Shown: positions 1 to 64,000, counted from the stretch's first letter. The stretch: 64,000 nucleotides of DNA from Streptomyces aquilus (GCF_003955715.1 NZ_CP034463.1:9424001-9488000); one strand, 5' to 3'. The notes: generated from the letters alone by a model not told the origin. Numbers and translations are program-made.

Positions 1-389
1 GCGCGGTCCTCGGCGGTGAGGGCGCCGGTGGCCGTGCTCAGGGCCTCTCGGTCCAGGTCCTCCGCCTCCTGGTGGCGGGAGCGGCCCGCGTCGGTGAGAG
101 CGAGCAGGTGGGCGCGACGGTCGGTGGGGTGGGGCAGCCGGGCCACGAGGCCGTCCCGTTCCAGGGCGTCCACCAGGCTGGTCGCGGTGCGGGCGGCGAT
201 GCCCATCAGGTCGCTGAGGTCGCGCATCCGCATGGGTTCGGCGGTGTGCGCGAGGAAGCGCAGGGCACGCAGCCGCGCCACGGAGGTGCCCTTCTCGGCC
301 AGCCGTCCGTCGACGTAGGTCCGCAGCCGGTGGGTGGTGGCGAACATCTCGTCGATCAATGGATCGCTGCTGCCCGGTACGTCCCTCAC
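1..389 (-). CDS. MarR-family transcriptional regulator (C-terminus beyond window)
   Basis: Reading leftwards, about 129 codons are present and the 3' end lies outside the window. A winged-helix MarR core is visible: a recognition segment MGIAARTATSLVDALERDG and then the wing motif LPHPTDRRAHLLALT, which matches the family's DxRxxxLxLT signature. I chose the GTG at 389 because AGGAG lies 7 nt upstream of it; an internal ATG at 347 has no such site. The gene is divergent from an MFS exporter. The palindromes between the two are the likely binding site, so it probably represses the exporter and itself. The family is clear; the ligand is unknown. Confidence 0.85.
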   Translation of the reverse strand, partial: MRDVPGSSDPLIDEMFATTHRLRTYVDGRLAEKGTSVARLRALRFLAHTAEPMRMRDLSDLMGIAARTATSLVDALERDGLVARLPHPTDRRAHLLALTDAGRSRHQEAEDLDREALSTATGALTAEDR

Positions 390-533
390 CGTGGCGCTCC
401 TGTCGTCGTCGGCTTGTCTTCTCGGGCCACAACTGCTGTGCGCCGCGTGTCCGTTCCTATCGCATGCGGGCGGCGGGCCGTCGGCCGACCGGCCGTCCCG
501 GTGCGGTGGAAGGGCTCCAAGAAACACTGAGGT

Positions 534-556
534 TACTCAAACTGAGTATGCTCAGT
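534..556. promoter_or_regulatory. Nested palindromes, putative MarR operator
   Basis: Two overlapping perfect inverted repeats are present: TACTCA-AAC-TGAGTA (534-548) and ACTGAG-TATG-CTCAGT (541-556). They end two bases before the exporter's GTG at 559 and lie between it and the divergent MarR gene. A bound dimer would cover the exporter's translation start and probably its promoter. Assignment to this MarR protein is by position only. Confidence 0.6.
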
Positions 557-558
557 AT

Positions 559-1989
559 GTGTCCGTACGCCTCAACCAGCGCATCGTCGTCCCCGTCGTC
601 TGTGTCGTCACCGCGTTCATGTCCATCGTGGACGGAGCCGGGACCACGGTCGCCCTGCCCTCCATCGGACGGGACTTCGGGCTCGCCACCGCGGGCCTCG
701 ATGCCGTCGTCGTGGTCTACCCCGTCTGTGTCGGCCTGGCCGTCCCCGTCTCGGCGTGGCTCGGGGACCGCTTCGGCGGCCGGAGCACGGTGCTCGTCTC
801 GTTCGCCGTCTTCACCCTCGCCTCGGGACTCTGCGGCGCGGCCGGGTCGCTCGGCGAACTCGTCGCCTGGCGCGCCCTCCAGGGACTGGCGGCCGGCATT
901 CTGCTGCCGGTCACCGCCGCCTTGCTCTACCGCACCTTCAGCCTGTCCGAGCAGGTCAAGGTCTCCCGCTACATGATCATCCCGCAGCAGGTGGCGCCCG
1001 CCCTGGCTCCGATGGGGGCGGGCTGGCTCGTCGACCACATGTCGTGGCGCTGGGTGTTCTACGCCAACCTCCCGATCGGCGTCGCGGTCCTGGCCTTCGG
1101 ACTGCTCTTCCTGGACCGGCACCGGGACCACGTCCCCGGCCGTCTCGACGTGCCGGGCCTGGTGCTCACCGCGTTCGGCACCGCGGGGCTGATGTTCGGA
1201 GTGAGCGAAGGTGCCGAGATGGGCTGGGGGAGCCCGCCGGTGCTGGCCGGGCTGATCGGCGGCGGGGTCCTGCTGACGGCGGCCGTGGTGGCCGAACTGC
1301 GGGTGCCCGAACCGGCCCTGCGGGTCCGTCTCTTCGCCGACCGGCTCTTCCGCGACACCAACATCACCGCGTTCATCGGCTTCATCGGCTTCATGGGGGC
1401 GATGTTCCTCGGCCCGCTCTTCCTCCAGGAGGGCCTGGGGCTGAGCGCCTGGGAGTCCGGTTCCGCCACCTTCGCCGAGGCTCTCGGCGTCCTGCTCACC
1501 GTCCAGCTCGTCGGCCCGCTCTACGCGCGGGTCGGTCCGCGCCGTATCGCGGGCTGCGGGCTGCTCGGGGTGGCGATGGTGCTGGTCGCCTTCTCCCGGC
1601 TGGACGCGGAGTCCTCGCTGTGGGCGTTCCGGGGGTTGATGTTCCTGCTCGGCGCGGCGATGGGCGGGGTGTTCATGCCGACCACGGTCGCCTCGTTCAC
1701 CGCCATAGCGAAGGCCGACGTCTCGCACGCCTCGACCCTCAACACCGTCGTACGGCAGGCCGCCAACGCCGCCGCGCCCGCCGTGGTGACCGTCGTACTG
1801 GCCTCGGCCACCGCGGTCGGCACGGGCGCCGACGCCCATCCGCCCGTCTCCGCCTTCCAGCACGCCTACCTGGTGCTCGCGGCCGTCTCCGCGGTCGCCG
1901 CGCTCTTCGCCTTCACCATGCCGGACCGCGCGGCCCGCGTCGCCGCGTCGGCCCAGCCGGCCGGCCGGCGCGAGGCGGTCGACGCGTGA
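559..1989 (+). CDS. MFS drug exporter, DHA2-like (EmrB/QacA type)
   Basis: The 476-residue membrane protein has at least a dozen hydrophobic segments. After the first of these come the motifs DGAGTTVALPSIGRDFG and WLGDRFGGR, the family's loop 2-3 signature. The first membrane helix starts a few residues after the GTG at 559, so the much longer upstream reading frame is not needed. No ribosome-binding site stands close to this GTG, and the MarR palindromes run up to it; a leaderless transcript is possible. Proton-driven export of small toxic molecules is the family role. Divergence from a MarR gene suggests induction by the exported compound. The substrate is unknown. Confidence 0.85.
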   Translation: MSVRLNQRIVVPVVCVVTAFMSIVDGAGTTVALPSIGRDFGLATAGLDAVVVVYPVCVGLAVPVSAWLGDRFGGRSTVLVSFAVFTLASGLCGAAGSLGELVAWRALQGLAAGILLPVTAALLYRTFSLSEQVKVSRYMIIPQQVAPALAPMGAGWLVDHMSWRWVFYANLPIGVAVLAFGLLFLDRHRDHVPGRLDVPGLVLTAFGTAGLMFGVSEGAEMGWGSPPVLAGLIGGGVLLTAAVVAELRVPEPALRVRLFADRLFRDTNITAFIGFIGFMGAMFLGPLFLQEGLGLSAWESGSATFAEALGVLLTVQLVGPLYARVGPRRIAGCGLLGVAMVLVAFSRLDAESSLWAFRGLMFLLGAAMGGVFMPTTVASFTAIAKADVSHASTLNTVVRQAANAAAPAVVTVVLASATAVGTGADAHPPVSAFQHAYLVLAAVSAVAALFAFTMPDRAARVAASAQPAGRREAVDA

Positions 1990-2067
1990 CGGCGCACCGA
2001 GCGCGAAGGGTGGCCGGCGCGGACCTGTACGCAGGGTTCCGAGCCACCACCAGGACCGCCGCACCCG

Positions 2068-3384
2068 TCAGGCGAGCGTGACCTCCACCGGCAGCTTCTT
2101 GATGCCGTTGACGAAGTTGGAGCGCACCCGCGGTACGTCTCCGACGAGCCGGATGTCGGCGAGCCGGGGGATGAGCTCCTCGAACATGATGCGGATCTCG
2201 GTGCGGGCCAGCAGGTTGCCCAGGCACAGGTGGGGGCTGCCCTTGCCGAAGGTGACGTGGTCGTTGTTCTGCCGGGCCACGTCGAAGTCGTAGGGGTTGC
2301 CGAAGACCTCCTCGTCGCGGTTGCCGGAGGCGTACCACATGACGACCTTGTCGCCCTCCTTGACCTTCTTGCCGCCGAGTTCGACGTCACGGGTGGCGGT
2401 GCGGCGGAAGTGGTAGACGGGGGAGGCCCAGCGCAGGAACTCCTCGACCGCGGTCGGGATGAGGGACGGGTCCTCCTGCAACCTCGCGAGCTGCTCGGGG
2501 TGTTGCAGCAGTGCCAGCATCGAGTGGGTGATGGTGTGCCGCGTGGTCTCGTTGCCGGCGACGACCAGGAGCAGGAAGTAGTTGTCGAAGTCCTGCGGCG
2601 AGAGCGGGACGCCGTCGCGCGGGGTGGTGTTGACCAGCTTCGACACCAGGTCCGTGCCGGCGCCGCCGCGCCGCTGCCGCGCCAACTCCCGGCCGTACTC
2701 GAAGACTTCGAGGGAGGCGGGGGAGCGGAAGGGCAGGTCGCGGTACTGCTCGCTCTCCGCGCTGTGCAGCAGCACGTCCGCGTAGTCGGGGTCGGTGTTG
2801 CCGATGATCCGGTTGCCCCAGTCGATGAGCTGCTGGTTGTCCTCCGGCGGGACGTCGAGGAGGCGGGCGAGGACGTTGATGGGGAAGTCCGCGGAGACGT
2901 CGGCGACGAAGTCGAAGGTCCCCTTGGCGAGCGCCGCGTCGAGGGTCTTCGCGGTCAGGCCGCGCAGGAAGTCCGTGTAGCTGTTGATGACGTTCGCGCC
3001 GAACTGGCGCTGGATGACGCTGCGCAGGGCGCGGTGGCGGACGCCGTCCAGCTCCAGGATGGAGGCCCGCTTCTTGATCTGGTCGTCGTCGACCTCCTCC
3101 AGGTTCACGAACCGGGTGGAGGTGAAGGTCTCGGCGTCCCGGTCGACGCGGGCGATGTCGGCGTGCCGGGTCACCGACCAGAAGCCGGAGTTGGGCACCT
3201 CCTCCGGCTGCCAGTGCACCGGGTCCTCGTGGCGCAGGGTGTGGAACATCCGCCACGGGGTGACCCCGTCGGCGAAGTTGTCGAGGTCGGCCAGGTTGAC
3301 GTGCGCCAGCGGCAGGGGTTCCTGGAGGCGGGCGCGGAGTTCGTCGGCGTCGGTGGGGGTGACGGGAAGGGCGGGGCTGTTCAT
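2068..3384 (-). CDS. Cytochrome P450 (CYP125/CYP142-like group), island copy A
   Basis: This 438-residue soluble P450 has the classical parts: I-helix AGNETTRHTITH with the acid-threonine pair, the ExxR helix EEFLRW, and the heme loop FGKGSPHLCLGN with the proximal cysteine. The ATG at 3384 is preferred over one at 3399 because GGAGA precedes it at a usual distance. It follows the glutamine-synthetase-like gene on the same strand after 44 nt, so the two probably share a transcript. Electrons would come from the ferredoxin and reductase encoded divergently at 5041-6452. Resemblance to steroid/terpenoid-oxidising CYP125-like enzymes is my impression; the substrate is more likely set by the surrounding catabolic island. 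Confidence 0.9.
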   Translation of the reverse strand: MNSPALPVTPTDADELRARLQEPLPLAHVNLADLDNFADGVTPWRMFHTLRHEDPVHWQPEEVPNSGFWSVTRHADIARVDRDAETFTSTRFVNLEEVDDDQIKKRASILELDGVRHRALRSVIQRQFGANVINSYTDFLRGLTAKTLDAALAKGTFDFVADVSADFPINVLARLLDVPPEDNQQLIDWGNRIIGNTDPDYADVLLHSAESEQYRDLPFRSPASLEVFEYGRELARQRRGGAGTDLVSKLVNTTPRDGVPLSPQDFDNYFLLLVVAGNETTRHTITHSMLALLQHPEQLARLQEDPSLIPTAVEEFLRWASPVYHFRRTATRDVELGGKKVKEGDKVVMWYASGNRDEEVFGNPYDFDVARQNNDHVTFGKGSPHLCLGNLLARTEIRIMFEELIPRLADIRLVGDVPRVRSNFVNGIKKLPVEVTLA

Positions 3385-3428
3385 GGTGGTGGTCTCCATC
3401 GGGCGTACGGCGGGAAGTCCTGGGTGGC

Positions 3429-4781
3429 TCAGAGGTGGTGGGCGTACTCGGTGAACTCCCAGTCGGTGACGTGCCGTCCGAAGCGTTCGACCTCGTTGCG
3501 CTTGTAGGAGAGGTAGGAGGCGGTGAAGTCCTTGCCGAGGAGTTCGGTCAGGTCGCTGTCCGCCTCCAGGGCGTCCAGCGCGGCGGACAGGTTCATCGGC
3601 AGCAGGGCCGCCTTGGCGGTGTCGTAGCCGTATCCCTCCAGTGGCGCGGGAGGCTCCGCGCCGGCCTGGATGCCGAGCAGGGCGGCGGCGAGGGTGGCGG
3701 CGATGAGCAGGTAGGGGTTGGCGCTGGCGTCGCCGAGCCGCAGTTCGAGTCGGGCTCCCGAGCCGCGCTCGGGCGGGATGCGGACCATGGCGCTGCGGTT
3801 GTCCAGGCCCCAGTCGATCAGCCACGGGGCCAGGGTGTCGGGGCCGAAGCGCCGGTAGGAGTTGACGGTCGGGTTGGCGAGCGCGGCGAGGGCCGGGGCG
3901 TGGGCGAGGATGCCCGCGATGGCGTGCCGGGCGGTGGCCGAGAGGCCGTACGTCCCCGCGGGGTCGTCGAAGGCGTTGCGGCCGTCCTCGTCCTCGCAGG
4001 ACAGATGGAGGTGGAAGCCGGAGCCGCCGGCGTCGTTGAACGGCTTGGCCATGAAGGTGGCCAGCCGTCCTTCCCTGCGGGCGAGTTCCTTGACCGCCGC
4101 CTTGAAGCGGAACGCGCGGTCGGCCGCCGAAAGGGCTTCGCTGTGCGTCAGGTTGATCTCGAACTGTCCGCCGTCGAACTCGTGGTTGCCGCTGAGGGTG
4201 CCGATGCGCAGGTCCCGCAGCAGGCGCAGAGTGCGCAGGAGGTGGTTGTCGGGGTCGGCGCGCAGCCCGGCGGTGTAGACGACACCGGCATCACGCGCGT
4301 ACCGGCGCCAGCCGCCGCTCGCGGGGTCCGTCTCGCACAGGAAGTACTCCAGCTCGGGTCCGACGACCGGCCGCAGTCCCTGGTCCTGGCAGCGGGCGAG
4401 GACCGCACGCAGCAGGTCACGGGGTGATTCCGGGGCGGGTGCGCCGGTCGCGGGGTCGATGACCTCGCCGAGGCAGGCGGCCACGCCCGGCTCCCACGGC
4501 AGTGCGACGAGCGTGCCGAGATCCGGTCGTACGGCGATGTCGGGCAGCCCGGCGTCGAGCCCGCCCGCGACCGGGACCACGTCGCCCTGCGGGCTGGTGT
4601 GGTAGACGGCGCGACAGAAGGCGAGCCCGTGCTCGCAGGCGGCGGGCAGGTGGTCCAGGAGGACGTCCCGGGCCCGTTCGGTGCCGATCAGGTCGGGATA
4701 GGTCACCCGGACCACGTCGATCCCCTCGGCGGCGAGCCGCTCCATGTGCTGACGGATGTCCGGTGTGGTGGATGCGCTCAC
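3429..4781 (-). CDS. Glutamine-synthetase-like amine gamma-glutamyl ligase
   Basis: The 450-residue protein belongs to the GS superfamily. It has the metal and ATP-binding motifs VGPELEYFL, NHEFDGGQFEIN, FMAKPFNDAGGSGFHLHLS and the arginine/glutamate motif RIPPERGSGARLELRLGD. It is shorter than housekeeping GlnA, as in PuuA/GlnA3-type enzymes that join glutamate to amines. I chose the GTG at 4781 because GGAG lies 6 nt upstream; the longer frame to 4850 has no site. It leads a minus-strand operon with P450-A. A PuuC-like dehydrogenase, a PuuD-like hydrolase and a permease nearby support a role in gamma-glutamylating an amine substrate. From memory, GS-like genes also accompany P450 operons for secondary amine use in mycobacteria. 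The substrate is not shown by sequence. Confidence 0.85.
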   Translation of the reverse strand: MSASTTPDIRQHMERLAAEGIDVVRVTYPDLIGTERARDVLLDHLPAACEHGLAFCRAVYHTSPQGDVVPVAGGLDAGLPDIAVRPDLGTLVALPWEPGVAACLGEVIDPATGAPAPESPRDLLRAVLARCQDQGLRPVVGPELEYFLCETDPASGGWRRYARDAGVVYTAGLRADPDNHLLRTLRLLRDLRIGTLSGNHEFDGGQFEINLTHSEALSAADRAFRFKAAVKELARREGRLATFMAKPFNDAGGSGFHLHLSCEDEDGRNAFDDPAGTYGLSATARHAIAGILAHAPALAALANPTVNSYRRFGPDTLAPWLIDWGLDNRSAMVRIPPERGSGARLELRLGDASANPYLLIAATLAAALLGIQAGAEPPAPLEGYGYDTAKAALLPMNLSAALDALEADSDLTELLGKDFTASYLSYKRNEVERFGRHVTDWEFTEYAHHL

Positions 4782-4809
4782 CGATGGCTCCTCGGGCGCT
4801 GGGGGTGTT

Positions 4810-4823
4810 GTTTGGTGCCAAAC
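4810..4823. promoter_or_regulatory. Palindrome GTTTGG-TG-CCAAAC
   Basis: This is a perfect 6-2-6 inverted repeat, 29 bp upstream of the GS-like start. A related copy, GTTTGA-AG-CCAAAT, lies at 4917-4930, and inverted GCCAAACG/CGTTTGGC arms occur before the permease. It could be a second operator class in the island, perhaps for the MarR protein at 21159, but the regulator is unknown. Confidence 0.45.
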
Positions 4824-4869
4824 GGTATGGCCGGCTTCATGGCCCCGCAAGAGGGTGTCCCCAAAAAAT

Positions 4870-4883
4870 TATCCGCATGGATA
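4870..4883. promoter_or_regulatory. Operator-like palindrome TATCC-GCAT-GGATA (copy 1)
   Basis: This perfect 5-4-5 inverted repeat lies between the divergent GS/P450-A and ferredoxin/reductase operons. The same arms with a different centre recur at 11382-11395 and 20501-20514, each before another operon of the island. It is probably bound by one or both TetR proteins encoded at 10649 and 20568. Confidence 0.65.
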
Positions 4884-4916
4884 GGTATTGACCAGGGGGA
4901 GGAGCGTGCCTACTTT

Positions 4917-4930
4917 GTTTGAAGCCAAAT
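4917..4930. promoter_or_regulatory. Imperfect palindrome GTTTGA-AG-CCAAAT
   Basis: This is a variant of the element at 4810-4823, on the ferredoxin side of the same divergent intergenic region. The outer bases differ but the TTTG/CAAA arms are kept. Its function is inferred only from recurrence. Confidence 0.35.
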
Positions 4931-5040
4931 GAGTCAGGGTCCCGGAACTCCGAACCCTGGGCCGGGGGCCCGGTCGTCCACGGCCGGGCCCTCTTCTTCC
5001 CCCTCCCCGCCCGACGCCCCCACTCCCTGGAGGACCGGCC

Positions 5041-5229
5041 ATGAAGGTCGTCGTCGACATGAACAAGTGCCAGGACCACGGACAGTGCGTCTTCGCCGCC
5101 CCCGACGTCTTCCACCTCGACGACAACGGCCGCCTGGCCTACGTCAGCGACCCCGACGACGCGCTGCTCGACGAGGTCGAGGAAGCCGCCGACGTCTGCC
5201 CGCTCCAGGCCATCCGGATCGAGGCCTGA
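5041..5229 (+). CDS. 3Fe-4S ferredoxin, P450 electron donor (copy A)
   Basis: The 62-residue protein starts at the ATG following GGAGG. Cluster ligands are seen as CQDHGQC near residue 10 and the later CP in ADVCPLQAI. A histidine sits where a 4Fe-4S ferredoxin would have its second cysteine, which is typical of actinobacterial P450-partner ferredoxins. The ferredoxin reductase gene begins two bases after its stop codon. It should carry electrons from that reductase to one or both P450s. Confidence 0.92.
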   Translation: MKVVVDMNKCQDHGQCVFAAPDVFHLDDNGRLAYVSDPDDALLDEVEEAADVCPLQAIRIEA

Positions 5230-5231
5230 CC

Positions 5232-6452
5232 ATGAGCGCACGCATCGTGGTCGCCGGCGCCTCGATGGCCGGCCTCCGCGCCGCCGAGCAACTGCGCGCG
5301 GCCGGCTGGACCGGCGCGATCACACTGATCGGCGACGAGCCGCACATGCCCTACAACCGGCCTCCCCTCTCCAAGGAGGTCCTGGCCGGCAAAGCCCCCT
5401 TCGAGTCACTGGCCTTCCGCCCCCGCGCCAGCGTCTCCGACGTCGAATGGCGCCTCGGCACCAAGGCCGTCGCCTCCCGCCTCTGCGAGCGCGTCGTCGA
5501 ACTCGACGACGGCGAGGCGCTCTCGTACGACGGACTCGTCGTCGCCACCGGCATGCGCCCCCGGCGCCTGAACTGCCCCGGCCCGCGCACCGGCCGCCAC
5601 ACCGTGCGCACCCTCGACGACGCCCAAGGACTGCGCGCGGCCCTGACCCGGCCCGGCGCCCGCGTCGTCGTGGTCGGCGCGGGCTTCATCGGCTGCGAGG
5701 TCGCCGCCACCGCCGTGGGACTCGGCGTCACCGAGGTCACCGTCGTCGACCCGCTGCCGCTGCCCATGGTCGGCCCGCTCGGCGAGCAGCTGGGCCGCGC
5801 GCTGCTCAAGCGGCACGAAGAGCGCGGAGTGCGCTTCGTGCTCGGCACCGGCGTGACCGGCTTCGAGGGCGAGGACCAGGTCACCGGGGTCGTGCTGTCC
5901 GACGGGACGGTACTGCCGGCCGACGTCGTCGTGGAGTCGGTCGGCTCCCTGTCCAACGTCGAGTGGCTGGACGGCAACGGCCTCGACCTCACCGACGGCG
6001 TCCTCACCGACGAACTGCTGCGCGTCGGTGGCCGTCCGGAGGTCGTCGCGGTCGGCGACGTCGCCCGCTTCCCCAACGCCCGCTACGACGGCGTCCCCCG
6101 CCGCGTCGAGCACTGGTGCATCCCCACCGACACCGCGAAACACGCGGCGAAGGCACTCGTCGCCCATCTCACCGGCGGCGAGAGCGACTTCGCGCCGTTC
6201 GCCCCGCTGCCCACCTTCTGGAGCGACCAGCACGAGTTCCGCCTCCAGTCCTTCGGCGCACCCGCGCTCGGCAGGGACGACGTCCGGGTGCTCGACGGTG
6301 ACCTCGGCGGCGATGTCGTCGCCGGTTACCACAGCGCCGGCCGCCTGGTGGGCGTCGTCGCCCTGGGCGGACCCGCCGCCGCGTCCAGTGCCGCCCGCTA
6401 TCGCGCCGAACTGCTCAAGCAGCCCGCCCTCACTGCTCAAGGAGCCCCCTGA
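5232..6452 (+). CDS. FAD-dependent ferredoxin reductase (NAD(P)H)
   Basis: The 406-residue flavoprotein begins at the ATG at 5232, within two bases of the ferredoxin stop. It carries an N-terminal FAD motif VVAGASMAGLRAAEQL, the PYNRPPLSKE segment, the central NAD(P)H site VVVGAGFIGCEVA and the second FAD motif VVAVGDVARFPN. This architecture matches putidaredoxin-reductase-type enzymes. It is the only reductase of this kind in the island, so it probably serves both ferredoxins and both P450s. Confidence 0.92.
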   Translation: MSARIVVAGASMAGLRAAEQLRAAGWTGAITLIGDEPHMPYNRPPLSKEVLAGKAPFESLAFRPRASVSDVEWRLGTKAVASRLCERVVELDDGEALSYDGLVVATGMRPRRLNCPGPRTGRHTVRTLDDAQGLRAALTRPGARVVVVGAGFIGCEVAATAVGLGVTEVTVVDPLPLPMVGPLGEQLGRALLKRHEERGVRFVLGTGVTGFEGEDQVTGVVLSDGTVLPADVVVESVGSLSNVEWLDGNGLDLTDGVLTDELLRVGGRPEVVAVGDVARFPNARYDGVPRRVEHWCIPTDTAKHAAKALVAHLTGGESDFAPFAPLPTFWSDQHEFRLQSFGAPALGRDDVRVLDGDLGGDVVAGYHSAGRLVGVVALGGPAAASSAARYRAELLKQPALTAQGAP

Positions 6453-6454
6453 TC

Positions 6455-7258
6455 ATGACCGTTCGCGGATTCCTCCACCCCAAGACGGCGACCGGCGCCG
6501 CCTCCCTGATCCCCTCCCCGCCCTGGCGCTACTCCGGTGACCTGCTCACCGTCGAGTACCGCACCGACCCCGCACGCGTCCGCGAACTCCTGCCCGAACC
6601 TCTGGAGTTGGCCGACGAGGACCCGGGCGCCGTGGCGTTGATCTGGGCCGACTGGCAGTCCTGCTCGGCCGACGGCGGCGAGCTGCTCGACCCGGTGCTC
6701 TCCCAGTACAAGGAGGCCTTCGCGGTCGTCCGCTGCCAGTACCGGGGGCAGACCTACTCGCGGTGCGTCTACATCTGGGTCGACAAGGACTTCGCCATCG
6801 CGCGGGGCCTGCACCAGGGTTATCCGAAGAAGCTCGGCTCGATCCACCAGACGCGCCCGCACCCCTACGGGCCCGCCCCGCGCATCGAGGCCGGGGCCCG
6901 CTTCGGAGCGACGCTCGCCGCGGCCGACCGGCGCCTGGCCCAGACGGTCGTGACCCTGCGCGAGCCGTCGGAGACCAACGGGTTCGTCAACGGCCACCCG
7001 ATGGCCCACCACCGCTGGCTGCCCTCGATCGAGAAGGGCAAGGGACTCGCGCTCGACGAGCTGATCGAGTCCGGCGCGGCGTCCTTCGAGGCCGGACAGG
7101 CGTGGCGCGGTGACGCCGAGCTGGAGCTGTTCGAGGCCCCCACCGAGGAACTGGCCCGGCTGGAGATCCGCGAGCCGATCGCCGCCTACTACCGGCAGGT
7201 CGGCGTCGTCTGGGACGGCGGACGTCTGCTGGAGTCCGGCATGTCCGGCGCCGAGTGA
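6455..7258 (+). CDS. Acetoacetate-decarboxylase-superfamily enzyme
   Basis: This 267-residue protein starts two bases after the reductase stop. It keeps the motif GYPKKLGSI; in true acetoacetate decarboxylase this lysine pair includes the Schiff-base lysine. Members of the superfamily also do aldol, retro-aldol and dehydration chemistry on keto acids. In this operon it sits before the meta-cleavage enzymes, where classical pathways have an isomerase, hydratase and aldolase that I do not find here. A role on a ring-cleavage product is therefore plausible. Family assignment is firm; the reaction is inferred. Confidence 0.8.
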   Translation: MTVRGFLHPKTATGAASLIPSPPWRYSGDLLTVEYRTDPARVRELLPEPLELADEDPGAVALIWADWQSCSADGGELLDPVLSQYKEAFAVVRCQYRGQTYSRCVYIWVDKDFAIARGLHQGYPKKLGSIHQTRPHPYGPAPRIEAGARFGATLAAADRRLAQTVVTLREPSETNGFVNGHPMAHHRWLPSIEKGKGLALDELIESGAASFEAGQAWRGDAELELFEAPTEELARLEIREPIAAYYRQVGVVWDGGRLLESGMSGAE

Positions 7259-7289
7259 CCCCCACCCCGAGAAGACCTGGAGACCGGAC

Positions 7290-8753
7290 ATGACCGACCA
7301 CACCCTCACCGTCGCCGGGGTCTCCGTCGACACCCGGCACTGGATCGGCGGCGAACGCGTCGCCTCCGGCGAGACGTTCACCGACGTCTCACCGATCGAC
7401 GGCAGCGTCATCGGCGAGATCTCCCGCGGTACGGCCACGGAGGCCGCGGCCGCCGTCGCCGCCGCCAAGGCCGCCTTCCCCGCCTGGGCCGCCACCCCGC
7501 GCGCCGAGCGCGCCCGCATCCTGCACGCCGTCGCCGACGGCGTCGAGAAGCGGCTCGAAGAACTCGCCGTCGTCGAGACCACCGACAACGGCGCCCTGCT
7601 GCGCTCGCACCGGCGCGGTGTCATGCCGCGCGTCGCGCACAACTTCCGCTTCTTCGCGGACTGGCTGCTGAAGCTGGACCACGAGGACTTCGAGACCCGC
7701 GGCCACACCAACCACGTCAGCTGGGACCCGGCGGGGCCGTCGGTCCTCATCACCCCGTGGAACGCGCCGCTGATGCTGGCGACCTGGAAGGTGGCCCCGG
7801 CGCTGGCCGCCGGGAACACGGTGGTCCTCAAGCCCGCCGAGTGGTCCCCGCTGACCGCCTCGCTCCTCGCCGACATCGCCGCCGAGGCCGGACTGCCCGC
7901 CGGTGTGCTCAACGTCGTCCAGGGCTATGGCTCCGAGATCGGCGACGCCCTCACCTCGCACCCGGACGTGCGCCGCATCAGCTTCACGGGCTCGGTGCCG
8001 ACCGCCCGGCGGATCGCCGCCTCCGCCGCCGCGAACCTCACCCCGCTGAGCCTCGAACTCGGCGGCAAGTCCCCCCTGTTGGTGTTCGCCGACGCGGATC
8101 TGGACCTCGCGGTCGACCTCGCGGTGGAGCAGTACGACAACGCCGGACAGGTCTGCCTCGCCGCCACCCGCCTCCTCGTGGAGGAGTCGGTCGCGGAGGA
8201 GTTCACCAGGCGCTTCGTCGACAAGGCGAGCACATTGAAGCAGGGCGACCCGCGAGACGAGGCCACCGACATCGGCCCCACCGTCCACCCCCGCCAGCTG
8301 GAGAAGATCGACGGCTTCGTGCGGCGGGCCGTGGCGGCCGGGGCGCGGGCGGTCATCGGCGGCCGGCGCAAGGACGGCCAGTACTACGCGCCGACCCTGC
8401 TGACGGAGGTCGCCCAGGACTCCGAGATCGTCCAGGAGGAGGTGTTCGGTCCCGTCCTGACGCTCCAGACCTTCACCACCGAGGACGAGGCCGTCCGCCT
8501 CGCCAACGACACCCGCTTCGGCCTCGCCGCCACCCTCGCCACCGGCGACCACGAGCGCGCCGCACGCGTCACCGCACGACTCGTCGCGGGCACCGTCTGG
8601 GTCAACTGCTTCTTCGTACGCGACCTCCAGGCCCCCTTCGGCGGCTCCCGCCACTCCGGCGTCGGACGCGAGGGCGGCACCTGGAGCTTCGACTTCTACT
8701 GCGACCTGAAGAACACCGTCACCGCCCCGAAGGGATGGAAGGACCATGGGTGA
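7290..8753 (+). CDS. hpaE: Aldehyde dehydrogenase, HpaE-like (5-carboxymethyl-2-hydroxymuconate semialdehyde dehydrogenase)
   Basis: The 487-residue NAD-dependent aldehyde dehydrogenase has the substrate/cofactor motif ITPWNAP, the general-base glutamate in LELGGKSP and the catalytic cysteine in AGQVCLAATR. Its last 8 nt overlap the extradiol dioxygenase gene. Placement directly before an HpaD homologue and an FAH-family gene is what supports the HpaE role, oxidising the semialdehyde made by ring opening. Sequence alone would also allow a related semialdehyde. Confidence 0.8.
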   Translation: MTDHTLTVAGVSVDTRHWIGGERVASGETFTDVSPIDGSVIGEISRGTATEAAAAVAAAKAAFPAWAATPRAERARILHAVADGVEKRLEELAVVETTDNGALLRSHRRGVMPRVAHNFRFFADWLLKLDHEDFETRGHTNHVSWDPAGPSVLITPWNAPLMLATWKVAPALAAGNTVVLKPAEWSPLTASLLADIAAEAGLPAGVLNVVQGYGSEIGDALTSHPDVRRISFTGSVPTARRIAASAAANLTPLSLELGGKSPLLVFADADLDLAVDLAVEQYDNAGQVCLAATRLLVEESVAEEFTRRFVDKASTLKQGDPRDEATDIGPTVHPRQLEKIDGFVRRAVAAGARAVIGGRRKDGQYYAPTLLTEVAQDSEIVQEEVFGPVLTLQTFTTEDEAVRLANDTRFGLAATLATGDHERAARVTARLVAGTVWVNCFFVRDLQAPFGGSRHSGVGREGGTWSFDFYCDLKNTVTAPKGWKDHG

Positions 8754-9672
8754 GATCGTCGGGGCGGGCCTGCTCGCCCACGTCCCCACCATCGTGCTCC
8801 CCGAGGAAGAGCGCCGGGAACTGAACGAGGGCAAGGAGATCACCCTCGTCACCGGCCTCCGCCGGCTGCGCCGGGAGGTGTTCGAGCGGGACGACTACGA
8901 CACCGTCGTCGTCCTCGACTCCCACTGGGCGACCACCGTCGAGTTCGTCGTCACCGCACAGCAGCGCCGGGCGGGCCTGTTCACTTCCGAGGAGCTGCCG
9001 CGCGGCATGTGCAGGATGCCGTACGACTTCCCGGGCGACCCCGAACTCGCCCACAACATCGAGAAGTTCGCGGACCGGCACGGCACCTGGATCACCGCGA
9101 TCGACGACGACCACCTGCCGATCTACTACGCCACCATCAACCTCTGGAAGTTCCTCGGCGAGGGTCTGCCCGACAAGCGGTGGGTGACCATCGGCGTCTG
9201 TCAGACCGGTGACATGGAGGACCATCTGCGCCTGGGCCGCGCGCTCGCCGACGGCATCGCCGCCACCCCCGGCCGCCGGGTCCTGCTGATCGCCTCCGGT
9301 GCCCTCTCGCACTCCTTCTGGCCGTTGCGCGAACTGCGCGACCACGAAGCCAGCGACCCGGTGCACATCTTCACGCCCGAGGCCCGCGAGGCCGACCGCG
9401 AGCGGATCTCTTGGTTCAAGGAGGGCCGCCACGACAAGGTCCTCGACACCATGGACGAGTTCTGGAAGTTCAAGCCCGAGGCGAAGTTCTTCCACTACCT
9501 GATGATGGCCGGCGCCCTCGGCGAACAGGCCTGCGTCGCCAGGGCCCGCCAGTACGGGGAGTACGAGAACTCGATCGGCACCGGCCAGGTGCACCTCTGG
9601 TTCGACCGCCCGGCCGACGGCTGGACCGGCACCGGCCTGCCCACCCCGCGCACCCCTCACAGCCGTATCTAG
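8746..9672 (+). CDS. hpaD: Extradiol ring-cleavage dioxygenase, homoprotocatechuate 2,3-dioxygenase type (LigB family)
   Basis: The 308-residue non-heme iron enzyme aligns by eye with enterobacterial HpaD/HpcB. Shared parts are the early AHVP histidine, the second DSHW histidine, FTSEELPRGM, the strand-turn IASGALSHSF and a C-terminal GTGQV. It opens a catechol ring next to the hydroxyls. With HpaE- and FAH-type neighbours the likely substrate is 3,4-dihydroxyphenylacetate or a close side-chain variant. The start ATG overlaps the preceding gene by 8 nt, suggesting translational coupling. Confidence 0.82.
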   Translation: MGEIVGAGLLAHVPTIVLPEEERRELNEGKEITLVTGLRRLRREVFERDDYDTVVVLDSHWATTVEFVVTAQQRRAGLFTSEELPRGMCRMPYDFPGDPELAHNIEKFADRHGTWITAIDDDHLPIYYATINLWKFLGEGLPDKRWVTIGVCQTGDMEDHLRLGRALADGIAATPGRRVLLIASGALSHSFWPLRELRDHEASDPVHIFTPEAREADRERISWFKEGRHDKVLDTMDEFWKFKPEAKFFHYLMMAGALGEQACVARARQYGEYENSIGTGQVHLWFDRPADGWTGTGLPTPRTPHSRI

Positions 9673-9693
9673 TCCTCTTCAGGAGCCCCTGTC

Positions 9694-10539
9694 ATGCCCG
9701 AGTACCGCCGTATCCTCCTCGACGGCGCCGCCGTCCAGGTCACCGTCGACGGGGACGAACTCGTCGCCGGTGACGGCCGTCGCGTCAAGGTCGAGGACGC
9801 ACAGCACCTGCCTCCCGTGGTCCCGTCCAAGGTCGTCGCCGTGCACCTCAACCACCGCAGCCGTGTGGAGGAGTTCGGCATCGAACTGCCCGACACGCCC
9901 ACGTACTTCCACAAGCCGACGTCCGCCCTCAACTCCCACAAGGGCGCGATCGTCCGGCCCGAGGGCTGCAAGTGGCTCAACTACGAGGGCGAGGTCGCCA
10001 TCGTCATCGGGAGGACCGCGCGGAACATCTCCCCGGCCGAGGCGGCGGAGTACATCGTCGGCTACACCATCGCCAACGACTACGGACTGCACGACTTCCG
10101 CGACACGGACGCCGGTTCGATGCTCCGCGTCAAGGGCTCGGACACGCTGTGCCCGCTCGGCCCCGGACTGGTCACCGACTGGGACTTCCGCGGCAAGAGC
10201 CTGCGCACATACGTCAACGGACAGGTGGCGCAGGACGGTTCGACCGACGAGATGCAGTGGGACATGCACTACCTCGTCGCCGACATCGCCCGCACCATCA
10301 CCCTCCACCCTGGCGACGTCCTGCTCTCCGGCACGCCCGCCAACTCCCGCCCCGTGCGGCCCGGTGACGTCGTCGAGGTCGAGGTCGAGGGCCTGGGCCG
10401 CCTCACCAACCACATCGTCACCGGCCCGACCGCGATCCGTACCGACGTCGGCGCCCAGCCCACCGAGTCGGAGGAGGTGCTGTCCACCGCGCTCGGCGGC
10501 GACTGGGAGTTCCGCGGCATCCGCCCGCCCAGGCGCTGA
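9694..10539 (+). CDS. Fumarylacetoacetate-hydrolase-family enzyme (HpaG-like isomerase/decarboxylase)
   Basis: The 281-residue protein carries the FAH metal site: YEGEVAIVIG supplies glutamates and GYTIANDYGLHDF supplies the aspartate. There is also a typical C-terminal LSGTPANSRPVRPGD. In homoprotocatechuate pathways such enzymes decarboxylate 5-oxopent-3-ene-1,2,5-tricarboxylate or isomerise its product. E. coli HpaG has two fused repeats; this protein has one. It lies 21 nt after the dioxygenase with an intervening AGGAG. Confidence 0.8.
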   Translation: MPEYRRILLDGAAVQVTVDGDELVAGDGRRVKVEDAQHLPPVVPSKVVAVHLNHRSRVEEFGIELPDTPTYFHKPTSALNSHKGAIVRPEGCKWLNYEGEVAIVIGRTARNISPAEAAEYIVGYTIANDYGLHDFRDTDAGSMLRVKGSDTLCPLGPGLVTDWDFRGKSLRTYVNGQVAQDGSTDEMQWDMHYLVADIARTITLHPGDVLLSGTPANSRPVRPGDVVEVEVEGLGRLTNHIVTGPTAIRTDVGAQPTESEEVLSTALGGDWEFRGIRPPRR

Positions 10540-10648
10540 AGCGGCGGGCGTCGCCGGGACGGTCCCCCGGCGCGGCGCGCGAAAACGCGCCGTACGGTGG
10601 CCGTCCACGCCTCCTTGCCGCACTCCGCATGCGGGTAGGGTCGCGCCC

Positions 10649-11251
10649 ATGAGCGATTCCTCCGAGAAAGCACAGGCCAAGCCGCGTAAGCGTGTGGACT
10701 ACGGGACCGGCCGCGAGGCTCTGCTCAAAGCGGCGGTGCGGGTGGTCGCCCAGGGTGGGCTGCGCAAGCTCACCTATCGCGCCGTCGCGGAGGAGGCCGG
10801 GGTCACCCACGGGCTCGTGGTGCACCACTTCGGCTCGCGGGACGCCCTGATCGAGGAGACCCTCGCCCACACCATCCGCACCTCGCTGAGCACCAGCGCG
10901 CTCGAACCGGGCACCGGCAAGGTCGCGGACTTCTCGGCGGGGCTCTCGGAGATGGTCACGGCGGACCCGGACGTCCAGGCGTTCCAGTACGAGCTGCTGC
11001 TGGAGTCGCGCCGCCGCCCGGAACTGCTGCCTCAGATCCGCGCGTTGTACGGCCAGTACTTCGACGCCACCGAGCGCGAACTGTCCCGCATCCTGCCCGA
11101 GGACGCCTCACCCGCCATGACCCGGCTCGTGTTCGCGGCGCTGGAGGGCCTCGTCCTGCACCAGCTGGTCCTGGGCGAGCCGGAGGTCACCGAAGCCGCG
11201 CTGAAGGAACTCCGAGCGCTGCTGACCCGGCCACGCGGCGACGCGGAGTAG
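10649..11251 (+). CDS. TetR-family regulator (island copy 1)
   Basis: The 200-residue protein has an N-terminal HTH with LTYRAVAEEAGVTHGLVVHHFGS. I chose the ATG at 10649, with GTAGGG upstream; the open frame extends far beyond it into shadow sequence. It is close along its whole length to the TetR at 20568, including the shared FQYEL segment in the ligand domain. Both lie next to TATCC-N4-GGATA sites. It is the last gene of the ferredoxin operon and precedes P450-B. It is probably an island-specific repressor; the ligand is unknown. Confidence 0.88.
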   Translation: MSDSSEKAQAKPRKRVDYGTGREALLKAAVRVVAQGGLRKLTYRAVAEEAGVTHGLVVHHFGSRDALIEETLAHTIRTSLSTSALEPGTGKVADFSAGLSEMVTADPDVQAFQYELLLESRRRPELLPQIRALYGQYFDATERELSRILPEDASPAMTRLVFAALEGLVLHQLVLGEPEVTEAALKELRALLTRPRGDAE

Positions 11252-11289
11252 CCGCCCTGACCAGGCCAAAGCGCCAGGTCGGACAGGGT

Positions 11290-11310
11290 CCCCGTCGCTT
11301 CGCGGCGGGG
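11290..11310 (+). terminator. Hairpin after tetR copy 1
   Basis: The arms CCCCGTCGC and GCGGCGGGG pair over 9 bp with one G-T pair and a 3-nt loop, about 40 nt after the TetR stop. No T-run follows, as is usual in streptomycetes. It would end the ferredoxin-to-TetR transcript before the P450-B promoter. Confidence 0.55.
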
Positions 11311-11311
11311 G

Positions 11312-11331
11312 CTCGTTTGTTTCCGAACGAG
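11312..11331. promoter_or_regulatory. Inverted repeat CTCGTT-N8-AACGAG
   Basis: This lies in the P450-B upstream region. The arms are perfect over 6 bp, and the left arm reads on as CTCGTTTG, which recurs in the permease upstream region at 12959-12966. It may be related to the GTTTGG/CCAAAC elements at 4810 and 4917. Confidence 0.3.
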
Positions 11332-11381
11332 TAAAGAGTTGATGACGCGGCCGCGAATCGGGTGCGACCTCTTGACGAAAC

Positions 11382-11395
11382 TATCCGGCTGGATA
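11382..11395. promoter_or_regulatory. Operator-like palindrome TATCC-GGCT-GGATA (copy 2)
   Basis: The arms are the same as at 4870-4883 and 20501-20514. It sits 77 bp before the P450-B start, in the promoter region of the P450-B/permease operon and just after the TetR copy 1 gene. Confidence 0.65.
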
Positions 11396-11472
11396 ATTCT
11401 CGCGGTGCAGGGCGACGTCTCGCCCGCCCCTCTCTTCTTCTGCCTCGCGCCCGATCCGAGGAGTGCCCCGCC

Positions 11473-12645
11473 ATGACCGTCACCGAGGATCTGCTGCCCT
11501 TCCGCGACCCGGGCTTCCGTGCGGACCCGTACCCGTACTACGCGCGACTGCGCGAGGAGCATCCGGTCTACCGGCACCCCCTCGGGCTGTACGTCGTCTC
11601 CCGCTACGAGGACGTCGCCCGGCTGATCCGCAACCCCACCCTGAGCGTGCAGCGGCTCGACTTCGGGGTCGCCGACCCCCTCCACCACACCATGCTGGGC
11701 AAGGACGCCCCCGACCACACGCGGCTGCGCCGGATCACCAACCGCTGGTTCACGCCCAAGGCGGTCGAGGAGTGGTCCAAGGTCATGCGGGCCTCCGTCG
11801 AGGCCGTCCTCGACGAGGTCGAGCAAGGCGACGGCACCCTGGACGTCGCGGACGGCCTCGCCCTGAAGTGCACCTTCGACAGCATCTGCCACATCTTCGG
11901 CATCGAGCCGTCCGACATGCTCGCCGTCCAGCGCAAGACGTACGAGATCGGCCTGAGCCTCGGCCCCGGAGGCGACGACCAGGAGGCCAGGGGCAGCGCC
12001 GAGGCCCTGGAGTGGTTCGCCGGCCACATCCGCGGACTGCTCGCCGACAAGCGCGCGCACCCGGGCGAGGGCATGATCGACGCCTTCATCGCCGCGCAGG
12101 ACGAGGGCAGGATGACCGAGGACGAGGTCATCTACACGATCTTCCTCTTCTTCGCCGTCGGTCACCTCGACGTCAAGCACCTCATCAACCACGGCATCTG
12201 GCTGATGACCCAGCGGCCCGACCTGTTCGCCGCCTACCGGGACGAGCCGGAGGCGCGCCCCGGCATCATCAACGAGATCCTGCGCATCGACACACCCGAG
12301 TCGATGGTGGTTCGCCTGACCACGCAGGACATCGTCATCGGGGACACGACCGTCCCCGCCGGCGAGGTCCTGGCCCTGCTCATCGCCTCCGCCAACCGGG
12401 ACCCCGCGGTGTTCGCAGAACCCGACACCTTCGACCACACCCGCCCGGCCGCCGCCGGTCAGCACCTCGCCTTCGGCTCCGGCATGCACGGCTGCGCCGG
12501 CCAGGTCCTGGCCCGCGCCGAAGCCGACGTCGTCTTCAGCTCTCTCGTGAACCGCTTCTCCGGCGTCGAGTCGGCCGGTGAACCCGCCTACGCCCACACC
12601 GAGTTCCTGCGCACCGTCACCCACCTCCCCGTCCGTTTTCGCTGA
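11473..12645 (+). CDS. Cytochrome P450 with atypical I-helix, island copy B
   Basis: This 390-residue P450 starts at the ATG preceded by GAGGAG. The heme loop FGSGMHGCAGQVLARAE and the ExxR helix NEILRID are intact. The I-helix segment reads FFAVGHLDVKHLINHG, which lacks the usual Gly-x-Glu/Asp-Thr-Thr oxygen-activating pair. From memory, non-canonical I-helices also occur in the aryl-ether demethylating CYP255 group, so a demethylation role is possible but unproven. A ferredoxin gene follows after 30 nt. The protein is clearly distinct from P450-A. Confidence 0.9.
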   Translation: MTVTEDLLPFRDPGFRADPYPYYARLREEHPVYRHPLGLYVVSRYEDVARLIRNPTLSVQRLDFGVADPLHHTMLGKDAPDHTRLRRITNRWFTPKAVEEWSKVMRASVEAVLDEVEQGDGTLDVADGLALKCTFDSICHIFGIEPSDMLAVQRKTYEIGLSLGPGGDDQEARGSAEALEWFAGHIRGLLADKRAHPGEGMIDAFIAAQDEGRMTEDEVIYTIFLFFAVGHLDVKHLINHGIWLMTQRPDLFAAYRDEPEARPGIINEILRIDTPESMVVRLTTQDIVIGDTTVPAGEVLALLIASANRDPAVFAEPDTFDHTRPAAAGQHLAFGSGMHGCAGQVLARAEADVVFSSLVNRFSGVESAGEPAYAHTEFLRTVTHLPVRFR

Positions 12646-12675
12646 CCCCGACCCCTTCGGGAGACAGGAACCACC

Positions 12676-12888
12676 ATGAAGATCGAAGTCGACCTCGGCA
12701 AGTGCCAGGACCACGGACAGTGCGTCTACGCCGCCCCCGATCTCTTCGCGCTCGACGACGCCGGACGGCTCACCCTGCGGCAGCGGACGACCGGCGTCTA
12801 CACCGCCGACGTGGACGACGCGAACGCCGAGGAACTCCACGAGGCCGCCGACGTCTGCCCGCTCCAGGCCATCACCGTCCACGAGTAG
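12676..12888 (+). CDS. 3Fe-4S ferredoxin, P450 electron donor (copy B)
   Basis: The 70-residue protein opens with the same CQDHGQC ligand motif as copy A and ends with ADVCPLQAI. An insertion of about 8 residues before the final cysteine accounts for the extra length. GGGAGA precedes the ATG. It is paired with P450-B and probably reduced by the reductase at 5232, since no reductase gene follows here. Confidence 0.92.
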   Translation: MKIEVDLGKCQDHGQCVYAAPDLFALDDAGRLTLRQRTTGVYTADVDDANAEELHEAADVCPLQAITVHE

Positions 12889-12924
12889 CGGCGGGGTCGG
12901 AAAAGGATCTCCCCTCACCCCCTT

Positions 12925-12968
12925 GCCAAACGGATAGTTCCGGCCCACCATGAGGCAACTCGTTTGGC
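12925..12968. promoter_or_regulatory. Widely spaced inverted repeat GCCAAACG / CGTTTGGC before permease
   Basis: Perfect 8-nt arms at 12925-12932 and 12961-12968 are 28 bp apart. A GGATA half-site (12932-12936) overlaps the left arm. The element lies between ferredoxin B and the permease, so the permease may have its own regulated promoter. Confidence 0.35.
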
Positions 12969-13013
12969 CTAAAACAATTTCCCGCCCCTCCCCGTCCCCG
13001 GCAGGTGATTCGA

Positions 13014-14465
13014 GTGGACAGTCAGACAGCGGTCGCCACCCAGACCGCTCACGACCCCTCCATGACAGGCAGGCTCAAGCCCGACTCGCTCGGCGTCCTC
13101 GGCATCCTCTTCTTCGTCCTCTCCGCCCAGGCGCCGCTCACCGGCATCGCCGGGGCCGTACCGATCGCGGTGGCCATCGGCAACGGCGCCGGCGTCCCGG
13201 CCGCCTACCTCGCGGCGGGCATCATCGTGCTGCTGTTCTCCGTCGGGTTCGTCGCCATGGGCCGCCATGTCGTGGACGCCGGGGCCTTCTACACCTACAT
13301 CGGCAAGGGGCTCGGCCGCACGACCGGCTCCGGCAGCGCCGGGATCGCCCTGTTCGCCTACTGTGCCGTCCAGGCCGCCATGTACGGGCTGTACGGCGCC
13401 ACGGTCAGCGGCCTGGTCGAGCACTACACCGACGTCCATGTGGCGTGGTGGATCTGGACCCTTGGCACCATGGTGGTCATCCAGGTGCTCGGCGCGTCGG
13501 GCATCGAGATGGGCGCCAGGATCCTCGCCGTCTTCGTGCTGGCCGAGTTCAGCATCCTGATCGCCTTCGCCCTCGTGACCCTGGTCAAGGGCGGCGGACC
13601 CGAAGGCCTCGGCTTCACGGACAGCTTCTCGCCGTCCGCCGCGCTGAGCGGCGCTCCGGGCGTGGCGCTGATGTTCGCCGTGGCGTCGATGTTCGGCTTC
13701 GAGGCCACCGCCATCTACGGCGAGGAAGCCCGCGAGCCCCGCAAGACCGTCCCCCGGGCCACCTACCTGGCGGTCGCCGTGGTCACCGGCTTCTTCGCCT
13801 TCACCTCCTGGATGCTGGTCTCCGCGCACGGTGCGTCCCGGGTCACGGGCGAGGCGGGCAAGGCACTGGGAAGCGGGGACGCCACCTCCTTCGTCTTCGC
13901 GCCGATCGCCGACCTGTTCGGCGGCTGGGCGGACGACGTCCTGCCGATCCTGCTGGCCACCTCCCTCTTCGCCGGCATCCTCGCCTTCCACAACTCCGCC
14001 AACCGCTACCTGTTCTCCCTCGGCCGCGAGCGGCTGCTGCCGCACGGACTGACCGCCCTCAACCGGCGGCACTCGCCCTGGGCGGCCGGGATCGTGCAGA
14101 CCCTCATCGCCGCGGTGCTGGTGCTGCCCTTCGCGATCCTGGGCAAGGACCCCGTGCTGACCCTCTTCTCCTGGTTCAGCGGGGTCGCGGTCCTCGGCGT
14201 CATGCTGCTGTACTTCCTGACGTCGGTGTCGGTCGTCGCCTTCTTCCGCCGCTCGCGCGCCGACACCCGGCCCTGGAACACCCTCGTCGCCCCCACCCTG
14301 GGCGCGCTCGGCATAGCCGGCGCCATCTGGCTCATCGTCGCCAACTTCACCACCCTCATCGGCGGCGACCGCACCACGGCTCTCTGGCTGGAGCTCACCG
14401 TCCCGGCGGTCCTGCTCCTCGGCGTCGCCGCCGCCCGGCTGACGCGCACCCGGACCGCCGGCTGA
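13014..14465 (+). CDS. APC-family amino acid/amine permease (PuuP-like)
   Basis: The 483-residue membrane protein has about 12 hydrophobic helices and begins with the APC first-helix pattern GILFFVLSAQAPLTG. A middle GFEATAIYGEEAREPRKTVP matches the conserved helix 6 to loop region of amino acid/polyamine permeases. The GTG at 13014 is favoured over a GTG at 13005 because AGGTGAT, a near-perfect anti-16S match, lies just upstream. Beside PuuC- and PuuD-like genes it is the likely uptake system for the amine handled by the GS-like ligase. Confidence 0.85.
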   Translation: MDSQTAVATQTAHDPSMTGRLKPDSLGVLGILFFVLSAQAPLTGIAGAVPIAVAIGNGAGVPAAYLAAGIIVLLFSVGFVAMGRHVVDAGAFYTYIGKGLGRTTGSGSAGIALFAYCAVQAAMYGLYGATVSGLVEHYTDVHVAWWIWTLGTMVVIQVLGASGIEMGARILAVFVLAEFSILIAFALVTLVKGGGPEGLGFTDSFSPSAALSGAPGVALMFAVASMFGFEATAIYGEEAREPRKTVPRATYLAVAVVTGFFAFTSWMLVSAHGASRVTGEAGKALGSGDATSFVFAPIADLFGGWADDVLPILLATSLFAGILAFHNSANRYLFSLGRERLLPHGLTALNRRHSPWAAGIVQTLIAAVLVLPFAILGKDPVLTLFSWFSGVAVLGVMLLYFLTSVSVVAFFRRSRADTRPWNTLVAPTLGALGIAGAIWLIVANFTTLIGGDRTTALWLELTVPAVLLLGVAAARLTRTRTAG

Positions 14466-14472
14466 CTGTCCA

Positions 14473-14506
14473 CCGATGCGGCCGGGACGGCTCCCGGCCG
14501 CATCGG
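14473..14506 (+). terminator. 15-bp perfect hairpin between permease and dehydrogenase
   Basis: The arms CCGATGCGGCCGGGA and TCCCGGCCGCATCGG pair perfectly over 15 bp around a 4-nt loop, 7 nt after the permease stop. The next gene is 48 nt further on the same strand. It may be a terminator or an attenuator that lowers expression of the downstream pair. Confidence 0.6.
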
Positions 14507-14553
14507 CCTCCGTGCCGTACGGCACGAGACCAACGAATCGGAGACGGGGCATC

Positions 14554-16044
14554 GTGCTCAACGCCACCCACGAAGAACTCCTGCGCCGCGCCAAGGAAGT
14601 CGACCTCCCCACGCGCCACCACATCGACGGCGCGGACGAAGCCGGCGGCGGAGCCGCGTTCGCCGTCGTGTCCCCGCGCGACGGCCAGACCCTGGCCCAG
14701 GTCGCCGACGCGGGCGAGGCGGAGGTCGATCTCGCGGTCGCCGCCGCGCGCCGCGCCTTCGACACCGGCCCCTGGCCGCGCCTGGCGCCCGCCGACCGCG
14801 GCCGTGCCCTGCTGCGGATCGCCGACCTCCTGGAGCGGCACCGCGAGGAACTGGCCCTGACCGTCACCCTGGAGATGGGCAAGCCCATCACGGACGCCTA
14901 CGGCATCGAACTGCGCGCCGCGATCAACACGTTCCGCTTCTACGGCCAGCTCGCCGACAAACTCACCGACGAGTCACCCCACACCGCCCCCGACGCCCTC
15001 GCCCTGGTCACCCGGGAACCGGCAGGTGTCGTCGGCGCCGTCGTCCCGTGGAACTTCCCGCTGACGCTGGCGAGTTGGAAGCTCGCGCCGGCGCTCGCCG
15101 CGGGCTGCACCGTCGTACTGAAGCCCTCGGAGAACTCCCCGCTGTCCGCGCTGCTGCTCGCCCGGATCGCCACCGAGGCCGGACTGCCGCCCGGCGTCCT
15201 CAACGTCGTCAACGGCGAAGGCCCCGTCGCCGGGCGGGCGTTGGGACTCCATCCCGACGTGGACGTCCTCGCCTTCACCGGCTCGACCGCCGTCGGCCGG
15301 CACTTCCTGCGCTACTCCGCCGACTCCAACCTCAAGCGGGTCTGGCTCGAACTCGGCGGCAAGTCACCCAACATCATCCTCCCCGACGCCCCGGACCTGG
15401 AGCAGGCAGCCGCCACCGCCGCCTGGGGCATCTTCTTCAACCAGGGCGAGATGTGCACCGCGCCCTCCCGGCTGCTGGTGCACTCCTCGATCGCCGACCG
15501 GGTCACCGAGGCGATCGTCGGGCGGGCCCGCGCACTGCGGGTCGGCGACCCGCTCGACCCGGCCACCGAGATGGGCGCGATGGTCGGCGCGAACCACCTC
15601 GAACGCGTCCTCGGCCATATCGGCACCGGCCTCGACGAAGGAGCCCGGCTGCGCGCCGGCGGCGGCCGCACCCTCGCCGAGACGGGCGGCAGCTTCCTGC
15701 GCCCCACCGTCTTCGACCAGGTGGACCCCGGCATGCGGCTGGCCCGGGAGGAGATCTTCGGCCCGGTCCTGTCCGTCCTCACCTTCGACGATCTGGACGA
15801 GGCGGTACGGCTCGCCAACGCCACCGAGTACGGCCTCGCCGCCGGTCTGTGGACCTCCGACCTGTCCACCGCCCACCAGGTCTCCCGTGCCCTCAAGGCC
15901 GGCACCGTCTGGGTCAACTGCTACGAGGAGGGCGACCTCACCGTCCCCTTCGGCGGCATGAAGCAGTCCGGCAACGGCCGCGACAAGTCCGCCCACGCCC
16001 TCGAGAAGTACACCGAACTGAAGACCACCTGGATCCAGCTGTGA
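14554..16044 (+). CDS. Aldehyde dehydrogenase, PuuC-like (gamma-glutamyl-aminoaldehyde dehydrogenase)
   Basis: This 496-residue NAD(P) aldehyde dehydrogenase has VPWNFPLTLASWK, the base glutamate in LELGGKSPN, the catalytic cysteine in NQGEMCTAPSR and the late EEIFGPVLSVLTF. The pattern resembles E. coli PuuC. I chose the GTG at 14554, with GGAGACGGGG upstream. The last 4 nt overlap the amidotransferase-type hydrolase, a PuuC-PuuD pairing. It would oxidise a gamma-glutamylated aldehyde to the acid. Confidence 0.85.
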   Translation: MLNATHEELLRRAKEVDLPTRHHIDGADEAGGGAAFAVVSPRDGQTLAQVADAGEAEVDLAVAAARRAFDTGPWPRLAPADRGRALLRIADLLERHREELALTVTLEMGKPITDAYGIELRAAINTFRFYGQLADKLTDESPHTAPDALALVTREPAGVVGAVVPWNFPLTLASWKLAPALAAGCTVVLKPSENSPLSALLLARIATEAGLPPGVLNVVNGEGPVAGRALGLHPDVDVLAFTGSTAVGRHFLRYSADSNLKRVWLELGGKSPNIILPDAPDLEQAAATAAWGIFFNQGEMCTAPSRLLVHSSIADRVTEAIVGRARALRVGDPLDPATEMGAMVGANHLERVLGHIGTGLDEGARLRAGGGRTLAETGGSFLRPTVFDQVDPGMRLAREEIFGPVLSVLTFDDLDEAVRLANATEYGLAAGLWTSDLSTAHQVSRALKAGTVWVNCYEEGDLTVPFGGMKQSGNGRDKSAHALEKYTELKTTWIQL

Positions 16045-16742
16045 CCCGCCCCCTGATCGCGATCCCCGCCCGTTTCGCGACGTCCACCTCAGCGCTGCGG
16101 TACGCCGCCGAAGTCAACGCCCGTGCCCTGATCGAGGCCGTCTGGCGCGCCGGCGGAGAACCGGCGAGCATCCACCCCGCCTCCAGGGACGTGGCCGAAC
16201 GCCTCGCCCGCTTCGACGGCGTCCTGCTCCCCGGTGGCGGCGACCTCGCCCCGCACCGCTACGGCGCCACCGACACCCACGACACCGTCTACGACGTCGA
16301 CGACGTCCAGGACGACTTCGACCTCGAAGTCGCCCGCGCAGCCCTCGACTCGGGCCTGCCCCTGCTCGCGATCTGCCGCGGACTCCAGGTCGTCAACGTC
16401 GCCCTCGGCGGCACCCTGGAACAGGACATGGGCGGCCCCGAGCGCGCCCACCGGCACGTCATCCACCCCGTGGCCATCCAGCGGGGCACACTCCTGGAAC
16501 AGGCCACCGGGCAGGAGAAGATCGAGGCGTCCTGCTACCACCACCAGCGCGTCGACCGCGTCGGAGTGGGCCTCGCGGTCACCGCGCGGGCGGCCGACGG
16601 CACGGTGGAGGGACTCGAACTGCCAGGTGCCCAGGGCTGGTTCACGGCCGTCCAGTGGCACCCGGAGGACACCGCCCACGAAGACCCCGCCCACCAGGCC
16701 CTGTTCGACGCGCTCGTCCAGGCCGCCCACGACAGAAGCTGA
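16041..16742 (+). CDS. Class I glutamine amidotransferase-type gamma-glutamyl hydrolase (PuuD-like)
   Basis: The 233-residue protein has the nucleophile motif AICRGLQVVNVALGG and the His-Glu pair in QWHPED, the triad of PuuD/peptidase C26 enzymes. VLLPGGGDLAPHRYG near residue 60 is also typical of this subgroup. Its GTG overlaps the dehydrogenase stop (GTGA). It should remove the glutamate attached by the GS-like enzyme after aldehyde oxidation. Confidence 0.87.
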   Translation: MTRPLIAIPARFATSTSALRYAAEVNARALIEAVWRAGGEPASIHPASRDVAERLARFDGVLLPGGGDLAPHRYGATDTHDTVYDVDDVQDDFDLEVARAALDSGLPLLAICRGLQVVNVALGGTLEQDMGGPERAHRHVIHPVAIQRGTLLEQATGQEKIEASCYHHQRVDRVGVGLAVTARAADGTVEGLELPGAQGWFTAVQWHPEDTAHEDPAHQALFDALVQAAHDRS

Positions 16743-16744
16743 GA

Positions 16745-17534
16745 CGAGGACAAGGCTCTCTTCGGCCGCGGGCGTCAAGCCCCCTGCCTCGCACCGGAAC
16801 TGGACGACGCTCCGCTGGGCCGGGTGCTGAAGAGCGTGGCCACGGCCGGGGCATCGGACCGCGCGACCTCGCCATCGCCCAGGTGGAGCGGCTCCTGCGC
16901 GCGACCGGAGACGGACGACTGGGACCGCCGCCGCCCATCGGGTCGGCGCTCTCGCGCACGTCGCGCCCTCGCCGGCCCGGCACCGGCGGGAGCGTAGACC
17001 GCGATCCGGACACGTTCGTCCTGGACGCATGGGCCGAACCGGCCGCCGATCCATGGGAAGCCCTGGCCCTGGCCCATGCCGCGGTCCGGGCCGCGGCCCG
17101 GACCCGCCCGGCGGAGCCGGCACCTTGGGTGGGCGCGTCGGCGGCGGTGCGGCTGCTGGGGCGACCGATCGCCGAAGTCCGGCCGGTGTGGGCCGAGATC
17201 CGCGCGCGCGACCCGGGGCACCGGGATGCGCATCTCCACGCTCTGGGCTGTCTCTACGCTCTGGGCTGTCTCTCGCCCGAGGAGCAGAGAAGCCACAGCG
17301 CTCTTCGGGACTTCCTCGACGAGAGACCAGCGCGGTCATACCGCCCGGACGCCCCGGCGGCATGCCTGCCGTCGACGACCCGCGTCCCACTGGCCGGTTG
17401 CCGGCCGTATCCGCCACGCCGCCGCCGTCGCCGACCTGGGGCTGCTCGCCTACGCCTTCGTGCGCGCGGGGCGCGCGGCGGAGGCCCACCCCGTCTTCTC
17501 GGCGATCGACGGGCAGGTGACGCCTTGGCCGTGA
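16745..17534 (+). pseudogene. Degenerate gene, TPR-like hypothetical (DUF4034-like?)
   Basis: No single frame makes a plausible protein. Protein-like pieces succeed one another in different forward frames: ELDDAPLGRVLKSVATA near 16800; RDLAIAQVERLLRATGDG near 16860; DWDRR near 16920; a long helical stretch around 17010-17330 in another frame; and AAVADLGLLAYAFVRAG ending in a stop at 17534. Together they resemble a helical repeat protein common in streptomycetes, broken by several frameshifts. The relation to DUF4034 is a weak guess. It also contains an 18-bp tandem duplication. Confidence 0.5.
17238..17273. repeat. 18-bp perfect tandem duplication
   Basis: ACGCTCTGGGCTGTCTCT occurs twice end to end inside the degenerate gene. 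It adds six codons without shifting frame and looks like a recent slippage event in a decaying sequence. Confidence 0.9.
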
Positions 17535-17596
17535 GGGCACGACGGGGACGGTGGAGCGCTCTACACACTGGACCCGTCCGTAGGTTCTCGGGCGTC

Positions 17597-18445
17597 TCAG
17601 CCGCGCTCGGCCGCCTCGACGACGTTGGTCAGCAGCATCGCCCTCGTCATGGGGCCGACACCGCCGACGGGCGGGGCGAGTGAGCCGGCGACCTGGTCCA
17701 CGTCCGGATGGACATCGCCGAGAACACCCTCCACGGTCCGGGTGATGCCGACGGACAGCACGGTGGCGCCGGGCTTGATCCAGTCGGCTCGGACCAGATG
17801 CGCCACCCCGGCCGCCGCCACGACCACGTCGGCGACACGGGCGTGGGCCGCGGTGTCCTGGGTGGCCTCGTGGCAGAGGGTCACGGTGGCGTGCTCGGTG
17901 GCGCGGGTCAGCATCAGGCCGAGCGGGCGGCCCACGGTGATCCCGCAGCCGATGACACAGAACTGCCGCCCGGTGATGGGCACTTGATGGCGCCGCAGCA
18001 GATCGATGATGCCGCGCGGGGTGCAGGGCAGCGCCCCCGGGATGCCCAGCACCAGCCGGCCCAGATTCGCCGGGTGCAGCCCGTCGGCGTCCTTGTCGGG
18101 GTCGACGAGCTCCAGCACCGCGTGGGTGTCGATGTGGGCCGGCAGCGGCAGTTGGACGATGAAGCCGGTGCAGGCCGGGTCGGCGTTGAGCCGGAGCACG
18201 GCCGCCTCGACGTCGGCCTGCGTGGCGGTGGCGGGCAGTTCCACCCGGATCGACGCGATGCCGACCTGGGCGCAGTCGCGGTGCTTGCCGCCGATGTAGG
18301 AGCGGCTGGCCGGGTCGTCCCCGACCAGGATGGTGCCCAGCCCGGGGGAGACGCCGTGCCTCTTCAACACCTCCACCCGCCGGGCGAGTTCACGTTTGAT
18401 GTCGGCCGCTGCGGCCTTGCCGTCGAGCAGCGTCGCGGTGGTCAT
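17597..18445 (-). CDS. folD: Methylene-THF dehydrogenase/cyclohydrolase
   Basis: The 282-residue FolD keeps the active-site tyrosine and lysine in [10 protein letters not shown], the folate-site signature QLPLPAHI...[11 protein letters not shown] and [10 protein letters not shown]. The nucleotide-binding loop reads [13 protein letters not shown] instead of the usual VIGRSxIVGxP, so it is a divergent, probably second FolD of the genome. It interconverts methylene-THF and 10-formyl-THF. It lies third in a gcvT-like/purU/folD operon, 26 nt after purU. In that setting it should oxidise methylene-THF produced upstream. Confidence 0.92.
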
Positions 18446-18471
18446 GTCGTAAGGGCCTCTCGGTACGGGCG

Positions 18472-19317
18472 TCAGGCGAAGACGACGGTGCGGGAACCGG
18501 TGAGGACGACCCGGTCCTCCGCGTGCAGCCGGACCGCGCGGGCCAGGACGAGCCGCTCGACGTCCCGGCCGATGGCGACCAGTTCCGGCGCGGTGTGGCG
18601 ATGTCCCACGCGGACCACGTCCTGCTCGATGATCGGGCCCTCGTCGAGGTCGGCGGTCACGAAGTGGGCGGTGGCGCCGATGAGTTTGACGCCTCGCTCA
18701 TGGGCCTGGTGGTAGGGCTTGGCGCCCTTGAAGCCCGGCAGGAAGGAGTGGTGGATGTTGATGACCCGGCCGGACAGCCTGCGGCAGAGGTCGTCGGAGA
18801 GCACCTGCATGTAGCGGGCGAGCACCACGAAGTCGACCTGGTGCTCGCCGACGAGCCGCAGCAGCTCTGCCTCCGCCTGCGGCTTGGTGTCGCGGGTGAC
18901 CGGGAGGTGGACGAAGGGGATGCCGTACCGCTCCGCTATGGGCGCCAGATCGGGGTGGTTGGAGACGATCAGCGGGATGTCGACGGGCAGTTCGCCGAGT
19001 CCCCAGCGGTAGAGCAGGTCGACGAGGCAGTGATCGAACTTGGAGACCATCAGCAGCACCCGGCGACGCTGCTCCTCGGGCCGTAGGGTCAGCACCGGGT
19101 CGAACCGGGCCAACCGCAGGGCGAGTTCGTCCCGCAGCCGCTCGGTGCCGGCCTCGGGGGTCTCCAGGCAGACGCGGAGGGTGAAGACGCCGGTGCCGGG
19201 GTCGGAGAACTGGGCGCTCTCCAGGATGTTGCCCTTGGCCCCGGTGATGCCACCGGACAGGGCGTGGACGATGCCGGGCTGGTCGGGGCAGGTGACGGTC
19301 AGGATGTAGCGCTGCAT
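18472..19317 (-). CDS. purU: Formyltetrahydrofolate deformylase
   Basis: The 281-residue protein has an N-terminal ACT domain ([19 protein letters not shown]) and then a formyl-transferase-like domain with catalytic Asn-His in [10 protein letters not shown] and the aspartate in [10 protein letters not shown]. PurU hydrolyses 10-formyl-THF to formate and THF, clearing one-carbon units. It lies 19 nt after the GcvT-like gene, which makes a complete route from a methyl or methylene donor to formate. Confidence 0.93.
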
Positions 19318-19336
19318 GGCTGCGGTGCCTTCCGGC

Positions 19337-20458
19337 TCAGGCCCGTACGCGGGTGCGCTCGGGGTCGTACACGGGGGTGGGCCGCACCGTGGCGTCGGCC
19401 TGGCAGCCGTCGGCGGCGACCGCGATCAGCGCGGTCCCCGGCTTCACCGCGTCGCGGTGCACACGGGCGAGCCCCAGAGTGGCGCCGTCGAGCACGGGCG
19501 AGGCCACGGCCATCGTCACGTAGCCCACGTCCCGTCCGTCCAGCTCCAGCCGTGCGCCCTCGGCCGCCTCGGGTGCGGTGTCCACGACGACGCTGACCAC
19601 CCGCCCCGGCGCGGTGCCCTTCGTGGCCAGCAGCGCGTCCCGGCCCTGGAAGGGGCCCTTGTCGAAGTCGACCGCCCAGCCCATCCGGCATTCGAACGGG
19701 GTGACGGTGCGGTCGTACTCCAGCTCACCCATGATCATCCCGGCCTCGGTGCGGCAGGTCAGGAGGGCGAGCGCGCCGGCGGCCCGCACTCCGAGGTCGG
19801 CTCCCGCGTCGAGGACCGCGTCCCACAGGTCCAGCGCCCGCTCGCGCGGCACCTGGATCTCGTAGCCGAGTTCGGCGGTGAACCCGATCCGGCTGACCTG
19901 CGCACCGATGCCCGCGACCAGGACGTCCCGGACGAACGTGTAGTAGGGGAAGGCGGAGTTGGAGACGTCGACGTGCGTGAGCCGCTGGAGCACCTCGCGG
20001 CTGCGCGGCCCTTGCAGGGTCAGTACGGCGAACTCGTCGCGGCGCTCGGTGACCGTGGTGCCGTCGGGGGCGTGTGCGGTCAGGCATGTCGAGGTGGCCG
20101 GGTTGCCGCCGGTGACGACCACATGTCCGGGCGCGAGGACGGCCACGGTCACGTCGTCGATCATGAAGCCGTCGGTGTCGACGACCACGCCGTAGGCGAT
20201 ACGGCCCTCGCCGAGCCCGCGGACGCTCCGCGAGAAGACGGCGTCGACGGCGGCGAGCGCGCCCTCGCCCTCGACGTGCCACTTGTAGAGCATCGAGTAG
20301 TCCAGCGCGCCGGCGGAGGTACGGATCGCCTCGTACTCCTCGGCCGGGTCCGTGAGGAACAGGGGCACGGCATGGCCGTAGACGTCGATCCACTCCTCGA
20401 CGCGGTCGTCGTAGCGGGGTGAGAACGGGGTGGCGCTCAGTCCTTCGGGGACGGCCAT
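19337..20458 (-). CDS. GcvT-family THF-dependent methyl/aminomethyl transferase
   Basis: The 373-residue protein has the GcvT fold signatures. These are GVVVDTDGFMIDDVTV, which keeps the folate-site aspartate, then LTLQGPRSREVL, then GFTAELGYEIQVP and a C-terminal beta-barrel region. The glycine-cleavage T protein works with other gcv genes; none are here. The family also includes demethylases that pass C1 groups from methylated amines or methoxy-aromatics to THF. With purU and folD behind it, a catabolic demethylase is the best reading. A TATCC-N4-GGATA site lies 43 bp upstream. Confidence 0.82.
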   Translation of the reverse strand: MAVPEGLSATPFSPRYDDRVEEWIDVYGHAVPLFLTDPAEEYEAIRTSAGALDYSMLYKWHVEGEGALAAVDAVFSRSVRGLGEGRIAYGVVVDTDGFMIDDVTVAVLAPGHVVVTGGNPATSTCLTAHAPDGTTVTERRDEFAVLTLQGPRSREVLQRLTHVDVSNSAFPYYTFVRDVLVAGIGAQVSRIGFTAELGYEIQVPRERALDLWDAVLDAGADLGVRAAGALALLTCRTEAGMIMGELEYDRTVTPFECRMGWAVDFDKGPFQGRDALLATKGTAPGRVVSVVVDTAPEAAEGARLELDGRDVGYVTMAVASPVLDGATLGLARVHRDAVKPGTALIAVAADGCQADATVRPTPVYDPERTRVRA

Positions 20459-20500
20459 GAGGGCTCCAGGGGAGAGGGGAAGCGCGATGCAGCGAGAATC

Positions 20501-20514
20501 TATCCATCTGGATA
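20501..20514. promoter_or_regulatory. Operator-like palindrome TATCC-ATCT-GGATA (copy 3)
   Basis: This perfect repeat with the same arms as copies 1 and 2 lies between the divergent gcvT-like operon and TetR copy 2. A further GGATA half-site followed directly by GTTTGG stands at 20526-20536. It fits autoregulation by the adjacent TetR and co-control of the one-carbon operon. Confidence 0.68.
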
Positions 20515-20567
20515 ACTTGTCAATAGGATAGTTTGGAGGGCATGGGCCGCAGACGAGGAGGAGGCCG

Positions 20568-21143
20568 ATGACCGCCGTGACGGGGGAGGACGCCCGGCCG
20601 GGCTACGGCGAGGGACGCGAGGCGCTGCTCGCCGCCGCGGTCCGGGTGGTGGCCCACGGCGGCCTGCGGAAACTGACATACCGTTCCGTCGCCGCGGAGG
20701 CCGGCGTCACGCACGGGCTCGTCGCCCACCACTTCGGCTCCCTCGACACGCTGCTGGAGCAGGCACTCCAGTGGTGCGTCGAGCGGAGCATCGAGACGTC
20801 CTCGCTCGTCCCGGCAAGCGGCAGGCTGGAGGACTTCGTCGCGACCCTCGCCGACTTCATCGCGGCCGACCCCGACCTACAGGCGTTCCAGTACGAGCTC
20901 AAACTCGAAGCGAACCGCAGACCGGAACTGCGGCACCATGTCGAGACGCTCTACGACGCCTACCGCGACGCCGTCCGCGCGGCCCTGGCCTGCTTCGAAG
21001 TGCCGCAGGAGATGGCGGAGACGGTCTTCGCGGCCCTGGACGGCCTGGTCTTCCACCAGGTCACGGCGGGCACCCCGGCCCGCACCGAGGAAGGCGTCGT
21101 GATGCTGCGGCGCCTGCTCGCGGCGTATCGCGCGCAGACGTGA
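20568..21143 (+). CDS. TetR-family regulator (island copy 2)
   Basis: The 191-residue protein is paralogous to the TetR at 10649. The N-terminal HTH reads LTYRSVAAEAGVTHGLVAHHFGS, and the ligand domain shares ADPDLQAFQYEL. GAGGAGG precedes the ATG. It is divergent from the gcvT-like operon with the shared palindrome between them. The two TetR copies may recognise the same box and answer to different pathway intermediates; that is inference. Confidence 0.88.
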   Translation: MTAVTGEDARPGYGEGREALLAAAVRVVAHGGLRKLTYRSVAAEAGVTHGLVAHHFGSLDTLLEQALQWCVERSIETSSLVPASGRLEDFVATLADFIAADPDLQAFQYELKLEANRRPELRHHVETLYDAYRDAVRAALACFEVPQEMAETVFAALDGLVFHQVTAGTPARTEEGVVMLRRLLAAYRAQT

Positions 21144-21158
21144 CGTGACCGGGATGTC

Positions 21159-21731
21159 TCAGGCCTTGCGACGGCGGCCGCTGCGGCGGGGCGCGGGGGC
21201 GGCGCCACCGAGGAGGGCCTGCCGGCGCTCCTCTCCACTGCTCTCCACCTGGAGCACCACCCGGCGCAGCCCGTCGGCGACGGTGCGGCACTCCTCGTCG
21301 CTGAGTTGATCCGTGACGAAGGCCTCTTCCTCGTTGAACGCCGGGAAGACGCGCTGCATGAGTTGCTGCCCCTCCTCGGTGAGACTGAGCAGCACCAGCC
21401 GTCCGTCGCTCGGATGGTCCGCGCGCCGGATCAGGCCCCGCCCTTCCAGGGTTCGGGCGACTCCCGTGAGCGTCCCCTTGGAGATCCCGGCCTCCTCGGC
21501 CACGTGCCGGGTCTCCGACTCCCCCCAGATCCAGACGACCCAGAGCACCACGAACGCGGTCCAGGTCAGGTCGACGCCGCGCAGCACCGAGTTCTCCAGG
21601 TGCTGCCGTACCGCCGAGGCGGCGCGGTAGATGTTGGCGACCACGGCCATCTGGTCATGCCGGATGGGGATACCGCCGAGCTTGGCCTCCGCCAGCTTCT
21701 CGGCCTCGGTGATGGATCGGTGGCCGGGCAC
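21159..21731 (-). CDS. MarR-family regulator at island edge
   Basis: The 190-residue protein has MarR helices and wing: HVAEEAGISKGTLTGVARTLE then RADHPSDGRLVLLSLT. I chose the GTG at 21731 because AAGGGAG stands 7 nt upstream; GTGs at 21737 and 21761 are worse placed. It is convergent with TetR copy 2 (15-nt gap). The basic C-terminal tail RRSGRRRK is unusual and could add DNA contact. It could be the regulator of the GTTTGG/CCAAAC elements, but nothing direct shows this. Confidence 0.85.
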   Translation of the reverse strand: MPGHRSITEAEKLAEAKLGGIPIRHDQMAVVANIYRAASAVRQHLENSVLRGVDLTWTAFVVLWVVWIWGESETRHVAEEAGISKGTLTGVARTLEGRGLIRRADHPSDGRLVLLSLTEEGQQLMQRVFPAFNEEEAFVTDQLSDEECRTVADGLRRVVLQVESSGEERRQALLGGAAPAPRRSGRRRKA

Positions 21732-21863
21732 GGGCACGCTCCCTTCGGACCTGCGGGTCACGGGTCCTCACGATTACCGTTCGGGTCCAAATTGTACGTA
21801 CGGTACGCATCGAACACGCACCCGGCTGTGCCATTTCGGCCATGGCGCTCGGCGGCAGCCCGG

Positions 21864-22214
21864 TCACAAGCTGTGGGCGACGGGGTGCAGCGGTTGGTAC
21901 AGCGGAAGTTCGGCGCCGCTCGGGAGCCGGACCGCCGTCAGTCTGCCCCAGCGCTGTTCGCTGACCGGACGGGTGACCTCGACGCCCTGGGCGCGGAACT
22001 CGTCGAGCTGCGCGTCGAGGTCGTCGCACATCAGGTAGAACTCGTGCCGGGGCGGGCCGTCGGTCGGGTGTACGGCGACCTCGGCCGGGGGCAGCTTGAA
22101 GACGAGCCACCCGCCGCCCGCGTCGACGCCGGGAAACCCGAGGACGTCGCGGATGAAGGCACGGTCCTTCTCGGCGTCCTGGCTGTAGACGATGACATGC
22201 GCACCGCTGATCAT
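21864..22214 (-). CDS. VOC-superfamily (glyoxalase/dioxygenase fold) protein
   Basis: The 116-residue single-domain protein opens with HVIVYSQDAEKDRAFIRDVLG. It has the VOC beta-alpha-beta pattern with HEFYLMCDDLDA in the middle and a closing LPSGAELPLYQP. I chose the ATG at 22214, with GGAG 6 nt upstream. No specific reaction can be assigned. Confidence 0.8.
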   Translation of the reverse strand: MISGAHVIVYSQDAEKDRAFIRDVLGFPGVDAGGGWLVFKLPPAEVAVHPTDGPPRHEFYLMCDDLDAQLDEFRAQGVEVTRPVSEQRWGRLTAVRLPSGAELPLYQPLHPVAHSL

Positions 22215-22415
22215 GGCCTGCTCCTGCCCATCGACGGGTCGGCGGTCGGATTCCGGCATCCTGGCACGCCAGGACAACGGCGGCAGCACAAGCACAGGAC
22301 GTGCGTGGTGTCGTCAACTCCGCCGGCCATAGGCCTCGCCGATGCAAATCGGTCATGTCGTGGCGCGTTGATGCGCTGTGGCGCGGGAGTTGGCGGTCCC
22401 GGGCTCATGAGCCGC

Positions 22416-22421
22416 TAGTAT
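22416..22421 (+). promoter_or_regulatory. Possible -10 box for a leaderless gene
   Basis: TAGTAT lies 6 nt before the ATG of the small secreted protein at 22428, and no ribosome-binding site is visible. That spacing would put the transcription start on or at the ATG, as in many actinobacterial leaderless mRNAs. Confidence 0.4.
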
Positions 22422-22427
22422 CACGGC

Positions 22428-22880
22428 ATGATTACGGCCTGGTCACTCCTGTGTGTGCCGCGTGTCCGCGTCGCCGCGGGCCCGCTGCTGCGGGTGTCGG
22501 CCCTGGCCGTGCTGCTGTTCGGCATCGTGTTCACCCATGGCCTCCACGCCGAGAGCGCCGAAGGACACCTGGTCACCGGCGTGACAGAGTCCGCGGCCGC
22601 CACGGTCGCCGCGAATGTCGGCGTGGCCGACGAGCAGTCCGTTTCCCGGTCCGCCGCGATAGGTGAGCCGCGTGAAGGTCACGGCTCCTCACATCCGAAC
22701 GAGCACTGCGTATCCGGCCAGCCACAGCAGGGACCGGTACTGACACCCCCGTTCTTTGCAGTGTCGGTTGGTGAATCCACCGTTTCCGGGACGCACTTGG
22801 CGCAGCGGGCCTTCGGGGGGCCAGTGCTCGCCGTCGTGCCGTCTGCCGCTCGGGGATCGACCGTGGTGCAGCAGGTCTAG
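22428..22880 (+). CDS. Small secreted/membrane protein, DUF6153-like
   Basis: This 150-residue protein has a basic start and one hydrophobic segment (LRVSALAVLLFGIVFTHGL) that may be a signal or anchor. The exported part holds HGSSHPNEHC, a His/Cys patch. The layout is like the small actinobacterial proteins annotated DUF6153, which is my best guess. A second protein of the same layout follows at 23061. The function is unknown; metal binding is possible. Confidence 0.6.
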   Translation: MITAWSLLCVPRVRVAAGPLLRVSALAVLLFGIVFTHGLHAESAEGHLVTGVTESAAATVAANVGVADEQSVSRSAAIGEPREGHGSSHPNEHCVSGQPQQGPVLTPPFFAVSVGESTVSGTHLAQRAFGGPVLAVVPSAARGSTVVQQV

Positions 22881-23060
22881 AGGCCGGAGTTTCGAGCGGC
22901 GGTCGACAGACCCGTGCGTCCGCGTCCGTCCGCGACGACCGTGGACGCGGCTTCGCCGCCGTCGGCTCCGCCCCGCCCCCACCACCACGCCTGTCACGCT
23001 CCCTTCGGTCGCCGGCTGCATCAGCCGTGACCGAAGAGGCGGCGTCCGCATGGAGGACCT

Positions 23061-23504
23061 GTGCCGTCACCTTTCCGTACGCCTACGCCCACGCCTGCCC
23101 TCCCGGCCGCGACCGACCCGCGTCGGCCGCACCCACTCCTCGTCCTGCTGCGTGCCGCGCTGCTGGCGGTGATCGGCCTGTGCGCCCTCGTCCACGGTGT
23201 GTCCGGCGGGGAGGAGCGGGAGGCTCCCGGCGTCACCGCCACGTCGTACCCGGCGTCGGTCGCGGGCGGCGCGGTGCCCCACGGGCCTCATCGGCACCAC
23301 GGCGACGAGGAATGCGCCCTGGACGCGGCCGTCCTGGCGACCGCTCAAGCGGCCCAGCAGGCACCCGCCGAGGTGGGGACCGCCGTACTCGTCGGCGTGT
23401 CCGTCGCCCACATGGGGCCGGTCGCGGGCCCGACGCCTTATCGCCGCCGCGGAAGACGTACCGGCAGGACAGCGCTCGTTCGCACCTCGCGGTGGCGCAT
23501 CTAG
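23061..23504 (+). CDS. Small membrane/secreted protein with His cluster
   Basis: The 147-residue protein starts at a GTG preceded by GGAGG. It has one hydrophobic segment (LLVLLRAALLAVIGLCALVHG) and then a His-rich PHGPHRHHGDEEC patch. A second weakly hydrophobic stretch and a basic tail follow. It is similar in plan to the protein at 22428. It lies before the cysteine-synthase/exporter pair. The His/Cys content suggests metal or thiol contact; this is not proven. Confidence 0.55.
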   Translation: MPSPFRTPTPTPALPAATDPRRPHPLLVLLRAALLAVIGLCALVHGVSGGEEREAPGVTATSYPASVAGGAVPHGPHRHHGDEECALDAAVLATAQAAQQAPAEVGTAVLVGVSVAHMGPVAGPTPYRRRGRRTGRTALVRTSRWRI

Positions 23505-23642
23505 ACCTCTCGGCCGCGGCCGACCGTTCTGTGTCGGCTGCCGCGCCACGGCTTCGCGCGCACGGACGGGTCACCCGTCCGGCGTCCGGCCCGCGGCGCG
23601 AGATGAGCACGCACGCGTATTCATCGAGCGAGAGCGAACGAG

Positions 23643-24749
23643 ATGCAGTCACAGACGCACACCACCGTCACGCCCGACCGGTCCGCCCTGTCGGCGCTCG
23701 TGGGCGACACGCCGCTGCTGCGGGTCTCCGAGCCGCTGACTCCCGCGGACCGCGGCTTCTGGGCCAAGCTGGAGGGCTTCAATCCCGGCGGTATCAAGGA
23801 CCGGCCCGGTCTGCACATGGTGGAACGGGCCCGCGCCCGCGGCGAGTTGCGGCCCGGCGCCCGGGTCATCGAGTCCACCAGCGGCACCCTCGGCCTGGGC
23901 CTCGCCCTGGCCGGCCTCGTCTACGGCCACCCGGTCACCCTGGTCACCGACCCCGGTCTGGAGCTGTCCATGACCCGGCTGCTGACCGCGTACGGCGCCG
24001 AGGTCAACGTGGTCGCGGAACCGCACCCCACCGGCGGCTGGCAGCAGGCCCGCCGCGAACGGGTCCGGTCCCTGCTGGACCGGCACCCCGGCGCATGGTG
24101 CCCGGACCAGTACAACAACCCCGACAACACCAGCGCCTACACCCCGCTCGCCCTGGAACTGGCCGCCGAACTCGGCCACATCGACGTCCTGGTGTGCAGC
24201 GTGGGCACCGGCGGACACTCCGCCGGAGTCTCCCGCGTGCTGAAGCAGCTCTACCCCGAGGTGAGGGTGATCGGGGTCGACACCATCGGTTCCACGATCT
24301 TCGGACAGCCCGCCCGGCCGCGGCTGATGCGCGGCCTCGGCTCCAGCATCTACCCCCGCAACGTCGCCTACGACGTCTTCCACGAGGTCCACTGGGTGGC
24401 ACCTGCCGAGGCCGTGTGGACCTGCCGCCAACTGGCCACCTCCCACTACGCGACCGGTGGCTGGAGCGTGGGGGCGGTCGCCCTGGTCTCCGGATGGCTG
24501 GCCCGCACCCTGCCCGCGCAGACCCGGATCGCGGCGATCTTCCCCGACGGACCGCAGCGCTACCTCGGCACGGTGTTCGACGACGACTACTGCGCCGCCC
24601 ACGGGCTGCTCGACTCGCCGCCCGCGCCCGAACCCGAGGTGATCGGCCGCGCGGACGAGAAGGAGGTCACCCGCTGGACCCGCTGCACCACCGTGGCCGA
24701 CCCGCTCACGGCGGACCCGAGCGACCAGGCGGGGGAGGAGAGCCGGTGA
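23643..24749 (+). CDS. PLP-dependent cysteine synthase-family protein
   Basis: The 368-residue fold-type II PLP enzyme has the lysine in [16 protein letters not shown]. The phosphate-loop region [16 protein letters not shown] replaces the usual TSGNTG, and it has the glycine loop [10 protein letters not shown]. The substitution at TSGNTG suggests a substrate other than plain O-acetylserine. The stop overlaps the GTG of an MFS gene, so the pair probably makes or handles a cysteine-related compound and exports it. Substrate unknown. Confidence 0.8.
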
Positions 24750-26044
24750 AGGGCACCCTCGCACAGGTCCGGACGTACGAACGCAGCGTCCAGCTGCTGA
24801 TGGTCAACCAGTTCACCATCAACCTCGGCTTCTACATGCTGATGCCCTATCTCGCCGCCCACCTGTCCGGCACCCTCGGCCTGGCAGGCTGGGTCGTCGG
24901 ACTCGTTCTGGGCGTGCGCAACTTCAGCCAGCAGGGCATGTTCCTCGTCGGCGGCACCCTCGCGGACCGCCTCGGGTACAAGCCGATGATCGTGGCGGGC
25001 TGCGTGCTGCGCACCGTCGGCTTCGCGATGCTCGGCCTGGTCGACTCACTGACCGCGCTGATCGTCGCCTCCGCGGCCACCGGGCTCGCCGGGGCCCTGT
25101 TCAACCCGGCGGTCCGGGCGTACCTGGCCGCCGACGCGGGGGAGCGCAGGGTCGAGGCGTTCGCCCTGTTCAACGTCTTCTACCAGGCCGGAATCCTGTT
25201 GGGCCCGCTGGCCGGGATGGTCCTGACCGGAGTGGACTTCCGGGTCACCTGCCTGGTCGCCGCCGGGATCTTCGCGCTGCTGAGCGTCGTACAGCTCCGT
25301 GCGCTGCCCGCCCGCCGCGCCGAGGACACCACGGGCCGGCAGGGCGGGAGCGGCGACGGCGTGCTGACCCAGTGGCGCGGCATCCTGGCCAACCGGCCGT
25401 TCCTGCTCTTCTCGGTCGCCATGATCGGCTCCTACGTGCTGTCCTTCCAGGTCTATCTCGCGCTGCCGCTGGAGGTGCGCCGACTCGGTGGCGAGGGGGA
25501 GTTCGGGACGGCGGCGGTGGCGCTGCTCTTCGCGGCCTCCGGACTCGGCACGATCCTCGGGCAGACACGGGTGACCGCCTGGTGCAAGACCCGGTACGAA
25601 CCGGGGCAGGCCCTCACCCGGGGGCTGGCCGTGATGGGCGTCGCGTTCGTACCGCTGCTGGCGGCCACCGCCGTTCCCGTGCCGGCGTCCGGCATCGGGC
25701 TGTGGCTGCTGGCAGCCCTGCCGCCGACCCTCACCGCGCTGCTGCTGGCCGCCGGCACGATGATCGCGTACCCCTTCGAGATGGACACCATCGTCCGGCT
25801 CTCCGGTGACCGCCTCGTGGCCACGCACTACGGCCTGTACAACACGATCTGCGGCATCGGCATCACCCTGGGCAACCTACTCACCGGCGCCGCGCTCGAT
25901 GCCGCCCGCGAGGCGGGCATGCCCGCGCTGCCGTGGCTCTCGCTGACGGCGCTCGGCCTCGCCTGCGCGGCCGCCCTGTACGGACTGCACCGCACCGGAC
26001 GTCTGGCCGCCCCGGCTCCTCGACTCCGGCCTGCCGTGGCCTGA
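24746..26044 (+). CDS. MFS exporter coupled to the PLP enzyme
   Basis: The 432-residue protein has about 12 membrane segments, with the loop signature [12 protein letters not shown] after the second helix. It starts at a GTG overlapping the preceding stop (GTGA), with GGGGGAGGAG upstream, which implies strict co-translation with the cysteine-synthase homologue. It resembles the drug/amino-acid exporter branch (MDR-like DHA1). Its cargo is probably the product or substrate of the neighbouring enzyme. Confidence 0.83.
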
Positions 26045-26061
26045 CCCACGGTCCGGGAAGG

Positions 26062-26100
26062 GAGGCAGGGGCGGACGCGGTGCGTGCCCGCCCCTGCCTC
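26062..26100. terminator. Bidirectional terminator hairpin
   Basis: GAGGCAGGGGCGG and CCGCCCCTGCCTC form a perfect 13-bp stem with a 13-nt loop. It lies between the convergent MFS gene and the DUF318 permease gene and can serve both strands. Confidence 0.75.
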
Positions 26101-26133
26101 GACCGTGCCGTCCGCGGTCCGCGGTCCGCGGGA

Positions 26134-27309
26134 TCAGTGTTCGTGCGCGGTCATGTGTCCGTCGGACGATCCGTGCTGTTCCGGCGCCCCGCCCATCATC
26201 CGCAGCATCGCAGGACCGCCCGTGCGCCAGAACCGTACGAGCAGGGTGGCGGCCAGCAGCAGGAACACGATGTTGAGCCAGGTCGTGTAGTTCCAGGTGA
26301 TCCCTTCCTCGGGGATCGTGGCGTCGGCCTGGTCGGGGATCAGCCCCAGGCCGCCGAAGGCGAACTCGACTGCGTACCCGGCGACGGCGATCGCGGCGAA
26401 GAACGTGACCAGCAGGAAGGCGGCCGTCCGGGCGCCGTAGTACTTCCGGTAGATGTTCAGGATGGGCAGGATCAGCAGGTCGGCGAAGATGAAGGCGATC
26501 ACCCCGCCGAAACTGATGCCGCCCTTCCACAGCACCACGGCCAGCGGCACGTTGCCGATCGAGCAGACGAACGTCGCGATCGCCACCAGCGGCCCCACGA
26601 GCGGGCCGACCAGCTTGGCGGCGAGGGGATGGTCCGCCAGGAAGAAGGTGTGCCAGAAGCTGTCCGGCACCCACGCCGCGATCGCCCCCGCGATCAGCAG
26701 CCCGGCCGCCAGGTCCCGCAGGATCGCCGACCACTCCATGACGAAGATGTGAGACACGGACGTGAAGCCGTCCCGCGAGAACAGCCGGCGCGTGAAACCG
26801 CCCTCGCCCCGCACGGACATGTCCATCGCCGCGTGGCCCTCCATGGAGCCGGCCACGCCGCGCTCGGCCTGCTCACGGGCCTGGCGCAGCAGCCGCTCGC
26901 GCAGGAAGAGCCGGAACAGGACGGCGAGCACGACGATCATGATGGGGCCGCCGGCGAACTCGGCCGCCGTGAATTGCCAGCCCATCAACAGCGCCATGAT
27001 GATGCCCAGTTCGATGACCAGATTGGTCGAGGCGATCTCGAAGGCCATGGCGGCGGTGAAGTCCGCGCCCTTGCGGAACAGGGAGCGGGCCAGGGCCACG
27101 GCCGCGTAGGAGCAGGAGGACGAGGCCGCCCCGAGTCCCGCGGACAGGGCGAGCGTCCGGGGCCGGTCGTCGCCGAGCAACCGTACGACCGTGGCGCGGC
27201 GGACCACCGCCTGCACGACGGCGGACAGGGTGAAGCCGAGGATCAACGCCCAGGTGACTTCCCAGGTCATCGACCCGGCGATGGACAGGGCGTGCCAGAT
27301 CGCATCCAT
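26134..27309 (-). CDS. DUF318/ArsP-type permease, probable metal efflux
   Basis: The 391-residue protein has two blocks of membrane helices joined by a charged loop containing GHAAMDMSVRGEGG. Each block holds the DUF318 pattern: SSSCSYAAVALARSLFRKGA in the first and CSIGNVPLAVVLWKGG in the second. The C-terminus is His-rich (HGSSDGHMTAHEH). The family exports metals or organoarsenicals. A G-tract palindrome at 27349-27365 sits over its promoter, in keeping with metal-responsive control. Which metal is not evident. Confidence 0.78.
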   Translation of the reverse strand: MDAIWHALSIAGSMTWEVTWALILGFTLSAVVQAVVRRATVVRLLGDDRPRTLALSAGLGAASSSCSYAAVALARSLFRKGADFTAAMAFEIASTNLVIELGIIMALLMGWQFTAAEFAGGPIMIVVLAVLFRLFLRERLLRQAREQAERGVAGSMEGHAAMDMSVRGEGGFTRRLFSRDGFTSVSHIFVMEWSAILRDLAAGLLIAGAIAAWVPDSFWHTFFLADHPLAAKLVGPLVGPLVAIATFVCSIGNVPLAVVLWKGGISFGGVIAFIFADLLILPILNIYRKYYGARTAAFLLVTFFAAIAVAGYAVEFAFGGLGLIPDQADATIPEEGITWNYTTWLNIVFLLLAATLLVRFWRTGGPAMLRMMGGAPEQHGSSDGHMTAHEH

Positions 27310-27348
27310 GGACCCACCGCTCTCGGAGGAGTTGCCGCCATCGGCGAG

Positions 27349-27365
27349 TATCCCCCCAGGGGGTA
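27349..27365. promoter_or_regulatory. G-tract palindrome, CsoR-family-like operator
   Basis: TA-T-CCCCC-CA-GGGGG-TA lies 40 bp upstream of the permease start. From established knowledge, CsoR/RcnR/CstR regulators bind such TA-flanked C-tract/G-tract palindromes. No csoR gene is seen in the window, so the regulator would act in trans. Confidence 0.5.
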
Positions 27366-27392
27366 CCCCATGCGGGGATCCGAGCCCCGCGT

Positions 27393-27890
27393 TCAGGCGT
27401 GCTCACGCTCGGCGCGTCGCCGGACCAGCTCCTCGACCGCGCTCGGCAGCGTCGTCTCGAAGTCGATCAGCTTCGCCCAGGTCGGGGTCACCACGATGCG
27501 GACCATGCCGTCGTAGAGCGAGCGGACCTCGGCCTCCCATGCGACGCGCTGCTCGGGTGTCATCGCGTACGAGCCGTTGATCTGGAGGTACTCGTCCGGG
27601 ATGCCGTCGACGACGTCCAGTTCGGCGCGACCGCGGATGAGAAGGATCTTGGGTGGGTGCACCTCGGTGTCGATCGTCAGGGCGACCATCGGGTTCTCGC
27701 GCAGGGCGGGCAGCTTCGGGGCGTTCTTCGTGGTGCACATGACGATCTCGGAACCGTTCCACGTGAAGGCGATCGGGATGTTCCTGGGCGTGCCGTCCTT
27801 GGCCACGTACGCCAGCCGGACCACGTCGCGCGCCAACAGCTCTCGGCTGATCGGCAGCTGCACAATCTCGGCGATCTCGTTCGCTCGCAT
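27393..27890 (-). CDS. PPOX-class flavin/F420-binding protein
   Basis: The 165-residue split-barrel protein has the family pattern RLAYVAKDGTPRNIPIAFTW, then TKNAPKLPALRENPMVALTID. These match pyridoxamine-oxidase-like F420 or flavin-binding enzymes. I chose the ATG at 27890, with GGGAGG 6 nt upstream. It appears to be a single-gene unit. Cofactor and substrate cannot be told from sequence alone. Confidence 0.78.
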   Translation of the reverse strand: MRANEIAEIVQLPISRELLARDVVRLAYVAKDGTPRNIPIAFTWNGSEIVMCTTKNAPKLPALRENPMVALTIDTEVHPPKILLIRGRAELDVVDGIPDEYLQINGSYAMTPEQRVAWEAEVRSLYDGMVRIVVTPTWAKLIDFETTLPSAVEELVRRRAEREHA

Positions 27891-27990
27891 GACTGTCCTC
27901 CCGGGGTGTTGTCGTCTTCCCCCCAGGGACGGAGCCGTCGGGGAGTTCTCGACATCGGGCGGCCCCGCATCGCCTGTGCCGCCCTGGGCT

Positions 27991-28515
27991 TCAGTCGGCC
28001 AGCGTGGAGGCCAGGGCCTTGGTCGCGTCCACGAGTTCGACGTCCCGCTCGGCCAGGAGGCCAGGGATGGCGCCGCGCCCGCCGCGTACGGCACGGCGGG
28101 CGGCCGATTCCCACTCGACGTGATGGCCGTGGCGGCGCAGCTTCGGGTAGGCGGCGGCCGTGGTCTCCCATTGCCGGGCGTCGGCGATGTTCCGCAGCAG
28201 GCGCAGGATCTGTGCGCGGCACGTCGTCTGCGGACGGCGTACCAGGTCCCACAGGAACGGGACCGTGACGGCGGTGGCCTGTCCCACGACGAAGCCGTAC
28301 CGGCAGATGCGATGCCGCAGTCGCTCCAGTGCGTCCTGCGCGGCGGCCTCTTCGCCCGAGGCGATGGCGGCGAGCAGGTAGGGGATCGCGGCGGCGGACC
28401 CCGTCGAGTCCTCGATGTCGCTCCAGGCCACGAGACCGACGTCGCGGAGTGTGGTGGTCTGTTGCGGGAACCGCACTGCTTCCTCACCGCTGACGTGCTC
28501 GGTGAGTGGTGGCAT
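27991..28515 (-). CDS. HEAT-repeat-like hypothetical protein
   Basis: This 174-residue all-helical protein has repeated short helices (AIPYLLAAIASGEEAAAQDALERL; TVPFLWDLV; AQILRLLRNIADARQW), as in HEAT/armadillo folds. Its start is one base after the stop of the ATPase gene, so the two are translationally coupled. Similar proteins stand beside SMI1 or sigma-regulatory genes in streptomycetes, but I do not recognise a function. Confidence 0.6.
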   Translation of the reverse strand: MPPLTEHVSGEEAVRFPQQTTTLRDVGLVAWSDIEDSTGSAAAIPYLLAAIASGEEAAAQDALERLRHRICRYGFVVGQATAVTVPFLWDLVRRPQTTCRAQILRLLRNIADARQWETTAAAYPKLRRHGHHVEWESAARRAVRGGRGAIPGLLAERDVELVDATKALASTLAD

Positions 28516-28516
28516 G

Positions 28517-29020
28517 TCAGGCGCCCCCTGTGGCCAGCATGGCCCAGACGGTCTTGCGTGACGGGGTGTGGCGGGTCCAGCCCCAGTGCTGGGACAGGGC
28601 TTCCACGATCAACAGGCCACGGCCGTGTTCACTGAACGCGTCCGGCGCGTGCCCCGCCCGCGGCAGTCCGGCGCCCTGGTCGGTCACGGCACACACCAGG
28701 TGGGCCGCGCGACGCGTGAGCCGCAGCCATACGTCGCAGTCGGCGTCGCCGGGCGTGTCGCTCTTGCGGCCGTGCAGCACGGCGTTGGCGGCGAGTTCGG
28801 AGACGACGGTCAGCGCGTCGTCCCGGCACTCGTCCAACTCCCATTCGCCCAGCACGCGATCGGTGAACTCGCGGGCCAGCGCGCATCCCTCGTTGCTGCC
28901 GGGAAGGCGCAGGGTGGCGGTGTGGCGCGTGGGGCGCGATGCGGGGGAGGGGGGTGCGGCCTGGTGTGCCGGGGCCCCGATCGGGCCAGACCAGAGTGCT
29001 GGGCGCGCGGGCTGCGACAC
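28517..29020 (-). CDS. ATP-binding anti-sigma-like regulator (HATPase_c_2)
   Basis: The 167-residue protein has the N-box VVSELAANAVLHG, the G1 region VTDQGAGLP and a GRGLLIVEALSQHWGW segment, as in RsbW-like serine kinase/anti-sigma proteins. It begins at the GTG at 29020, with AGGAG 5 nt upstream. It is divergent from a DUF397/XRE pair; such three-part groups (WhiJ-like) are abundant in streptomycetes and tune development or antibiotic production. Confidence 0.85.
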   Translation of the reverse strand: MSQPARPALWSGPIGAPAHQAAPPSPASRPTRHTATLRLPGSNEGCALAREFTDRVLGEWELDECRDDALTVVSELAANAVLHGRKSDTPGDADCDVWLRLTRRAAHLVCAVTDQGAGLPRAGHAPDAFSEHGRGLLIVEALSQHWGWTRHTPSRKTVWAMLATGGA

Positions 29021-29170
29021 GGCATCTCCTGAGGTGGCGTCAGGGCGTCAGGACCAGGCGCCAGTACGGGTGTTGGCGACGGGGTTATTATCCACCTCGA
29101 AAGCCAGTCCGTGCAATTTCACGAGAAATTGCGCGTCTGGATCGAGCCAGTCGTGCGCGAGGAGACTGCC

Positions 29171-29401
29171 GTGCCGTCAGTGCCTAACGGGGTGCAAGCG
29201 AGTTCACTGGGCGTCCGCTGGACCAAGAGCCGGCACAGCAACGCCGAGGGCAACTGCGTCGAGGTGGCGCCGTTGGCCGAGGGAGGCGTGGCGATACGCA
29301 ACTCCCGGGACCCGCACGGTCCCGCGCTGGTGTACACGTCCGCCGAGGTCGCGGCCTTCCTGGCCGGTGTGAAGGACGGCGAGTTCGACGACCTGGTGTG
29401 A
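29171..29401 (+). CDS. DUF397 small protein
   Basis: The 76-residue protein has the family core VRWTKSRHSNAEGNCVEVAP, then VAIRNSRDPHGPALVYTSAEV. I chose the GTG at 29171, with GGAG 6 nt upstream; the frame extends upstream without a site. DUF397 proteins act as partners of Scr1/WhiJ-type XRE regulators, and such a gene follows. Confidence 0.88.
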   Translation: MPSVPNGVQASSLGVRWTKSRHSNAEGNCVEVAPLAEGGVAIRNSRDPHGPALVYTSAEVAAFLAGVKDGEFDDLV

Positions 29402-29506
29402 AGGGCGATCGGCGCGGCCCGCACCGGGCTCAGGCCCGGAACATGCGCACGGGGCCCAACCAGTGCGATAATGCGGGCTGTTGCCCTCCGCCCACGGGGA
29501 GTCAGG

Positions 29507-30427
29507 ATGCCCTCGGATTCACCGCGCGTCTCCCGGCTCGAGCCGTACCTGCATCGCGCCGAGCCCGCGCCGACCCTGCTGAAGATGCTGGTCGGCGTGC
29601 AGCTGGCGGGCCTGCGCGAGGACGCGGGCATGGCGCAGGAACAGGCGGCGCGGGCCGTGGGGTTCAGCCCGACGAAGCTGTCCCGCATCGAGGCGGGCAA
29701 GGGCCGCCGGCCGCCCACGGAGGCCGACGTCGGCGCGCTGCTGGACCTGTACAAGACCGACGAGTACGAGGCGTCCGTCCTGCTGCAACTGCTGCGGCGA
29801 GCCGGTGAGCCCGGATGGTGGCAGCGCTTCGACAAACGGTTGATGCCGGAGTGGTTCGACCGGCTCGTCGGCTTGCAGGAAGCGGCCGATTCCATCCGTA
29901 CGTTCGAGATCCAGTACGTCCCCGGACTGCTCCAGACACCCGCGTACACACGCGCTGTCGTGCAGCGCGGCCTGCCCTCGGCCCCGGACCGCGAGGTGAA
30001 CCGCCGGGTCGAGCTGCGCACGAAGCGTGCGGAGCTGCTCGGGCGGCCGGACGCACCGCAGTTGTGGGCCGTCGTCGACGAGTCGGTGCTGCTGCGGGTC
30101 ATGGGCAGCCGCGACATCATGCGCGAACAACTCGAACATCTCGTCACGATGGCCGAGCAGTCGCACGTCGTCATCCAGGTCGTCCCCCTGGACGTGACCA
30201 ACGCCTCCGCACCGGCCATCCCGGTCACCTACCTGCGCTTCGGCGGTCTCGACCTTCCCGACATCGTCTACCTGGAGCACCTCAAGAGCGCCACGTTCCT
30301 GGAGGACCGCGACGAGACCGAGCAGTACCGCGTGGCGCTGGACCAACTGGCCGACGACGCGCTCAGCCCGCGCGACTCCCTCGGCCTGCTGCGCGACACC
30401 GTCAAGCAGCGGTACGGGGGCGGCTGA
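29507..30427 (+). CDS. XRE regulator, Scr1/WhiJ type (HTH plus DUF5753)
   Basis: This 306-residue protein has a helix-turn-helix in the first 90 residues (EQAARAVGFSPTKLSRIEAG). The large C-terminal domain contains IQYVPGLLQTPAYTRAV and LEHLKSATFLED, typical of DUF5753. GGGGAG precedes the ATG. With the DUF397 gene upstream and the divergent ATPase it forms a WhiJ-like regulatory set. Confidence 0.9.
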   Translation: MPSDSPRVSRLEPYLHRAEPAPTLLKMLVGVQLAGLREDAGMAQEQAARAVGFSPTKLSRIEAGKGRRPPTEADVGALLDLYKTDEYEASVLLQLLRRAGEPGWWQRFDKRLMPEWFDRLVGLQEAADSIRTFEIQYVPGLLQTPAYTRAVVQRGLPSAPDREVNRRVELRTKRAELLGRPDAPQLWAVVDESVLLRVMGSRDIMREQLEHLVTMAEQSHVVIQVVPLDVTNASAPAIPVTYLRFGGLDLPDIVYLEHLKSATFLEDRDETEQYRVALDQLADDALSPRDSLGLLRDTVKQRYGGG

Positions 30428-30442
30428 GCCGGTGCCGCACCC

Positions 30443-31261
30443 TCACCGGATGCGGCCGGCTCCACCGAACTCGATCCACTCCTGGGTGAGTTGACGCGGC
30501 GCCACTTCGTTGTCAGGTCGCCAGGTGGACACCTCGACCAGGCCGGGTTCGAGGATCTCCAGCCCCTCGAACCACCGCGCGACGTCCTTCTCCTCACGCA
30601 CCCGGCCCCAGTGCCCCTGCGTGGCCTTGTCCATGAAGTCGGTGACGAACTCCCGCACCTTCGGGTCGTCGCTGACCAGTTGGCACATCACCAGGCAACT
30701 GCCGGGCGCGAGCCGCTCGGTCACCCGCTTCACCACGGCGAGAGGGCCGTCCGTGTCGCTGTCCGGGATGCAGTGGAACACCGAGTTGAACAGCACGCCC
30801 ACCGGCTGCGAGAAGTCGATGAGCCGCTGAGTGTCGGGGTGCGAGAAGATCACGTCGGTGTCGCGCATGTCGGCCTGGATCACGGCCGTACGGTCGTTCT
30901 GGTCCAGCAGGGCGCGGCCGTGCACCAGCACCATCGGGTCGTTGTCCACGTAGACCACGCGCGAGGTCGGGTCGATGCGCTGCGCCACCTGGTGCACGTT
31001 GTTCTGCGTGGGCAGACCGGACCCGTGGTCCAGGAACTGCCGGATGCCGTACTCCTGAGCCAGCACCGCGACCACCCGTTGCAGGAAACTCCGGTTGTTC
31101 AGCGCCAGCGCCCGGGTGCTGGGCACCACCTTGTCCAGTTCCTCGCAGGCGGCACGGTCGACCGCGTAGTTGTCCTTGCCGCCCAGATAGTGGTCGTACA
31201 TGCGCGCGGCCGTCGGAACCGTGGCGTCGATCTTGGTGGACAACCGCTTCCCGGACTCCAT
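30443..31261 (-). CDS. SAM-dependent methyltransferase, DUF574
   Basis: The 272-residue protein has the DUF574 start AARMYDHYLGGKDNYAVDR, a degenerate SAM loop FLDHGSGLPTQNNVH, and VVYVDNDPMVLVHG for the ribose contacts. I chose the ATG at 31261, with GGGGAG just upstream; a GTG at 31285 has no site. It is convergent with the XRE gene. DUF574 genes are common near WhiJ-like groups; the substrate is unknown. Confidence 0.85.
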   Translation of the reverse strand: MESGKRLSTKIDATVPTAARMYDHYLGGKDNYAVDRAACEELDKVVPSTRALALNNRSFLQRVVAVLAQEYGIRQFLDHGSGLPTQNNVHQVAQRIDPTSRVVYVDNDPMVLVHGRALLDQNDRTAVIQADMRDTDVIFSHPDTQRLIDFSQPVGVLFNSVFHCIPDSDTDGPLAVVKRVTERLAPGSCLVMCQLVSDDPKVREFVTDFMDKATQGHWGRVREEKDVARWFEGLEILEPGLVEVSTWRPDNEVAPRQLTQEWIEFGGAGRIR

Positions 31262-31368
31262 CGTCTCCCCCGTCACGTACCGCACCGAGCCGACCGGTGC
31301 GTGAGGCGATCCATCCTAGAGACAAGGCACTTGGCCCAGCCACCGGATGCGCGAAGTCCCCATGGCCG

Positions 31369-32559
31369 TCAGGTCCGGTGCCGCCGCGCGCGGCGCAGGA
31401 AGGGGCGCTCGACGAGGTAGTACGACAGCAGGGCCATCGCCATGGTCAGCACCACCGTGCCCGTCAGCAGGCCGACCTCGACGTCGAGGGAGGCCAGCAG
31501 CCGCACGACGGGGTAGTGCCACAGATAGATGCCGTAACTGAGGTTCCGGCCGGTCCAGGCGAGCGGCGCGCACCCCAGCAGACGGGACAGCAGCCCGTCG
31601 GGCCGCAGTTCCAGCCCCGCCACCAGGGTGGCCGACAGCGCGGCCACGGCGAGGATCCCGCCCGTGTACCAAAGGACGGTCCAGAGGCCGGCGCTCCCGG
31701 TCACCGGCACCTTCCAGGCCACGAGCGCGAGCACCGCGAGAGCGGGGAGGGCGAGCCGCCCGGCCCAGACGCGCAGCGGGCCCAGCCGCGGGTCGTCCTG
31801 GCGCAACCGTGCCAGGACCACGGCGACCAGGGCGCCGGCCAGCAGCTCGTCGGCGCGGGTGTCGGTGCCGTTGTAGATGCGGTGGACGGCGTCCGGATGC
31901 CACAGGACGCAGCGCCACAGGAAGGGCAGCACGCACAGGGCGGCGGTGCACAGCAGGACCGTGCGCGCCCGCAGGCGGCGCAGCAGACCCAGCAGCAGGA
32001 GCGGCCACAGCAGATAGAACTGCTCCTCCACGCCCAGCGACCAGGTGTGGGCGAGAGGGCCGCCCATGTACGCCTCCGGGTCCGCGGCCCTGAAGACGTT
32101 CGTCAGGAAGGTCACCGCGAGGCCCACCGCCTGCCAGGAGCCGTCGAAGCCCCACAGCGAGGTCGTCGTCGCCAGCACCAGACAGGCCGCGCAGACCGCC
32201 AGCAGCGCCGGGACCAGGCGCAGCCAGCGGCGCCGGTAGAAGGGGAGCAGGGCGAGGGTGCCGGTGCGGGAGTACTCGGCGAGCAGCTGGCGGGTGATGA
32301 CGAAGCCGCTGATGGTGAAGAAGACGTCGACGGCGATCGAGCCGCCCGGGACCAGTGTGCGGTCGACGTGGTAGACGAGGACCAGGGCGACCGCGAGGGT
32401 GCGCAGGCCGTCCAGCGCGTCGACCCGGCTGTCGTGCAGGGTCGCGGAAGGGAACCCCCGGCGTGCACCTGGTGCCGCCGGGGCCGTGTGTCTCCGACCC
32501 GTGACCGCCGCACTTCTCTCGGTCGCTGCTTCGGCTGTCGAGTCCGGTGTACTGGCCAT
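31369..32559 (-). CDS. Membrane O-acyltransferase, OafA/YrhL (acyltransferase 3)
   Basis: The 396-residue integral membrane protein has about ten helices after a 45-residue cytosolic lead. The motifs are DALDGLRTLAVALVLVYHV with the catalytic histidine, then YRRRWLRLVPALL, then HTWSLGVEEQFYL, then SYGIYLWHYPV near the end. It moves acyl groups to sugars or other envelope molecules. No glycan genes lie beside it, so the acceptor is unknown. Confidence 0.88.
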   Translation of the reverse strand: MASTPDSTAEAATERSAAVTGRRHTAPAAPGARRGFPSATLHDSRVDALDGLRTLAVALVLVYHVDRTLVPGGSIAVDVFFTISGFVITRQLLAEYSRTGTLALLPFYRRRWLRLVPALLAVCAACLVLATTTSLWGFDGSWQAVGLAVTFLTNVFRAADPEAYMGGPLAHTWSLGVEEQFYLLWPLLLLGLLRRLRARTVLLCTAALCVLPFLWRCVLWHPDAVHRIYNGTDTRADELLAGALVAVVLARLRQDDPRLGPLRVWAGRLALPALAVLALVAWKVPVTGSAGLWTVLWYTGGILAVAALSATLVAGLELRPDGLLSRLLGCAPLAWTGRNLSYGIYLWHYPVVRLLASLDVEVGLLTGTVVLTMAMALLSYYLVERPFLRRARRHRT

Positions 32560-32725
32560 GAACGAGATCGCTTCTCACCTGCCGACTGTTTCCGGTTAAC
32601 CCGGTTCACCTGTCCGCAAAGCACGATCACATTCCTGTCTGTCACCCCGCTGTACGCATCCAGTGGTGTCAGTCCCCTCCCGTATCGTTCCGGGCACCAC
32701 TCATCTACCGGGAAGATTCAGAGAG

Positions 32726-34234
32726 TTGACTGAGCTGTCCGCTTTTCCGCTGCCCTTCCAAGCCTCCCGTTCCACAGGGTTCGCGACCCCTCGCACACTG
32801 CGGGAGCTGGCGATGATGGAGTGCAGCGCGCAGATCCGGGCGAAGCCGCGGTGGTTCGACAAGATGAACGACGCCGGCATCGTCGCCAGGTGGACGCGGG
32901 AGGCGATCGCCCAGGGCCTCACCGCAGCACAGGTCGCCTACGTGCTGGCCGAGCTGCGGCACTACGCCGCGCTGCGCGACGCGCGCACCGGCATAGAGGT
33001 GTCCGCCGTCGACGGGGTGTGGCAGTCGGACACCCTCGTCGACGACGAGCTCGGAGCGCGGCTGCGTGAGGCGGTGCGGCCCCTGGAAGAGGTCCCCGAA
33101 GCGGAGCTGGACTGGCATCCCGGATCCGACGGCCTCGTCCTGGACATCGTCCACCCCTCGCTGTTCTGCCTGGTGAGAGGCGTGAGCGGTGAACCCGAGC
33201 GGGCCTGGCACAATCCGACGGACCGCTACTCGAAGTACGAGTTCTCGGAGAAGTTCCAGTGGCTTCCGACGGACGTGGACGTCAGCGAGGACGGCGCCGT
33301 CGCCTTCCGGTCCTACGTCAACAACGTCCACCCCGAGACGCATCGCGAACTGCTCGCCGTGCTGCCGGACTTGTTCGCGCGCTTCCGCCCGCTCTGGGAG
33401 AACGTGCTGACCGACCTGCGCCATCCGCGACCGCTGCGGATCGAGGCCGATCCGTACGGCTGGTACGACTCGAAGCCGGAGTACCCGGACAGGTCCTCCT
33501 ACAGTGACGCCGAGGCGTACGCCGAAGCCCGCGAGGCATGGGCGGAAGCCCACGACACCTGGTGGGAGAACCGCCGTCCGGTCGTCCCGGACGCCCCCGC
33601 CTTCACCCCGCCCCCCATGCCCGACGCGTCGGGCCGCGTCGACCTGCGCGGCCGCTCCCTCCAGGTCATCGTCAAGGTCGCCGCCATTCACCTCACCCCG
33701 GACCAGCCCGAGTACCCCGGCGGCTCCTGGCATGTCGAGGGGATGCTGAACGAGCGGATCGTCTCGACCGGCATCTACTACTGGGACAGCGAGAACATCA
33801 CCGACAGCCATCTGAGCTTCCGGGCGGCACTCGACGACCCCCACTACGAGCAGAGCGACGACGACGGTATGCGAGAGGTCTACGGGCTGGAGGACGAAGA
33901 CGCCCTGAACCAGCTGCTGGGCTCGGCGTCGACGCCCGCGGGGCGCTGCCTGGCCTTCCCGAACGTCCTGCAGCACCGCGTCGGTTCCTTCCGGCTCACG
34001 GACCCGACCCGCCCCGGACATCGCAAGATCCTCGCGTTCTTCCTGGTGGACCCGTCGCACAAGATCGTCTCGACCTCCGACGTGCCCCCGCAGCAGCCGT
34101 GGTCCGACTCCTCGACCATGACGCTGGAGCAGGCCAAGGAGTACCGCGAGCAGCTCATGCAGGAACGCAAGTTCTTCGTCGACGAGCACAACGAGCAGCT
34201 CTACGAACGGGAGTTCTCCCTCTGCGAGCACTGA
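32726..34234 (+). CDS. DUF4246 protein, probable Fe(II)/2-oxoglutarate oxygenase fold
   Basis: The 502-residue protein begins with the family region FATPRTLRELAMMECSAQIR. A jelly-roll-like C-terminal half contains SWHVEGMLNERIVSTGIYYW, FPNVLQHRVGSF and RKILAFFLVDP. An H-x-E, a later H and then an R in this order match the iron and 2-oxoglutarate ligands of the oxygenase family; that reading is mine. The start is uncertain: TTG at 32726 is used, GTG at 32663 is the alternative, and both have poor sites. It is a single gene followed by a strong terminator. Confidence 0.72.
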   Translation: MTELSAFPLPFQASRSTGFATPRTLRELAMMECSAQIRAKPRWFDKMNDAGIVARWTREAIAQGLTAAQVAYVLAELRHYAALRDARTGIEVSAVDGVWQSDTLVDDELGARLREAVRPLEEVPEAELDWHPGSDGLVLDIVHPSLFCLVRGVSGEPERAWHNPTDRYSKYEFSEKFQWLPTDVDVSEDGAVAFRSYVNNVHPETHRELLAVLPDLFARFRPLWENVLTDLRHPRPLRIEADPYGWYDSKPEYPDRSSYSDAEAYAEAREAWAEAHDTWWENRRPVVPDAPAFTPPPMPDASGRVDLRGRSLQVIVKVAAIHLTPDQPEYPGGSWHVEGMLNERIVSTGIYYWDSENITDSHLSFRAALDDPHYEQSDDDGMREVYGLEDEDALNQLLGSASTPAGRCLAFPNVLQHRVGSFRLTDPTRPGHRKILAFFLVDPSHKIVSTSDVPPQQPWSDSSTMTLEQAKEYREQLMQERKFFVDEHNEQLYEREFSLCEH

Positions 34235-34236
34235 GA

Positions 34237-34276
34237 CGTCCGGGCGGCCCCTGCACGCGCAGGGGCCGCCCGGACG
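34237..34276. terminator. 18-bp perfect hairpin terminator
   Basis: CGTCCGGGCGGCCCCTGC and its exact reverse complement flank a 4-nt loop, three bases after the DUF4246 stop and before the convergent LLM gene. It serves both strands. Confidence 0.8.
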
Positions 34277-34298
34277 CGTCGTGGGCGGTGGGTCGTGC

Positions 34299-35321
34299 TC
34301 AGCGCCAGCCCAGCGCCGGAGCGACCTCGGTCAGGATGCTCTCGATCACATGGGCGTTGTAGGCGACGCCCAGCTGGTTCGGCACGGTGAGGAGCAGCGT
34401 GTCGGCGGCGGCGACCGCCTCGTCCTGGGCGAGCTGCTTGACCAGGACGTCGGGTTCGGCGGCGTAGGAACGGCCGAAGATCGCGCGGGTGTCGGCGTCG
34501 AGGTAGCCGATCTGGTCCTTGGAGTTGCCCTCACGGCCGAAGTAGGCGCGGTCGCGGTCGTCGACCAGCGCGAAGATGCTGCGGCTGACCGACACCCGCG
34601 GCTCGCGGGTGTGCCCCGCCTCCCGCCAGGCCTCGCGATAGACCTCGATCTGCTTGCGCTGCTGGACGTGCAGCGGTTCGCCGCTCTCGTCGTACTTGAG
34701 GGTCGAGCTCTGCAGGTTCATCCCGAGGCCGGCCGCCCATGCCGCGGTGGCGTTCGAGCCGGACCCCCACCAGATCCGGTCCCGGAGGCCCTCGGAGTGC
34801 GGTTCGATGCGCAGCAGCCCCGGCGGGTTGGAGAACATCGGGTTGGGGTCGGGCTCCGCGAATCCCTCGCCCCGCAGCACGTCGAGGAGCCGCTCGGTGT
34901 GAGCGCGTGCCATGTCGGCGTCGGTGGCGCCCTCGGACGGCAGGTGCCCGAAGTGCCGCCAGCCGTCGATCACCTGCTCCGGGGATCCCCGGCTGATGCC
35001 GAGCTGCAACCGGCCGCCGGAGATCAGGTCGGCGGCGCCCGCGTCCTCGGCCATGTACAGCGGGTTCTCGTAGCGCATGTCGATCACGCCGGTGCCGATC
35101 TCGATGCGGCTGGTACGCGCGCCGATGGCGGCGAGCAGCGGGAACGGCGAGGCGTACTGCCGCGCGAAGTGATGGACACGGAAGTACGCGCCGTCGGCGC
35201 CCAGCTCCTCCGCGGCCACCGCGAGGTCGATCGCCTGGAGCAGGGCGTCGGAGGCGGAGCGCGTCTGAGAGTGCGGCGATGGTGTCCAGTGCCCGAAGGA
35301 CAGGAACCCGATCTTTTTCAT
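34299..35321 (-). CDS. LLM-class flavin/F420 oxidoreductase
   Basis: The 340-residue luciferase-like TIM barrel has the motifs ELGADGAYFRVHHFARQYASP, EIGTGVIDMRYENPLYMAED, GGRLQLGISRGSPEQ and LLLTVPNQLGVAYN. I chose the ATG at 35321; GAAAGTGGT precedes it. It follows the HxlR gene by 14 nt on the same strand, and the pair probably forms one transcript induced through HxlR. The substrate is unknown. Confidence 0.85.
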   Translation of the reverse strand: MKKIGFLSFGHWTPSPHSQTRSASDALLQAIDLAVAAEELGADGAYFRVHHFARQYASPFPLLAAIGARTSRIEIGTGVIDMRYENPLYMAEDAGAADLISGGRLQLGISRGSPEQVIDGWRHFGHLPSEGATDADMARAHTERLLDVLRGEGFAEPDPNPMFSNPPGLLRIEPHSEGLRDRIWWGSGSNATAAWAAGLGMNLQSSTLKYDESGEPLHVQQRKQIEVYREAWREAGHTREPRVSVSRSIFALVDDRDRAYFGREGNSKDQIGYLDADTRAIFGRSYAAEPDVLVKQLAQDEAVAAADTLLLTVPNQLGVAYNAHVIESILTEVAPALGWR

Positions 35322-35335
35322 ACCACTTTCAACAA

Positions 35336-35695
35336 TCAAGGTCGGCGTTCATTCCCCGGCGCCGTCGACCGCTCACGTCCCCATGCGGCCAGCGGCTGGA
35401 GCGCGTCGTTGAGGCGGGTGCCCTCCTCGGTCAGCGAGTACTCGACCCGCGGCGGCACCTCGTCGTAGGCGACGCGGCGTACGACACCGTCCGCCTCCAT
35501 CTCGCGCAGGTGAGAGGCCAGCACCTTCTCGGTGATCCCGGGGACCAGTCGGCGCAGTTCACCGAAGCGTCGGCGGGGGTGCTCGTGCAGCGCCCAGAGG
35601 ATCAGGACCTTCCACTTGCCGCCGATCACCTCCATCGCGGTGTCGATCCCGCAGACGTGCCCCTGTGATGTGCACGGCCGGTTCAGCGTCGTCAT
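35336..35695 (-). CDS. HxlR-family regulator
   Basis: The 119-residue winged-helix protein has the family start CGIDTAMEVIGGKWKVLILW, then RRRFGELRRLVPGITEKVLASHLREME. The near-N-terminal cysteines (CTSQGHVC) could sense thiol or aldehyde stress, as in HypR/YodB-type members. It is divergent from the imine-reductase-like gene and leads the LLM operon, so it likely controls both. Confidence 0.9.
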   Translation of the reverse strand: MTTLNRPCTSQGHVCGIDTAMEVIGGKWKVLILWALHEHPRRRFGELRRLVPGITEKVLASHLREMEADGVVRRVAYDEVPPRVEYSLTEEGTRLNDALQPLAAWGRERSTAPGNERRP

Positions 35696-35792
35696 GCCCC
35701 CACCCTCCTGAGGTGCTCACTCACCCCGGGGTAACCACCCACTGCGAAGTGCGTACTTGATCACCTCCGGGCCTGCGACCAGCCTAATCCGC

Positions 35793-36674
35793 ATGACACA
35801 GAACACCGCTGAGAAGACCCCCGTCACCCTGCTGGGCCTCGGCGCGATGGGCACCGCCCTCGCCCGCGCCTGGCTGGCCGCCGGCCACCCGCTCACCGTC
35901 TGGAACCGGACCCCGGCCCGCGCCGCGGTGCTCGCCGCCGAGGGCGCGCACGTCACAGCCAGTGCGGCTGAGGCGGTCGCGGCGAACCCCCTCATCGTCG
36001 TATGTCTGCTGGACGACGACTCGGTCGGCGAGGCGCTGACCGGCATCGACCTGACCGGCAGGGACCTGGTCAACCTGACCACCAGCACCCCGGCCCAGGC
36101 CCGCGCCCGCGCCGAGTGGGCCCGCGCGCGGGGCGCCCGCTACCTGGACGGCGGAATCATGGCGGTCCCCCCGATGATCGGCGCCCCGGAAGCCGGCGGC
36201 TACGTCTTCTACAGCGGTTCGCGGGAGGTGTTCGAGCGCCACCAGAAGACCTTGGGCGTCCCGGCCGGCACCACCTACGTCGGCCAGGACGCGGGCTTCG
36301 CCGCCCTGCACGACGTGGCCCTGCTCAGCGCGATGTACGGCATGTTCGCCGGGGCCGCGCACGCCTTCGCGCTGATCCGCAAGGAGGACATCGACCCCGC
36401 CTCGCTCGCCCCCCTGCTCGCGGACTGGCTGGTCGCGATGGCCCCGGCGGTTCATCAGACCGCCGACCGGTTGCGCAGCGGCGACTACACCCAGGGCGTC
36501 GTGTCCAACCTGGCCATGCAGGTGGCCGGCACGCCGACCTTCCTGAGCACCGCCGAACAGCAGGGCGTCAGTCCGGAACTGCTCAGCCCCTACTTCGCGT
36601 TGATGCGCCGGCGTCTCGCCGAAGGCAGCGGGGAGGAGGACCTGACCGGCGTGATCGACCTGCTGGTGCGCTAG
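35793..36674 (+). CDS. NAD(P)-dependent imine-reductase-like oxidoreductase (6PGDH-like fold)
   Basis: The 293-residue protein has an N-terminal Rossmann motif LLGLGAMGTALARAW with TVWNRTPAR (NADPH-type), then YLDGGIMAVPPMIG. The helix ALHDVALLSAMYGMFAG carries the aspartate found in bacterial imine reductases. It is divergent from an HxlR regulator. The natural substrate is unknown; family members reduce cyclic imines in vitro. Confidence 0.85.
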   Translation: MTQNTAEKTPVTLLGLGAMGTALARAWLAAGHPLTVWNRTPARAAVLAAEGAHVTASAAEAVAANPLIVVCLLDDDSVGEALTGIDLTGRDLVNLTTSTPAQARARAEWARARGARYLDGGIMAVPPMIGAPEAGGYVFYSGSREVFERHQKTLGVPAGTTYVGQDAGFAALHDVALLSAMYGMFAGAAHAFALIRKEDIDPASLAPLLADWLVAMAPAVHQTADRLRSGDYTQGVVSNLAMQVAGTPTFLSTAEQQGVSPELLSPYFALMRRRLAEGSGEEDLTGVIDLLVR

Positions 36675-36821
36675 GAGTGACGCCGGCGTCGGCCATCTGC
36701 GGGATGAGCGGCTCCGCGGTCTGAGGTGGTCCTGGCCCAACCATGCCTCTTGGGGGGTGCCCGGTCGGGGCATGCTGAGGGGGCGATCACGTGCTCTACG
36801 GCAGGGGCAGGGGGCCAGTTG

Positions 36822-37823
36822 GTGTTACGTATTCACTTCACGGCGGAAGACCTCGCACGGACGCGGGTGGCCGCAACGATCGGTGTCGCGGCGGAGATCT
36901 ACTACAGCCTGGAGCTGCTGAGGGACAAGCGGGACCTTCCTCACCTGCGGTCGTGGCGGGCGGCGGTCGCGGGGCGGATGGGAGCGGACACGCGTCCCCT
37001 GACGTCGTTGGTCCCGGTGCGCGGTCCCGGGCTTGATCTGCTGGCGCTGATGGGTGATGTGGCGTCGCTGGACCACGCCGTGGACAACCTGCTGCACGCC
37101 CCGGTGTCCCGGCTGCGGCGCGAGGTCGAAGGCCTCGACTTCCATCCCCGACACCTGCCCTGGGCCAGGCGGGTGTCGGAGGGGGACCGCGACGCACTGC
37201 GGGAGCTCGCCGAGGCCGTGCGGGCCTGCCATCGCCTGACCGTGGAGCCCTACTGGCACCGAGGGCGGTCCGAGCTGGTCGGGCTGGCCACCCGGTGCGC
37301 GAACCTCGTGTTGGAGGGAGGCGTCGATCTGCTGCTGCGCTCCGTTTGCGCACCACTGGTCCGCTGGCGTCCGCCAGTGCTCGAAGCCCCCTACCCGCGA
37401 CGGGTCGAAGTGCGCTTGCGGGGCAGAGGGCTGATCATCACGCCCACGGTCTTCTCGAAACTCCCGGTGAGCTTGCTGTGGGACCCGCTCGACACCACCC
37501 AGCCACCCCGGCTGACGGTGCCGGCCCTGCGCCGGCCACTGACGGGTACCGGGCCGGGCGAAGTCGAGGACTCCACCGTCCGGAACCTGGAGTCCCTGCT
37601 CGGCCGCACGCGCGCCGCCGCCCTGCAAGTGGCGGCGGAAGGCTGTACGACGACCGAGCTGGCCCGCCGCCTCAACGTCACGGCCGCGGCGGCCAGTCAG
37701 CACGCGACCGTGCTGCGCAACACGGACCTCATCACCACCAGCCGCCGCGGCGGGTCCGTGCTGCACTTCATCACCCCGCTCGGCCTGGCCCTGTTGCGGA
37801 CCGGCACCCTGATGCAGGAGTGA
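36822..37823 (+). CDS. ArsR-like winged-helix regulator with large N-terminal domain
   Basis: This 333-residue protein has a helical N-terminal domain of about 240 residues. A C-terminal winged helix follows, TTTELARRLNVTAAAASQHATVLRNTDLI. This layout is common in streptomycetes (DUF5937-type). The GTG at 36822 is preferred, with AGGGGG upstream; a TTG directly before it is possible. It lies upstream of a secreted protein, from which a palindrome separates it. Confidence 0.8.
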   Translation: MLRIHFTAEDLARTRVAATIGVAAEIYYSLELLRDKRDLPHLRSWRAAVAGRMGADTRPLTSLVPVRGPGLDLLALMGDVASLDHAVDNLLHAPVSRLRREVEGLDFHPRHLPWARRVSEGDRDALRELAEAVRACHRLTVEPYWHRGRSELVGLATRCANLVLEGGVDLLLRSVCAPLVRWRPPVLEAPYPRRVEVRLRGRGLIITPTVFSKLPVSLLWDPLDTTQPPRLTVPALRRPLTGTGPGEVEDSTVRNLESLLGRTRAAALQVAAEGCTTTELARRLNVTAAAASQHATVLRNTDLITTSRRGGSVLHFITPLGLALLRTGTLMQE

Positions 37824-37851
37824 GCCCCGCAGGTGTCGCCTTCGCGCCGTG

Positions 37852-37876
37852 CCCCTTTAAGCCGTGACTTAAGGGG
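37852..37876. terminator. Inverted repeat CCCCTTTAAG / CTTAAGGGG
   Basis: The arms pair over 9-10 bp with one bulged T and a 6-nt loop, 28 nt after the regulator stop. It may be a terminator, or an operator for the secreted-protein gene that starts 69 nt downstream. Confidence 0.45.
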
Positions 37877-37944
37877 TGGGCCGCAGGTGGCGGGCCCCTC
37901 CAGGATGTGGAGCCGCAACCAGCTCACACCATCCTGGAGAACAC

Positions 37945-38382
37945 ATGCAGACTCGTCTCGCCGCCGCGCTCGGTACCGTCGTGCTGACCGCGGGCACCCT
38001 GCTGGGCGTTCCAGCCGCCGGGGCTCAGACCTCCGCCTACCCCACCACCGCTTACGCGCGTGTCGCGGTCGGGAACACCTGGACGCAGGGCACGATCACC
38101 TGGTACAACCGCTCGGTCGCGGTGGTGGGGACGCACAAGTCCGTGAGTGCGGCCGGCCCGGCGTACTGCCGACGCACCTGGGCGTACACGTACGACTCCG
38201 CCGGTGCGAAATTGGGCTCTGCCGGTTCCTATGCTTCCGACACGGCTTGTGGCACGACCAAGGACTTCAGCAGCTTCGACGTTCTGGCTGACGTCCCCGG
38301 CGGGGCCGCGTCCGTGCGCGTCTGCCTCGATGACGGCAATCTCCAGGACCTGCTGTGCAGCCCGCCCTACCGGCGCCCCTGA
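37945..38382 (+). CDS. Secreted protein of unknown function
   Basis: The 145-residue protein has a clear signal peptide: a basic start, the hydrophobic core LAAALGTVVLTAGTLLG and a likely cleavage after PAAGA. Four cysteines in the mature part (two mid-protein, two near the end) suggest disulfides. GGAG precedes the ATG. The sequence is rich in Tyr, Thr and Ser, with beta character. I do not recognise the family. Confidence 0.75.
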   Translation: MQTRLAAALGTVVLTAGTLLGVPAAGAQTSAYPTTAYARVAVGNTWTQGTITWYNRSVAVVGTHKSVSAAGPAYCRRTWAYTYDSAGAKLGSAGSYASDTACGTTKDFSSFDVLADVPGGAASVRVCLDDGNLQDLLCSPPYRRP

Positions 38383-38396
38383 ATCCTCCAGGAACG

Positions 38397-38786
38397 TCAG
38401 GTGGCGGGGTCGACTTCGGGGTGCGTGAACCGCACGGGCTTGCCCAGCGACCGGGCGTAGGCGATCTCGGCCCGGGTGCTGTCTCCGATGTAGTCGCCGA
38501 CCACGAGCACCTCGTCGGCGAGCCGGATCTTCGCCCGGTGCAGATCGTCGAGTCGCACCTTCAGGGCCTCGGCCTCGACAGGATCGGACCACAGCTCGTG
38601 CGGTGACTTCAGGTCACAACCCGGCTTGACGACGATCCTTCCGGCCTGGGTCTCCCGCAGATCGGCCTCGGCCATCTCGGTCATGAAACGCGTGGAGCCG
38701 CAGATCACGACGATACGAGGAAGGCTCAACTGCTGCTTCGCCTCGGCGAGTTTCTCCTCGGGGGTGAGCGGCTGCGCGTATGTCAC
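38397..38786 (-). CDS. Hypothetical nucleotide-deoxyribosyltransferase-like protein
   Basis: The 129-residue protein begins with a helix and then IVVICGSTRFMTEM, followed by ADEVLVVGDYIGDSTRAEIAYA. This matches the DUF4406/nucleoside 2-deoxyribosyltransferase-like fold. The GTG start overlaps the stop of the peptidase E gene, with AGGAGGA upstream, so it is translationally coupled. No substrate is known. Confidence 0.65.
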   Translation of the reverse strand: MTYAQPLTPEEKLAEAKQQLSLPRIVVICGSTRFMTEMAEADLRETQAGRIVVKPGCDLKSPHELWSDPVEAEALKVRLDDLHRAKIRLADEVLVVGDYIGDSTRAEIAYARSLGKPVRFTHPEVDPAT

Positions 38787-39526
38787 TGGGTCCTCCTGTC
38801 GGACGCCCGTTTGCTGTCGCCGTTGACAGCCGGGAGTGATGTGGCGGTTTTGTTCTTTGAGGGAAGGAACCGCCACCGGCCTTCAGAGATGACGTCCAGC
38901 TCGCCGTCCCTGATGCGTACGGCCGTGGCGTCGTCGATGAAGTAGATCGGGAAGTCGGCGCGTGCGGCGATGCGGTCGGCCCAGGCGTCGTCCCGCTCGG
39001 GGAAGTCCGGTGAGTACAGGTGCGGCTTGAGATACCAGTCGAAGAGCCCGAACGGCGGCTCCACGGTCGTGGTGCCGAGCACGTGGAGGTCCGCCGTGTC
39101 CCCGATGACGTCGGCGGAGTGGCCGGTGAGATGGCGGCTGAAGATCATTGATCCGGCGCTGAATCCCACGTAGACCCGGCTCTCCAGCGCCTTGAGGAAG
39201 CCGTCGGACAGGCCGTTGCCGGTGATGCTGCGCGCGAGGTGGTAGTGGTTGCCGCCGCTGACGTAGACGACGTCGGCCTTGAGCAGCCGGTCGAGCACCA
39301 ACTGCCGGGGCAGGCCGTTGAGTTCCAGGACGTCGAACTCGCGCCAGCCCAGGCCGTGCAGCCGGTTCATGTCCGCGACGAACCAGCTGTGGTCGCCCGG
39401 CTCGGCGAGCGATGCGGTGGGGACGTACACGACGTTCGCCGATCCGAACGGCTTGCCCAGCATGTCCCGCAGTGCATCGCGCAGTGTCTCGTTACTGAGG
39501 CCGCTCGCCGTCAACAGAAGGTTCAT
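38783..39526 (-). CDS. Peptidase E-like (family S51) protein
   Basis: This 247-residue protein has the nucleophile elbow VGFSAGSMIFSR with its serine, VVYVSGGNHYHLARSI as the preceding strand, and HVLGTTTVEPPFGLFDWYLKPHL downstream with the family histidine. I chose the ATG at 39526. S51 enzymes cleave Asp-X dipeptides or act on related isopeptides such as cyanophycin. The 3' end overlaps the next gene by 4 nt. Confidence 0.78.
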   Translation of the reverse strand: MNLLLTASGLSNETLRDALRDMLGKPFGSANVVYVPTASLAEPGDHSWFVADMNRLHGLGWREFDVLELNGLPRQLVLDRLLKADVVYVSGGNHYHLARSITGNGLSDGFLKALESRVYVGFSAGSMIFSRHLTGHSADVIGDTADLHVLGTTTVEPPFGLFDWYLKPHLYSPDFPERDDAWADRIAARADFPIYFIDDATAVRIRDGELDVISEGRWRFLPSKNKTATSLPAVNGDSKRASDRRTQ

Positions 39527-39600
39527 CGGGCGAGCCAAGCACGGCTGACGGACGCTCGCAACGAACCCGGGATCTCCGTATACGCCCCCTACCAGGCCCC

Positions 39601-40401
39601 TCACCGCACCAGAGCGGCCGCGAACACCCCGCGTTGAGCCACCAGCCACTCCTGAACGCGGTCCCAACGCCGCCAGCCACCACGCTCGGACAGCGCCTGG
39701 ACGTAGCCGGGGTCACCGTCGGCCACCCGGCCGGCGACGAACGCCCGGCAGGACGCGGTCGCCTGTTCGATGACACCGGGCAGTTCAGCGCGCTCCTGCG
39801 GGGAGAGGCGGTAGCCGTCGGCGAGGATGCGCAGCCGTGCCGGGGCATCCAGTCCCGCCGGATAGAAGCCGGCCGCGGAGGTGGGATCGAGCATCGGAAC
39901 CCAGTAGCGGGCGGTCATGGCGACGTCCCACACGGGCCGGCCGGGGGCCGCCAGATCGAAATCGATCAGGGCTGTGGCCTGGCCCTCGCGGAAGACGACG
40001 TTCTCCGGGCACACGTCGTTGTGGCACAGCACCGTCCCTCCCTCCGGGTCGGCCAGAGACCGCGGCCACTCGGCGGACACGTCCACCGCGAGGGCCGCGC
40101 TCGCGTCGTGCAGACGCCGCAGCAGGCTGCCCACCGATCTCAACGCGGCCTCGGTCATCGCCCAGTCCGGAAACGGCGGGAGAGGGACGTCGCCGGGGAT
40201 GAAGGTCAGCTGCTCGCGGCCGTCGTCGGTGAGCCGGACGGGCCGAGGAGCAGCGTCGAATCCCTGCTCCGCGAGTGCGAGGAGGTGGGCGTGGAGGGCG
40301 CGCGCGGTGCGCGGCGCCGGACGTTCCACCAGGGAACCGTGACGCACGACCGCGCCTACGTTCACCATTCCACCGACCAGGACTTCACCCTCTGCAGCCA
40401 T
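39601..40401 (-). CDS. Phosphotransferase of the aminoglycoside-kinase (APH) fold
   Basis: The 266-residue protein has the Brenner motif LCHNDVCPENVVF and the following metal site LIDFDLAAPGRPVWDVA. The N-terminal lobe contains VLVGGMVNVGAVVRHGSLVERP. It may be a small-molecule kinase or macrolide/aminoglycoside-type resistance determinant. The start at ATG 40401 lacks a clear ribosome-binding site; a GTG 9 nt upstream is the alternative. It is divergent from the HAD gene by only 33 nt. Confidence 0.8.
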   Translation of the reverse strand: MAAEGEVLVGGMVNVGAVVRHGSLVERPAPRTARALHAHLLALAEQGFDAAPRPVRLTDDGREQLTFIPGDVPLPPFPDWAMTEAALRSVGSLLRRLHDASAALAVDVSAEWPRSLADPEGGTVLCHNDVCPENVVFREGQATALIDFDLAAPGRPVWDVAMTARYWVPMLDPTSAAGFYPAGLDAPARLRILADGYRLSPQERAELPGVIEQATASCRAFVAGRVADGDPGYVQALSERGGWRRWDRVQEWLVAQRGVFAAALVR

Positions 40402-40434
40402 GCTGATCACGCTACCGTCGAGTCGCGGGAAGGT

Positions 40435-40923
40435 GTGGATGGTCCTCTCGTTCCCTTCGGTGCGACGCGGGAAGAACTCCCCGACGGCTACCCGAGCCAT
40501 GACAGCGGCCGCGCACCCTCTGAGGTGGAAGCCCACCCGCTCATCACCAGGATCAACCCGGAGTACGGGCCCCGGCTGCGCGCCCTTCCCTGCGAGCTGG
40601 TGTGGGCGACGACCTGGATGGACGATGCGAACGACTGCATCGCACCCTGGCTCGGCCTGCCGAGTCTGCCCGTCGTGAACTGGCCGGACGCCAGCGACGA
40701 TGGCCCGAGGGACGGACTGCACTGGAAGACCCGTCCACTCCTGGACTGGGCCGCCGGCCGAGCCTTCGTCTGGATCGACGACGAGATGACCGACCGCGAC
40801 CGGGCCTGGATCACCGCCCACCACCCGGGACAAGCTCTCCTGCACCACGTCGATCCGCGCTACGGCCTCACCGACCACGACTTCGCCGCCCTCGACCAGT
40901 GGCTCCAGTCCCACCAGGGCTGA
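40435..40923 (+). CDS. HAD-domain protein, 5'-truncated or degenerate
   Basis: The 162-residue remainder matches streptomycete HAD-fold proteins: VDGPLVPFGATREELPDGYP, ELVWATTWMDDANDCIAP, GLHWKTRPLLDWA and AFVWIDDEMTDRD. Full members start with a hydrophobic strand and DVDGPL. Here the first aspartate is replaced (GVDGPL) and the strand before it is missing, with only a GTG at 40435 as a poor start. It is probably an inactivated copy; the rest of the frame is intact. Confidence 0.55.
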   Translation: MDGPLVPFGATREELPDGYPSHDSGRAPSEVEAHPLITRINPEYGPRLRALPCELVWATTWMDDANDCIAPWLGLPSLPVVNWPDASDDGPRDGLHWKTRPLLDWAAGRAFVWIDDEMTDRDRAWITAHHPGQALLHHVDPRYGLTDHDFAALDQWLQSHQG

Positions 40924-40930
40924 CCACCGC

Positions 40931-41090
40931 TCAACCGGAATCCCATGGCCGAACGCCTCCGAGGGCAGGTGATTCGGCGGGCAGGGGCAGGCCCTGTCGG
41001 AGTTGGGTGTCGGCCGTGGCCACGATCGTGTCGGCGATGTCCCTGGGCTCCCAGCCCAGCAGCGAACGGGCCAGTACCTGAGCGCGGCCG
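40931..41090 (-). pseudogene. C-terminal remnant of an NAD-dependent epimerase/SDR protein
   Basis: A minus-strand frame reads RSLLGWEPRDIADTIVATAD and ends at 40931. That is the usual C-terminal helix of extended SDR/epimerase enzymes (LLGWxPR...ETIVATA). Nothing of the Rossmann part remains upstream, because the IclR gene begins at its edge. It is a small relic of a lost gene. Confidence 0.5.
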
Positions 41091-41096
41091 GGGCGG

Positions 41097-41777
41097 CTAT
41101 CGCGCCGGGGCGTCGAGTCCCCGGCCAATGGTGCGCGCCGCCTCGCGGAGGGCACCGTCGACGCGGGCGTACGGGGCGCTGGTGGGCAGGGTGACGAAGA
41201 CCGCTGCCACGGCCAGGCCGTTCCGCAACACCGGTGCGGCGAAGGAGAGTTCGCCCAGTGCGTACTCTTCGTGGGCCGTGGCCAGGCCGGTCTCTCTGAT
41301 GCGGATCAGTTGGGAGGCGAGGGTGCCCGGGGTGGTCACGGTGTGACGGGTGTGGCGCCGCAGCGCCGTCAGCGGGCCGTGGCCGTGGGCGAGGAGGATC
41401 TTGCCGGGCGACGTGGCGTGCAGGGGCAGGCGGTCGCCGCTGACCAGGCACAGGGCCGTGCCGTCGGAGGGGACGGCGATGTCCGCGTGGCCGCCGGTGC
41501 GGGAGGTGAGCGTGCGGAGGGCGGGGAGTGAGATGTCGAGCAGGCCGCGCGGACAAGGGGCCGCGGCGCCGATGGCGCGGATGCGGGTGCCCAGGCGATA
41601 GGAGCCGTCGGTCGCCCGCTCCAGCCCGCCCCACGCGACCAGCTCCCGCACCATCCGCAGTGCCGTCGGCACCGGTAGCCCGGTCCGGCGGGCGATCTCC
41701 GTCAGACGCAGGGTGTCCGGCGCCCCCACGAACGCGTCCAGCACCGAGAAGACCCGTCCGGCAACGCTCTCGGCCAC
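41097..41777 (-). CDS. IclR-family regulator
   Basis: The 226-residue protein has the N-terminal winged helix RVFSVLDAFVGAPDTLRLTEIARRTGLPVPTALRMV (in two parts) and a C-terminal effector domain with LHATSPGKILLAHG. It starts at the GTG at 41777. It is divergent from a nitroreductase with a TTTCA-N5-TGAAA palindrome between them, so it probably controls that gene. Confidence 0.88.
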   Translation of the reverse strand: MAESVAGRVFSVLDAFVGAPDTLRLTEIARRTGLPVPTALRMVRELVAWGGLERATDGSYRLGTRIRAIGAAAPCPRGLLDISLPALRTLTSRTGGHADIAVPSDGTALCLVSGDRLPLHATSPGKILLAHGHGPLTALRRHTRHTVTTPGTLASQLIRIRETGLATAHEEYALGELSFAAPVLRNGLAVAAVFVTLPTSAPYARVDGALREAARTIGRGLDAPAR

Positions 41778-41791
41778 TTCGCACCCCGCGT

Positions 41792-41806
41792 TTTCATTCA
41801 GTGAAA
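41792..41806. promoter_or_regulatory. Palindrome TTTCA-TTCAG-TGAAA, putative IclR operator
   Basis: This perfect 5-5-5 inverted repeat is 14 bp from the IclR start and 44 bp from the nitroreductase start. Its place in the divergent promoter suggests autoregulation and control of the nitroreductase. Confidence 0.5.
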
Positions 41807-41850
41807 GTCCGGCGTTGTCGCCGCACCACGCACCCCGCGAAGGTCAACAC

Positions 41851-42495
41851 ATGACTCTCGACCTGTCTTCCGACGAACTCCTCTCCACCACCCGGGCGGT
41901 CCGGCACCGCCTCGACCTCACCCGGCCCGTGCCGCGCCAACTGCTGGAGGAGTGCGTGGACTTGGCGGTCCAGGCCCCGACCGGCCGCAACCGCCAGCGC
42001 TGGCACTTCGTGATCGTGACCGACCCGGAGCGGCGGGCCGCGCTGGCCGACGTGTGGCGGGACGGCGTGCGCACGCCGGGCGTCTCCGAGCCCGTCCCCG
42101 AACGGGACGTGCGCCGAGCCGACGTGGCGCACATGGAGCGGGTCTACTCCGGCGCCGCCCATCTCTACCAGCACATCCACGAGGTCCCGGCGATCGTCGT
42201 GCCCTGCGTGGAGGGCCGTACCGACAACGCGTCCGTCCTGAGGCAGGCCGGGACATGGGGGTCCATCCTCCCGGCGGTGTGGAGCTTCATGCTCGCCGCC
42301 CGGGCCCGCGGGCTCGGCAGTTGCTGGACCACCGGCAACCTCGTCCACGAGAAGGAGTCGGCCCGTGTCCTCGGGATTCCTTACGACGACGTCATGCAGG
42401 CGGCGTTCATCCCCGTGGCGTTCACCCTCGGCACCGACTTCCGCCCGGCCCGCCGCATCCCGAGGGAGGAGGTACTGCACTGGGACGCCTGGTGA
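41851..42495 (+). CDS. Nitroreductase-family flavoprotein
   Basis: The 214-residue protein has the FMN-site start TTRAVRHRLDLTRPVPRQLL with the family's T/S-R-R-x-R-pattern, then QAPTGRNRQRWHFVIV, then AARARGLGSCWTTGN. It reduces nitro groups, quinones or related substrates with NAD(P)H. It is probably induced through the divergent IclR regulator. Confidence 0.85.
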   Translation: MTLDLSSDELLSTTRAVRHRLDLTRPVPRQLLEECVDLAVQAPTGRNRQRWHFVIVTDPERRAALADVWRDGVRTPGVSEPVPERDVRRADVAHMERVYSGAAHLYQHIHEVPAIVVPCVEGRTDNASVLRQAGTWGSILPAVWSFMLAARARGLGSCWTTGNLVHEKESARVLGIPYDDVMQAAFIPVAFTLGTDFRPARRIPREEVLHWDAW

Positions 42496-42599
42496 ACCAT
42501 CCGGGACGGCTCAGGGGCTGAGGGGAAGATCCGGCGGCACCCTCCGGTTGTCGTCGGTGTACGGCCGTAGCGCACCCCGACCGGAGGGAAAGGCCACTC

Positions 42600-43472
42600 A
42601 TGACCGACAGCCTGAAGGAAACCGTCGGACGATACGGCATCTGGAGCAGCGGCCTGCGTGACTCGGGCCCGTCCCGCAGCGGTGAACTGGCAGAGGCCGC
42701 GGCGGAGTTGGAGGAGCTGGGGTATGGCGCGCTCTGGCTCGGCGGCAGCAGTTCCGCCCGCGATGCCGCTCCGCTGATCGAGGCGTCGTCCCGGATCGTG
42801 GTCGGCACCAGCATCCAGAGCATCTGGGAGCACGAGCCCGCCGCCTCCGCCGCGAGCTTCGCCGCACTGGACTCGGCCCACCCGGGCCGCTTCGCCCTGG
42901 GCCTCGGCGTCAGTCACGCCAGGTTCGCGGAGCGGTACCGGCGCCCCTACTCGGCCCTGGTGTCCTACTTGGACGCGCTGGACGAGGCGGGCCATCCCGC
43001 CGACCGCCGCCTCCTCGCGGCCCTCGGTCCGAAGACCATCGACCTCGCCCGGGACCGTGCCGCCGGCTCCGTCCCGTACCTGGTCACCGCCGACCACACG
43101 GCCATGTCCCGGGAGCGCCTGGGCGAAGCCCCGCTGCTGGCACCGGAGTTGAAGGTCGTCCTGGAGTCCGACCCCGGCCGAGCCCGCGCCGTGGCCCGTG
43201 ACTACCTCGCCGTCTACCTGACCCTGCCCAACTACACAGGCAACTTCCTGCGCAACGGCTTCACGGAGGACGACCTGGCGAACGGCGGCAGCGACCGCCT
43301 CATCGACGCGGTCTACGCCTGGGGCGACGAGACGCGGATCCGCGCCCGCATCGACGAGTACCTCGCCGCGGGCGCGGATCATGTGGCCCTCCACATCGTG
43401 GAAGGCAGCCTCCCGGGGGAGGAGTCCCTCCCCCGGGAGGCCTGGAGCAGGCTTGCTTCTCTGCTGACGTGA
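42600..43472 (+). CDS. F420-dependent LLM oxidoreductase (TIGR03620-like)
   Basis: The 290-residue TIM-barrel protein starts RYGIWSSGLRDSG and has AAAELEELGYGALWLGG, VGTSIQSIWEHEPA and GRFALGLGVSH. This is the pattern of the shorter actinobacterial F420 LLM group. GGAGGGAAAGG precedes the ATG. It is convergent with the desaturase gene, 7 nt apart. The substrate is unknown. Confidence 0.83.
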   Translation: MTDSLKETVGRYGIWSSGLRDSGPSRSGELAEAAAELEELGYGALWLGGSSSARDAAPLIEASSRIVVGTSIQSIWEHEPAASAASFAALDSAHPGRFALGLGVSHARFAERYRRPYSALVSYLDALDEAGHPADRRLLAALGPKTIDLARDRAAGSVPYLVTADHTAMSRERLGEAPLLAPELKVVLESDPGRARAVARDYLAVYLTLPNYTGNFLRNGFTEDDLANGGSDRLIDAVYAWGDETRIRARIDEYLAAGADHVALHIVEGSLPGEESLPREAWSRLASLLT

Positions 43473-43478
43473 GGTCGA

Positions 43479-44603
43479 TCAGGCCGCGACGAGTTCCTTC
43501 TCGCGTTCCGGCACGATGACCGGGGCCTTGGGCTTCTTGTTCGGCAGGGAGAGGCGGACGACCTTGCGCCAGGCGGAGAACACCTGCTTGGGCAGCGGGC
43601 CGGTGACGTACTCCAGCTCGTACTTCTCGAACAGCGCGCGGACCTTCACCGCGACCTCGGCGTACCGGTTGCTCGGCAGGTCCGGGAACAGGTGGTGCTC
43701 GATCTGGTGCGAGAGGTTGCCGGTCATGAAGTGCATGGCCTTGCTGCCGCTGATGTTCGCCGAGCCCATCATCTGGCGCAGGTACCACTGGCCGCGCGTC
43801 TCGCCCTTGATCGACCGGCGCTCGAAGACCTGGACGCCCTCGGGGAAGTGCCCGCACATGATCACCGAGTGGGACCAGATGTTGCGGACCAGGTTCGCGG
43901 TGAACGTGGCGGCGAGCGTGGGGAGGAACGACGGGCCCGACAGCAGCGGGTGGACCACGTAGTCCTTGAGCACCTGCTTGCGGATCTTGCGGCCCACGGC
44001 CTTGGCCCGCGCGCGGAACTCCGGGTTGTTGCGGCGGCGCTTGTGCAGGTTCTTGCCGAGCTCCAGGTCGTACGCCGCGATGCCGTACTCGAAGAAGCAG
44101 GCGTTGATGAAGTTCCACAGCGGCTGGCCGAGGTGGAAGGGGTGCCACTTCTGGTCCTCGTCGACGCGCATGATGCCGTAGCCGAGGTCGTTGTCCTTGC
44201 CGATCACGTTGGTGTACGTGTGGTGCAGCTCGTTGTGGGAGTGCTTCCACTGGTCGGCGGGGGAGACGTGGTCCCACTCCCAGGTGGTGGAGTGGATCTT
44301 CGGGTCGCGCATCCAGTCCCACTGGCCGTGCAGGATGTTGTGGCCGATCTCCATGTTGTCCATGATCTTCGCCACGGACAGGCCGGCGGTGCCGATCACC
44401 CACGCGGGCGGGAAGAGCGAGAACAGCAGCACGGCCCTGCTGGCCAGTTCCAGCTTGCGCTGCGCGCCGATGACCTTGCGGATGTACGCGGCGTCCTTCT
44501 CCCCGCGGCTGGCGATCACCTCGTCACGGATCGCGTCCAGCTCGCGGCCGAGCTCCTCGATCTGCTCCGCGGTCAGGTGGGCGGTGGGGTCGATGGCGGT
44601 CAA
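43479..44603 (-). CDS. Membrane fatty acid desaturase (DesA3-like)
   Basis: This 374-residue membrane di-iron enzyme has all three histidine boxes: HNILH, HNELHH and HQIEHH. Paired hydrophobic segments stand near residues 50-85 and 190-230. The TTG at 44603 is the only good start, with AGGAG 4 nt upstream and no ATG nearby. The gene lies 7 nt behind the ferredoxin-reductase gene. In mycobacteria the homologous pair DesA3/Rv3230c makes oleoyl-CoA from stearoyl-CoA; the same reaction is likely here. Confidence 0.88.
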   Translation of the reverse strand: MTAIDPTAHLTAEQIEELGRELDAIRDEVIASRGEKDAAYIRKVIGAQRKLELASRAVLLFSLFPPAWVIGTAGLSVAKIMDNMEIGHNILHGQWDWMRDPKIHSTTWEWDHVSPADQWKHSHNELHHTYTNVIGKDNDLGYGIMRVDEDQKWHPFHLGQPLWNFINACFFEYGIAAYDLELGKNLHKRRRNNPEFRARAKAVGRKIRKQVLKDYVVHPLLSGPSFLPTLAATFTANLVRNIWSHSVIMCGHFPEGVQVFERRSIKGETRGQWYLRQMMGSANISGSKAMHFMTGNLSHQIEHHLFPDLPSNRYAEVAVKVRALFEKYELEYVTGPLPKQVFSAWRKVVRLSLPNKKPKAPVIVPEREKELVAA

Positions 44604-44610
44604 AGTGCTC

Positions 44611-45666
44611 CTACCGTTCGATGTCGCAGGGGCCCGCGGCGGCGGACACACAGGTCTGGATGAGGACGCCCGGCTCGGCTTCGGTGATCTCGCCGGTGCG
44701 CAGGTCGCGGACGGCGCCCGCCTTGAGCGGTGTGACGCAGCCGAAGCAGATGCCCATGCGGCATCCGGAGGGCATGAGCACGCCGGCCTCCTCGCCGACG
44801 TCCAGCAGCGGCGTGGCGCCGTCCGCGTCGACGGTCCTGCCGGTGGTGCTGAACGTGACCTCGCCGCCGTCGCCGGTGGCGACGATGCTGGGGCGGAAGC
44901 GTTCGGTGTGCAGACGCTCCGGTACGCCGTGCTCGCTCCAGTGCTTCTCGGCGGCGTCGAGCAGGCCCGCGGGCCCGCAGGCCCAGGTCTCGCGTTCGGT
45001 CCAGTCGGGGACGAGTTCGTCGAGACGGGCGATGTCGAGCATGCCGTGGATGTCGGTGTGCACCTCGGTGAGGCGCAGCTTCTCGGCCGCGACCAGGTCG
45101 TGCAGTTCGCTGCGGAAGATCACGTCCTGCGGCTGCGGCGCGGAGTGGATCATGACGGCGTCGTCGAACTCGGTGTCGCGCAGCATGCCCATCACGGGCG
45201 TGATGCCGCTGCCGGCCGTCAGGTAGAGCACCTTGGCGGGCTTGGCCTGCGGCAGCACGAAGTCGCCGGTCGCCTGGTCGAGCTGGATCAGTGTGCCCGG
45301 CTTCGCTCTGCGGACCAGGTGGTTGCTGACCTTGCCGTCCGGGATCGCCTTCACGGTGATGGTGACGCGGCCGTCGGGGCGGTTGGTCGGCGAGGTGAGG
45401 GAGTAGGCACGCCACAGGCGGACCCCGTCGACGTCGATCCCGATCCGCACGTACTGACCGGCCGTGTGGCCGCGCCAGCCGCGTCCCGGCCTGATCACGA
45501 TGGTCGCGGCGTCACCCGTCTCCGGGTGCACGGCCTCGATGCGCCCTCGCAGGTCGGCGCCCGCGCGCAGCGGGCTGACCAGGTCGAGGTAGTCCGACGG
45601 CAGCAGTGGCGTCGTGACCATTTCCAGCAGTTTCCACGCCCTGCTGCGCAGGGCTGTACTCGTCAT
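44611..45666 (-). CDS. Oxidoreductase with FAD, NAD and 2Fe-2S domains, desaturase electron donor
   Basis: The 351-residue protein has an FAD-binding barrel (RAYSLTSPTNRPDG), a nucleotide domain (LTAGSGITPVMGML; TWACGPAGLLDA) and a plant-type ferredoxin domain at the C-terminus with CRMGICFGC and a later QTCVS. It supplies electrons from NAD(P)H to the desaturase encoded directly downstream. An inverted repeat at 45698-45713 lies in its promoter. Confidence 0.9.
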   Translation of the reverse strand: MTSTALRSRAWKLLEMVTTPLLPSDYLDLVSPLRAGADLRGRIEAVHPETGDAATIVIRPGRGWRGHTAGQYVRIGIDVDGVRLWRAYSLTSPTNRPDGRVTITVKAIPDGKVSNHLVRRAKPGTLIQLDQATGDFVLPQAKPAKVLYLTAGSGITPVMGMLRDTEFDDAVMIHSAPQPQDVIFRSELHDLVAAEKLRLTEVHTDIHGMLDIARLDELVPDWTERETWACGPAGLLDAAEKHWSEHGVPERLHTERFRPSIVATGDGGEVTFSTTGRTVDADGATPLLDVGEEAGVLMPSGCRMGICFGCVTPLKAGAVRDLRTGEITEAEPGVLIQTCVSAAAGPCDIER

Positions 45667-45697
45667 GACCCCAGCTTGCTGTGTCTCAGGGCGTAAA

Positions 45698-45713
45698 GTC
45701 CTGACCGTAGGAC
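45698..45713. promoter_or_regulatory. Palindrome GTCCT-GACCGT-AGGAC
   Basis: This perfect 5-6-5 inverted repeat lies in the divergent region between the reductase/desaturase operon and the PucR-like gene. It is a candidate operator for either; the regulator is not shown. Confidence 0.4.
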
Positions 45714-45753
45714 GTGAATTTGGTGGTTGGGATTGTTCGTAGGGAATAAAAAC

Positions 45754-46893
45754 ATGAGCCATGCGGTCCAGCGGGTCAGCGAGCTGGCTCTGGATGAGAC
45801 GACGGTCACGGCCCTTCGGGCCGCGTTGAAGACCACGGCCGACGAGGTCGTTCAGGCGATCATCGACGAGGTTCCTCCGTACACGAACGCCCTTTCGGGT
45901 CACATGGGCGCCACCATCCGTCGTGCCGTCCGCACCGCCCTGGGGCACTACCTGGACCTCGCGAGCGGCAACGCCACCAGCGGCGACGCCAGTGACGCGG
46001 CCTACGAGCTGGGCCGGGGCGAAGTGCGCGACGGCCGTTCCATGGACGCCCTGCTCAGCGCCTATCGCGTCGGCGCCCGCGTGGCCTGGCGAGGCCTGGC
46101 GGCGGGTGCCGTACCCGCGGGCCTGCCCGCTGCCGAGGTCGCCAAGTTCGCCGAGCTGACCTTCGCCTACATCGACGAGCTCTCCGCCGCCAGCGCCGCG
46201 GGCCACGCCGACGAACTGGCCGCCCGGGGCCGGGCCCACGAACGCCATCTGGAGCAGTTGGCCCGCGACCTTGTCGCCGGCGCGAGCCCGGACGTGCTGC
46301 TGGCCTCCGCTCAGCGGGCCGGGTGGCCGCCTCCCGTGTCGCTGACCGCGGTCCTGCTGCCCGCCGCCCAGGCCCGGCCTGCCCATCGCACGCTCGACCC
46401 GAGCACTCTCGTCCTGGACGATCTGCCGGACGCCACCGGTGTGCTGCTCGTCCCCGATGCCGACCGACCACATCTCCTGCGGAAGCTGACGGACCGCGCC
46501 GCCGTGGCCGGCCCGGCCCGGCCCTGGACGCGCGCGTCGGCCTCGTACGCACGAGCCGCCCGCGCACGCTCCCTCTCCGCCGACATCCGCGACACCGAGG
46601 ACCACCTGCCCGAGCTGGTGCTGAGCGCCGACGCGGACGCGCTCGCGGACCTGCGGGCCCGAGCCCTCGCACCGTTGCGGACCTTGCCCGCCGCGACCGC
46701 GGAACGGCTGGAGGAGACGCTGCGCGCATGGCTGCTGCACCAGGGCAGGCGCGAGGAGGTGGCGGCGGCGCTGTTCGTCCACCCGCAGACCGTCCGCTAC
46801 CGCATGTCGCAGCTGCGGGAGCTGTTTCCGGATCTCGCCTCGCCCCAGCAGGTCCTTGAGCTGACGCTGGCGGTCGGTCTTCGGGCCGGCTGA
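45754..46893 (+). CDS. PucR-like helix-turn-helix regulator
   Basis: The 379-residue protein has an N-terminal helical domain (RsbT-co-antagonist/CdaR-type) and a C-terminal PucR HTH, LEETLRAWLLHQGRREEVA followed by HPQTVRYRMSQLRELF. I chose the ATG at 45754, with AGGGA upstream. Divergent placement suggests that it controls the desaturase operon; similar regulator-desaturase pairs are common in actinobacteria. Confidence 0.82.
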   Translation: MSHAVQRVSELALDETTVTALRAALKTTADEVVQAIIDEVPPYTNALSGHMGATIRRAVRTALGHYLDLASGNATSGDASDAAYELGRGEVRDGRSMDALLSAYRVGARVAWRGLAAGAVPAGLPAAEVAKFAELTFAYIDELSAASAAGHADELAARGRAHERHLEQLARDLVAGASPDVLLASAQRAGWPPPVSLTAVLLPAAQARPAHRTLDPSTLVLDDLPDATGVLLVPDADRPHLLRKLTDRAAVAGPARPWTRASASYARAARARSLSADIRDTEDHLPELVLSADADALADLRARALAPLRTLPAATAERLEETLRAWLLHQGRREEVAAALFVHPQTVRYRMSQLRELFPDLASPQQVLELTLAVGLRAG

Positions 46894-46931
46894 CGAGACG
46901 TCCCCGGAGCAGGGCGGGTACCGGCCCGGGA

Positions 46932-47456
46932 TCAGTCGAGGAAACGGGTGACGGCCTGCCGGTAGAGCGTCGGCTGTTTCCGCGTCGATGAGGTGCCCGG
47001 CGCCGGGCACGGGGGCCAGGTCGGCCTCGCGCCGGACGTCGGCGTACTCCCGGGCGATCCCGGGGTTCTTGTGGTCGCAGCCGCCGCGCAGCACCAGGAC
47101 CGGGACGTGGACACGTCGCGGGGCGGGGCGTGGGTCGGGGACGTGCAGCTGGTCGGCGGTGGTGAGTTGGTTGGCGTAGAGGCCGGGGACGGAGGCGGGG
47201 AGGCCGGTCACGGGGCGGTCGGGGTGGCAGGTGGCTGCCGAGGCGGCGATGTCGAGCAACCTGGCGCAGAGCGGGTCGAGTTCGCTGTCCGGGACCAGTG
47301 CGTGGGCGGCCCGCGGGTCGGCGTACGCCGGAAGGGACCAGGCCAACAGGCGCGGGTTCGCCTCCAGCTCGTCGACACGGCGTTGCCGCTCGGGCGTGAG
47401 CCGGTCCCAGATGTCGCCCTCGCCCCGGTCCTTCCAAGGCTGATCGACGGCATCCG
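46932..47456 (-). pseudogene. Alpha/beta-hydrolase C-terminal fragment, frameshifted
   Basis: The C-terminal half of an alpha/beta hydrolase is legible: ELDPLCARLLDIAASAATCHP, VHVPVLVLRGGCDHKN and PVPGAGHLID with the catalytic histidine. The natural ending YRQAVTRFLD lies in a different frame, so a frameshift occurred near 46975. The N-terminal half with the nucleophile is missing; the frame opens into unrelated sequence at about 47456. Confidence 0.65.
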
Positions 47457-47473
47457 CGCCCTTGCTGGGGTGC

Positions 47474-47632
47474 GGGCTCGCCAACGCGGAGATCGCCGAA
47501 GGGCTCCAGGTGGGTGAGGCGACCGTGAAGACACACGTCGGCCGGGTCCTGGACAAACTCGGGCTGCGCGACCGCGTCCACGCGGTGGTGTTCGCCTTCG
47601 ACCACGGTCTGGTGCGCCCGGGCGGGCGGTGA
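47474..47632 (+). pseudogene. LuxR-type HTH fragment (C-terminus of a response regulator)
   Basis: The forward frame reads [20 protein letters not shown] then [20 protein letters not shown] to a stop at 47632. This is the DNA-binding end of a NarL/LuxR response regulator. The receiver domain and start are absent. It points towards a homologous minus-strand fragment whose stop is only 6 nt away. Confidence 0.7.
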
Positions 47633-47638
47633 GCGACG

Positions 47639-48028
47639 TCAGCCGCCGACCCGGACCAGGCCGCTCTCGTACGCGAAGATGACGGCGTGCACCCGATCCG
47701 GCAGCTCCAACTTGCCCAGGATCCGGCCCAGATGGGTCTTGACGGTCGTCTCGCCCAGGAACAGCCGGGTGGCGATCTCCTGGTTGCCCAGTCCCCGGGT
47801 GACCAGCGTGAGCACCTCGCGCTCGCGGGCGGTGAGCAGGTCGAGGCGCTCGTCGGGCACGGTGGACGCGGCGGGCAGCACGAACCGCTCCACCAGACGC
47901 CGGATCACCGACGGCCCCATCATCACGTCCCCGTGCAGCACCGCGCGCACGGTCACCAGGATCTCCTCGCCGAGCGCGTCCTTCACCAGAAACCCGCTCG
48001 CCCCGGCCCACAGGGCCCCGAGCCGGCG
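47639..48028 (-). pseudogene. NarL/LuxR response-regulator fragment lacking most of the receiver
   Basis: The minus-strand frame keeps the last part of the receiver (WAGASGFLVKDALGEEILV), the linker and a full HTH (LTAREREVLTLVTRGLGNQ then EIATRLFLGETTVKTH). The phosphorylation site and beginning are gone; upstream sequence belongs to a methyltransferase relic on the other strand. Its last 45 residues are clearly paralogous to the forward fragment at 47474-47632. Confidence 0.7.
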
Positions 48029-48340
48029 GACATGGCGGGTGGGCCGGTGGACGCGGTGGTGTCCGGGCTGCCGTGGACGGTGATGCCCGCGGCGGAGCGG
48101 AACCGGACGCTGGACGCCGTCGCGGCGGCGCCGGCGCCGAGCGGCCGGTTTACCACCTTCGCCTGTCTGCACGCCGCGTGGACCCCGCCCGGCCGACACC
48201 GGGCGGCCGGACTCCGCGAGCGCTTCGGCACGGTGGAACGCGGCCCGGTGGTGTGGCCCAACCTGCCACCGGCCTTCGTGCACCTGGCCCGTGCGCCCGG
48301 GAAAGACGTGTCGTCGATCTCGGCGTCCGTCAGCCCCTGA
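48028..48340 (+). pseudogene. SAM-methyltransferase C-terminal fragment
   Basis: The forward frame reads DAVVSGLPWTVMPAAERNRT, then GRFTTFACLHAAWTPPGR and RGPVVWPNLPPAFVH. This is the C-terminal half of a phospholipid-N-methyltransferase-like enzyme. The SAM-binding N-terminal half is missing, replaced by the response-regulator relic. Confidence 0.6.
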
Positions 48341-48391
48341 CCGGGCAGCGCGGATGCCCGGCCGGTCTCGCGTGCCCTGGTGCCCGGCCCG

Positions 48392-49159
48392 TCACCCGGA
48401 GGAACGGAGGTGCTGGGACACGGCGTCGGCCGTGGCGGACACCGGGGGGAGCAGCTTCGCCAGGTGAAACGCGGCCGCCGGGGCCACCACGGCAACCGCT
48501 GCCAGCACGGCCCCGTCGGCGGAGCGCACGGGGAACGCCAGGCTGCTGATGTCCGGTTGGAGCGTGCGCTGGGAGACCGCGTAGCCCTCGCGTCTGACCT
48601 TTGCGAGGGTCTGCCGCAGCGCGCCGCCCTGGCTCGGCGTCGCCGAGGTGTACGCGCGCAGCGGTCCGGCGCAGACCTCGTTCTGTACGGATTCCTCGGC
48701 ATGGGCGAGCAGCACCAGTCCCGCGGCGCAGGCGTGCAGGGGCACGCGGTCCCCGGACTCGATCCAACTCATCAGGGTGTCGCTCCCGTTGACCACGAAC
48801 GAGAGGCAGACCCCTTCGACGCGGTCGCGGATCACGATGAACGCCCCGGCCGAGGTGCGGGTGTGCAGCTCCATCAGGTACGGCTGCGCCGCCTCGGCGA
48901 GTGGTGAGCAGCGGGGCGCCAGCGTTCCGGTCTCCCAGAGCCTTAAGCCGATGCTGTAGCTGCCGTCCGCGTTTCTCTCCAGCGCTCCCCAGCTGTGCAG
49001 CTTGTTCACGATGCGATGTGCCGTGGCAAGGGGGAGGCCCGACCGCCGACTGAGGTCACTCAACGTCAGAGTGCGGTTCTGCCGGTCGAACGCTCCGAGA
49101 ACGCTCAGGGCGCGGTCGACAACCGAGCGCTCCGGCGTGCCGGAATGAGGCATGGTCAT
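48392..49159 (-). CDS. IclR-family regulator (cluster copy 1)
   Basis: The 255-residue protein has the winged helix RALSVLGAFDRQNRTLTLSD then LSRRSGLPLATAHRIVNKL. Its effector domain contains DRVPLHACAAGLVLLAHA. ATG at 49159 is used (AAAGGAA upstream); ATG at 49153 is possible. It is divergent from an AraC gene and paralogous to the IclR at 52062. The pair likely controls the adjoining biosynthetic cluster. Confidence 0.88.
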   Translation of the reverse strand: MTMPHSGTPERSVVDRALSVLGAFDRQNRTLTLSDLSRRSGLPLATAHRIVNKLHSWGALERNADGSYSIGLRLWETGTLAPRCSPLAEAAQPYLMELHTRTSAGAFIVIRDRVEGVCLSFVVNGSDTLMSWIESGDRVPLHACAAGLVLLAHAEESVQNEVCAGPLRAYTSATPSQGGALRQTLAKVRREGYAVSQRTLQPDISSLAFPVRSADGAVLAAVAVVAPAAAFHLAKLLPPVSATADAVSQHLRSSG

Positions 49160-49213
49160 CCCGTCTTGTTCCTTTCGTGTGCGCACAAGGCGAGTGAACT
49201 CGACTCATGCGAA

Positions 49214-49232
49214 CGCCAGATGGGATCTGGCG
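49214..49232. promoter_or_regulatory. Palindrome CGCCAGAT-GGG-ATCTGGCG
   Basis: This perfect 8-3-8 inverted repeat lies in the intergenic region between IclR copy 1 and the divergent AraC gene. It is a likely binding site for one of them. Confidence 0.55.
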
Positions 49233-49255
49233 ACGGGCGGCCACCCCTATGATTA

Positions 49256-49281
49256 AACCTTCAAGAGATGCGAGAAAGGTT
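49256..49281. promoter_or_regulatory. Spaced repeat AACCTT / AAGGTT before araC-type gene
   Basis: 6-bp inverted arms with a 14-bp spacer end 15 bp before the AraC-type ATG. This could be its own operator or a stem in the leader. Confidence 0.3.
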
Positions 49282-49296
49282 GATTCCGGAAGTCCT

Positions 49297-50289
49297 ATGG
49301 TCGATTTCGACTCCTTGCCGATCCCTGTTGTCCCCTACTCGCCAGTATGCCGACCGGGATCCGGTATCGCGGTGACCTCTTTCCAGGAACTGCTGAGGTG
49401 GGTTCCCCGGGAGTTCCTCGCCTCCCCGCACCGGTTGGAATTCCATCAGCTCCTGCTGGTCACCCAGGGGACCGGTACTTTCTCGCTGGACTCCACGCGC
49501 TTCGAGTGCCGTCCCGGAAGCCTGCTGTGGATCCGGCCGAACCAGGTGGTCCAGGCCATTCCGCAGCATGATCTGGCGGGCGAACTCATCATGTTCACCG
49601 AGGCGTTTCCGCCGCGCATGACTGCGCGCCTGGGGCTGCTCGACGATGTGCTGCGGCCCTCGCACTGGCGGCTGGGCGAGCCTGAACTGGCCGAGCTCGG
49701 ACGGATCCTGTCCCTCATGCAGGAGGAATTCCGGCGACCCGAACGGGCGTTGGGCGAGGAAGTCCTCAAACACCTGCTGGCGGTCTTGCTGCTGAACGTC
49801 TATCAGATATGCAGGACGACCCATGAGGACGGAACCCCGCTCGCCCCGGTCGGCGACAGCGCCTGGGGGGAGCTGTTCGTCCGGTTCCGGAAGGAACTGG
49901 AGGGTTCCTACCGCACCACCCGCCAGGTGGAGGACTACGCCGCCGCGCTGAATTGCACGACCCGTGCCCTGTCCCGGGCGTGCCATGCCGTCGCCGGCAC
50001 CTCCACCAAGAACGTCATCGATGCCCGGGTGGCGCTGGAAGCGCGCCGCCTGCTGACGCACACGGATCTGCCCATCGGCGCCGTGGCCCGTCAGCTGGGG
50101 TTCACCGAGGTTACGAACTTCACCAAGTTCTTCATACGCCGGGTGAAAATGACACCGGGGGCTTTTCGGCGGAGCACCGGCACGCTCATCGGGCCACCGG
50201 CAAACATCACCGATGGCCCTGGGGAGTCGTTACCGACGAGTTGTGAAGTGACCGGTATTCAATTCGCGGCGGAGTCGCGCCGCCCGTGA
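49297..50289 (+). CDS. AraC-family regulator
   Basis: The 330-residue protein has an N-terminal cupin-like sensor (HQLLLVTQGTGTFSLDSTRF, PGSLLWIRPNQV). The C-terminal double HTH contains VEDYAAALNCTTRALSRACH and AVARQLGFTEVTNFTKFFIR. GGAAG precedes the ATG. It is divergent from IclR copy 1 and convergent with the ketosynthase operon, and is a candidate pathway-specific activator. Confidence 0.88.
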   Translation: MVDFDSLPIPVVPYSPVCRPGSGIAVTSFQELLRWVPREFLASPHRLEFHQLLLVTQGTGTFSLDSTRFECRPGSLLWIRPNQVVQAIPQHDLAGELIMFTEAFPPRMTARLGLLDDVLRPSHWRLGEPELAELGRILSLMQEEFRRPERALGEEVLKHLLAVLLLNVYQICRTTHEDGTPLAPVGDSAWGELFVRFRKELEGSYRTTRQVEDYAAALNCTTRALSRACHAVAGTSTKNVIDARVALEARRLLTHTDLPIGAVARQLGFTEVTNFTKFFIRRVKMTPGAFRRSTGTLIGPPANITDGPGESLPTSCEVTGIQFAAESRRP

Positions 50290-50378
50290 ATTCCGATGCT
50301 TTCCACTCTCTGGAAGGGTGGTTGATCTAGGTCCGCTCTTCTGGGGACACTGGCGTTCGCGTGCGTCGGGCGGCCACT

Positions 50379-50398
50379 CCCGACACAGACGTGTCGGG
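50379..50398. terminator. Hairpin CCCGACAC-N4-GTGTCGGG
   Basis: This 8-bp perfect stem lies between the convergent AraC-type and ketosynthase genes, 13 nt from the ketosynthase stop. It probably terminates transcription from both sides. Confidence 0.5.
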
Positions 50399-50411
50399 CG
50401 GCTTCCGCGGA

Positions 50412-51674
50412 TCACACCGTGCGGAAGGCGAGCACCACGTTGTGACCACCGAAGCCGAACGAATTGTTGAGGGCGGCGATCGGCCCGTCGGGCAGCGCCC
50501 TTGGTACGCCGCGCACGATGTCGGCCTCGACCTCCGGGTCGAGGTCGTCGAGGTTGATGGTCGGCGGAGCGAGCCGGTGATGCAGGGCCAGGATGGTTGC
50601 CACGGTCTCCACACCGCCGGCGCCGCCGAGGAGATGCCCGGTCATGGACTTCGTGGCCGACACCGCCACGTGGTCCATGGCGTCGCCGAGAACCTTGCGC
50701 AGGGCCTTCACCTCGGCCACATCGCCCCGGGGCGTCGATGTCGCGTGCGCGTTGACATGCACGACCTCGCCCGCTGCGAGGTCACTGGAGTCCAGCAGCG
50801 CGGTGAGCGCGGCGGAGATGCCGCGGCCCGTCGGTTCGGGCTGGGTGATGTGGTGGCTGTCGGCGGAGAGCCCCTGGCCGACTGCCTCGGCGTAGACGCG
50901 GGCGCCGCGCCGCCTGGCATGGTCCGCCGACTCCAGCACGACCACACCGGCGCCCTCGCCGATGACGAAGCCGTCGCGGGCCGAGTCGTACGGCCGGGAG
51001 GCCGCGGCCGGATCGTCGTTGCGCTTGGACATGGCCATCATGTTGCCGAAGCCGGCCATGTTCAGCGGGTGGATCGCGGCCTCCGTGCCGCCGGCCACGA
51101 CGATGTCGGCCCGGCCGGCGCGGATCATGTCGATGGCGTATCCGACCGACTCGGCGCCCGAGGCGCACGCGCTGACGGGCGAGTGCACCCCGGCCCGGGC
51201 GTTGAGGGCGAGCCCGACGTTGGCGCCCTGCGTGTTGGGCAGCATCATCGGGATGGTGTGGGGAGACACCTTGCGCACCCCCTGGTCCCGGAGGATGTCG
51301 TACTGCTGGAGCAGGGAGGTCACGCCGCCGATGGCGGAGGCGACGACCACGCCGAGCCGGTCGGGGTTGACCGAGGTGTCGATGCCCGCCGGTGCGGTGA
51401 AGCCCGCGTCGGCCCACGCCTCGCGCGCCGCGATCAGCGCGAACTGGGCGGAGCGGTCGAGCTTGCGGGCCTCGGTCCTGGACAGGCACTCGGCGGGTTC
51501 CACCGCGATCTCCGCGCCTATCTTCACCGGGGTGTCGGCGGCCCAGGCGTGTGTCAGCAGCCGTACGGCGGAACGGCCCGCCATGAGCCCCTGCCAGGTG
51601 GTGGGGCTGTCACCGCCCAGCGGTGTGGTCGCTCCGACGCCGGTCACGACCACCTTGCGATCAGTCGGTTGCAT
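50412..51674 (-). CDS. Beta-ketoacyl-ACP synthase II-type condensing enzyme
   Basis: The 420-residue KAS II-type enzyme has the active cysteine in VSACASGAESVG near residue 170, and the two histidines in VNAHATSTPRGD and MTGHLLGGAGGVE. The glycine-rich end NNSFGFGGHN is also present. It lies 19 nt behind a discrete ACP gene on the same strand. It would elongate acyl chains on that ACP, perhaps to supply a starter for the PKS at 57676. No chain-length-factor partner is present, so it is not a normal aromatic type II pair. Confidence 0.87.
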   Translation of the reverse strand: MQPTDRKVVVTGVGATTPLGGDSPTTWQGLMAGRSAVRLLTHAWAADTPVKIGAEIAVEPAECLSRTEARKLDRSAQFALIAAREAWADAGFTAPAGIDTSVNPDRLGVVVASAIGGVTSLLQQYDILRDQGVRKVSPHTIPMMLPNTQGANVGLALNARAGVHSPVSACASGAESVGYAIDMIRAGRADIVVAGGTEAAIHPLNMAGFGNMMAMSKRNDDPAAASRPYDSARDGFVIGEGAGVVVLESADHARRRGARVYAEAVGQGLSADSHHITQPEPTGRGISAALTALLDSSDLAAGEVVHVNAHATSTPRGDVAEVKALRKVLGDAMDHVAVSATKSMTGHLLGGAGGVETVATILALHHRLAPPTINLDDLDPEVEADIVRGVPRALPDGPIAALNNSFGFGGHNVVLAFRTV

Positions 51675-51693
51675 GAGGATGACTCCCTGGTCG

Positions 51694-51939
51694 TCAGTGG
51701 TGGGCGAGGATGTAGTCGATGGCGTCGCTCACGGTCTTCATGCGGCCGGCCGCCTCGTCCGGGATGGTCACCCCGAACCGCTCCTCCGCCGCGACCACGA
51801 CCTCGACCATGGACAGGGAGTCGACGTCGAGATCGTCGGCGAAGGTCATGTGGGGGAGCACCTCCTCGGGCGGGACCCCGGCGATCTCGTTGACGATGTC
51901 GGCCAGACCGCTGCGGATGTCTTCCTGTACGGCGTTCAT
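51694..51939 (-). CDS. Discrete acyl carrier protein
   Basis: The 81-residue ACP has the phosphopantetheine serine in DDLDVDSLSMVEVVV and the usual four-helix pattern. It is first in an operon with the ketosynthase. A second, dedicated ACP next to a condensing enzyme suggests specialised rather than housekeeping fatty acid synthesis. Confidence 0.93.
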   Translation of the reverse strand: MNAVQEDIRSGLADIVNEIAGVPPEEVLPHMTFADDLDVDSLSMVEVVVAAEERFGVTIPDEAAGRMKTVSDAIDYILAHH

Positions 51940-52061
51940 GTGCGTCTCCTTGTGAGCGTGACGGCGTTGCTGTCGGCAAGCCGGTGTCCGGGGGAGAGTG
52001 GGGACGGGGGTGTGGGTGGGACGAACGGCGGCCGCCTGTGCGGGAGTCCGGCCGCCGGGTG

Positions 52062-52904
52062 CTAGGCGCAGGCGCCCTGGGGGCGAGGGGTGCGGGACCG
52101 GGCCGTGCGGGGGGACGGCACCGCGTCGCCAGGGGCTGCGGGGAGGTCGGAGAGGGAGCGGGAGACACGCCGGGCGGCCGCCAGCAGGGGACCGACGGCA
52201 TCCGGGACAGCGGTGGACGCCGTACCGACGGTGATCAGGCCGATGGCGCCCAGGACGGCTCCGTCGCCGCCGTGGATCGGTGCGGCGATCTCCACCACGC
52301 CGTTCAGCAACTCGCCGTCGGACACGGCGTATCCCTGGCGCCGGGTGTGCGCGACGAGGTCCCGCAGGACGGCGGGGGCGTGGACGGTGCGCTCCGTGTA
52401 CCTCCGCAGGTCGCCGCCGTAGAGCTCGTCCTGGACGGTGGTGTCGGCGGCGGCGAGGAGGACCCGGCCGCAGGCCGTGGCGTGCAGGGGGAAGCGGTGC
52501 CCGCGGGACCACGAGCGGTGCAGGGGCCGGGCGTTGCCGGAGACGCTCTCCAGGCAGATTCCCTCGGTGCCGTCCCGTGTGGAGAGCAGGACGGCGCGGC
52601 GGGTGGTGGAGCGCAGGTCGAACATGGCGGGGACGGCCGCCGCGCGGAGGCCGGCGTGCCGGGGGGCCAGCTGGGAGACCTCCCACAGCCGAAGGCCGAT
52701 CGTGTACTTGTTGTCCTCCGCGCGTTCCAGCGCCCCCCAGGAAACGAGTTTCGAGACAATGCGGTAGGTCGTGGCCACGGGTATGTGCGACCTGCTGCTG
52801 ATCTGGCTGACGGTCAGACTCGCGTGGGCGGTGTCGAAGGCGCCGAGGACACCCAGTGTGCGTTCGACGACGGAACGGTCCGGCGGGGCGTGTGGTGTGG
52901 TCAT
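52062..52904 (-). CDS. IclR-family regulator (cluster copy 2)
   Basis: The 280-residue protein has the winged helix RTLGVLGAFDTAHASLTVSQ then SRSHIPVATTYRIVSKL, and the effector domain RFPLHATACGRVLLAAA. It is paralogous to copy 1 throughout and has an extra Pro/Arg-rich tail. Three GGGAATTC-like repeats at 11-bp steps lie just upstream and are a likely operator. It may also control the downstream ACP-ketosynthase pair. Confidence 0.88.
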   Translation of the reverse strand: MTTPHAPPDRSVVERTLGVLGAFDTAHASLTVSQISSRSHIPVATTYRIVSKLVSWGALERAEDNKYTIGLRLWEVSQLAPRHAGLRAAAVPAMFDLRSTTRRAVLLSTRDGTEGICLESVSGNARPLHRSWSRGHRFPLHATACGRVLLAAADTTVQDELYGGDLRRYTERTVHAPAVLRDLVAHTRRQGYAVSDGELLNGVVEIAAPIHGGDGAVLGAIGLITVGTASTAVPDAVGPLLAAARRVSRSLSDLPAAPGDAVPSPRTARSRTPRPQGACA

Positions 52905-52935
52905 TCGACAGATCCCTTTTCTCGGTCATCGCGAA

Positions 52936-52965
52936 GGGAATTCCACGGGAATTCAACGGGCATTC
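52936..52965. promoter_or_regulatory. Three direct repeats GGGAATTC at 11-bp period
   Basis: GGGAATTC at 52936 and 52947 and GGGCATTC at 52958 are spaced exactly 11 bp apart, one helical turn. They lie 32-61 bp upstream of IclR copy 2. In-phase direct repeats suit cooperative binding of a dimeric or tetrameric regulator. Confidence 0.5.
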
Positions 52966-52968
52966 CCG

Positions 52969-53007
52969 TTCCGTCCGCCCGGTGCCGGCCGGACCGGGCG
53001 GACGGAA
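52969..53007 (-). terminator. 15-bp perfect hairpin after the Acg-type gene
   Basis: TTCCGTCCGCCCGGT and ACCGGGCGGACGGAA pair perfectly around a 9-nt loop, 5 nt after the minus-strand stop at 53013. It should end the MMPL/Acg transcript. Confidence 0.75.
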
Positions 53008-53012
53008 GGAAT

Positions 53013-54035
53013 TCAGGAGGCCGTGGTCGCCGCCTCCCCGCGGCGCGGGTGGCGGGGGCGTGCCGAGGGATCGACGGTGGGATAGCCGACCCGGAAGAAG
53101 ACCAGGGGACGCTCGCCGCCCCGGGCCCCGCACAGCCGGGCCAGTTCGCCGACCGTGCCGGGGCAGTCGATGACGTGGCTCTGCGGATGGACGTAGATCC
53201 CGTCCCGGAACAGGTCCAGCCACAGCCGGGTCACCAGCCGCCCGGCCTCGACCTCGCCGGCCGGATCGTCGCCCTGGCCGAGGACGACCATGACGATGCC
53301 GTCGCCGCTGGTCGCGCTGGAGGACAGGGTGGTGAGCAGCCGGACCAGCCCCAGCGGCCGCAGCGCCCGGTACACCGCGGGGGTGAAGAACGTCCGCATG
53401 GCGGCGGCCTCGGCCTTGTTCAGGACCAGCATCACGTCGTTGAGGCCGTCCCGCCGGTAGTCGGGGTGGCGGGGGGAGAGCCTGGCCCAGGCCAGCAGTT
53501 CCCGGGCGATCCCGGCGTGGCCGAAGAACCAGTGGTAGGCGCGGACCAGGAGCGGCCGGGCGGCGTCCGTGGGGACGACGGCCACCCGGAATCCGGCCTC
53601 CTCGGCGGTCTTGAGGCAGCGGTCGATCACCGCCCCGGGTACCTGCTGCGAGGTCCAGGCGCCCCGCCACACGCGGCGGGCCTCGACGTCGGCCACCGAC
53701 CGGGTGCTCGGCTCGAGCCATTCGCCGGGCACGATCCGCCCCACGCGGGCGGTCCGGGCGTCGTAGTCGGGCTCGAAGCGTAAAGCCATCCCGGCCTCGG
53801 CGGCGCAGATCAGCAGGGTCTCGAGGTAGGTGCCCAGCGACAGCCGGAGGTCGCGGTGCGAGGGGTCGCTGGGGCCCAGCGCGTACTCCGCGCGCCAGCC
53901 CAGCTCGACATGATCGGTGCGGTAGCGCAGGTCCCAGGGCTGGGTGTTGTGGGCGTTGGCTGCCCGGGCCGCCGTCTCGGCGACCCTGCGCAGGCGGTCG
54001 AGGGGGTAGGTGGGGGTGCTGTCGGTCTCGGTCAC
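53013..54035 (-). CDS. Acg-family nitroreductase-fold protein
   Basis: The 340-residue protein has two nitroreductase-like halves. The first starts ETAARAANAHNTQPWDLRY, and LSLGTYLETLLICAAEAGM and a C-terminal RLVTRLWLDLFRDGIYVHPQ follow. This is the plan of mycobacterial Acg proteins, which may bind and hold flavin rather than turn it over. Its GTG overlaps the stop of the MMPL gene by 4 nt, so they are co-translated. The role in the cluster is unknown. Confidence 0.8.
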   Translation of the reverse strand: MTETDSTPTYPLDRLRRVAETAARAANAHNTQPWDLRYRTDHVELGWRAEYALGPSDPSHRDLRLSLGTYLETLLICAAEAGMALRFEPDYDARTARVGRIVPGEWLEPSTRSVADVEARRVWRGAWTSQQVPGAVIDRCLKTAEEAGFRVAVVPTDAARPLLVRAYHWFFGHAGIARELLAWARLSPRHPDYRRDGLNDVMLVLNKAEAAAMRTFFTPAVYRALRPLGLVRLLTTLSSSATSGDGIVMVVLGQGDDPAGEVEAGRLVTRLWLDLFRDGIYVHPQSHVIDCPGTVGELARLCGARGGERPLVFFRVGYPTVDPSARPRHPRRGEAATTAS

Positions 54036-56293
54036 GGCCGTGATCCCGTCGTCTGGGGCTCGGTGGCGGAAGTGAGGTGCGGGGGCGCTGCCGGGGCGGG
54101 CTCCACCTCGGCGGATTCCTTGATGCCGAACCGGCGGTGGAGTGCCTTGAGGGGGGCCGGGGCCCACCAGTTGTAGGGGCCGACGGCCCGCATGAAGGCC
54201 GGCACCAGCACCCCGCGCACCAGGACCGCGTCCAGCACGATGGCGAGGCCGGTGGCCATGCCGTACATCTTGATCAGGGAGACGCCCGAGGTGAGCATGG
54301 CGAAGAAGGACACCGCGAGGATGGCCGCGGCGGCCGTGATGACGGGGCCGCTGGCGCCGAGTCCCTCCCGTACGGAACTCTCCAGCCGGCCGGTGCGGTC
54401 GTAGCGTTCCTTGATGCGGGCGACGAGGAAGACCTCGTAGTCCATGGACAGGCCGAAGGCGATGCAGAACACCAGGACCGGCATCGACACGGCGAGCGGC
54501 GACGGGGTGAAGCCGAGCAGGCCGGAGAGATGGCCGTCGACGAAGACCCAGACCGCGACGCCGAGGATGCCGACGAGGCTCAGACCGTTGAACAGCAGCG
54601 CCTTGAGGGGCATCAGCACACTGCCCGTCAGCAGGAACAGGAACAGCAGGCTCAGGATGCTGATCAGGGCCATCGCCAGGGGCAGCTTGCCGGCGATGGA
54701 GTGGGTGATGTCGACCAGCTGGGCCGCCTGACCGCCGACCAGGACCTTGCTGCCGCCGGGCGGATCGACCGCTCGGACGGCACGGGCCAGGTCGCCGCCC
54801 TGCTCGGAGTACGGGACCACGTCCGTCTGCACCTGGAGGCGGACCGCGTCACCGTCCCGGAAGGAAGCGGCCGTGCGCGGGTCGAGCGGGCTCAGACGGG
54901 AGCCGTCGCGGAACACCCCGGCGGCGCTGACGACCCGGGTGACCGCGGCGGTCTCGGACAGGTCCGCGGAGTAGCGCGCGAGATCGGCGTCGGTCCCCTG
55001 CCAAGCCTCGGAGACCACGTTCAGCGCGCGGTCGTCACCGACGCCGAAGTCGTCCCGCACGGCTTCCGTCACCATGCGGCTCTCGGCGGCCGTGGGCAGC
55101 ACCCGCTCGTCCGGTACGCCGAACTGGGCGCCGGCGAAGGGCACCGCCATGAGCAGCAGCAGAGCGATCACGGGGGTGGCGAGCAGGATGGGACGGCGGA
55201 AGGCGAGGCCGGCCATCCGGCCCCAGAAGGTGTCGGCGGCCGGGGCGCGCCGCGTGCGCCGGCGGCGGCCGAGGGCGTCGATCCGGTCGCCGAGCAGGAC
55301 CAGGGACGCCGGCAGCAGGTACAGCGAGCCGAGGACGGCCCACAGCACCACGGCGATGCCCGCCAGCGCGAAGGAGCGCAGGAAGTACTGGTCGAAGACG
55401 AGGAGCGTGGCGAGGGCGGCTCCGACCACGGCACCACTGACGGCCACGGTTCGGCCGGCGGTCGCGCGGGTGACGCGCAGGGCGTCGGCGTTGTCGCGGC
55501 CGGCCTCGCGTTCCTCCCGGTAGCGCGTGACGATCAGCAGGCTGTAGTCGACGGAGAGGCCGAGTCCCAGCGCTGTGATCAGGTTGACGGCGAACACGGA
55601 GACGTCGGTGAACTGCGCGGCGACGTTGACGGCCGCCAGCGCTCCGACGATGGTGAGCACGGCCAGGAGCATGGGCAGCAGGGCGGCGATCAGACCCCGG
55701 AAGACGATCACGAGCAGCAGCAGGGTGATCGGGATGGCGATGCTTTCCGCGGCGACGATGTCCTTCTCGACCTGTTTGTTCATGTCGTTGTTGATGGCGG
55801 TGATGCCGCCGAAGGAGACCGAGACGGCGCCGTCCGGGTCCGACAGCTTCTCGTGCAGCGTGTCGGCGGTGCGCATGCTCTCGTTCTCGTCGCCGTCGAC
55901 CCGGACGAGGATCAGGGCCGCGTCACCCGAGCGCAGGCTCTTGTCGCCGCTGTCGAAGTAGGAGGCGACGACCCTGGTGCCGGCGGTGCCGGAGACCGTC
56001 TTGTCGATGGTTTCGGCCTCGGTGCGGGCCGCGGTGCTGCCGGGTCCGCCCTTGGGGTCCTTGACCAGGATGACGAGGTTGGGCTGGCTGTCGGGGAACG
56101 AGCGTTCCAGCGCCTCGGCGGCGGCCACGGAGTCGGAGCCGGGGTCGTCGAAGCCACCCGACTTGAGACGGTCCAGCACCCCGGCGCTCGCGGCGCCGGC
56201 GACCAGTAGGAGGAGGAGTCCGGCGAGAAGGGTGAACCAGGGGCCGCGACGTTTCTTTCGGTCGCTCCCGGACGGCACCGAAGTGACCATCAC
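54032..56293 (-). CDS. MMPL/RND-type exporter
   Basis: The 753-residue protein has about 12 membrane segments and two large outer loops. MMPL signatures are LGLSVDYSLLIVTRYREERE in the first half and FGLSMDYEVFLVARIKERYD in the second, with the proton-relay Asp-Tyr pairs. Start GTG 56293 (AAGGA 7 nt upstream), with ATG 56290 as alternative. It is divergent from a TetR gene whose repeated operators fill the intergenic region. It probably exports the product of this cluster, a lipid-like molecule. Confidence 0.9.
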   Translation of the reverse strand: MMVTSVPSGSDRKKRRGPWFTLLAGLLLLLVAGAASAGVLDRLKSGGFDDPGSDSVAAAEALERSFPDSQPNLVILVKDPKGGPGSTAARTEAETIDKTVSGTAGTRVVASYFDSGDKSLRSGDAALILVRVDGDENESMRTADTLHEKLSDPDGAVSVSFGGITAINNDMNKQVEKDIVAAESIAIPITLLLLVIVFRGLIAALLPMLLAVLTIVGALAAVNVAAQFTDVSVFAVNLITALGLGLSVDYSLLIVTRYREEREAGRDNADALRVTRATAGRTVAVSGAVVGAALATLLVFDQYFLRSFALAGIAVVLWAVLGSLYLLPASLVLLGDRIDALGRRRRTRRAPAADTFWGRMAGLAFRRPILLATPVIALLLLMAVPFAGAQFGVPDERVLPTAAESRMVTEAVRDDFGVGDDRALNVVSEAWQGTDADLARYSADLSETAAVTRVVSAAGVFRDGSRLSPLDPRTAASFRDGDAVRLQVQTDVVPYSEQGGDLARAVRAVDPPGGSKVLVGGQAAQLVDITHSIAGKLPLAMALISILSLLFLFLLTGSVLMPLKALLFNGLSLVGILGVAVWVFVDGHLSGLLGFTPSPLAVSMPVLVFCIAFGLSMDYEVFLVARIKERYDRTGRLESSVREGLGASGPVITAAAAILAVSFFAMLTSGVSLIKMYGMATGLAIVLDAVLVRGVLVPAFMRAVGPYNWWAPAPLKALHRRFGIKESAEVEPAPAAPPHLTSATEPQTTGSRP

Positions 56294-56486
56294 GCTGAGG
56301 TCCTTTCTTCAGCTGTGCCCGCGGGCCTGCCAGTAGTCGGCCGGGGCTGGATGGGGGGAACGGGGAGAGCGGTGGTGCGGGGCGGAGCAGTGGGACGGGG
56401 GAGCGACTGCCGCGGATCTGCGGACGGATTGCGTTCGACTCGCCACTGACCTGGGGAAACACTGGCGTGACAAGTGCTCTGGTCAG

Positions 56487-56572
56487 AGAGCACTGCTCTT
56501 TGTCGAGGGTAGTTTTACAGCGAGCACCGCTTCAGTGCAAGAGCACTGCTCTCATCAAGAGAGCAGTGCTCC
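56487..56572. promoter_or_regulatory. Repeated TetR operators AGAGCA-C-TGCTCT
   Basis: Perfect 13-bp palindromes stand at 56487-56499 and 56540-56552. A one-mismatch copy with G at the centre is at 56560-56572. Half-sites (TGCTCT near 56475 and 56587) flank them. The array covers the divergent MMPL/TetR promoters and is most likely bound by this TetR. Confidence 0.75.
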
Positions 56573-56612
56573 GATACTTGGGCGGTGCTCTCGCAGGTGG
56601 CAGACTGTCGTC

Positions 56613-57338
56613 ATGGATGTCATCCAAGGAGCCAAGGAGAGGGTCCGCGCCGAGGTGGCCGCCGCCATCAAGGGCGAGGCCCGCAAGCAGCTCGCCGCCG
56701 AGGGCGCGGCGCGGCTCTCGCTGCGCGCGGTCGCCCGTGAGCTGGGCATGGTCTCGTCGGCGCTCTACCGCTACTTCCCCAGCCGGGACGATCTGCTCAC
56801 GGCCCTCATCGTCGATGCCTATGACGCCATCGGGCAGGCGGCCGAGAGAGCCTGCGCGGCCGCGGGCGTCACCGACCCGCTGCGGGCCTGGGTCGACGTC
56901 TGCCGCTCCGTGCGCGCCTGGGCGCTCGAGCATCCGCACGAGTACGCGCTGATCTACGGCTCACCCGTGCCCGGCTACGCCGCCCCGCAGGACACCGTGG
57001 CCCCGGCCTCCCGGGTCGCGCTGGTCCTGCTCGGGGTGGCGGAGGCCGCTCACGACGCCGGCGTCCTCACCGAGCCGGACCTCCCGGCGGCGGACTGCGA
57101 CTCGGTCGTCGCCGACGAGATCCGCGAGCTGCTGGACCAGCCGGACCGCACCCTGCCGGGCCCGGTCGCGCCCCGCCTGGCCGCCGCCTGGGCGCAGCTC
57201 TTCGGTCTGATCAGCTTCGAGGTCTTCGGGCAGTTCAACCGGGTCATCGACGACCGCGACACCCTCTTCGGGAAGGCGGTCGTCGCGCTCGCCCATCAGG
57301 TGGGCCTGCGCCCCATGGGGGACAGCGCACAGGCCTGA
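56613..57338 (+). CDS. TetR-family regulator of the MMPL exporter
   Basis: The 241-residue protein has the HTH LSLRAVARELGMVSSALYRYFPS and a long ligand domain with the C-terminal region (FGLISFEVFGQFNRVI) of the TetR_C_33 type. I chose the ATG at 56613. It is divergent from MMPL with three palindromes between. It probably de-represses export when the product accumulates. Confidence 0.9.
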   Translation: MDVIQGAKERVRAEVAAAIKGEARKQLAAEGAARLSLRAVARELGMVSSALYRYFPSRDDLLTALIVDAYDAIGQAAERACAAAGVTDPLRAWVDVCRSVRAWALEHPHEYALIYGSPVPGYAAPQDTVAPASRVALVLLGVAEAAHDAGVLTEPDLPAADCDSVVADEIRELLDQPDRTLPGPVAPRLAAAWAQLFGLISFEVFGQFNRVIDDRDTLFGKAVVALAHQVGLRPMGDSAQA

Positions 57339-57350
57339 CGCCAGACACCG

Positions 57351-57386
57351 CCCGGTTCCCTCACGTGTCCTCGCGAGGGAACCGGG
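57351..57386 (+). terminator. 12-bp perfect hairpin after tetR
   Basis: CCCGGTTCCCTC and GAGGGAACCGGG pair around a 12-nt loop, 12 nt after the TetR stop. It separates the TetR transcript from the PKS promoter region. Confidence 0.75.
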
Positions 57387-57447
57387 CGGCTGTATGAAGG
57401 GAGGTGAATTTCTCCATCTGTTCATGGTTTCGGGGCCGCTTTCTCAC

Positions 57448-57500
57448 TGAACGGAAAACAGCAAGTCAAACTGACTTTCTGGTTTTGTTCATTCCGTTCA
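57448..57500. promoter_or_regulatory. Inverted repeats in the PKS upstream region
   Basis: TGAACGGAA (57448-57456) is repeated in inverse as TTCCGTTCA (57492-57500). Between them lies AAGTCA-AAC-TGACTT (57463-57477). The stretch 57400-57530 is markedly less GC-rich than its surroundings, as expected of a promoter or regulator site. The regulator is unknown; AraC or IclR from this cluster are candidates. Confidence 0.4.
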
Positions 57501-57642
57501 CGAGTCGCTCACAGGTTTTCTTCCACTGGTTGAGAAGGCCGCTTGCGCACTCTCCGCAACCGCCGCCAAGCTCTCCGTTGTCGACGTCAGTGGCGGACGC
57601 ACCTACTTTTACCGCCGCCTCCTTCTTCTGACGTCGAGCCAT
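57466..57642 (-). CDS. Possible small peptide gene, divergent from the PKS
   Basis: A 58-codon minus-strand frame begins at the ATG at 57642 and ends at 57466. The peptide is Lys-rich, with MARRQKKEAAVKVG at the start, GELGGGCGECASG in the middle and one more Cys. A double-glycine-like junction before a Cys/Ser/Thr-containing part recalls RiPP precursors. But there is no clear ribosome-binding site, codon third positions are not strongly GC, and no modifying enzyme is seen. It may be only an open frame in a low-GC leader. Confidence 0.2.
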   Translation of the reverse strand: MARRQKKEAAVKVGASATDVDNGELGGGCGECASGLLNQWKKTCERLVNGMNKTRKSV

Positions 57643-57675
57643 TTTCGCAATCGAGGTCGGATCGAGGTAGCGTTC

Positions 57676-60600
57676 GTGGCTGATATGGCTATCGTCGGCA
57701 TGTCGTGCCGATTTCCCGGGGCCGCCGATATCGGCGAGTTCTGGAGAATGCTGGTAAATGCCGAGTCGCAGTTCTCGGCGGTCCCCGCGAGCCGCTGGGA
57801 CCACTCCGCCTACCACCGGCCGGGTGATTTCAGGGAGCCGCACGGCGTCTACACCGACCAGGTCGCGTTCCTGCCCGAGGTCGAACGGTTCGCCCCCGCC
57901 CACTACGGCATCCCGCCCCGCCGGGCCCGCACGATGGACCCGCAGGCCAAGCTCTTCGTGGACCTGGCGCGCGAGGCGCTTCAGGACGCCGGCTGGGAGC
58001 GCACCGGCTTCGACCGGTCCCGTACCGGCGTCTTCGCCGGGGTGACCTCGCTCGACCACCGGGACATCAGCGTCTCCCGCATCACCGCGAACCTGCTCGC
58101 GGACGGCTCCTTCCACGACGGGCAGAGCGACCCGGAGCTGCTGGAGCGGCTGCACGAGGCGACCGATTCCTCGCTGATGCCCATGAACTCCTTCACCATC
58201 CCCGGGGCTCTGGCGAACATGGTCCCGTGCACGGTCAGCGAGGTCCTCGACCTCGGCGGCCCCTCCATCTCGCTGGACGCGGCCTGCTCCTCGGCGCTCG
58301 TGGCCCTGGACGCCGCGGTGCGCAGCCTGCGTTCGGGAGCCTGCTCCATCGCGCTCGTGGGCGGGGTGTACATCGGCCTCTCCCCGACGCCCCTCGTCGG
58401 CTTCGCCCGGTCCGGCGCACTGTCCCGGCACGGGGTGTGCCGGCCGTTCGACGAACGCGCCGACGGCTTCGTGCTCGGCGAGGGAGGCGCCCTCCTGGTG
58501 CTGCGCCCGGTGGAGGACGCCGTGGCGGCCGGGGACCGCATCTACGCCGTCGTCACCGGGGTCGGCTCCGCCAACGACGGCCGGGGCGGCGGCCCGATGA
58601 CACCGCAGGCGCAGGGCCAGCTCGCCGCGCTGCGCGCCGCCTACCGTGACGCCGGGACGGACCCCGGGCAGATCGACCTGCTGGAGGCGCACGGCACGGG
58701 CACGCCGGTCGGCGACCGGACCGAGATCGAGGCCATCGGGCTGCTGCGCGCGGAGTCCGGCTCGACGCAGCCGTGCTACGTCTCCTCCTCCAAGGCGCTG
58801 ATCGGGCACACGCTGTCCGCGGCCGGCGCGGCGGGGCTGGTGAAGGCCGCGCTCGCCGTGCACCACGGTGTCGTACCGCCGCAGCCCGCGGAGATGCAGG
58901 TCAACGGTGCCCTGGACCTGGAGTCCACGGGGCTGCGGGTGGCCACCGCCGCGCAACGGTGGCCGCACGAGGGCGTGCGTCGGGCGGGTGTCAGCTCCTT
59001 CGGCTTCGGCGGCACCAACGTGCACGCGGTCCTGGAAGGCGCGCCGGCCGCCGAGCCGGACCCGGGCGACGGCCGACTCCCCGACGAGCCCTGGCTGTTC
59101 CTGCTGTCCGCCGGGTCGCTGGCGGACCTCGCCCGGCACGCGGAGGACATCCGCGGGTCGGTCGCCGCTGATCCGGACGCCACGCCCGCCGAGGTGGCCC
59201 ACACCCTGGCCCGGCGCGAACTGCTCACCGCTCGCCTCGCGTTCGTCGCCGCGAGCCGTGAGGAACTCCTCGACCGGCTCCAGCTCGCCGCGCGGCGACT
59301 GGCGGACGGCGCCGTCGGGGAACTGGCCCCCGGCATCCACGCGGCGGCGAAGCCACTGCCGGCGGATGAGCGCCGGATCGCCTTCGCCTTCCCGGGGCAG
59401 GGCTCGCAGCGGCCCGGCATGCTGGCGGACCTGGTCCGGCGGTTCCCCTCGTCCGCCCGTCGCGCCGCCGAACTGGCCACCCTGACCGCCGAGGAGTCGG
59501 ACACGGTGCCCGCCGTGCTGCCCGGACTGCTGTGGGAGGCGCACGACGCCGACGACAGCGACGCGCAGGCGGCCCTGATGGTGACCGACATGTGCCAGCC
59601 GGGCCTGGGCATCACGGGTGCCGCCACCGTCGAACTGCTCGCCGCCTGCGGTATTCGCCCCGATGTCGCGGTCGGCCACAGCGTCGGCGAGTTCCCCGCC
59701 GCGGTCGCGGCCGGGGCGTTCACCGCCCCCGATGCTGTCAGGTTCATGACACGCAGGGGTGCGGCGCTGGCCGCCGCCGTACCGTCCGGCACCGGTGCCA
59801 TGCTCGCGGTACAGGCCCCCGCCGCCGAGGCCGAGCGCCTCGCCCTGGCCGTCGAGGGCGTCTGGCCCGCCTGCTACAACCACGAGGGCCAACTCGTCTT
59901 CAGCGGCGGCCTCGAGAACGTGGAGGCGCTGCGCACCCACTGCGCCGAGCAGGGCGTCGCCGCCGTCCTGCTGCGGGTGTCGCACGCCTTCCACTCACCC
60001 CTGGTCGCGGCCGCCGACGAGGTGATGGCGGAGACGATCGCGGGCCTGCCGCTGACCGAGCCCGCCTGCACCTTCATCTCCGGCGTCAGCGGTCAGGAAT
60101 GCCGGGAAACCCAGGACATCAAGGAGCTGTGGGCCCGTCACAACACCGCCCCCGTACGGTTCACCGACGCGGTCCGGTCGGTCGCCGCGACCGGCGCCCG
60201 CTTCCTCGTGCAGATCTACGGCGGCGACACCCTCCTGCGGATGGCCCGGCGCAGCGCCGCAGGAGCGGACCTGGAACTCGTACCCCTGACGACGAACCGG
60301 TCCGACGACGGCCGCGCCTTCCTCACCGCGCTCGGCCGGCTCGCCGTGGCCGGGGCCCCGCTGGACCCGGCGGCGCTGTTCCCCGCCGACACGGGGCGCC
60401 TGCTGTCCCTGCCGCCGTCGCCGCTGCACACGGCGGTGTACACCGTCCGCACCGGCACCGGCCGCCCCCAGCACCGCACCGTGATCCCCCGCCCGGCCGC
60501 CACGGCCACCCCCACGCCGTCCGCCGCCCGCGCCCCCGAGCCGAGCCTGCGCACGGTCATTCCCTCCCCCCTCGCCACCACCCCGATCGGAGAGCCGAGG

Positions 60601-62373
60601 ATGAGCGGTCTCATCGAGTTCCTGCACGCCCAGGTGTCCCTGTTGCAGTCCTTCGACCCGGCCGGCAAGACACTGCCGTACACGGCCGCCCCGACGATCA
60701 CCGCCTCCGTCCAGGAGCATCCGCAGGAGGCGCTACCCGAGGCCGCCGCCCTCGAACCGGCGGCAGCACCGGCCCAGGTCGCGACCGACGAGGTGCGGAC
60801 GGCCGTGTACGCGGGGATATCCCAGGTCAGCGCCTACCCCGAGGACTTCCTGCGGCCCGAGCACGCCTTCGCCACCGACCTCGGCTTCGACTCGATCATG
60901 CTGGCCGAGCTGGCCACCCGGCTGCGCGGCAGGTGGCCGCAGGTGCAGGTGAAGGCCGCCGAGATGATGGACATCGCCACGATCGGCGACCTGGTCACCA
61001 CCCTCGGGGACCGCCTCGGCGCGACAGCGGTGGCGCCCCCCACCGCCGCCCCGCCGCCGGTCACGGTGCCGGCGCTCGCCGCCCCCGCATCCGCCCCCGC
61101 ATCCGCCGCCCCCGCACCCACCGCCCCGGCCCCCGTCGAACAGCCCCGCAGCGCGCAGGACCGCAGCGCGGCCGCCGACGTCCGGGTGTTCCCCGAGGTC
61201 CTCGCCTCGCTGGAGCGCAAGCGGAGCATCGAATCCTCCGGCGTCGTCAACCCGTACTTCCTGCCGCACGAGGGCACCATCCGCGACACCACGCGGGTGG
61301 CCGACCGCGAGCTGATCTCCTTCTCCAGCTACAACTACCTCGGCCTGTCCGGCCACCCGGCGGTCGCCACGGCCGTCCAGGAGGCCGTCGAGCGCTACGG
61401 CTCCTCGGTGTCCGCCGCCCGCATCCTGTCCGGCAACCGCCCGCTGCACGTGGAACTCGACCGGGGACTCGCCGAACTCGTCGGCGCCCAGGACGCGGTG
61501 AGCCTGGTCAGCGGGCACGCCACCAACGTCACCGTCATCGGACACCTGATGGGCCCCGAGGACCTGATCCTGCACGACGCCCTCGCGCACGACAGCATCA
61601 TCCAGGGGTGCCGTCAGTCCGGCGCCGCCCGCCAGCCGTTCCCGCACAACGACCTGGTGGCCCTCGACCGCATCCTCAGCCATGTGCGCGACGGCTACCG
61701 CAGGGTGCTGATCGTGGTGGAGGGCGTGTACAGCATGGACGGCGACACCGCGGACCTGCCCGCGCTCATCGCCGTCAAGCAGCGGCACGACGCCCTGCTC
61801 ATGGTGGACGAGGCCCACAGCATCGGCGTGATGGGCAAGACCGGCGGCGGCATGGCCCAGTTCAGCGGCGTCAACCCCGACGACGTGGACGTGTGGATGG
61901 GCACCCTGTCCAAGTCGCTCGCCAGCTGCGGAGGTTACGTCGCCGGACGGCACGAGCTCATCGAGCACTTCCGGTACACCCTGCCGGGCTTCGTGTTCAG
62001 CGCGGGCCTGCCGCCGGCGTCCGCGGCCGCCGCTCTCACCGCCCTCCGACTGATCCGCGAGGAACCCGAACGCGTCACCCGGCTGCACGACAACGCGGCC
62101 CTGTTCCTGCGGCTCGCGGCCGAGGCCGGCGTCGACGTGGGCACCAGCGAGGGCACCCCGGTCGTGCCCGCGATCACCGGCGACTCCGCGAAGGCCCTGC
62201 TCCTGGCCGACCGCCTCTACGCCCGCGGCGTCAGCGCCAACCCGATCCTGCACCCGGCGGTGGAGGAACGCCTCGCCCGGCTGCGGTTCTTCATCACCTC
62301 CGAGCACACCGAGGAGCAGATCACCACCGCGGTGCGCATCCTCGGCGAGGAACTGGCCGCGCTGTCCTCCTGA
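57676..62373 (+). CDS. Type I PKS module fused to alpha-oxoamine synthase (KS-AT-ACP-AOS)
   Basis: This protein has 1565 residues. KS (about 3-430) has Cys204 in DAACSSA, His339 in EAHGTGTP and His378 in IGHTLSAAG. AT (about 560-880) has Ser669 in GHSVGE and the malonyl-type HAFH at 770-773. The ACP (about 1035-1115) has Ser1073 in LGFDSIM. After an Ala/Pro-rich linker comes a PLP fold-type I alpha-oxoamine synthase (about 1175-1565) with DEAHSIGVMG and Lys1413 in TLSKSLAS. There are no KR, DH, ER or TE domains. Known chemistry predicts one malonyl extension, then decarboxylative condensation with an amino acid, releasing an alpha-aminoketone. GTG start; ATG 57685 is also possible. Confidence 0.93.
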   Translation: MADMAIVGMSCRFPGAADIGEFWRMLVNAESQFSAVPASRWDHSAYHRPGDFREPHGVYTDQVAFLPEVERFAPAHYGIPPRRARTMDPQAKLFVDLAREALQDAGWERTGFDRSRTGVFAGVTSLDHRDISVSRITANLLADGSFHDGQSDPELLERLHEATDSSLMPMNSFTIPGALANMVPCTVSEVLDLGGPSISLDAACSSALVALDAAVRSLRSGACSIALVGGVYIGLSPTPLVGFARSGALSRHGVCRPFDERADGFVLGEGGALLVLRPVEDAVAAGDRIYAVVTGVGSANDGRGGGPMTPQAQGQLAALRAAYRDAGTDPGQIDLLEAHGTGTPVGDRTEIEAIGLLRAESGSTQPCYVSSSKALIGHTLSAAGAAGLVKAALAVHHGVVPPQPAEMQVNGALDLESTGLRVATAAQRWPHEGVRRAGVSSFGFGGTNVHAVLEGAPAAEPDPGDGRLPDEPWLFLLSAGSLADLARHAEDIRGSVAADPDATPAEVAHTLARRELLTARLAFVAASREELLDRLQLAARRLADGAVGELAPGIHAAAKPLPADERRIAFAFPGQGSQRPGMLADLVRRFPSSARRAAELATLTAEESDTVPAVLPGLLWEAHDADDSDAQAALMVTDMCQPGLGITGAATVELLAACGIRPDVAVGHSVGEFPAAVAAGAFTAPDAVRFMTRRGAALAAAVPSGTGAMLAVQAPAAEAERLALAVEGVWPACYNHEGQLVFSGGLENVEALRTHCAEQGVAAVLLRVSHAFHSPLVAAADEVMAETIAGLPLTEPACTFISGVSGQECRETQDIKELWARHNTAPVRFTDAVRSVAATGARFLVQIYGGDTLLRMARRSAAGADLELVPLTTNRSDDGRAFLTALGRLAVAGAPLDPAALFPADTGRLLSLPPSPLHTAVYTVRTGTGRPQHRTVIPRPAATATPTPSAARAPEPSLRTVIPSPLATTPIGEPRMSGLIEFLHAQVSLLQSFDPAGKTLPYTAAPTITASVQEHPQEALPEAAALEPAAAPAQVATDEVRTAVYAGISQVSAYPEDFLRPEHAFATDLGFDSIMLAELATRLRGRWPQVQVKAAEMMDIATIGDLVTTLGDRLGATAVAPPTAAPPPVTVPALAAPASAPASAAPAPTAPAPVEQPRSAQDRSAAADVRVFPEVLASLERKRSIESSGVVNPYFLPHEGTIRDTTRVADRELISFSSYNYLGLSGHPAVATAVQEAVERYGSSVSAARILSGNRPLHVELDRGLAELVGAQDAVSLVSGHATNVTVIGHLMGPEDLILHDALAHDSIIQGCRQSGAARQPFPHNDLVALDRILSHVRDGYRRVLIVVEGVYSMDGDTADLPALIAVKQRHDALLMVDEAHSIGVMGKTGGGMAQFSGVNPDDVDVWMGTLSKSLASCGGYVAGRHELIEHFRYTLPGFVFSAGLPPASAAAALTALRLIREEPERVTRLHDNAALFLRLAAEAGVDVGTSEGTPVVPAITGDSAKALLLADRLYARGVSANPILHPAVEERLARLRFFITSEHTEEQITTAVRILGEELAALSS

Positions 62374-62479
62374 CGCCCCCCCCGCACGGCACCGGGGCGG
62401 AACCGGCCGGTTCCCCCGCCGACGGCCGCCCCGGTGCGTCCCGCACTCGCCCCCGTCCCTCCCCAGACGAGGAAGAACC

Positions 62480-63601
62480 ATGACCGAACCGATTCGTGTA
62501 GGTGTCATCGGCGCCGGTACCGAACGGGGCTGGGCCAGGACGGCCCATCTCCCGGCCCTCGCGGCGCTGCCGGAGTACGAGCTGACGGCGGTCGCCACGA
62601 CCCGCGCCGGCAGCGCCCGCCGCGCCGCCGAACAGTACGGAGCCGCCCACGCCTTCACCGACCCGGCCCGCCTCAGCGGCCACGCCGAGGTGGACCTGGT
62701 GGTCGTCGCGGTGAAGACACCGGACCACGCCGACCTGGTGCTGCCCGCCCTGGAAGCGGGCAAGCACGTCTACTGCGAATGGCCGCTCGGCCGCACCACC
62801 AAGGAAGCCGAGGTGATGGCCGAGGCCGCCCGGCGGGCAGGCGTCCACGCGGCCGTCGGCCTCCAGGCGCGGCACGCACCCGCCGCCCGGCACGCCCGCC
62901 GGCTGCTCACCTCCGGCGCCATCGGCCGGGTCACCGCGGCCAACGTCTTCGCCACCCGCGCCAAGGGAGCCGGCGGCACCGTCACGTCCGACGCCGTCTA
63001 CACCCTCGACCGGCGAGCCGGCGCCGGAACCCTGGAGGTCGCCGGCGGGCACACCCTGGACCTGCTGGAGTTCCTGTGCGGATCCGTCGGCAGGCTCTGG
63101 GCGTCCCTCTCCGTCCAGCAGCCCCGGCTGACCGTGTCCGACACCGCCGAGAGCGTCGGCGTCACCAGCGCCGACCACCTCGTCATCGGCGGGTTCCTGG
63201 TCACCGGCGTGCCCGTGTCGGTGCACGTCCACGACGGCAAGGCCGGGCACGCCCGCACCCGCCTGGAGTTCTCCGGCACCCGTGGCACCCTGACCCTCGT
63301 CTCCGAAGGGCCCGGCGCGGGACACGGCATCCAGATCAGCGACATCCGCCTGTACGAGGACAAGAGCGCCGCCACCGACGGCCGCCAGGAGGTGGCGGTG
63401 CCGCCGGACTGCCGGACCGCCGTGGACGTGCCGGACACCGCCGTACGCAATGTGGCGGAGCTCTACGCCGCACTGGCCCGCGACATCCGCGGCGGCTCGC
63501 ACACCGTCCCCGACTTCGAGACCGGACTGCGACTGCACCGGCTCCTCGACACCGTCCGCTCCGCCGACCAGGCCGCGGCGAGCCAGGTCCGGGAGGTATG
63601 A
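62480..63601 (+). CDS. Gfo/Idh/MocA-family oxidoreductase
   Basis: The 373-residue NAD(P)-dependent enzyme has VGVIGAGTERGWARTAHLPAL at the nucleotide site. The family signature AGKHVYCEWPLGRTTKEAE carries Glu in place of the usual Glu-Lys-Pro lysine region (CEWPL rather than CEKPL). It also has AGGHTLDLLEFL in the substrate domain. The missing catalytic lysine is typical of some fungal-type and atypical members. It lies 106 nt after the PKS and overlaps no other gene. It could reduce the aminoketone or an imine derived from it. Confidence 0.85.
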   Translation: MTEPIRVGVIGAGTERGWARTAHLPALAALPEYELTAVATTRAGSARRAAEQYGAAHAFTDPARLSGHAEVDLVVVAVKTPDHADLVLPALEAGKHVYCEWPLGRTTKEAEVMAEAARRAGVHAAVGLQARHAPAARHARRLLTSGAIGRVTAANVFATRAKGAGGTVTSDAVYTLDRRAGAGTLEVAGGHTLDLLEFLCGSVGRLWASLSVQQPRLTVSDTAESVGVTSADHLVIGGFLVTGVPVSVHVHDGKAGHARTRLEFSGTRGTLTLVSEGPGAGHGIQISDIRLYEDKSAATDGRQEVAVPPDCRTAVDVPDTAVRNVAELYAALARDIRGGSHTVPDFETGLRLHRLLDTVRSADQAAASQVREV

Positions 63602-63602
63602 G

Positions 63603-64000
63603 ATGACCGTCCAAGTCTTCGCGCAGCGCCCGACGGCGCAGCCCACGCGGCAGCCCGCGGCGAGCTTCCTGACCGCACTCACCGGCGGCGACCCGTCCTG
63701 GGACGCCTGGCGCGACCCGTCCGTACCCGAGAACGTCGAACACCCGCCCGAGGTGGTACGGCTCCTGGCCTTCCTCGACACCGAGGTCGACCCGGACGCC
63801 GTCGACCGGGAGGGTGAGATCCCGCCGTTCGTGATCGCGCGGCTGCGCGACCTCGGCGCCTTCCGGCTCGCGGCGGGCGAGGACCTCGGCGGGCTCGGGC
63901 TGACGCCGTACGCGCTGTTCCGGACCGTGGAGGCGGTCGCCTCCCGCTCCGTCGCGATCGGCTTCCTGCTCGCCGTCCACAACGGCATCGGGGTCGCCAC
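63603..64000 (+). CDS. Acyl-CoA dehydrogenase-family protein (runs off window)
   Basis: The first 132 residues are present. The N-terminal helical domain is recognisable by GEIPPFVIARLRDLGAFRLA, then EDLGGLGLTPYALFRTVEAV and SVAIGFLLAVHNGIG. The ATG lies one base after the preceding stop, so the genes are coupled. In a PKS cluster such a flavoenzyme may desaturate or oxygenate an acyl chain. The catalytic region is outside the window. Confidence 0.85.
   Translation, partial: MTVQVFAQRPTAQPTRQPAASFLTALTGGDPSWDAWRDPSVPENVEHPPEVVRLLAFLDTEVDPDAVDREGEIPPFVIARLRDLGAFRLAAGEDLGGLGLTPYALFRTVEAVASRSVAIGFLLAVHNGIGVA

Follow-up and report, generated by a model that had tools for sequence, protein, structure and literature searches.

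A conserved Streptomyces gene island that may degrade phenethylamine-type amines with the nitrogen masked as a gamma-glutamyl amide

We propose that a gene island of Streptomyces aquilus is, on balance, one regulon that serves to break down tyramine, dopamine or a closely related phenethylamine-type amine, the nitrogen of which would be kept masked, in the form of a gamma-glutamyl amide, until after the ring has been opened. The fullest form of this proposal, which we regard as an even call, is a new catecholamine-type catabolic route without an amine oxidase: glutamylation would come first, a dedicated extradiol dioxygenase would then open the ring of gamma-glutamyl-dopamine, an MppR-type combined hydratase and aldolase would follow, and gamma-glutamyl-GABA would be the exit, with a P450/folate module for 3-methoxytyramine or N-methyltyramine in some strains. 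We found no published description of such a pathway in the literature.

The window analysed is a stretch of 64,000 nucleotides from the 10.39 Mb genome, and the island lies at approximately 2068..21143 within it. We found 406 relatives of the HpaD-like gene and inspected the neighbourhoods of the best 80 of these 406; all counts out of 80 refer to these best 80 loci. The features are as follows.

2068..3399, minus strand: P450A, cytochrome P450 (Pfam PF00067; normal I-helix, AGNET, and haem motif)
3429..4850 (start uncertain, perhaps 4778), minus strand: GSL, putative GS-like gamma-glutamyl amine ligase (Pfam Gln-synt_C)
4810..4823, no strand: second operator-like palindrome, GTTTGnnnnCAAAC
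4870..4883, no strand: operator-like palindrome TATCCnnnnGGATA, core divergent promoter
5041..5229, plus strand: FdA, small ferredoxin of the FdB family (translation; 74/80 loci)
5232..6452, plus strand: FdR, FAD ferredoxin reductase (PF07992; 74/80 loci)
6455..7258, plus strand: MppR-like, acetoacetate-decarboxylase superfamily, proposed hydratase-aldolase (TIGR04460, PF06314; PDB 4jm3/4zbo)
7290..8753, plus strand: HpaE-like muconic semialdehyde dehydrogenase (TIGR02299; 80/80 loci)
8746..9672, plus strand: HpaD-like LigB-type extradiol dioxygenase (PF02900; TIGR02298; PDB 8iq8)
9694..10539, plus strand: FAH-fold decarboxylase/isomerase-like enzyme (PF01557; HpaG C-terminal model)
10649..11251, plus strand: TetR1 regulator (PF00440/PF17940; 72/80 loci)
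11382..11395, no strand: operator-like palindrome TATCCnnnnGGATA, P450B promoter
11473..12645, plus strand: P450B, XplA-like P450, proposed demethylase, optional module (PF00067; PDB 8q5j)
12676..12888, plus strand: FdB, ferredoxin of P450B (PF13459/PF13370)
12923..12936, no strand: diverged operator copy TTGCCAAACGGATA before the permease, best site of the window's FdB/APC stretch
13014..14465, plus strand: APC-family amine/amino-acid permease (PF13520; 68/80 loci)
14476..16044, plus strand: ALDH2, PuuC-like gamma-glutamyl-gamma-aminobutyraldehyde dehydrogenase (PRK09847; PDB 4lih)
16041..16742, plus strand: PuuD-like gamma-glutamyl-GABA hydrolase (Peptidase_C26; PRK11366; PDB 6vtv)
17597..18445, minus strand: FolD, methylene-THF dehydrogenase/cyclohydrolase, optional module (NF010789, 434 bits, above cut-off)
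18472..19317, minus strand: PurU, formyl-THF deformylase, optional module (TIGR00655, 336 bits, above cut-off)
19337..20458, minus strand: GcvT-like stand-alone folate enzyme, optional module (NF053776, GcvT model)
20501..20514, no strand: operator-like palindrome TATCCnnnnGGATA, GcvT/TetR2 divergent promoter
20568..21143, plus strand: TetR2 regulator, TetR1 paralogue
21159..21761, minus strand: MarR regulator of the island (PF01047)

All of the genes named in the original prediction were present, and their family assignments were borne out by Pfam, NCBIfam and PDB matches and by the reading frames. FdB was recognised through Pfam and FdA through its reading frame and 60% identity to FdB; TetR1 and TetR2, predicted to be paralogues, share 54.6% identity over 183 residues. 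The earlier gene list was incomplete in that the MppR/acetoacetate-decarboxylase-like gene at 6455-7258 had been overlooked. The MarR gene at 21159-21761 lies just beyond the region first delimited, and accompanies the island at 44 of the best 80 loci.

The blocks of the island had been predicted to form one system, and the conservation that this entails was found: a seven-enzyme core (GS-like ligase and HpaE-, HpaD-, FAH-, MppR/ADC-, PuuC- and PuuD-like enzymes) was present in 65 of the 70 related Streptomyces loci whose flanks were long enough, with P450A, the reductase and the permease additionally in 60 of these 70. Neighbours were recurrent around the HpaD-like gene in the best 80 of its 406 relatives, indicating association above chance, with P450A at at least 50% identity in 69 and the MppR-like gene in 79 of them. 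A search for synteny of the GS-like, HpaD-like and GcvT-like genes had also been suggested as a check; synteny holds for the first two, which occur together in 65/70 loci, but the GcvT-like gene is tied to an optional module. Much of the gene set was also seen in other actinomycete genera and on one Novosphingobium plasmid. Among 18 more distant island regions, some of them ended by contig edges, PuuD was found in nine and the PuuC-like ALDH in just two. The HpaD gene of the set (at least 76% identity) was carried by 84 of 392 sampled Streptomyces genomes, about a fifth.

Alignment indicated that GSL keeps the glutamine synthetase fold and has the changes expected of an amine ligase, the ammonium-site residues D50/S53 and E327 being lost. 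The FDGSS ammonium-site motif was seen in none of 91 aligned GSLs, and the flap-position Glu was absent from all 85 of the 91 that were readable there. Changes of this kind at the ammonium site serve to distinguish amine ligases from glutamine synthetase, according to the available text of PMC6529630. We infer that GSL is a gamma-glutamyl amine ligase with an aromatic amine substrate and not a glutamine synthetase.

The HpaD-like protein scored 125 bits with TIGR02298 (cut-off 316), the HpaE-like protein 536 bits with TIGR02299 (cut-off 638) and the FAH-like protein 213 bits with the HpaG C-terminal model (cut-off 276). Since these scores fall below the curated cut-offs, the three are relatives of HpaD, HpaE and HpaG and not those enzymes themselves. 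The HpaD-like protein is of the LigB-type class III (PF02900, LigB, 87 bits), with the conserved-histidine motifs DSHW in 103/103 and LAHVPT in 91/103 sequences, and it matched PDB entry 8iq8. The MppR-like protein, at 174 bits with TIGR04460, is below the MppR cut-off of 380 but nearer to MppR than to classical acetoacetate decarboxylase (45 bits with PRK02265); it matched 4jm3 and 4zbo at 155 and 153 bits, and the QGxPKKxG lysine stretch was present in 96 of 97 such proteins. We take 4zbo to be Sbi00515 and 5upb to be Swit_4259, acetoacetate-decarboxylase-like relatives of MppR. Profile searches of the window's genome gave neither an HpaI aldolase nor an HpaH hydratase above cut-off, and the cut-offs are strict, as no control genome passed either of them. 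Elsewhere in the genome are two genes for HpaH-like hydratase relatives, which scored 218 and 206 bits against a cut-off of 351, so hydration could be carried out by an enzyme other than the MppR-like one. MppR-like enzymes were earlier proposed as meta-cleavage aldolases in Saccharolobus phenol catabolism (PMC7820114, in the part available). The island has just one FAH protein; in A. baumannii, as the accessible part of PMC12718150 has it, the decarboxylase works well only together with a second FAH-fold protein.

In the other half of the island, the PuuC-like ALDH scored 568 bits with PRK09847, below the PuuC cut-off of 850, and its top PDB match (4lih, 594 bits) is named Gamma-glutamyl-gamma-aminobutyraldehyde dehydrogenase. 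The PuuD-like protein scored 170 bits with Peptidase_C26 and 73.5 bits with PRK11366, below the PuuD cut-off of 266; it matched 6vtv, and the active-site motifs were well kept (WHPE in 82/82, the Cys motif in 78/82). No PuuB-type oxidase was found among the 20 island proteins scanned, and the scanned genes included neither an amine oxidase nor an HpaB-like hydroxylase.

Set beside the genes, conservation, palindromes and ligase changes observed, every reaction and substrate of the following scheme is a prediction. The amine would be imported by the APC permease or formed by a decarboxylase acting on tyrosine or DOPA, and GSL would convert it to its gamma-glutamyl amide (gamma-glutamyl-tyramine or -dopamine). 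P450A with FdA and FdR would hydroxylate gamma-glutamyl-tyramine at the ortho position to give the catechol, the ring of which would undergo extradiol opening by the HpaD-like enzyme; the HpaE-like enzyme would then oxidise the semialdehyde, the FAH-like enzyme would decarboxylate, and the MppR-like enzyme would add water and split off pyruvate, leaving gamma-glutamyl-4-aminobutanal. The PuuC-like ALDH would oxidise this to gamma-glutamyl-GABA, from which the PuuD-like hydrolase would release GABA and glutamate. The reaction order is that of the 4-HPA pathway in the available portion of PMC12718150; applied to a CH2CH2NH-Glu side chain it yields, by our own derivation, gamma-glutamyl-4-aminobutanal, which fits the PuuC/PuuD pair. 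The amine half is tied to the ring half because ring-cleavage chemistry would deliver the substrates of PuuC and PuuD, a connection that the original prediction did not see.

The 10.39 Mb genome has four occurrences of the palindrome TATCCnnnnGGATA, of which three lie within the island, in the promoters of the core, of P450B and of GcvT. Across 103 related loci, all 52 exact copies lay at these promoters or their equivalents. Allowing at most one mismatch, it was present in 71/72 GSL/FdA(ADC) intergenic regions, compared with 6/1440 shuffles, and in 14/14 TetR1/P450B intergenic regions; the GcvT/TetR2 copy has the same position in L146, a locus of another family. GTTTGnnnnCAAAC has two exact places in the genome, and its dyad is present in 65/70 GSL/FdA intergenic regions. 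In at least 45 of 53 TetR1/APC and 11 of 13 FdB/APC intergenic regions, the best site had the form TTG(C/T)CnnnnGGATA, as in TTGCCAAACGGATA. As the rare palindrome TATCCnnnnGGATA is common to their promoters, the core, P450B and GcvT units are probably one regulon; independent induction of the operons, which had been named as an outcome that would count against a single system, is made unlikely by this palindrome and by the diverged permease copy. The sites are operator-like, and the choice of regulator that binds them is presumptive.

P450B, GcvT, PurU and FolD probably form an optional co-regulated module for demethylation and C1 disposal. P450B lacks the usual I-helix acid-alcohol pair (VGHLDV), AGxE/DT being found in 0/15 P450Bs, and it matched 8q5j at 801 bits and XplA at 319 bits. 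The GcvT-like protein scored 202 bits with NF053776 and 183 bits with GcvT, both below cut-off, and its best NCBIfam match is the folate domain of TMAO demethylase. With flanks of up to 10 kb, P450B was found in 14 and FolD in 10 of the best 80 loci. A GcvT orthologue was present in 11 of 14 P450B-bearing genomes and in 0 of 14 sampled genomes with the island and no P450B, an association that rests on few independent gains; the other three P450B genomes lack GcvT, and locus L097 has FolD and no P450B. The module, including FdB, would demethylate an O- or N-methylated precursor and pass the carbon through folate to formate. The substrate had been predicted to be a methylated aromatic amine, of which the aromatic amine fits, but methyl removal is accessory on the above counts; an unmethylated amine of the tyramine/dopamine type is probably what the core degrades, with methylated ones used only by islands that have the module.

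It is possible, although rather doubtful, that the module acts on some unrelated methylated compound, such as a betaine, and has no more than the regulator family in common with the core. TMAO demethylase and the sarcosine and dimethylglycine oxidases, which are the closest characterised relatives of GcvT, use N-methyl substrates, and the module is missing from most of the best 80 loci. However, it carries the core's operator-like site, P450B is located inside the core between TetR1 and the permease, P450B, GcvT and TetR2 adjoin the island in L146, and the L142 island contains a VanA-type O-demethylase oxygenase (Pfam VanA_C) with a reductase, homologues of which are found in L151.

Genes labelled P450A have the AGxE/DT motif in 87/87 cases. 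In variant islands L072, L092, L111, L162 and L172, P450A is absent from the examined stretch and a PLP decarboxylase lies inside the island; both are absent from the examined stretch of L086 and L093. The best matches of the decarboxylase are tyrosine decarboxylases, and at 119.8 bits with the tyrosine decarboxylase equivalog (cut-off 299) it is far from the characterised ones; the nearest PDB chain is 5hsi, a putative decarboxylase that is presumably the L. brevis tyrosine decarboxylase. With scoring confined to the few top candidates of each genome, the decarboxylase (at least 75% identity) was present in 35 of 84 genomes carrying the HpaD gene (at least 76%) and in 6 of 308 others, counts that ignore relatedness. 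The copy in the window's own genome is at 907631-908986, outside the window.

That the masked ring-cleavage logic is kept and acts on some other aromatic amine (octopamine/noradrenaline type, benzylamine or aminophenol type) is unlikely, since only a two-carbon amine side chain gives gamma-glutamyl-4-aminobutanal in our derivation and tyrosine decarboxylases are the closest matches of the associated decarboxylase. In its favour, LigB-type dioxygenases also accept aminophenol (7txy), GS-like and class I amidotransferase pairs serve aniline, and 10 of the 18 distant regions have a second class I amidotransferase-like gene in the cluster (one member Pfam-checked).

Less probable again is a meta-cleavage operon for free homoprotocatechuate (4-hydroxyphenylacetate) with a polyamine-type gamma-glutamyl module beside it by chance. 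The kinship of the HpaE-, HpaD- and FAH-like enzymes with those of the Hpa pathway and the two HpaH-like hydratases elsewhere would suit it; the co-occurrence of GSL, PuuC- and PuuD-like genes with the ring genes (65/70 loci), the operator-like sites common to both gene sets, an HpaD-like score far below the true HpaD cut-off, the lack of an HpaI above cut-off in the genome and the lack of HpaB-like hydroxylases and amine oxidases in the scanned part of the island all argue against it. A biosynthetic cluster is very improbable: MppR is biosynthetic (TIGR04460), but no assembly-line gene was found among the scanned island genes, catabolic ALDHs, a ring-cleavage dioxygenase, a hydrolase and C1 enzymes are present, and the island is conserved across genera.

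The proposed masked-amine route shares extradiol cleavage, a semialdehyde dehydrogenase, FAH-type decarboxylation and their logical order with the Hpa/Hpc pathway as outlined in the accessible text of PMC12718150. It differs in that its genome has no HpaI above cut-off and its hydratases are distant relatives encoded elsewhere, and in the proposed replacement of the flavin hydroxylase by a P450, the proposed glutamylated amine substrate and the MppR-like enzyme. A GS-like ligase without ammonium-site residues is likewise found in the Streptomyces GlnA4 gamma-glutamylethanolamide route and as Pseudomonas PauA7, which is said to glutamylate aromatic monoamines, but ring cleavage does not feature in the available part of their description (PMC6529630). 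The Puu gamma-glutamyl-putrescine pathway has the same ligase, PuuC-like ALDH, PuuD-like hydrolase and permease; the island differs in having no PuuB-type oxidase among the scanned genes, and its glutamyl aldehyde would arise from ring cleavage and not amine oxidation. MppR, 4zbo and 5upb share the subfamily and the QGxPKK active-site stretch, although the island enzyme would run in the degradative direction. In the aniline systems AtdA1/AtdA2 and TdnQ/TdnT, the aromatic amine is glutamylated ahead of oxygenation, as proposed here, but the ring is opened after amine loss, and we know of no convergence with PuuC/PuuD in them.

If the proposal is correct, two textbook pathways, meta-cleavage and Puu, meet at one common intermediate, and an orphan acetoacetate-decarboxylase-like subfamily gains a physiological role. 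TATCCnnnnGGATA provides a rare operator-like site that is easily tested. Streptomyces respond to catechol compounds including dopamine, according to the part of PMC9814775 available, and the route would then be a means of disposal relevant to such catechol/dopamine signalling. On the same condition, the presence of the HpaD gene in 84/392 Streptomyces genomes would mean that use of tyramine/dopamine-type compounds without an amine oxidase may be open to many bacteria of the soil.

The window (9424001-9488000) lies within a single contig of 10.39 Mb, and the nearest homologues of its HpaD-like protein come from organisms named Streptomyces. The gene set of the island was assembled from codon-composition gene calls and family scans, and reads as follows.

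Minus strand, first genes of the island: P450A (core P450), then GSL (GS-like gamma-glutamyl amine ligase)
Plus strand, in order: FdA (ferredoxin), FdR (reductase), ADC (MppR/acetoacetate-decarboxylase-like enzyme), HpaE-like, HpaD-like LigB-type dioxygenase, FAH-fold enzyme, TetR1
Plus strand, in order, after TetR1: P450B, FdB, APC (permease), ALDH2 (PuuC-like dehydrogenase), PuuD-like hydrolase
Minus strand, in order, after PuuD-like: FolD, PurU, GcvT-like protein
Far end, after GcvT-like: TetR2 on the plus strand, then MarR on the minus strand

The genes named in the original prediction were recovered by these calls and scans, together with the ADC gene, which it had overlooked. An MFS gene at 334-1989 (EmrB-type efflux) that adjoins P450A was considered as a further member and discarded, being found in 0 of 80 loci. 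Between PuuD and FolD, 16743-17596 is conserved DNA with pieces of 65-79% identity (in the 20 listed of 25 matches), chiefly in P450B-type loci plus L034 and L043 (L numbers denote loci or regions from other genomes, except L164); it has a weak reading frame only, whose sense apparently shifts frame, and resembles a degenerate gene.

An alignment search of a species-genome collection with the HpaD-like protein gave 406 relatives, and the best 80 of the 406 were taken with flanks of up to 10 kb. With identity and coverage each required to reach 50%, HpaE and HpaD turned up in all 80, ADC and FAH in 79, FdA, FdR and GSL in 74, TetR1 in 72, ALDH2 and PuuD in 71, P450A in 69, APC in 68 and MarR in 44. 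Counts were P450B 14, FdB 13, FolD 10, PurU 5, GcvT 1 and TetR2 1, the low values for the last genes, down to GcvT and TetR2, reflecting positions at or past the flank end. Operator, intergenic, motif, seven-enzyme and distant-region counts used a looser labelling (at least 45% identity, or at least 30% in distant loci). On this basis all seven core enzymes (GSL, HpaE-like, HpaD-like, FAH, ADC, ALDH2 and PuuD-like) were present in 65/70 loci with 7 kb or more of sequence to either side; ALDH2 and PuuD were missing in L037, L050, L065 and L083, and GSL, at the threshold used, in L092. Species that carry the island include S. cyaneochromogenes and S. bicolor. In the wider class, an HpaD-like gene was found in 30/394 sampled genomes.

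A distant sample comprised 20 further regions, 17 from other genera and three from the same genus. HpaE, HpaD and FAH occurred together in 18 of the 20, and these 18 held P450A, GSL and ADC in 14 each, FdA/FdR in 12, PuuD in nine, the permease in six and a PuuC-like ALDH in two, with several of the contigs ending early; in L140 and L152-L154, moreover, most genes escaped the simple gene caller. The island is absent from L155 and L157, where just an HpaD-like gene (57-59%) was seen. A Novosphingobium plasmid carries in one run a 2Fe-2S ferredoxin, an ALDH, FAH (75%), ADC (55%), HpaE-like (53%), HpaD-like (56%), GSL (37%) and a P450 (40%), with no PuuD among the genes listed for that run. Outside Streptomyces, a luciferase-like (LLM) oxidoreductase adjoins the island in 11/18 distant loci (e.g. 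L139:7586-8518), and 10/18 have a second class I glutamine amidotransferase-like gene (e.g. L139:6888-7586), both families having been checked on the L139 member only; L072:5222-5920 resembles the latter gene. L086:27-5578 and L093:21-5916 are variant islands lacking P450A, ferredoxin, reductase and APC, upstream of which lie genes for an ABC transporter of dipeptide type, a further ALDH and a small protein that by impression is SnoaL-like; these islands may take up a glutamyl or peptidyl amine.

GSL can be aligned to glutamine synthetases, except that the FDGSS stretch (ammonium site D50, S53) is missing and Leu replaces the flap Glu E327. FDGSS was found in 0/91 GSL orthologues, and none of the 85 of 91 with a readable stretch has Glu at the flap position. 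Passages of PMC6529630 explain amine use by GlnA4 and PauA7 by ammonium-site changes of like kind, and state that PauA7 glutamylates aromatic monoamines. ALDH2 scores 594 bits against its top PDB match, which bears the name Gamma-glutamyl-gamma-aminobutyraldehyde dehydrogenase. The PuuD-like protein shows similarity to PuuD and its family, at a score far under the equivalog cut-off; the idea that its gene is the genome's main polyamine copy was rejected, as Peptidase_C26 is matched more strongly at 2319564.

Turning to the ring half, the HpaD-like and HpaE-like proteins were rejected as true HpaD and HpaE because their profile scores fell under the curated cut-offs. Excerpts of PMC12718150 give the order of 4-hydroxyphenylacetate breakdown as hydroxylase, 2,3-dioxygenase, semialdehyde dehydrogenase, isomerase, decarboxylase, isomerase, hydratase and aldolase, with succinic semialdehyde and pyruvate as end products. 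On a ring carrying CH2CH2-NH-gamma-Glu instead of CH2COOH, the same steps would yield pyruvate and gamma-glutamyl-4-aminobutanal, in which the aldehyde carbon derives from ring C6 and the next carbons from ring C1 and then the two side-chain positions. Gamma-glutamyl-4-aminobutanal is the substrate of PuuC, whose product is in turn the substrate of PuuD. The two seemingly unrelated halves would therefore meet at one compound, and each core enzyme would have a role.

In such a scheme ADC would fill the hydratase/aldolase gap. It matches MppR and PDB chains 4zbo, 6eej and 5upb, and QGxPKK is retained in 96/97 ADC proteins. According to passages of PMC7820114, phenol strongly induces MppR-like relatives in Saccharolobus whose genes lie close to one for a catechol dioxygenase, and an aldolase role has been proposed for them. 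In the window's genome no HpaI scored above the cut-off and two HpaH relatives were seen, both under cut-off; the island has a single FAH protein, and a CHM-type isomerase gene was absent among the genes scanned.

A possible source of the amine was seen in variant islands L072, L092, L111, L162 (an S. lunaelactis plasmid) and L172, where a PLP decarboxylase gene (PF00282) follows FAH and the stretch examined contains neither P450A nor its electron carriers. In NCBIfam the decarboxylase comes nearest to tyrosine decarboxylases, with scores below cut-off, and in the PDB to 5hsi. At 75% identity or more the decarboxylase occurs in 41/392 Streptomyces genomes, 35 of the 41 being among the 84 with HpaD at 76% or more (Fisher p 8e-21, relatedness ignored). 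With the 10 genomes in which the genes are adjacent removed, HpaD is present in 25/31 decarboxylase genomes versus 49/351 others (p 1e-14, relatedness ignored). The 63-67% decarboxylase subtype showed no link to HpaD (0/16). The window's genome carries one stand-alone copy of the decarboxylase (907631-908986), and a gene that by eye resembles a MarR regulator is transcribed divergently beside it (region L164:9223-11197); homologues of that MarR-like gene adjoin the same decarboxylase in 6/9 other regions compared. A second PLP decarboxylase type adjoins the island in L143, L144 and L147 (Pfam: L143 and L147).

P450B, FdB, GcvT, PurU and FolD form an optional module with a probable role in methyl removal. 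When all 14 P450B loci were searched alongside 14 chosen of the 66 P450B-less loci, GcvT was found in 11/14 versus 0/14 (Fisher p 1.7e-5, relatedness ignored). In a tree of four core proteins the other 14 P450B loci fall in a clade that excludes the window, a pattern whose simplest reading is that P450B was gained or transferred twice, on each occasion together with GcvT. A phylogenetic sign test offered just one or two independent pairs, putting significance out of reach, and the 'no P450B' label of L109 in it is uninformative as that locus ends soon after HpaD/FAH. In L146, from another family, the genes next to the island include P450B (42%, truncated where the contig stops), TetR2 (57%) and GcvT (54%); PurU occurs in L144, L145 and L148, and FolD at 45% in L150. 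A VanA-type oxygenase (PF19112) and reductase lie within the L142 island, with homologues in L151. P450B resembles 8q5j closely and XplA more distantly, and the acid-alcohol pair is missing in 15/15 P450B proteins. The module could carry out O- or N-demethylation, with the GcvT-like protein capturing formaldehyde on folate and the folate-bound carbon passing through FolD and PurU to formate.

Comparison of the window's own intergenic stretches revealed a palindrome, TATCCnnnnGGATA, at three places; they are listed here with a diverged copy recognised on a recheck:

4870, between GSL and FdA: TATCCnnnnGGATA
11382, before P450B: TATCCnnnnGGATA
20501, between GcvT and TetR2: TATCCnnnnGGATA
12923-12936, before the permease: diverged operator copy

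The whole genome has four copies of the palindrome, three of them within the window; the reversed pattern, used as a control, occurs nowhere in the genome and 100 window shuffles gave none. A scan of 2.02 Mb from 103 further loci (the best 80, 20 distant and three plasmid regions) gave 52 exact copies, 37 at GSL/FdA, two at GSL/ADC, 10 at TetR1/P450B and three beside GcvT/TetR2. With up to one mismatch it was present in 71/72 GSL-FdA(ADC) intergenic stretches versus 6/1440 shuffled, in 14/14 between TetR1 and P450B, and in 0/53 between TetR1 and APC of P450B-less loci. At least 45 of those 53, and 11/13 stretches between FdB and APC, hold the diverged form TTG(C/T)CnnnnGGATA, the best TetR1-APC sites (n=53) lying mostly 73-82 bases ahead of the permease match. 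Exact copies adjoin a TetR2-like gene in two distant genomes, L141 and L146. A second dyad, GTTTGnnnnCAAAC, was found in 65/70 GSL-FdA intergenic stretches and at two places in the window's genome, one being 4810. TetR1 and TetR2 are 54.6% identical, and we infer that they bind TATCCnnnnGGATA.

Within the titles and abstract openings of the open-licence literature, we found no account of bacterial catabolism of gamma-glutamyl-dopamine or gamma-glutamyl-tyramine. Gamma-glutamyl-tyramine is a building block of (methylo)furan cofactors. The portions of that literature covering dopamine, tyramine, homoprotocatechuate, Streptomyces meta-cleavage, GS-like enzymes and hydratase-aldolase/MppR gave no description of the proposed pathway, and the only match for Sbi00515/Swit_4259 was a paper on isocitrate lyase in Sphingomonas wittichii. 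One paper's figure legend names 8q5j as a Streptomyces scabiei P450, with no function found for it there; PMC8998196 yielded no PuuC/PuuD terms.

We conclude that the island is a real, widespread catabolic unit and that its genes are probably co-regulated. It is best read, with the substrate and every reaction as predictions, as a system for ring cleavage of gamma-glutamyl catecholamines.
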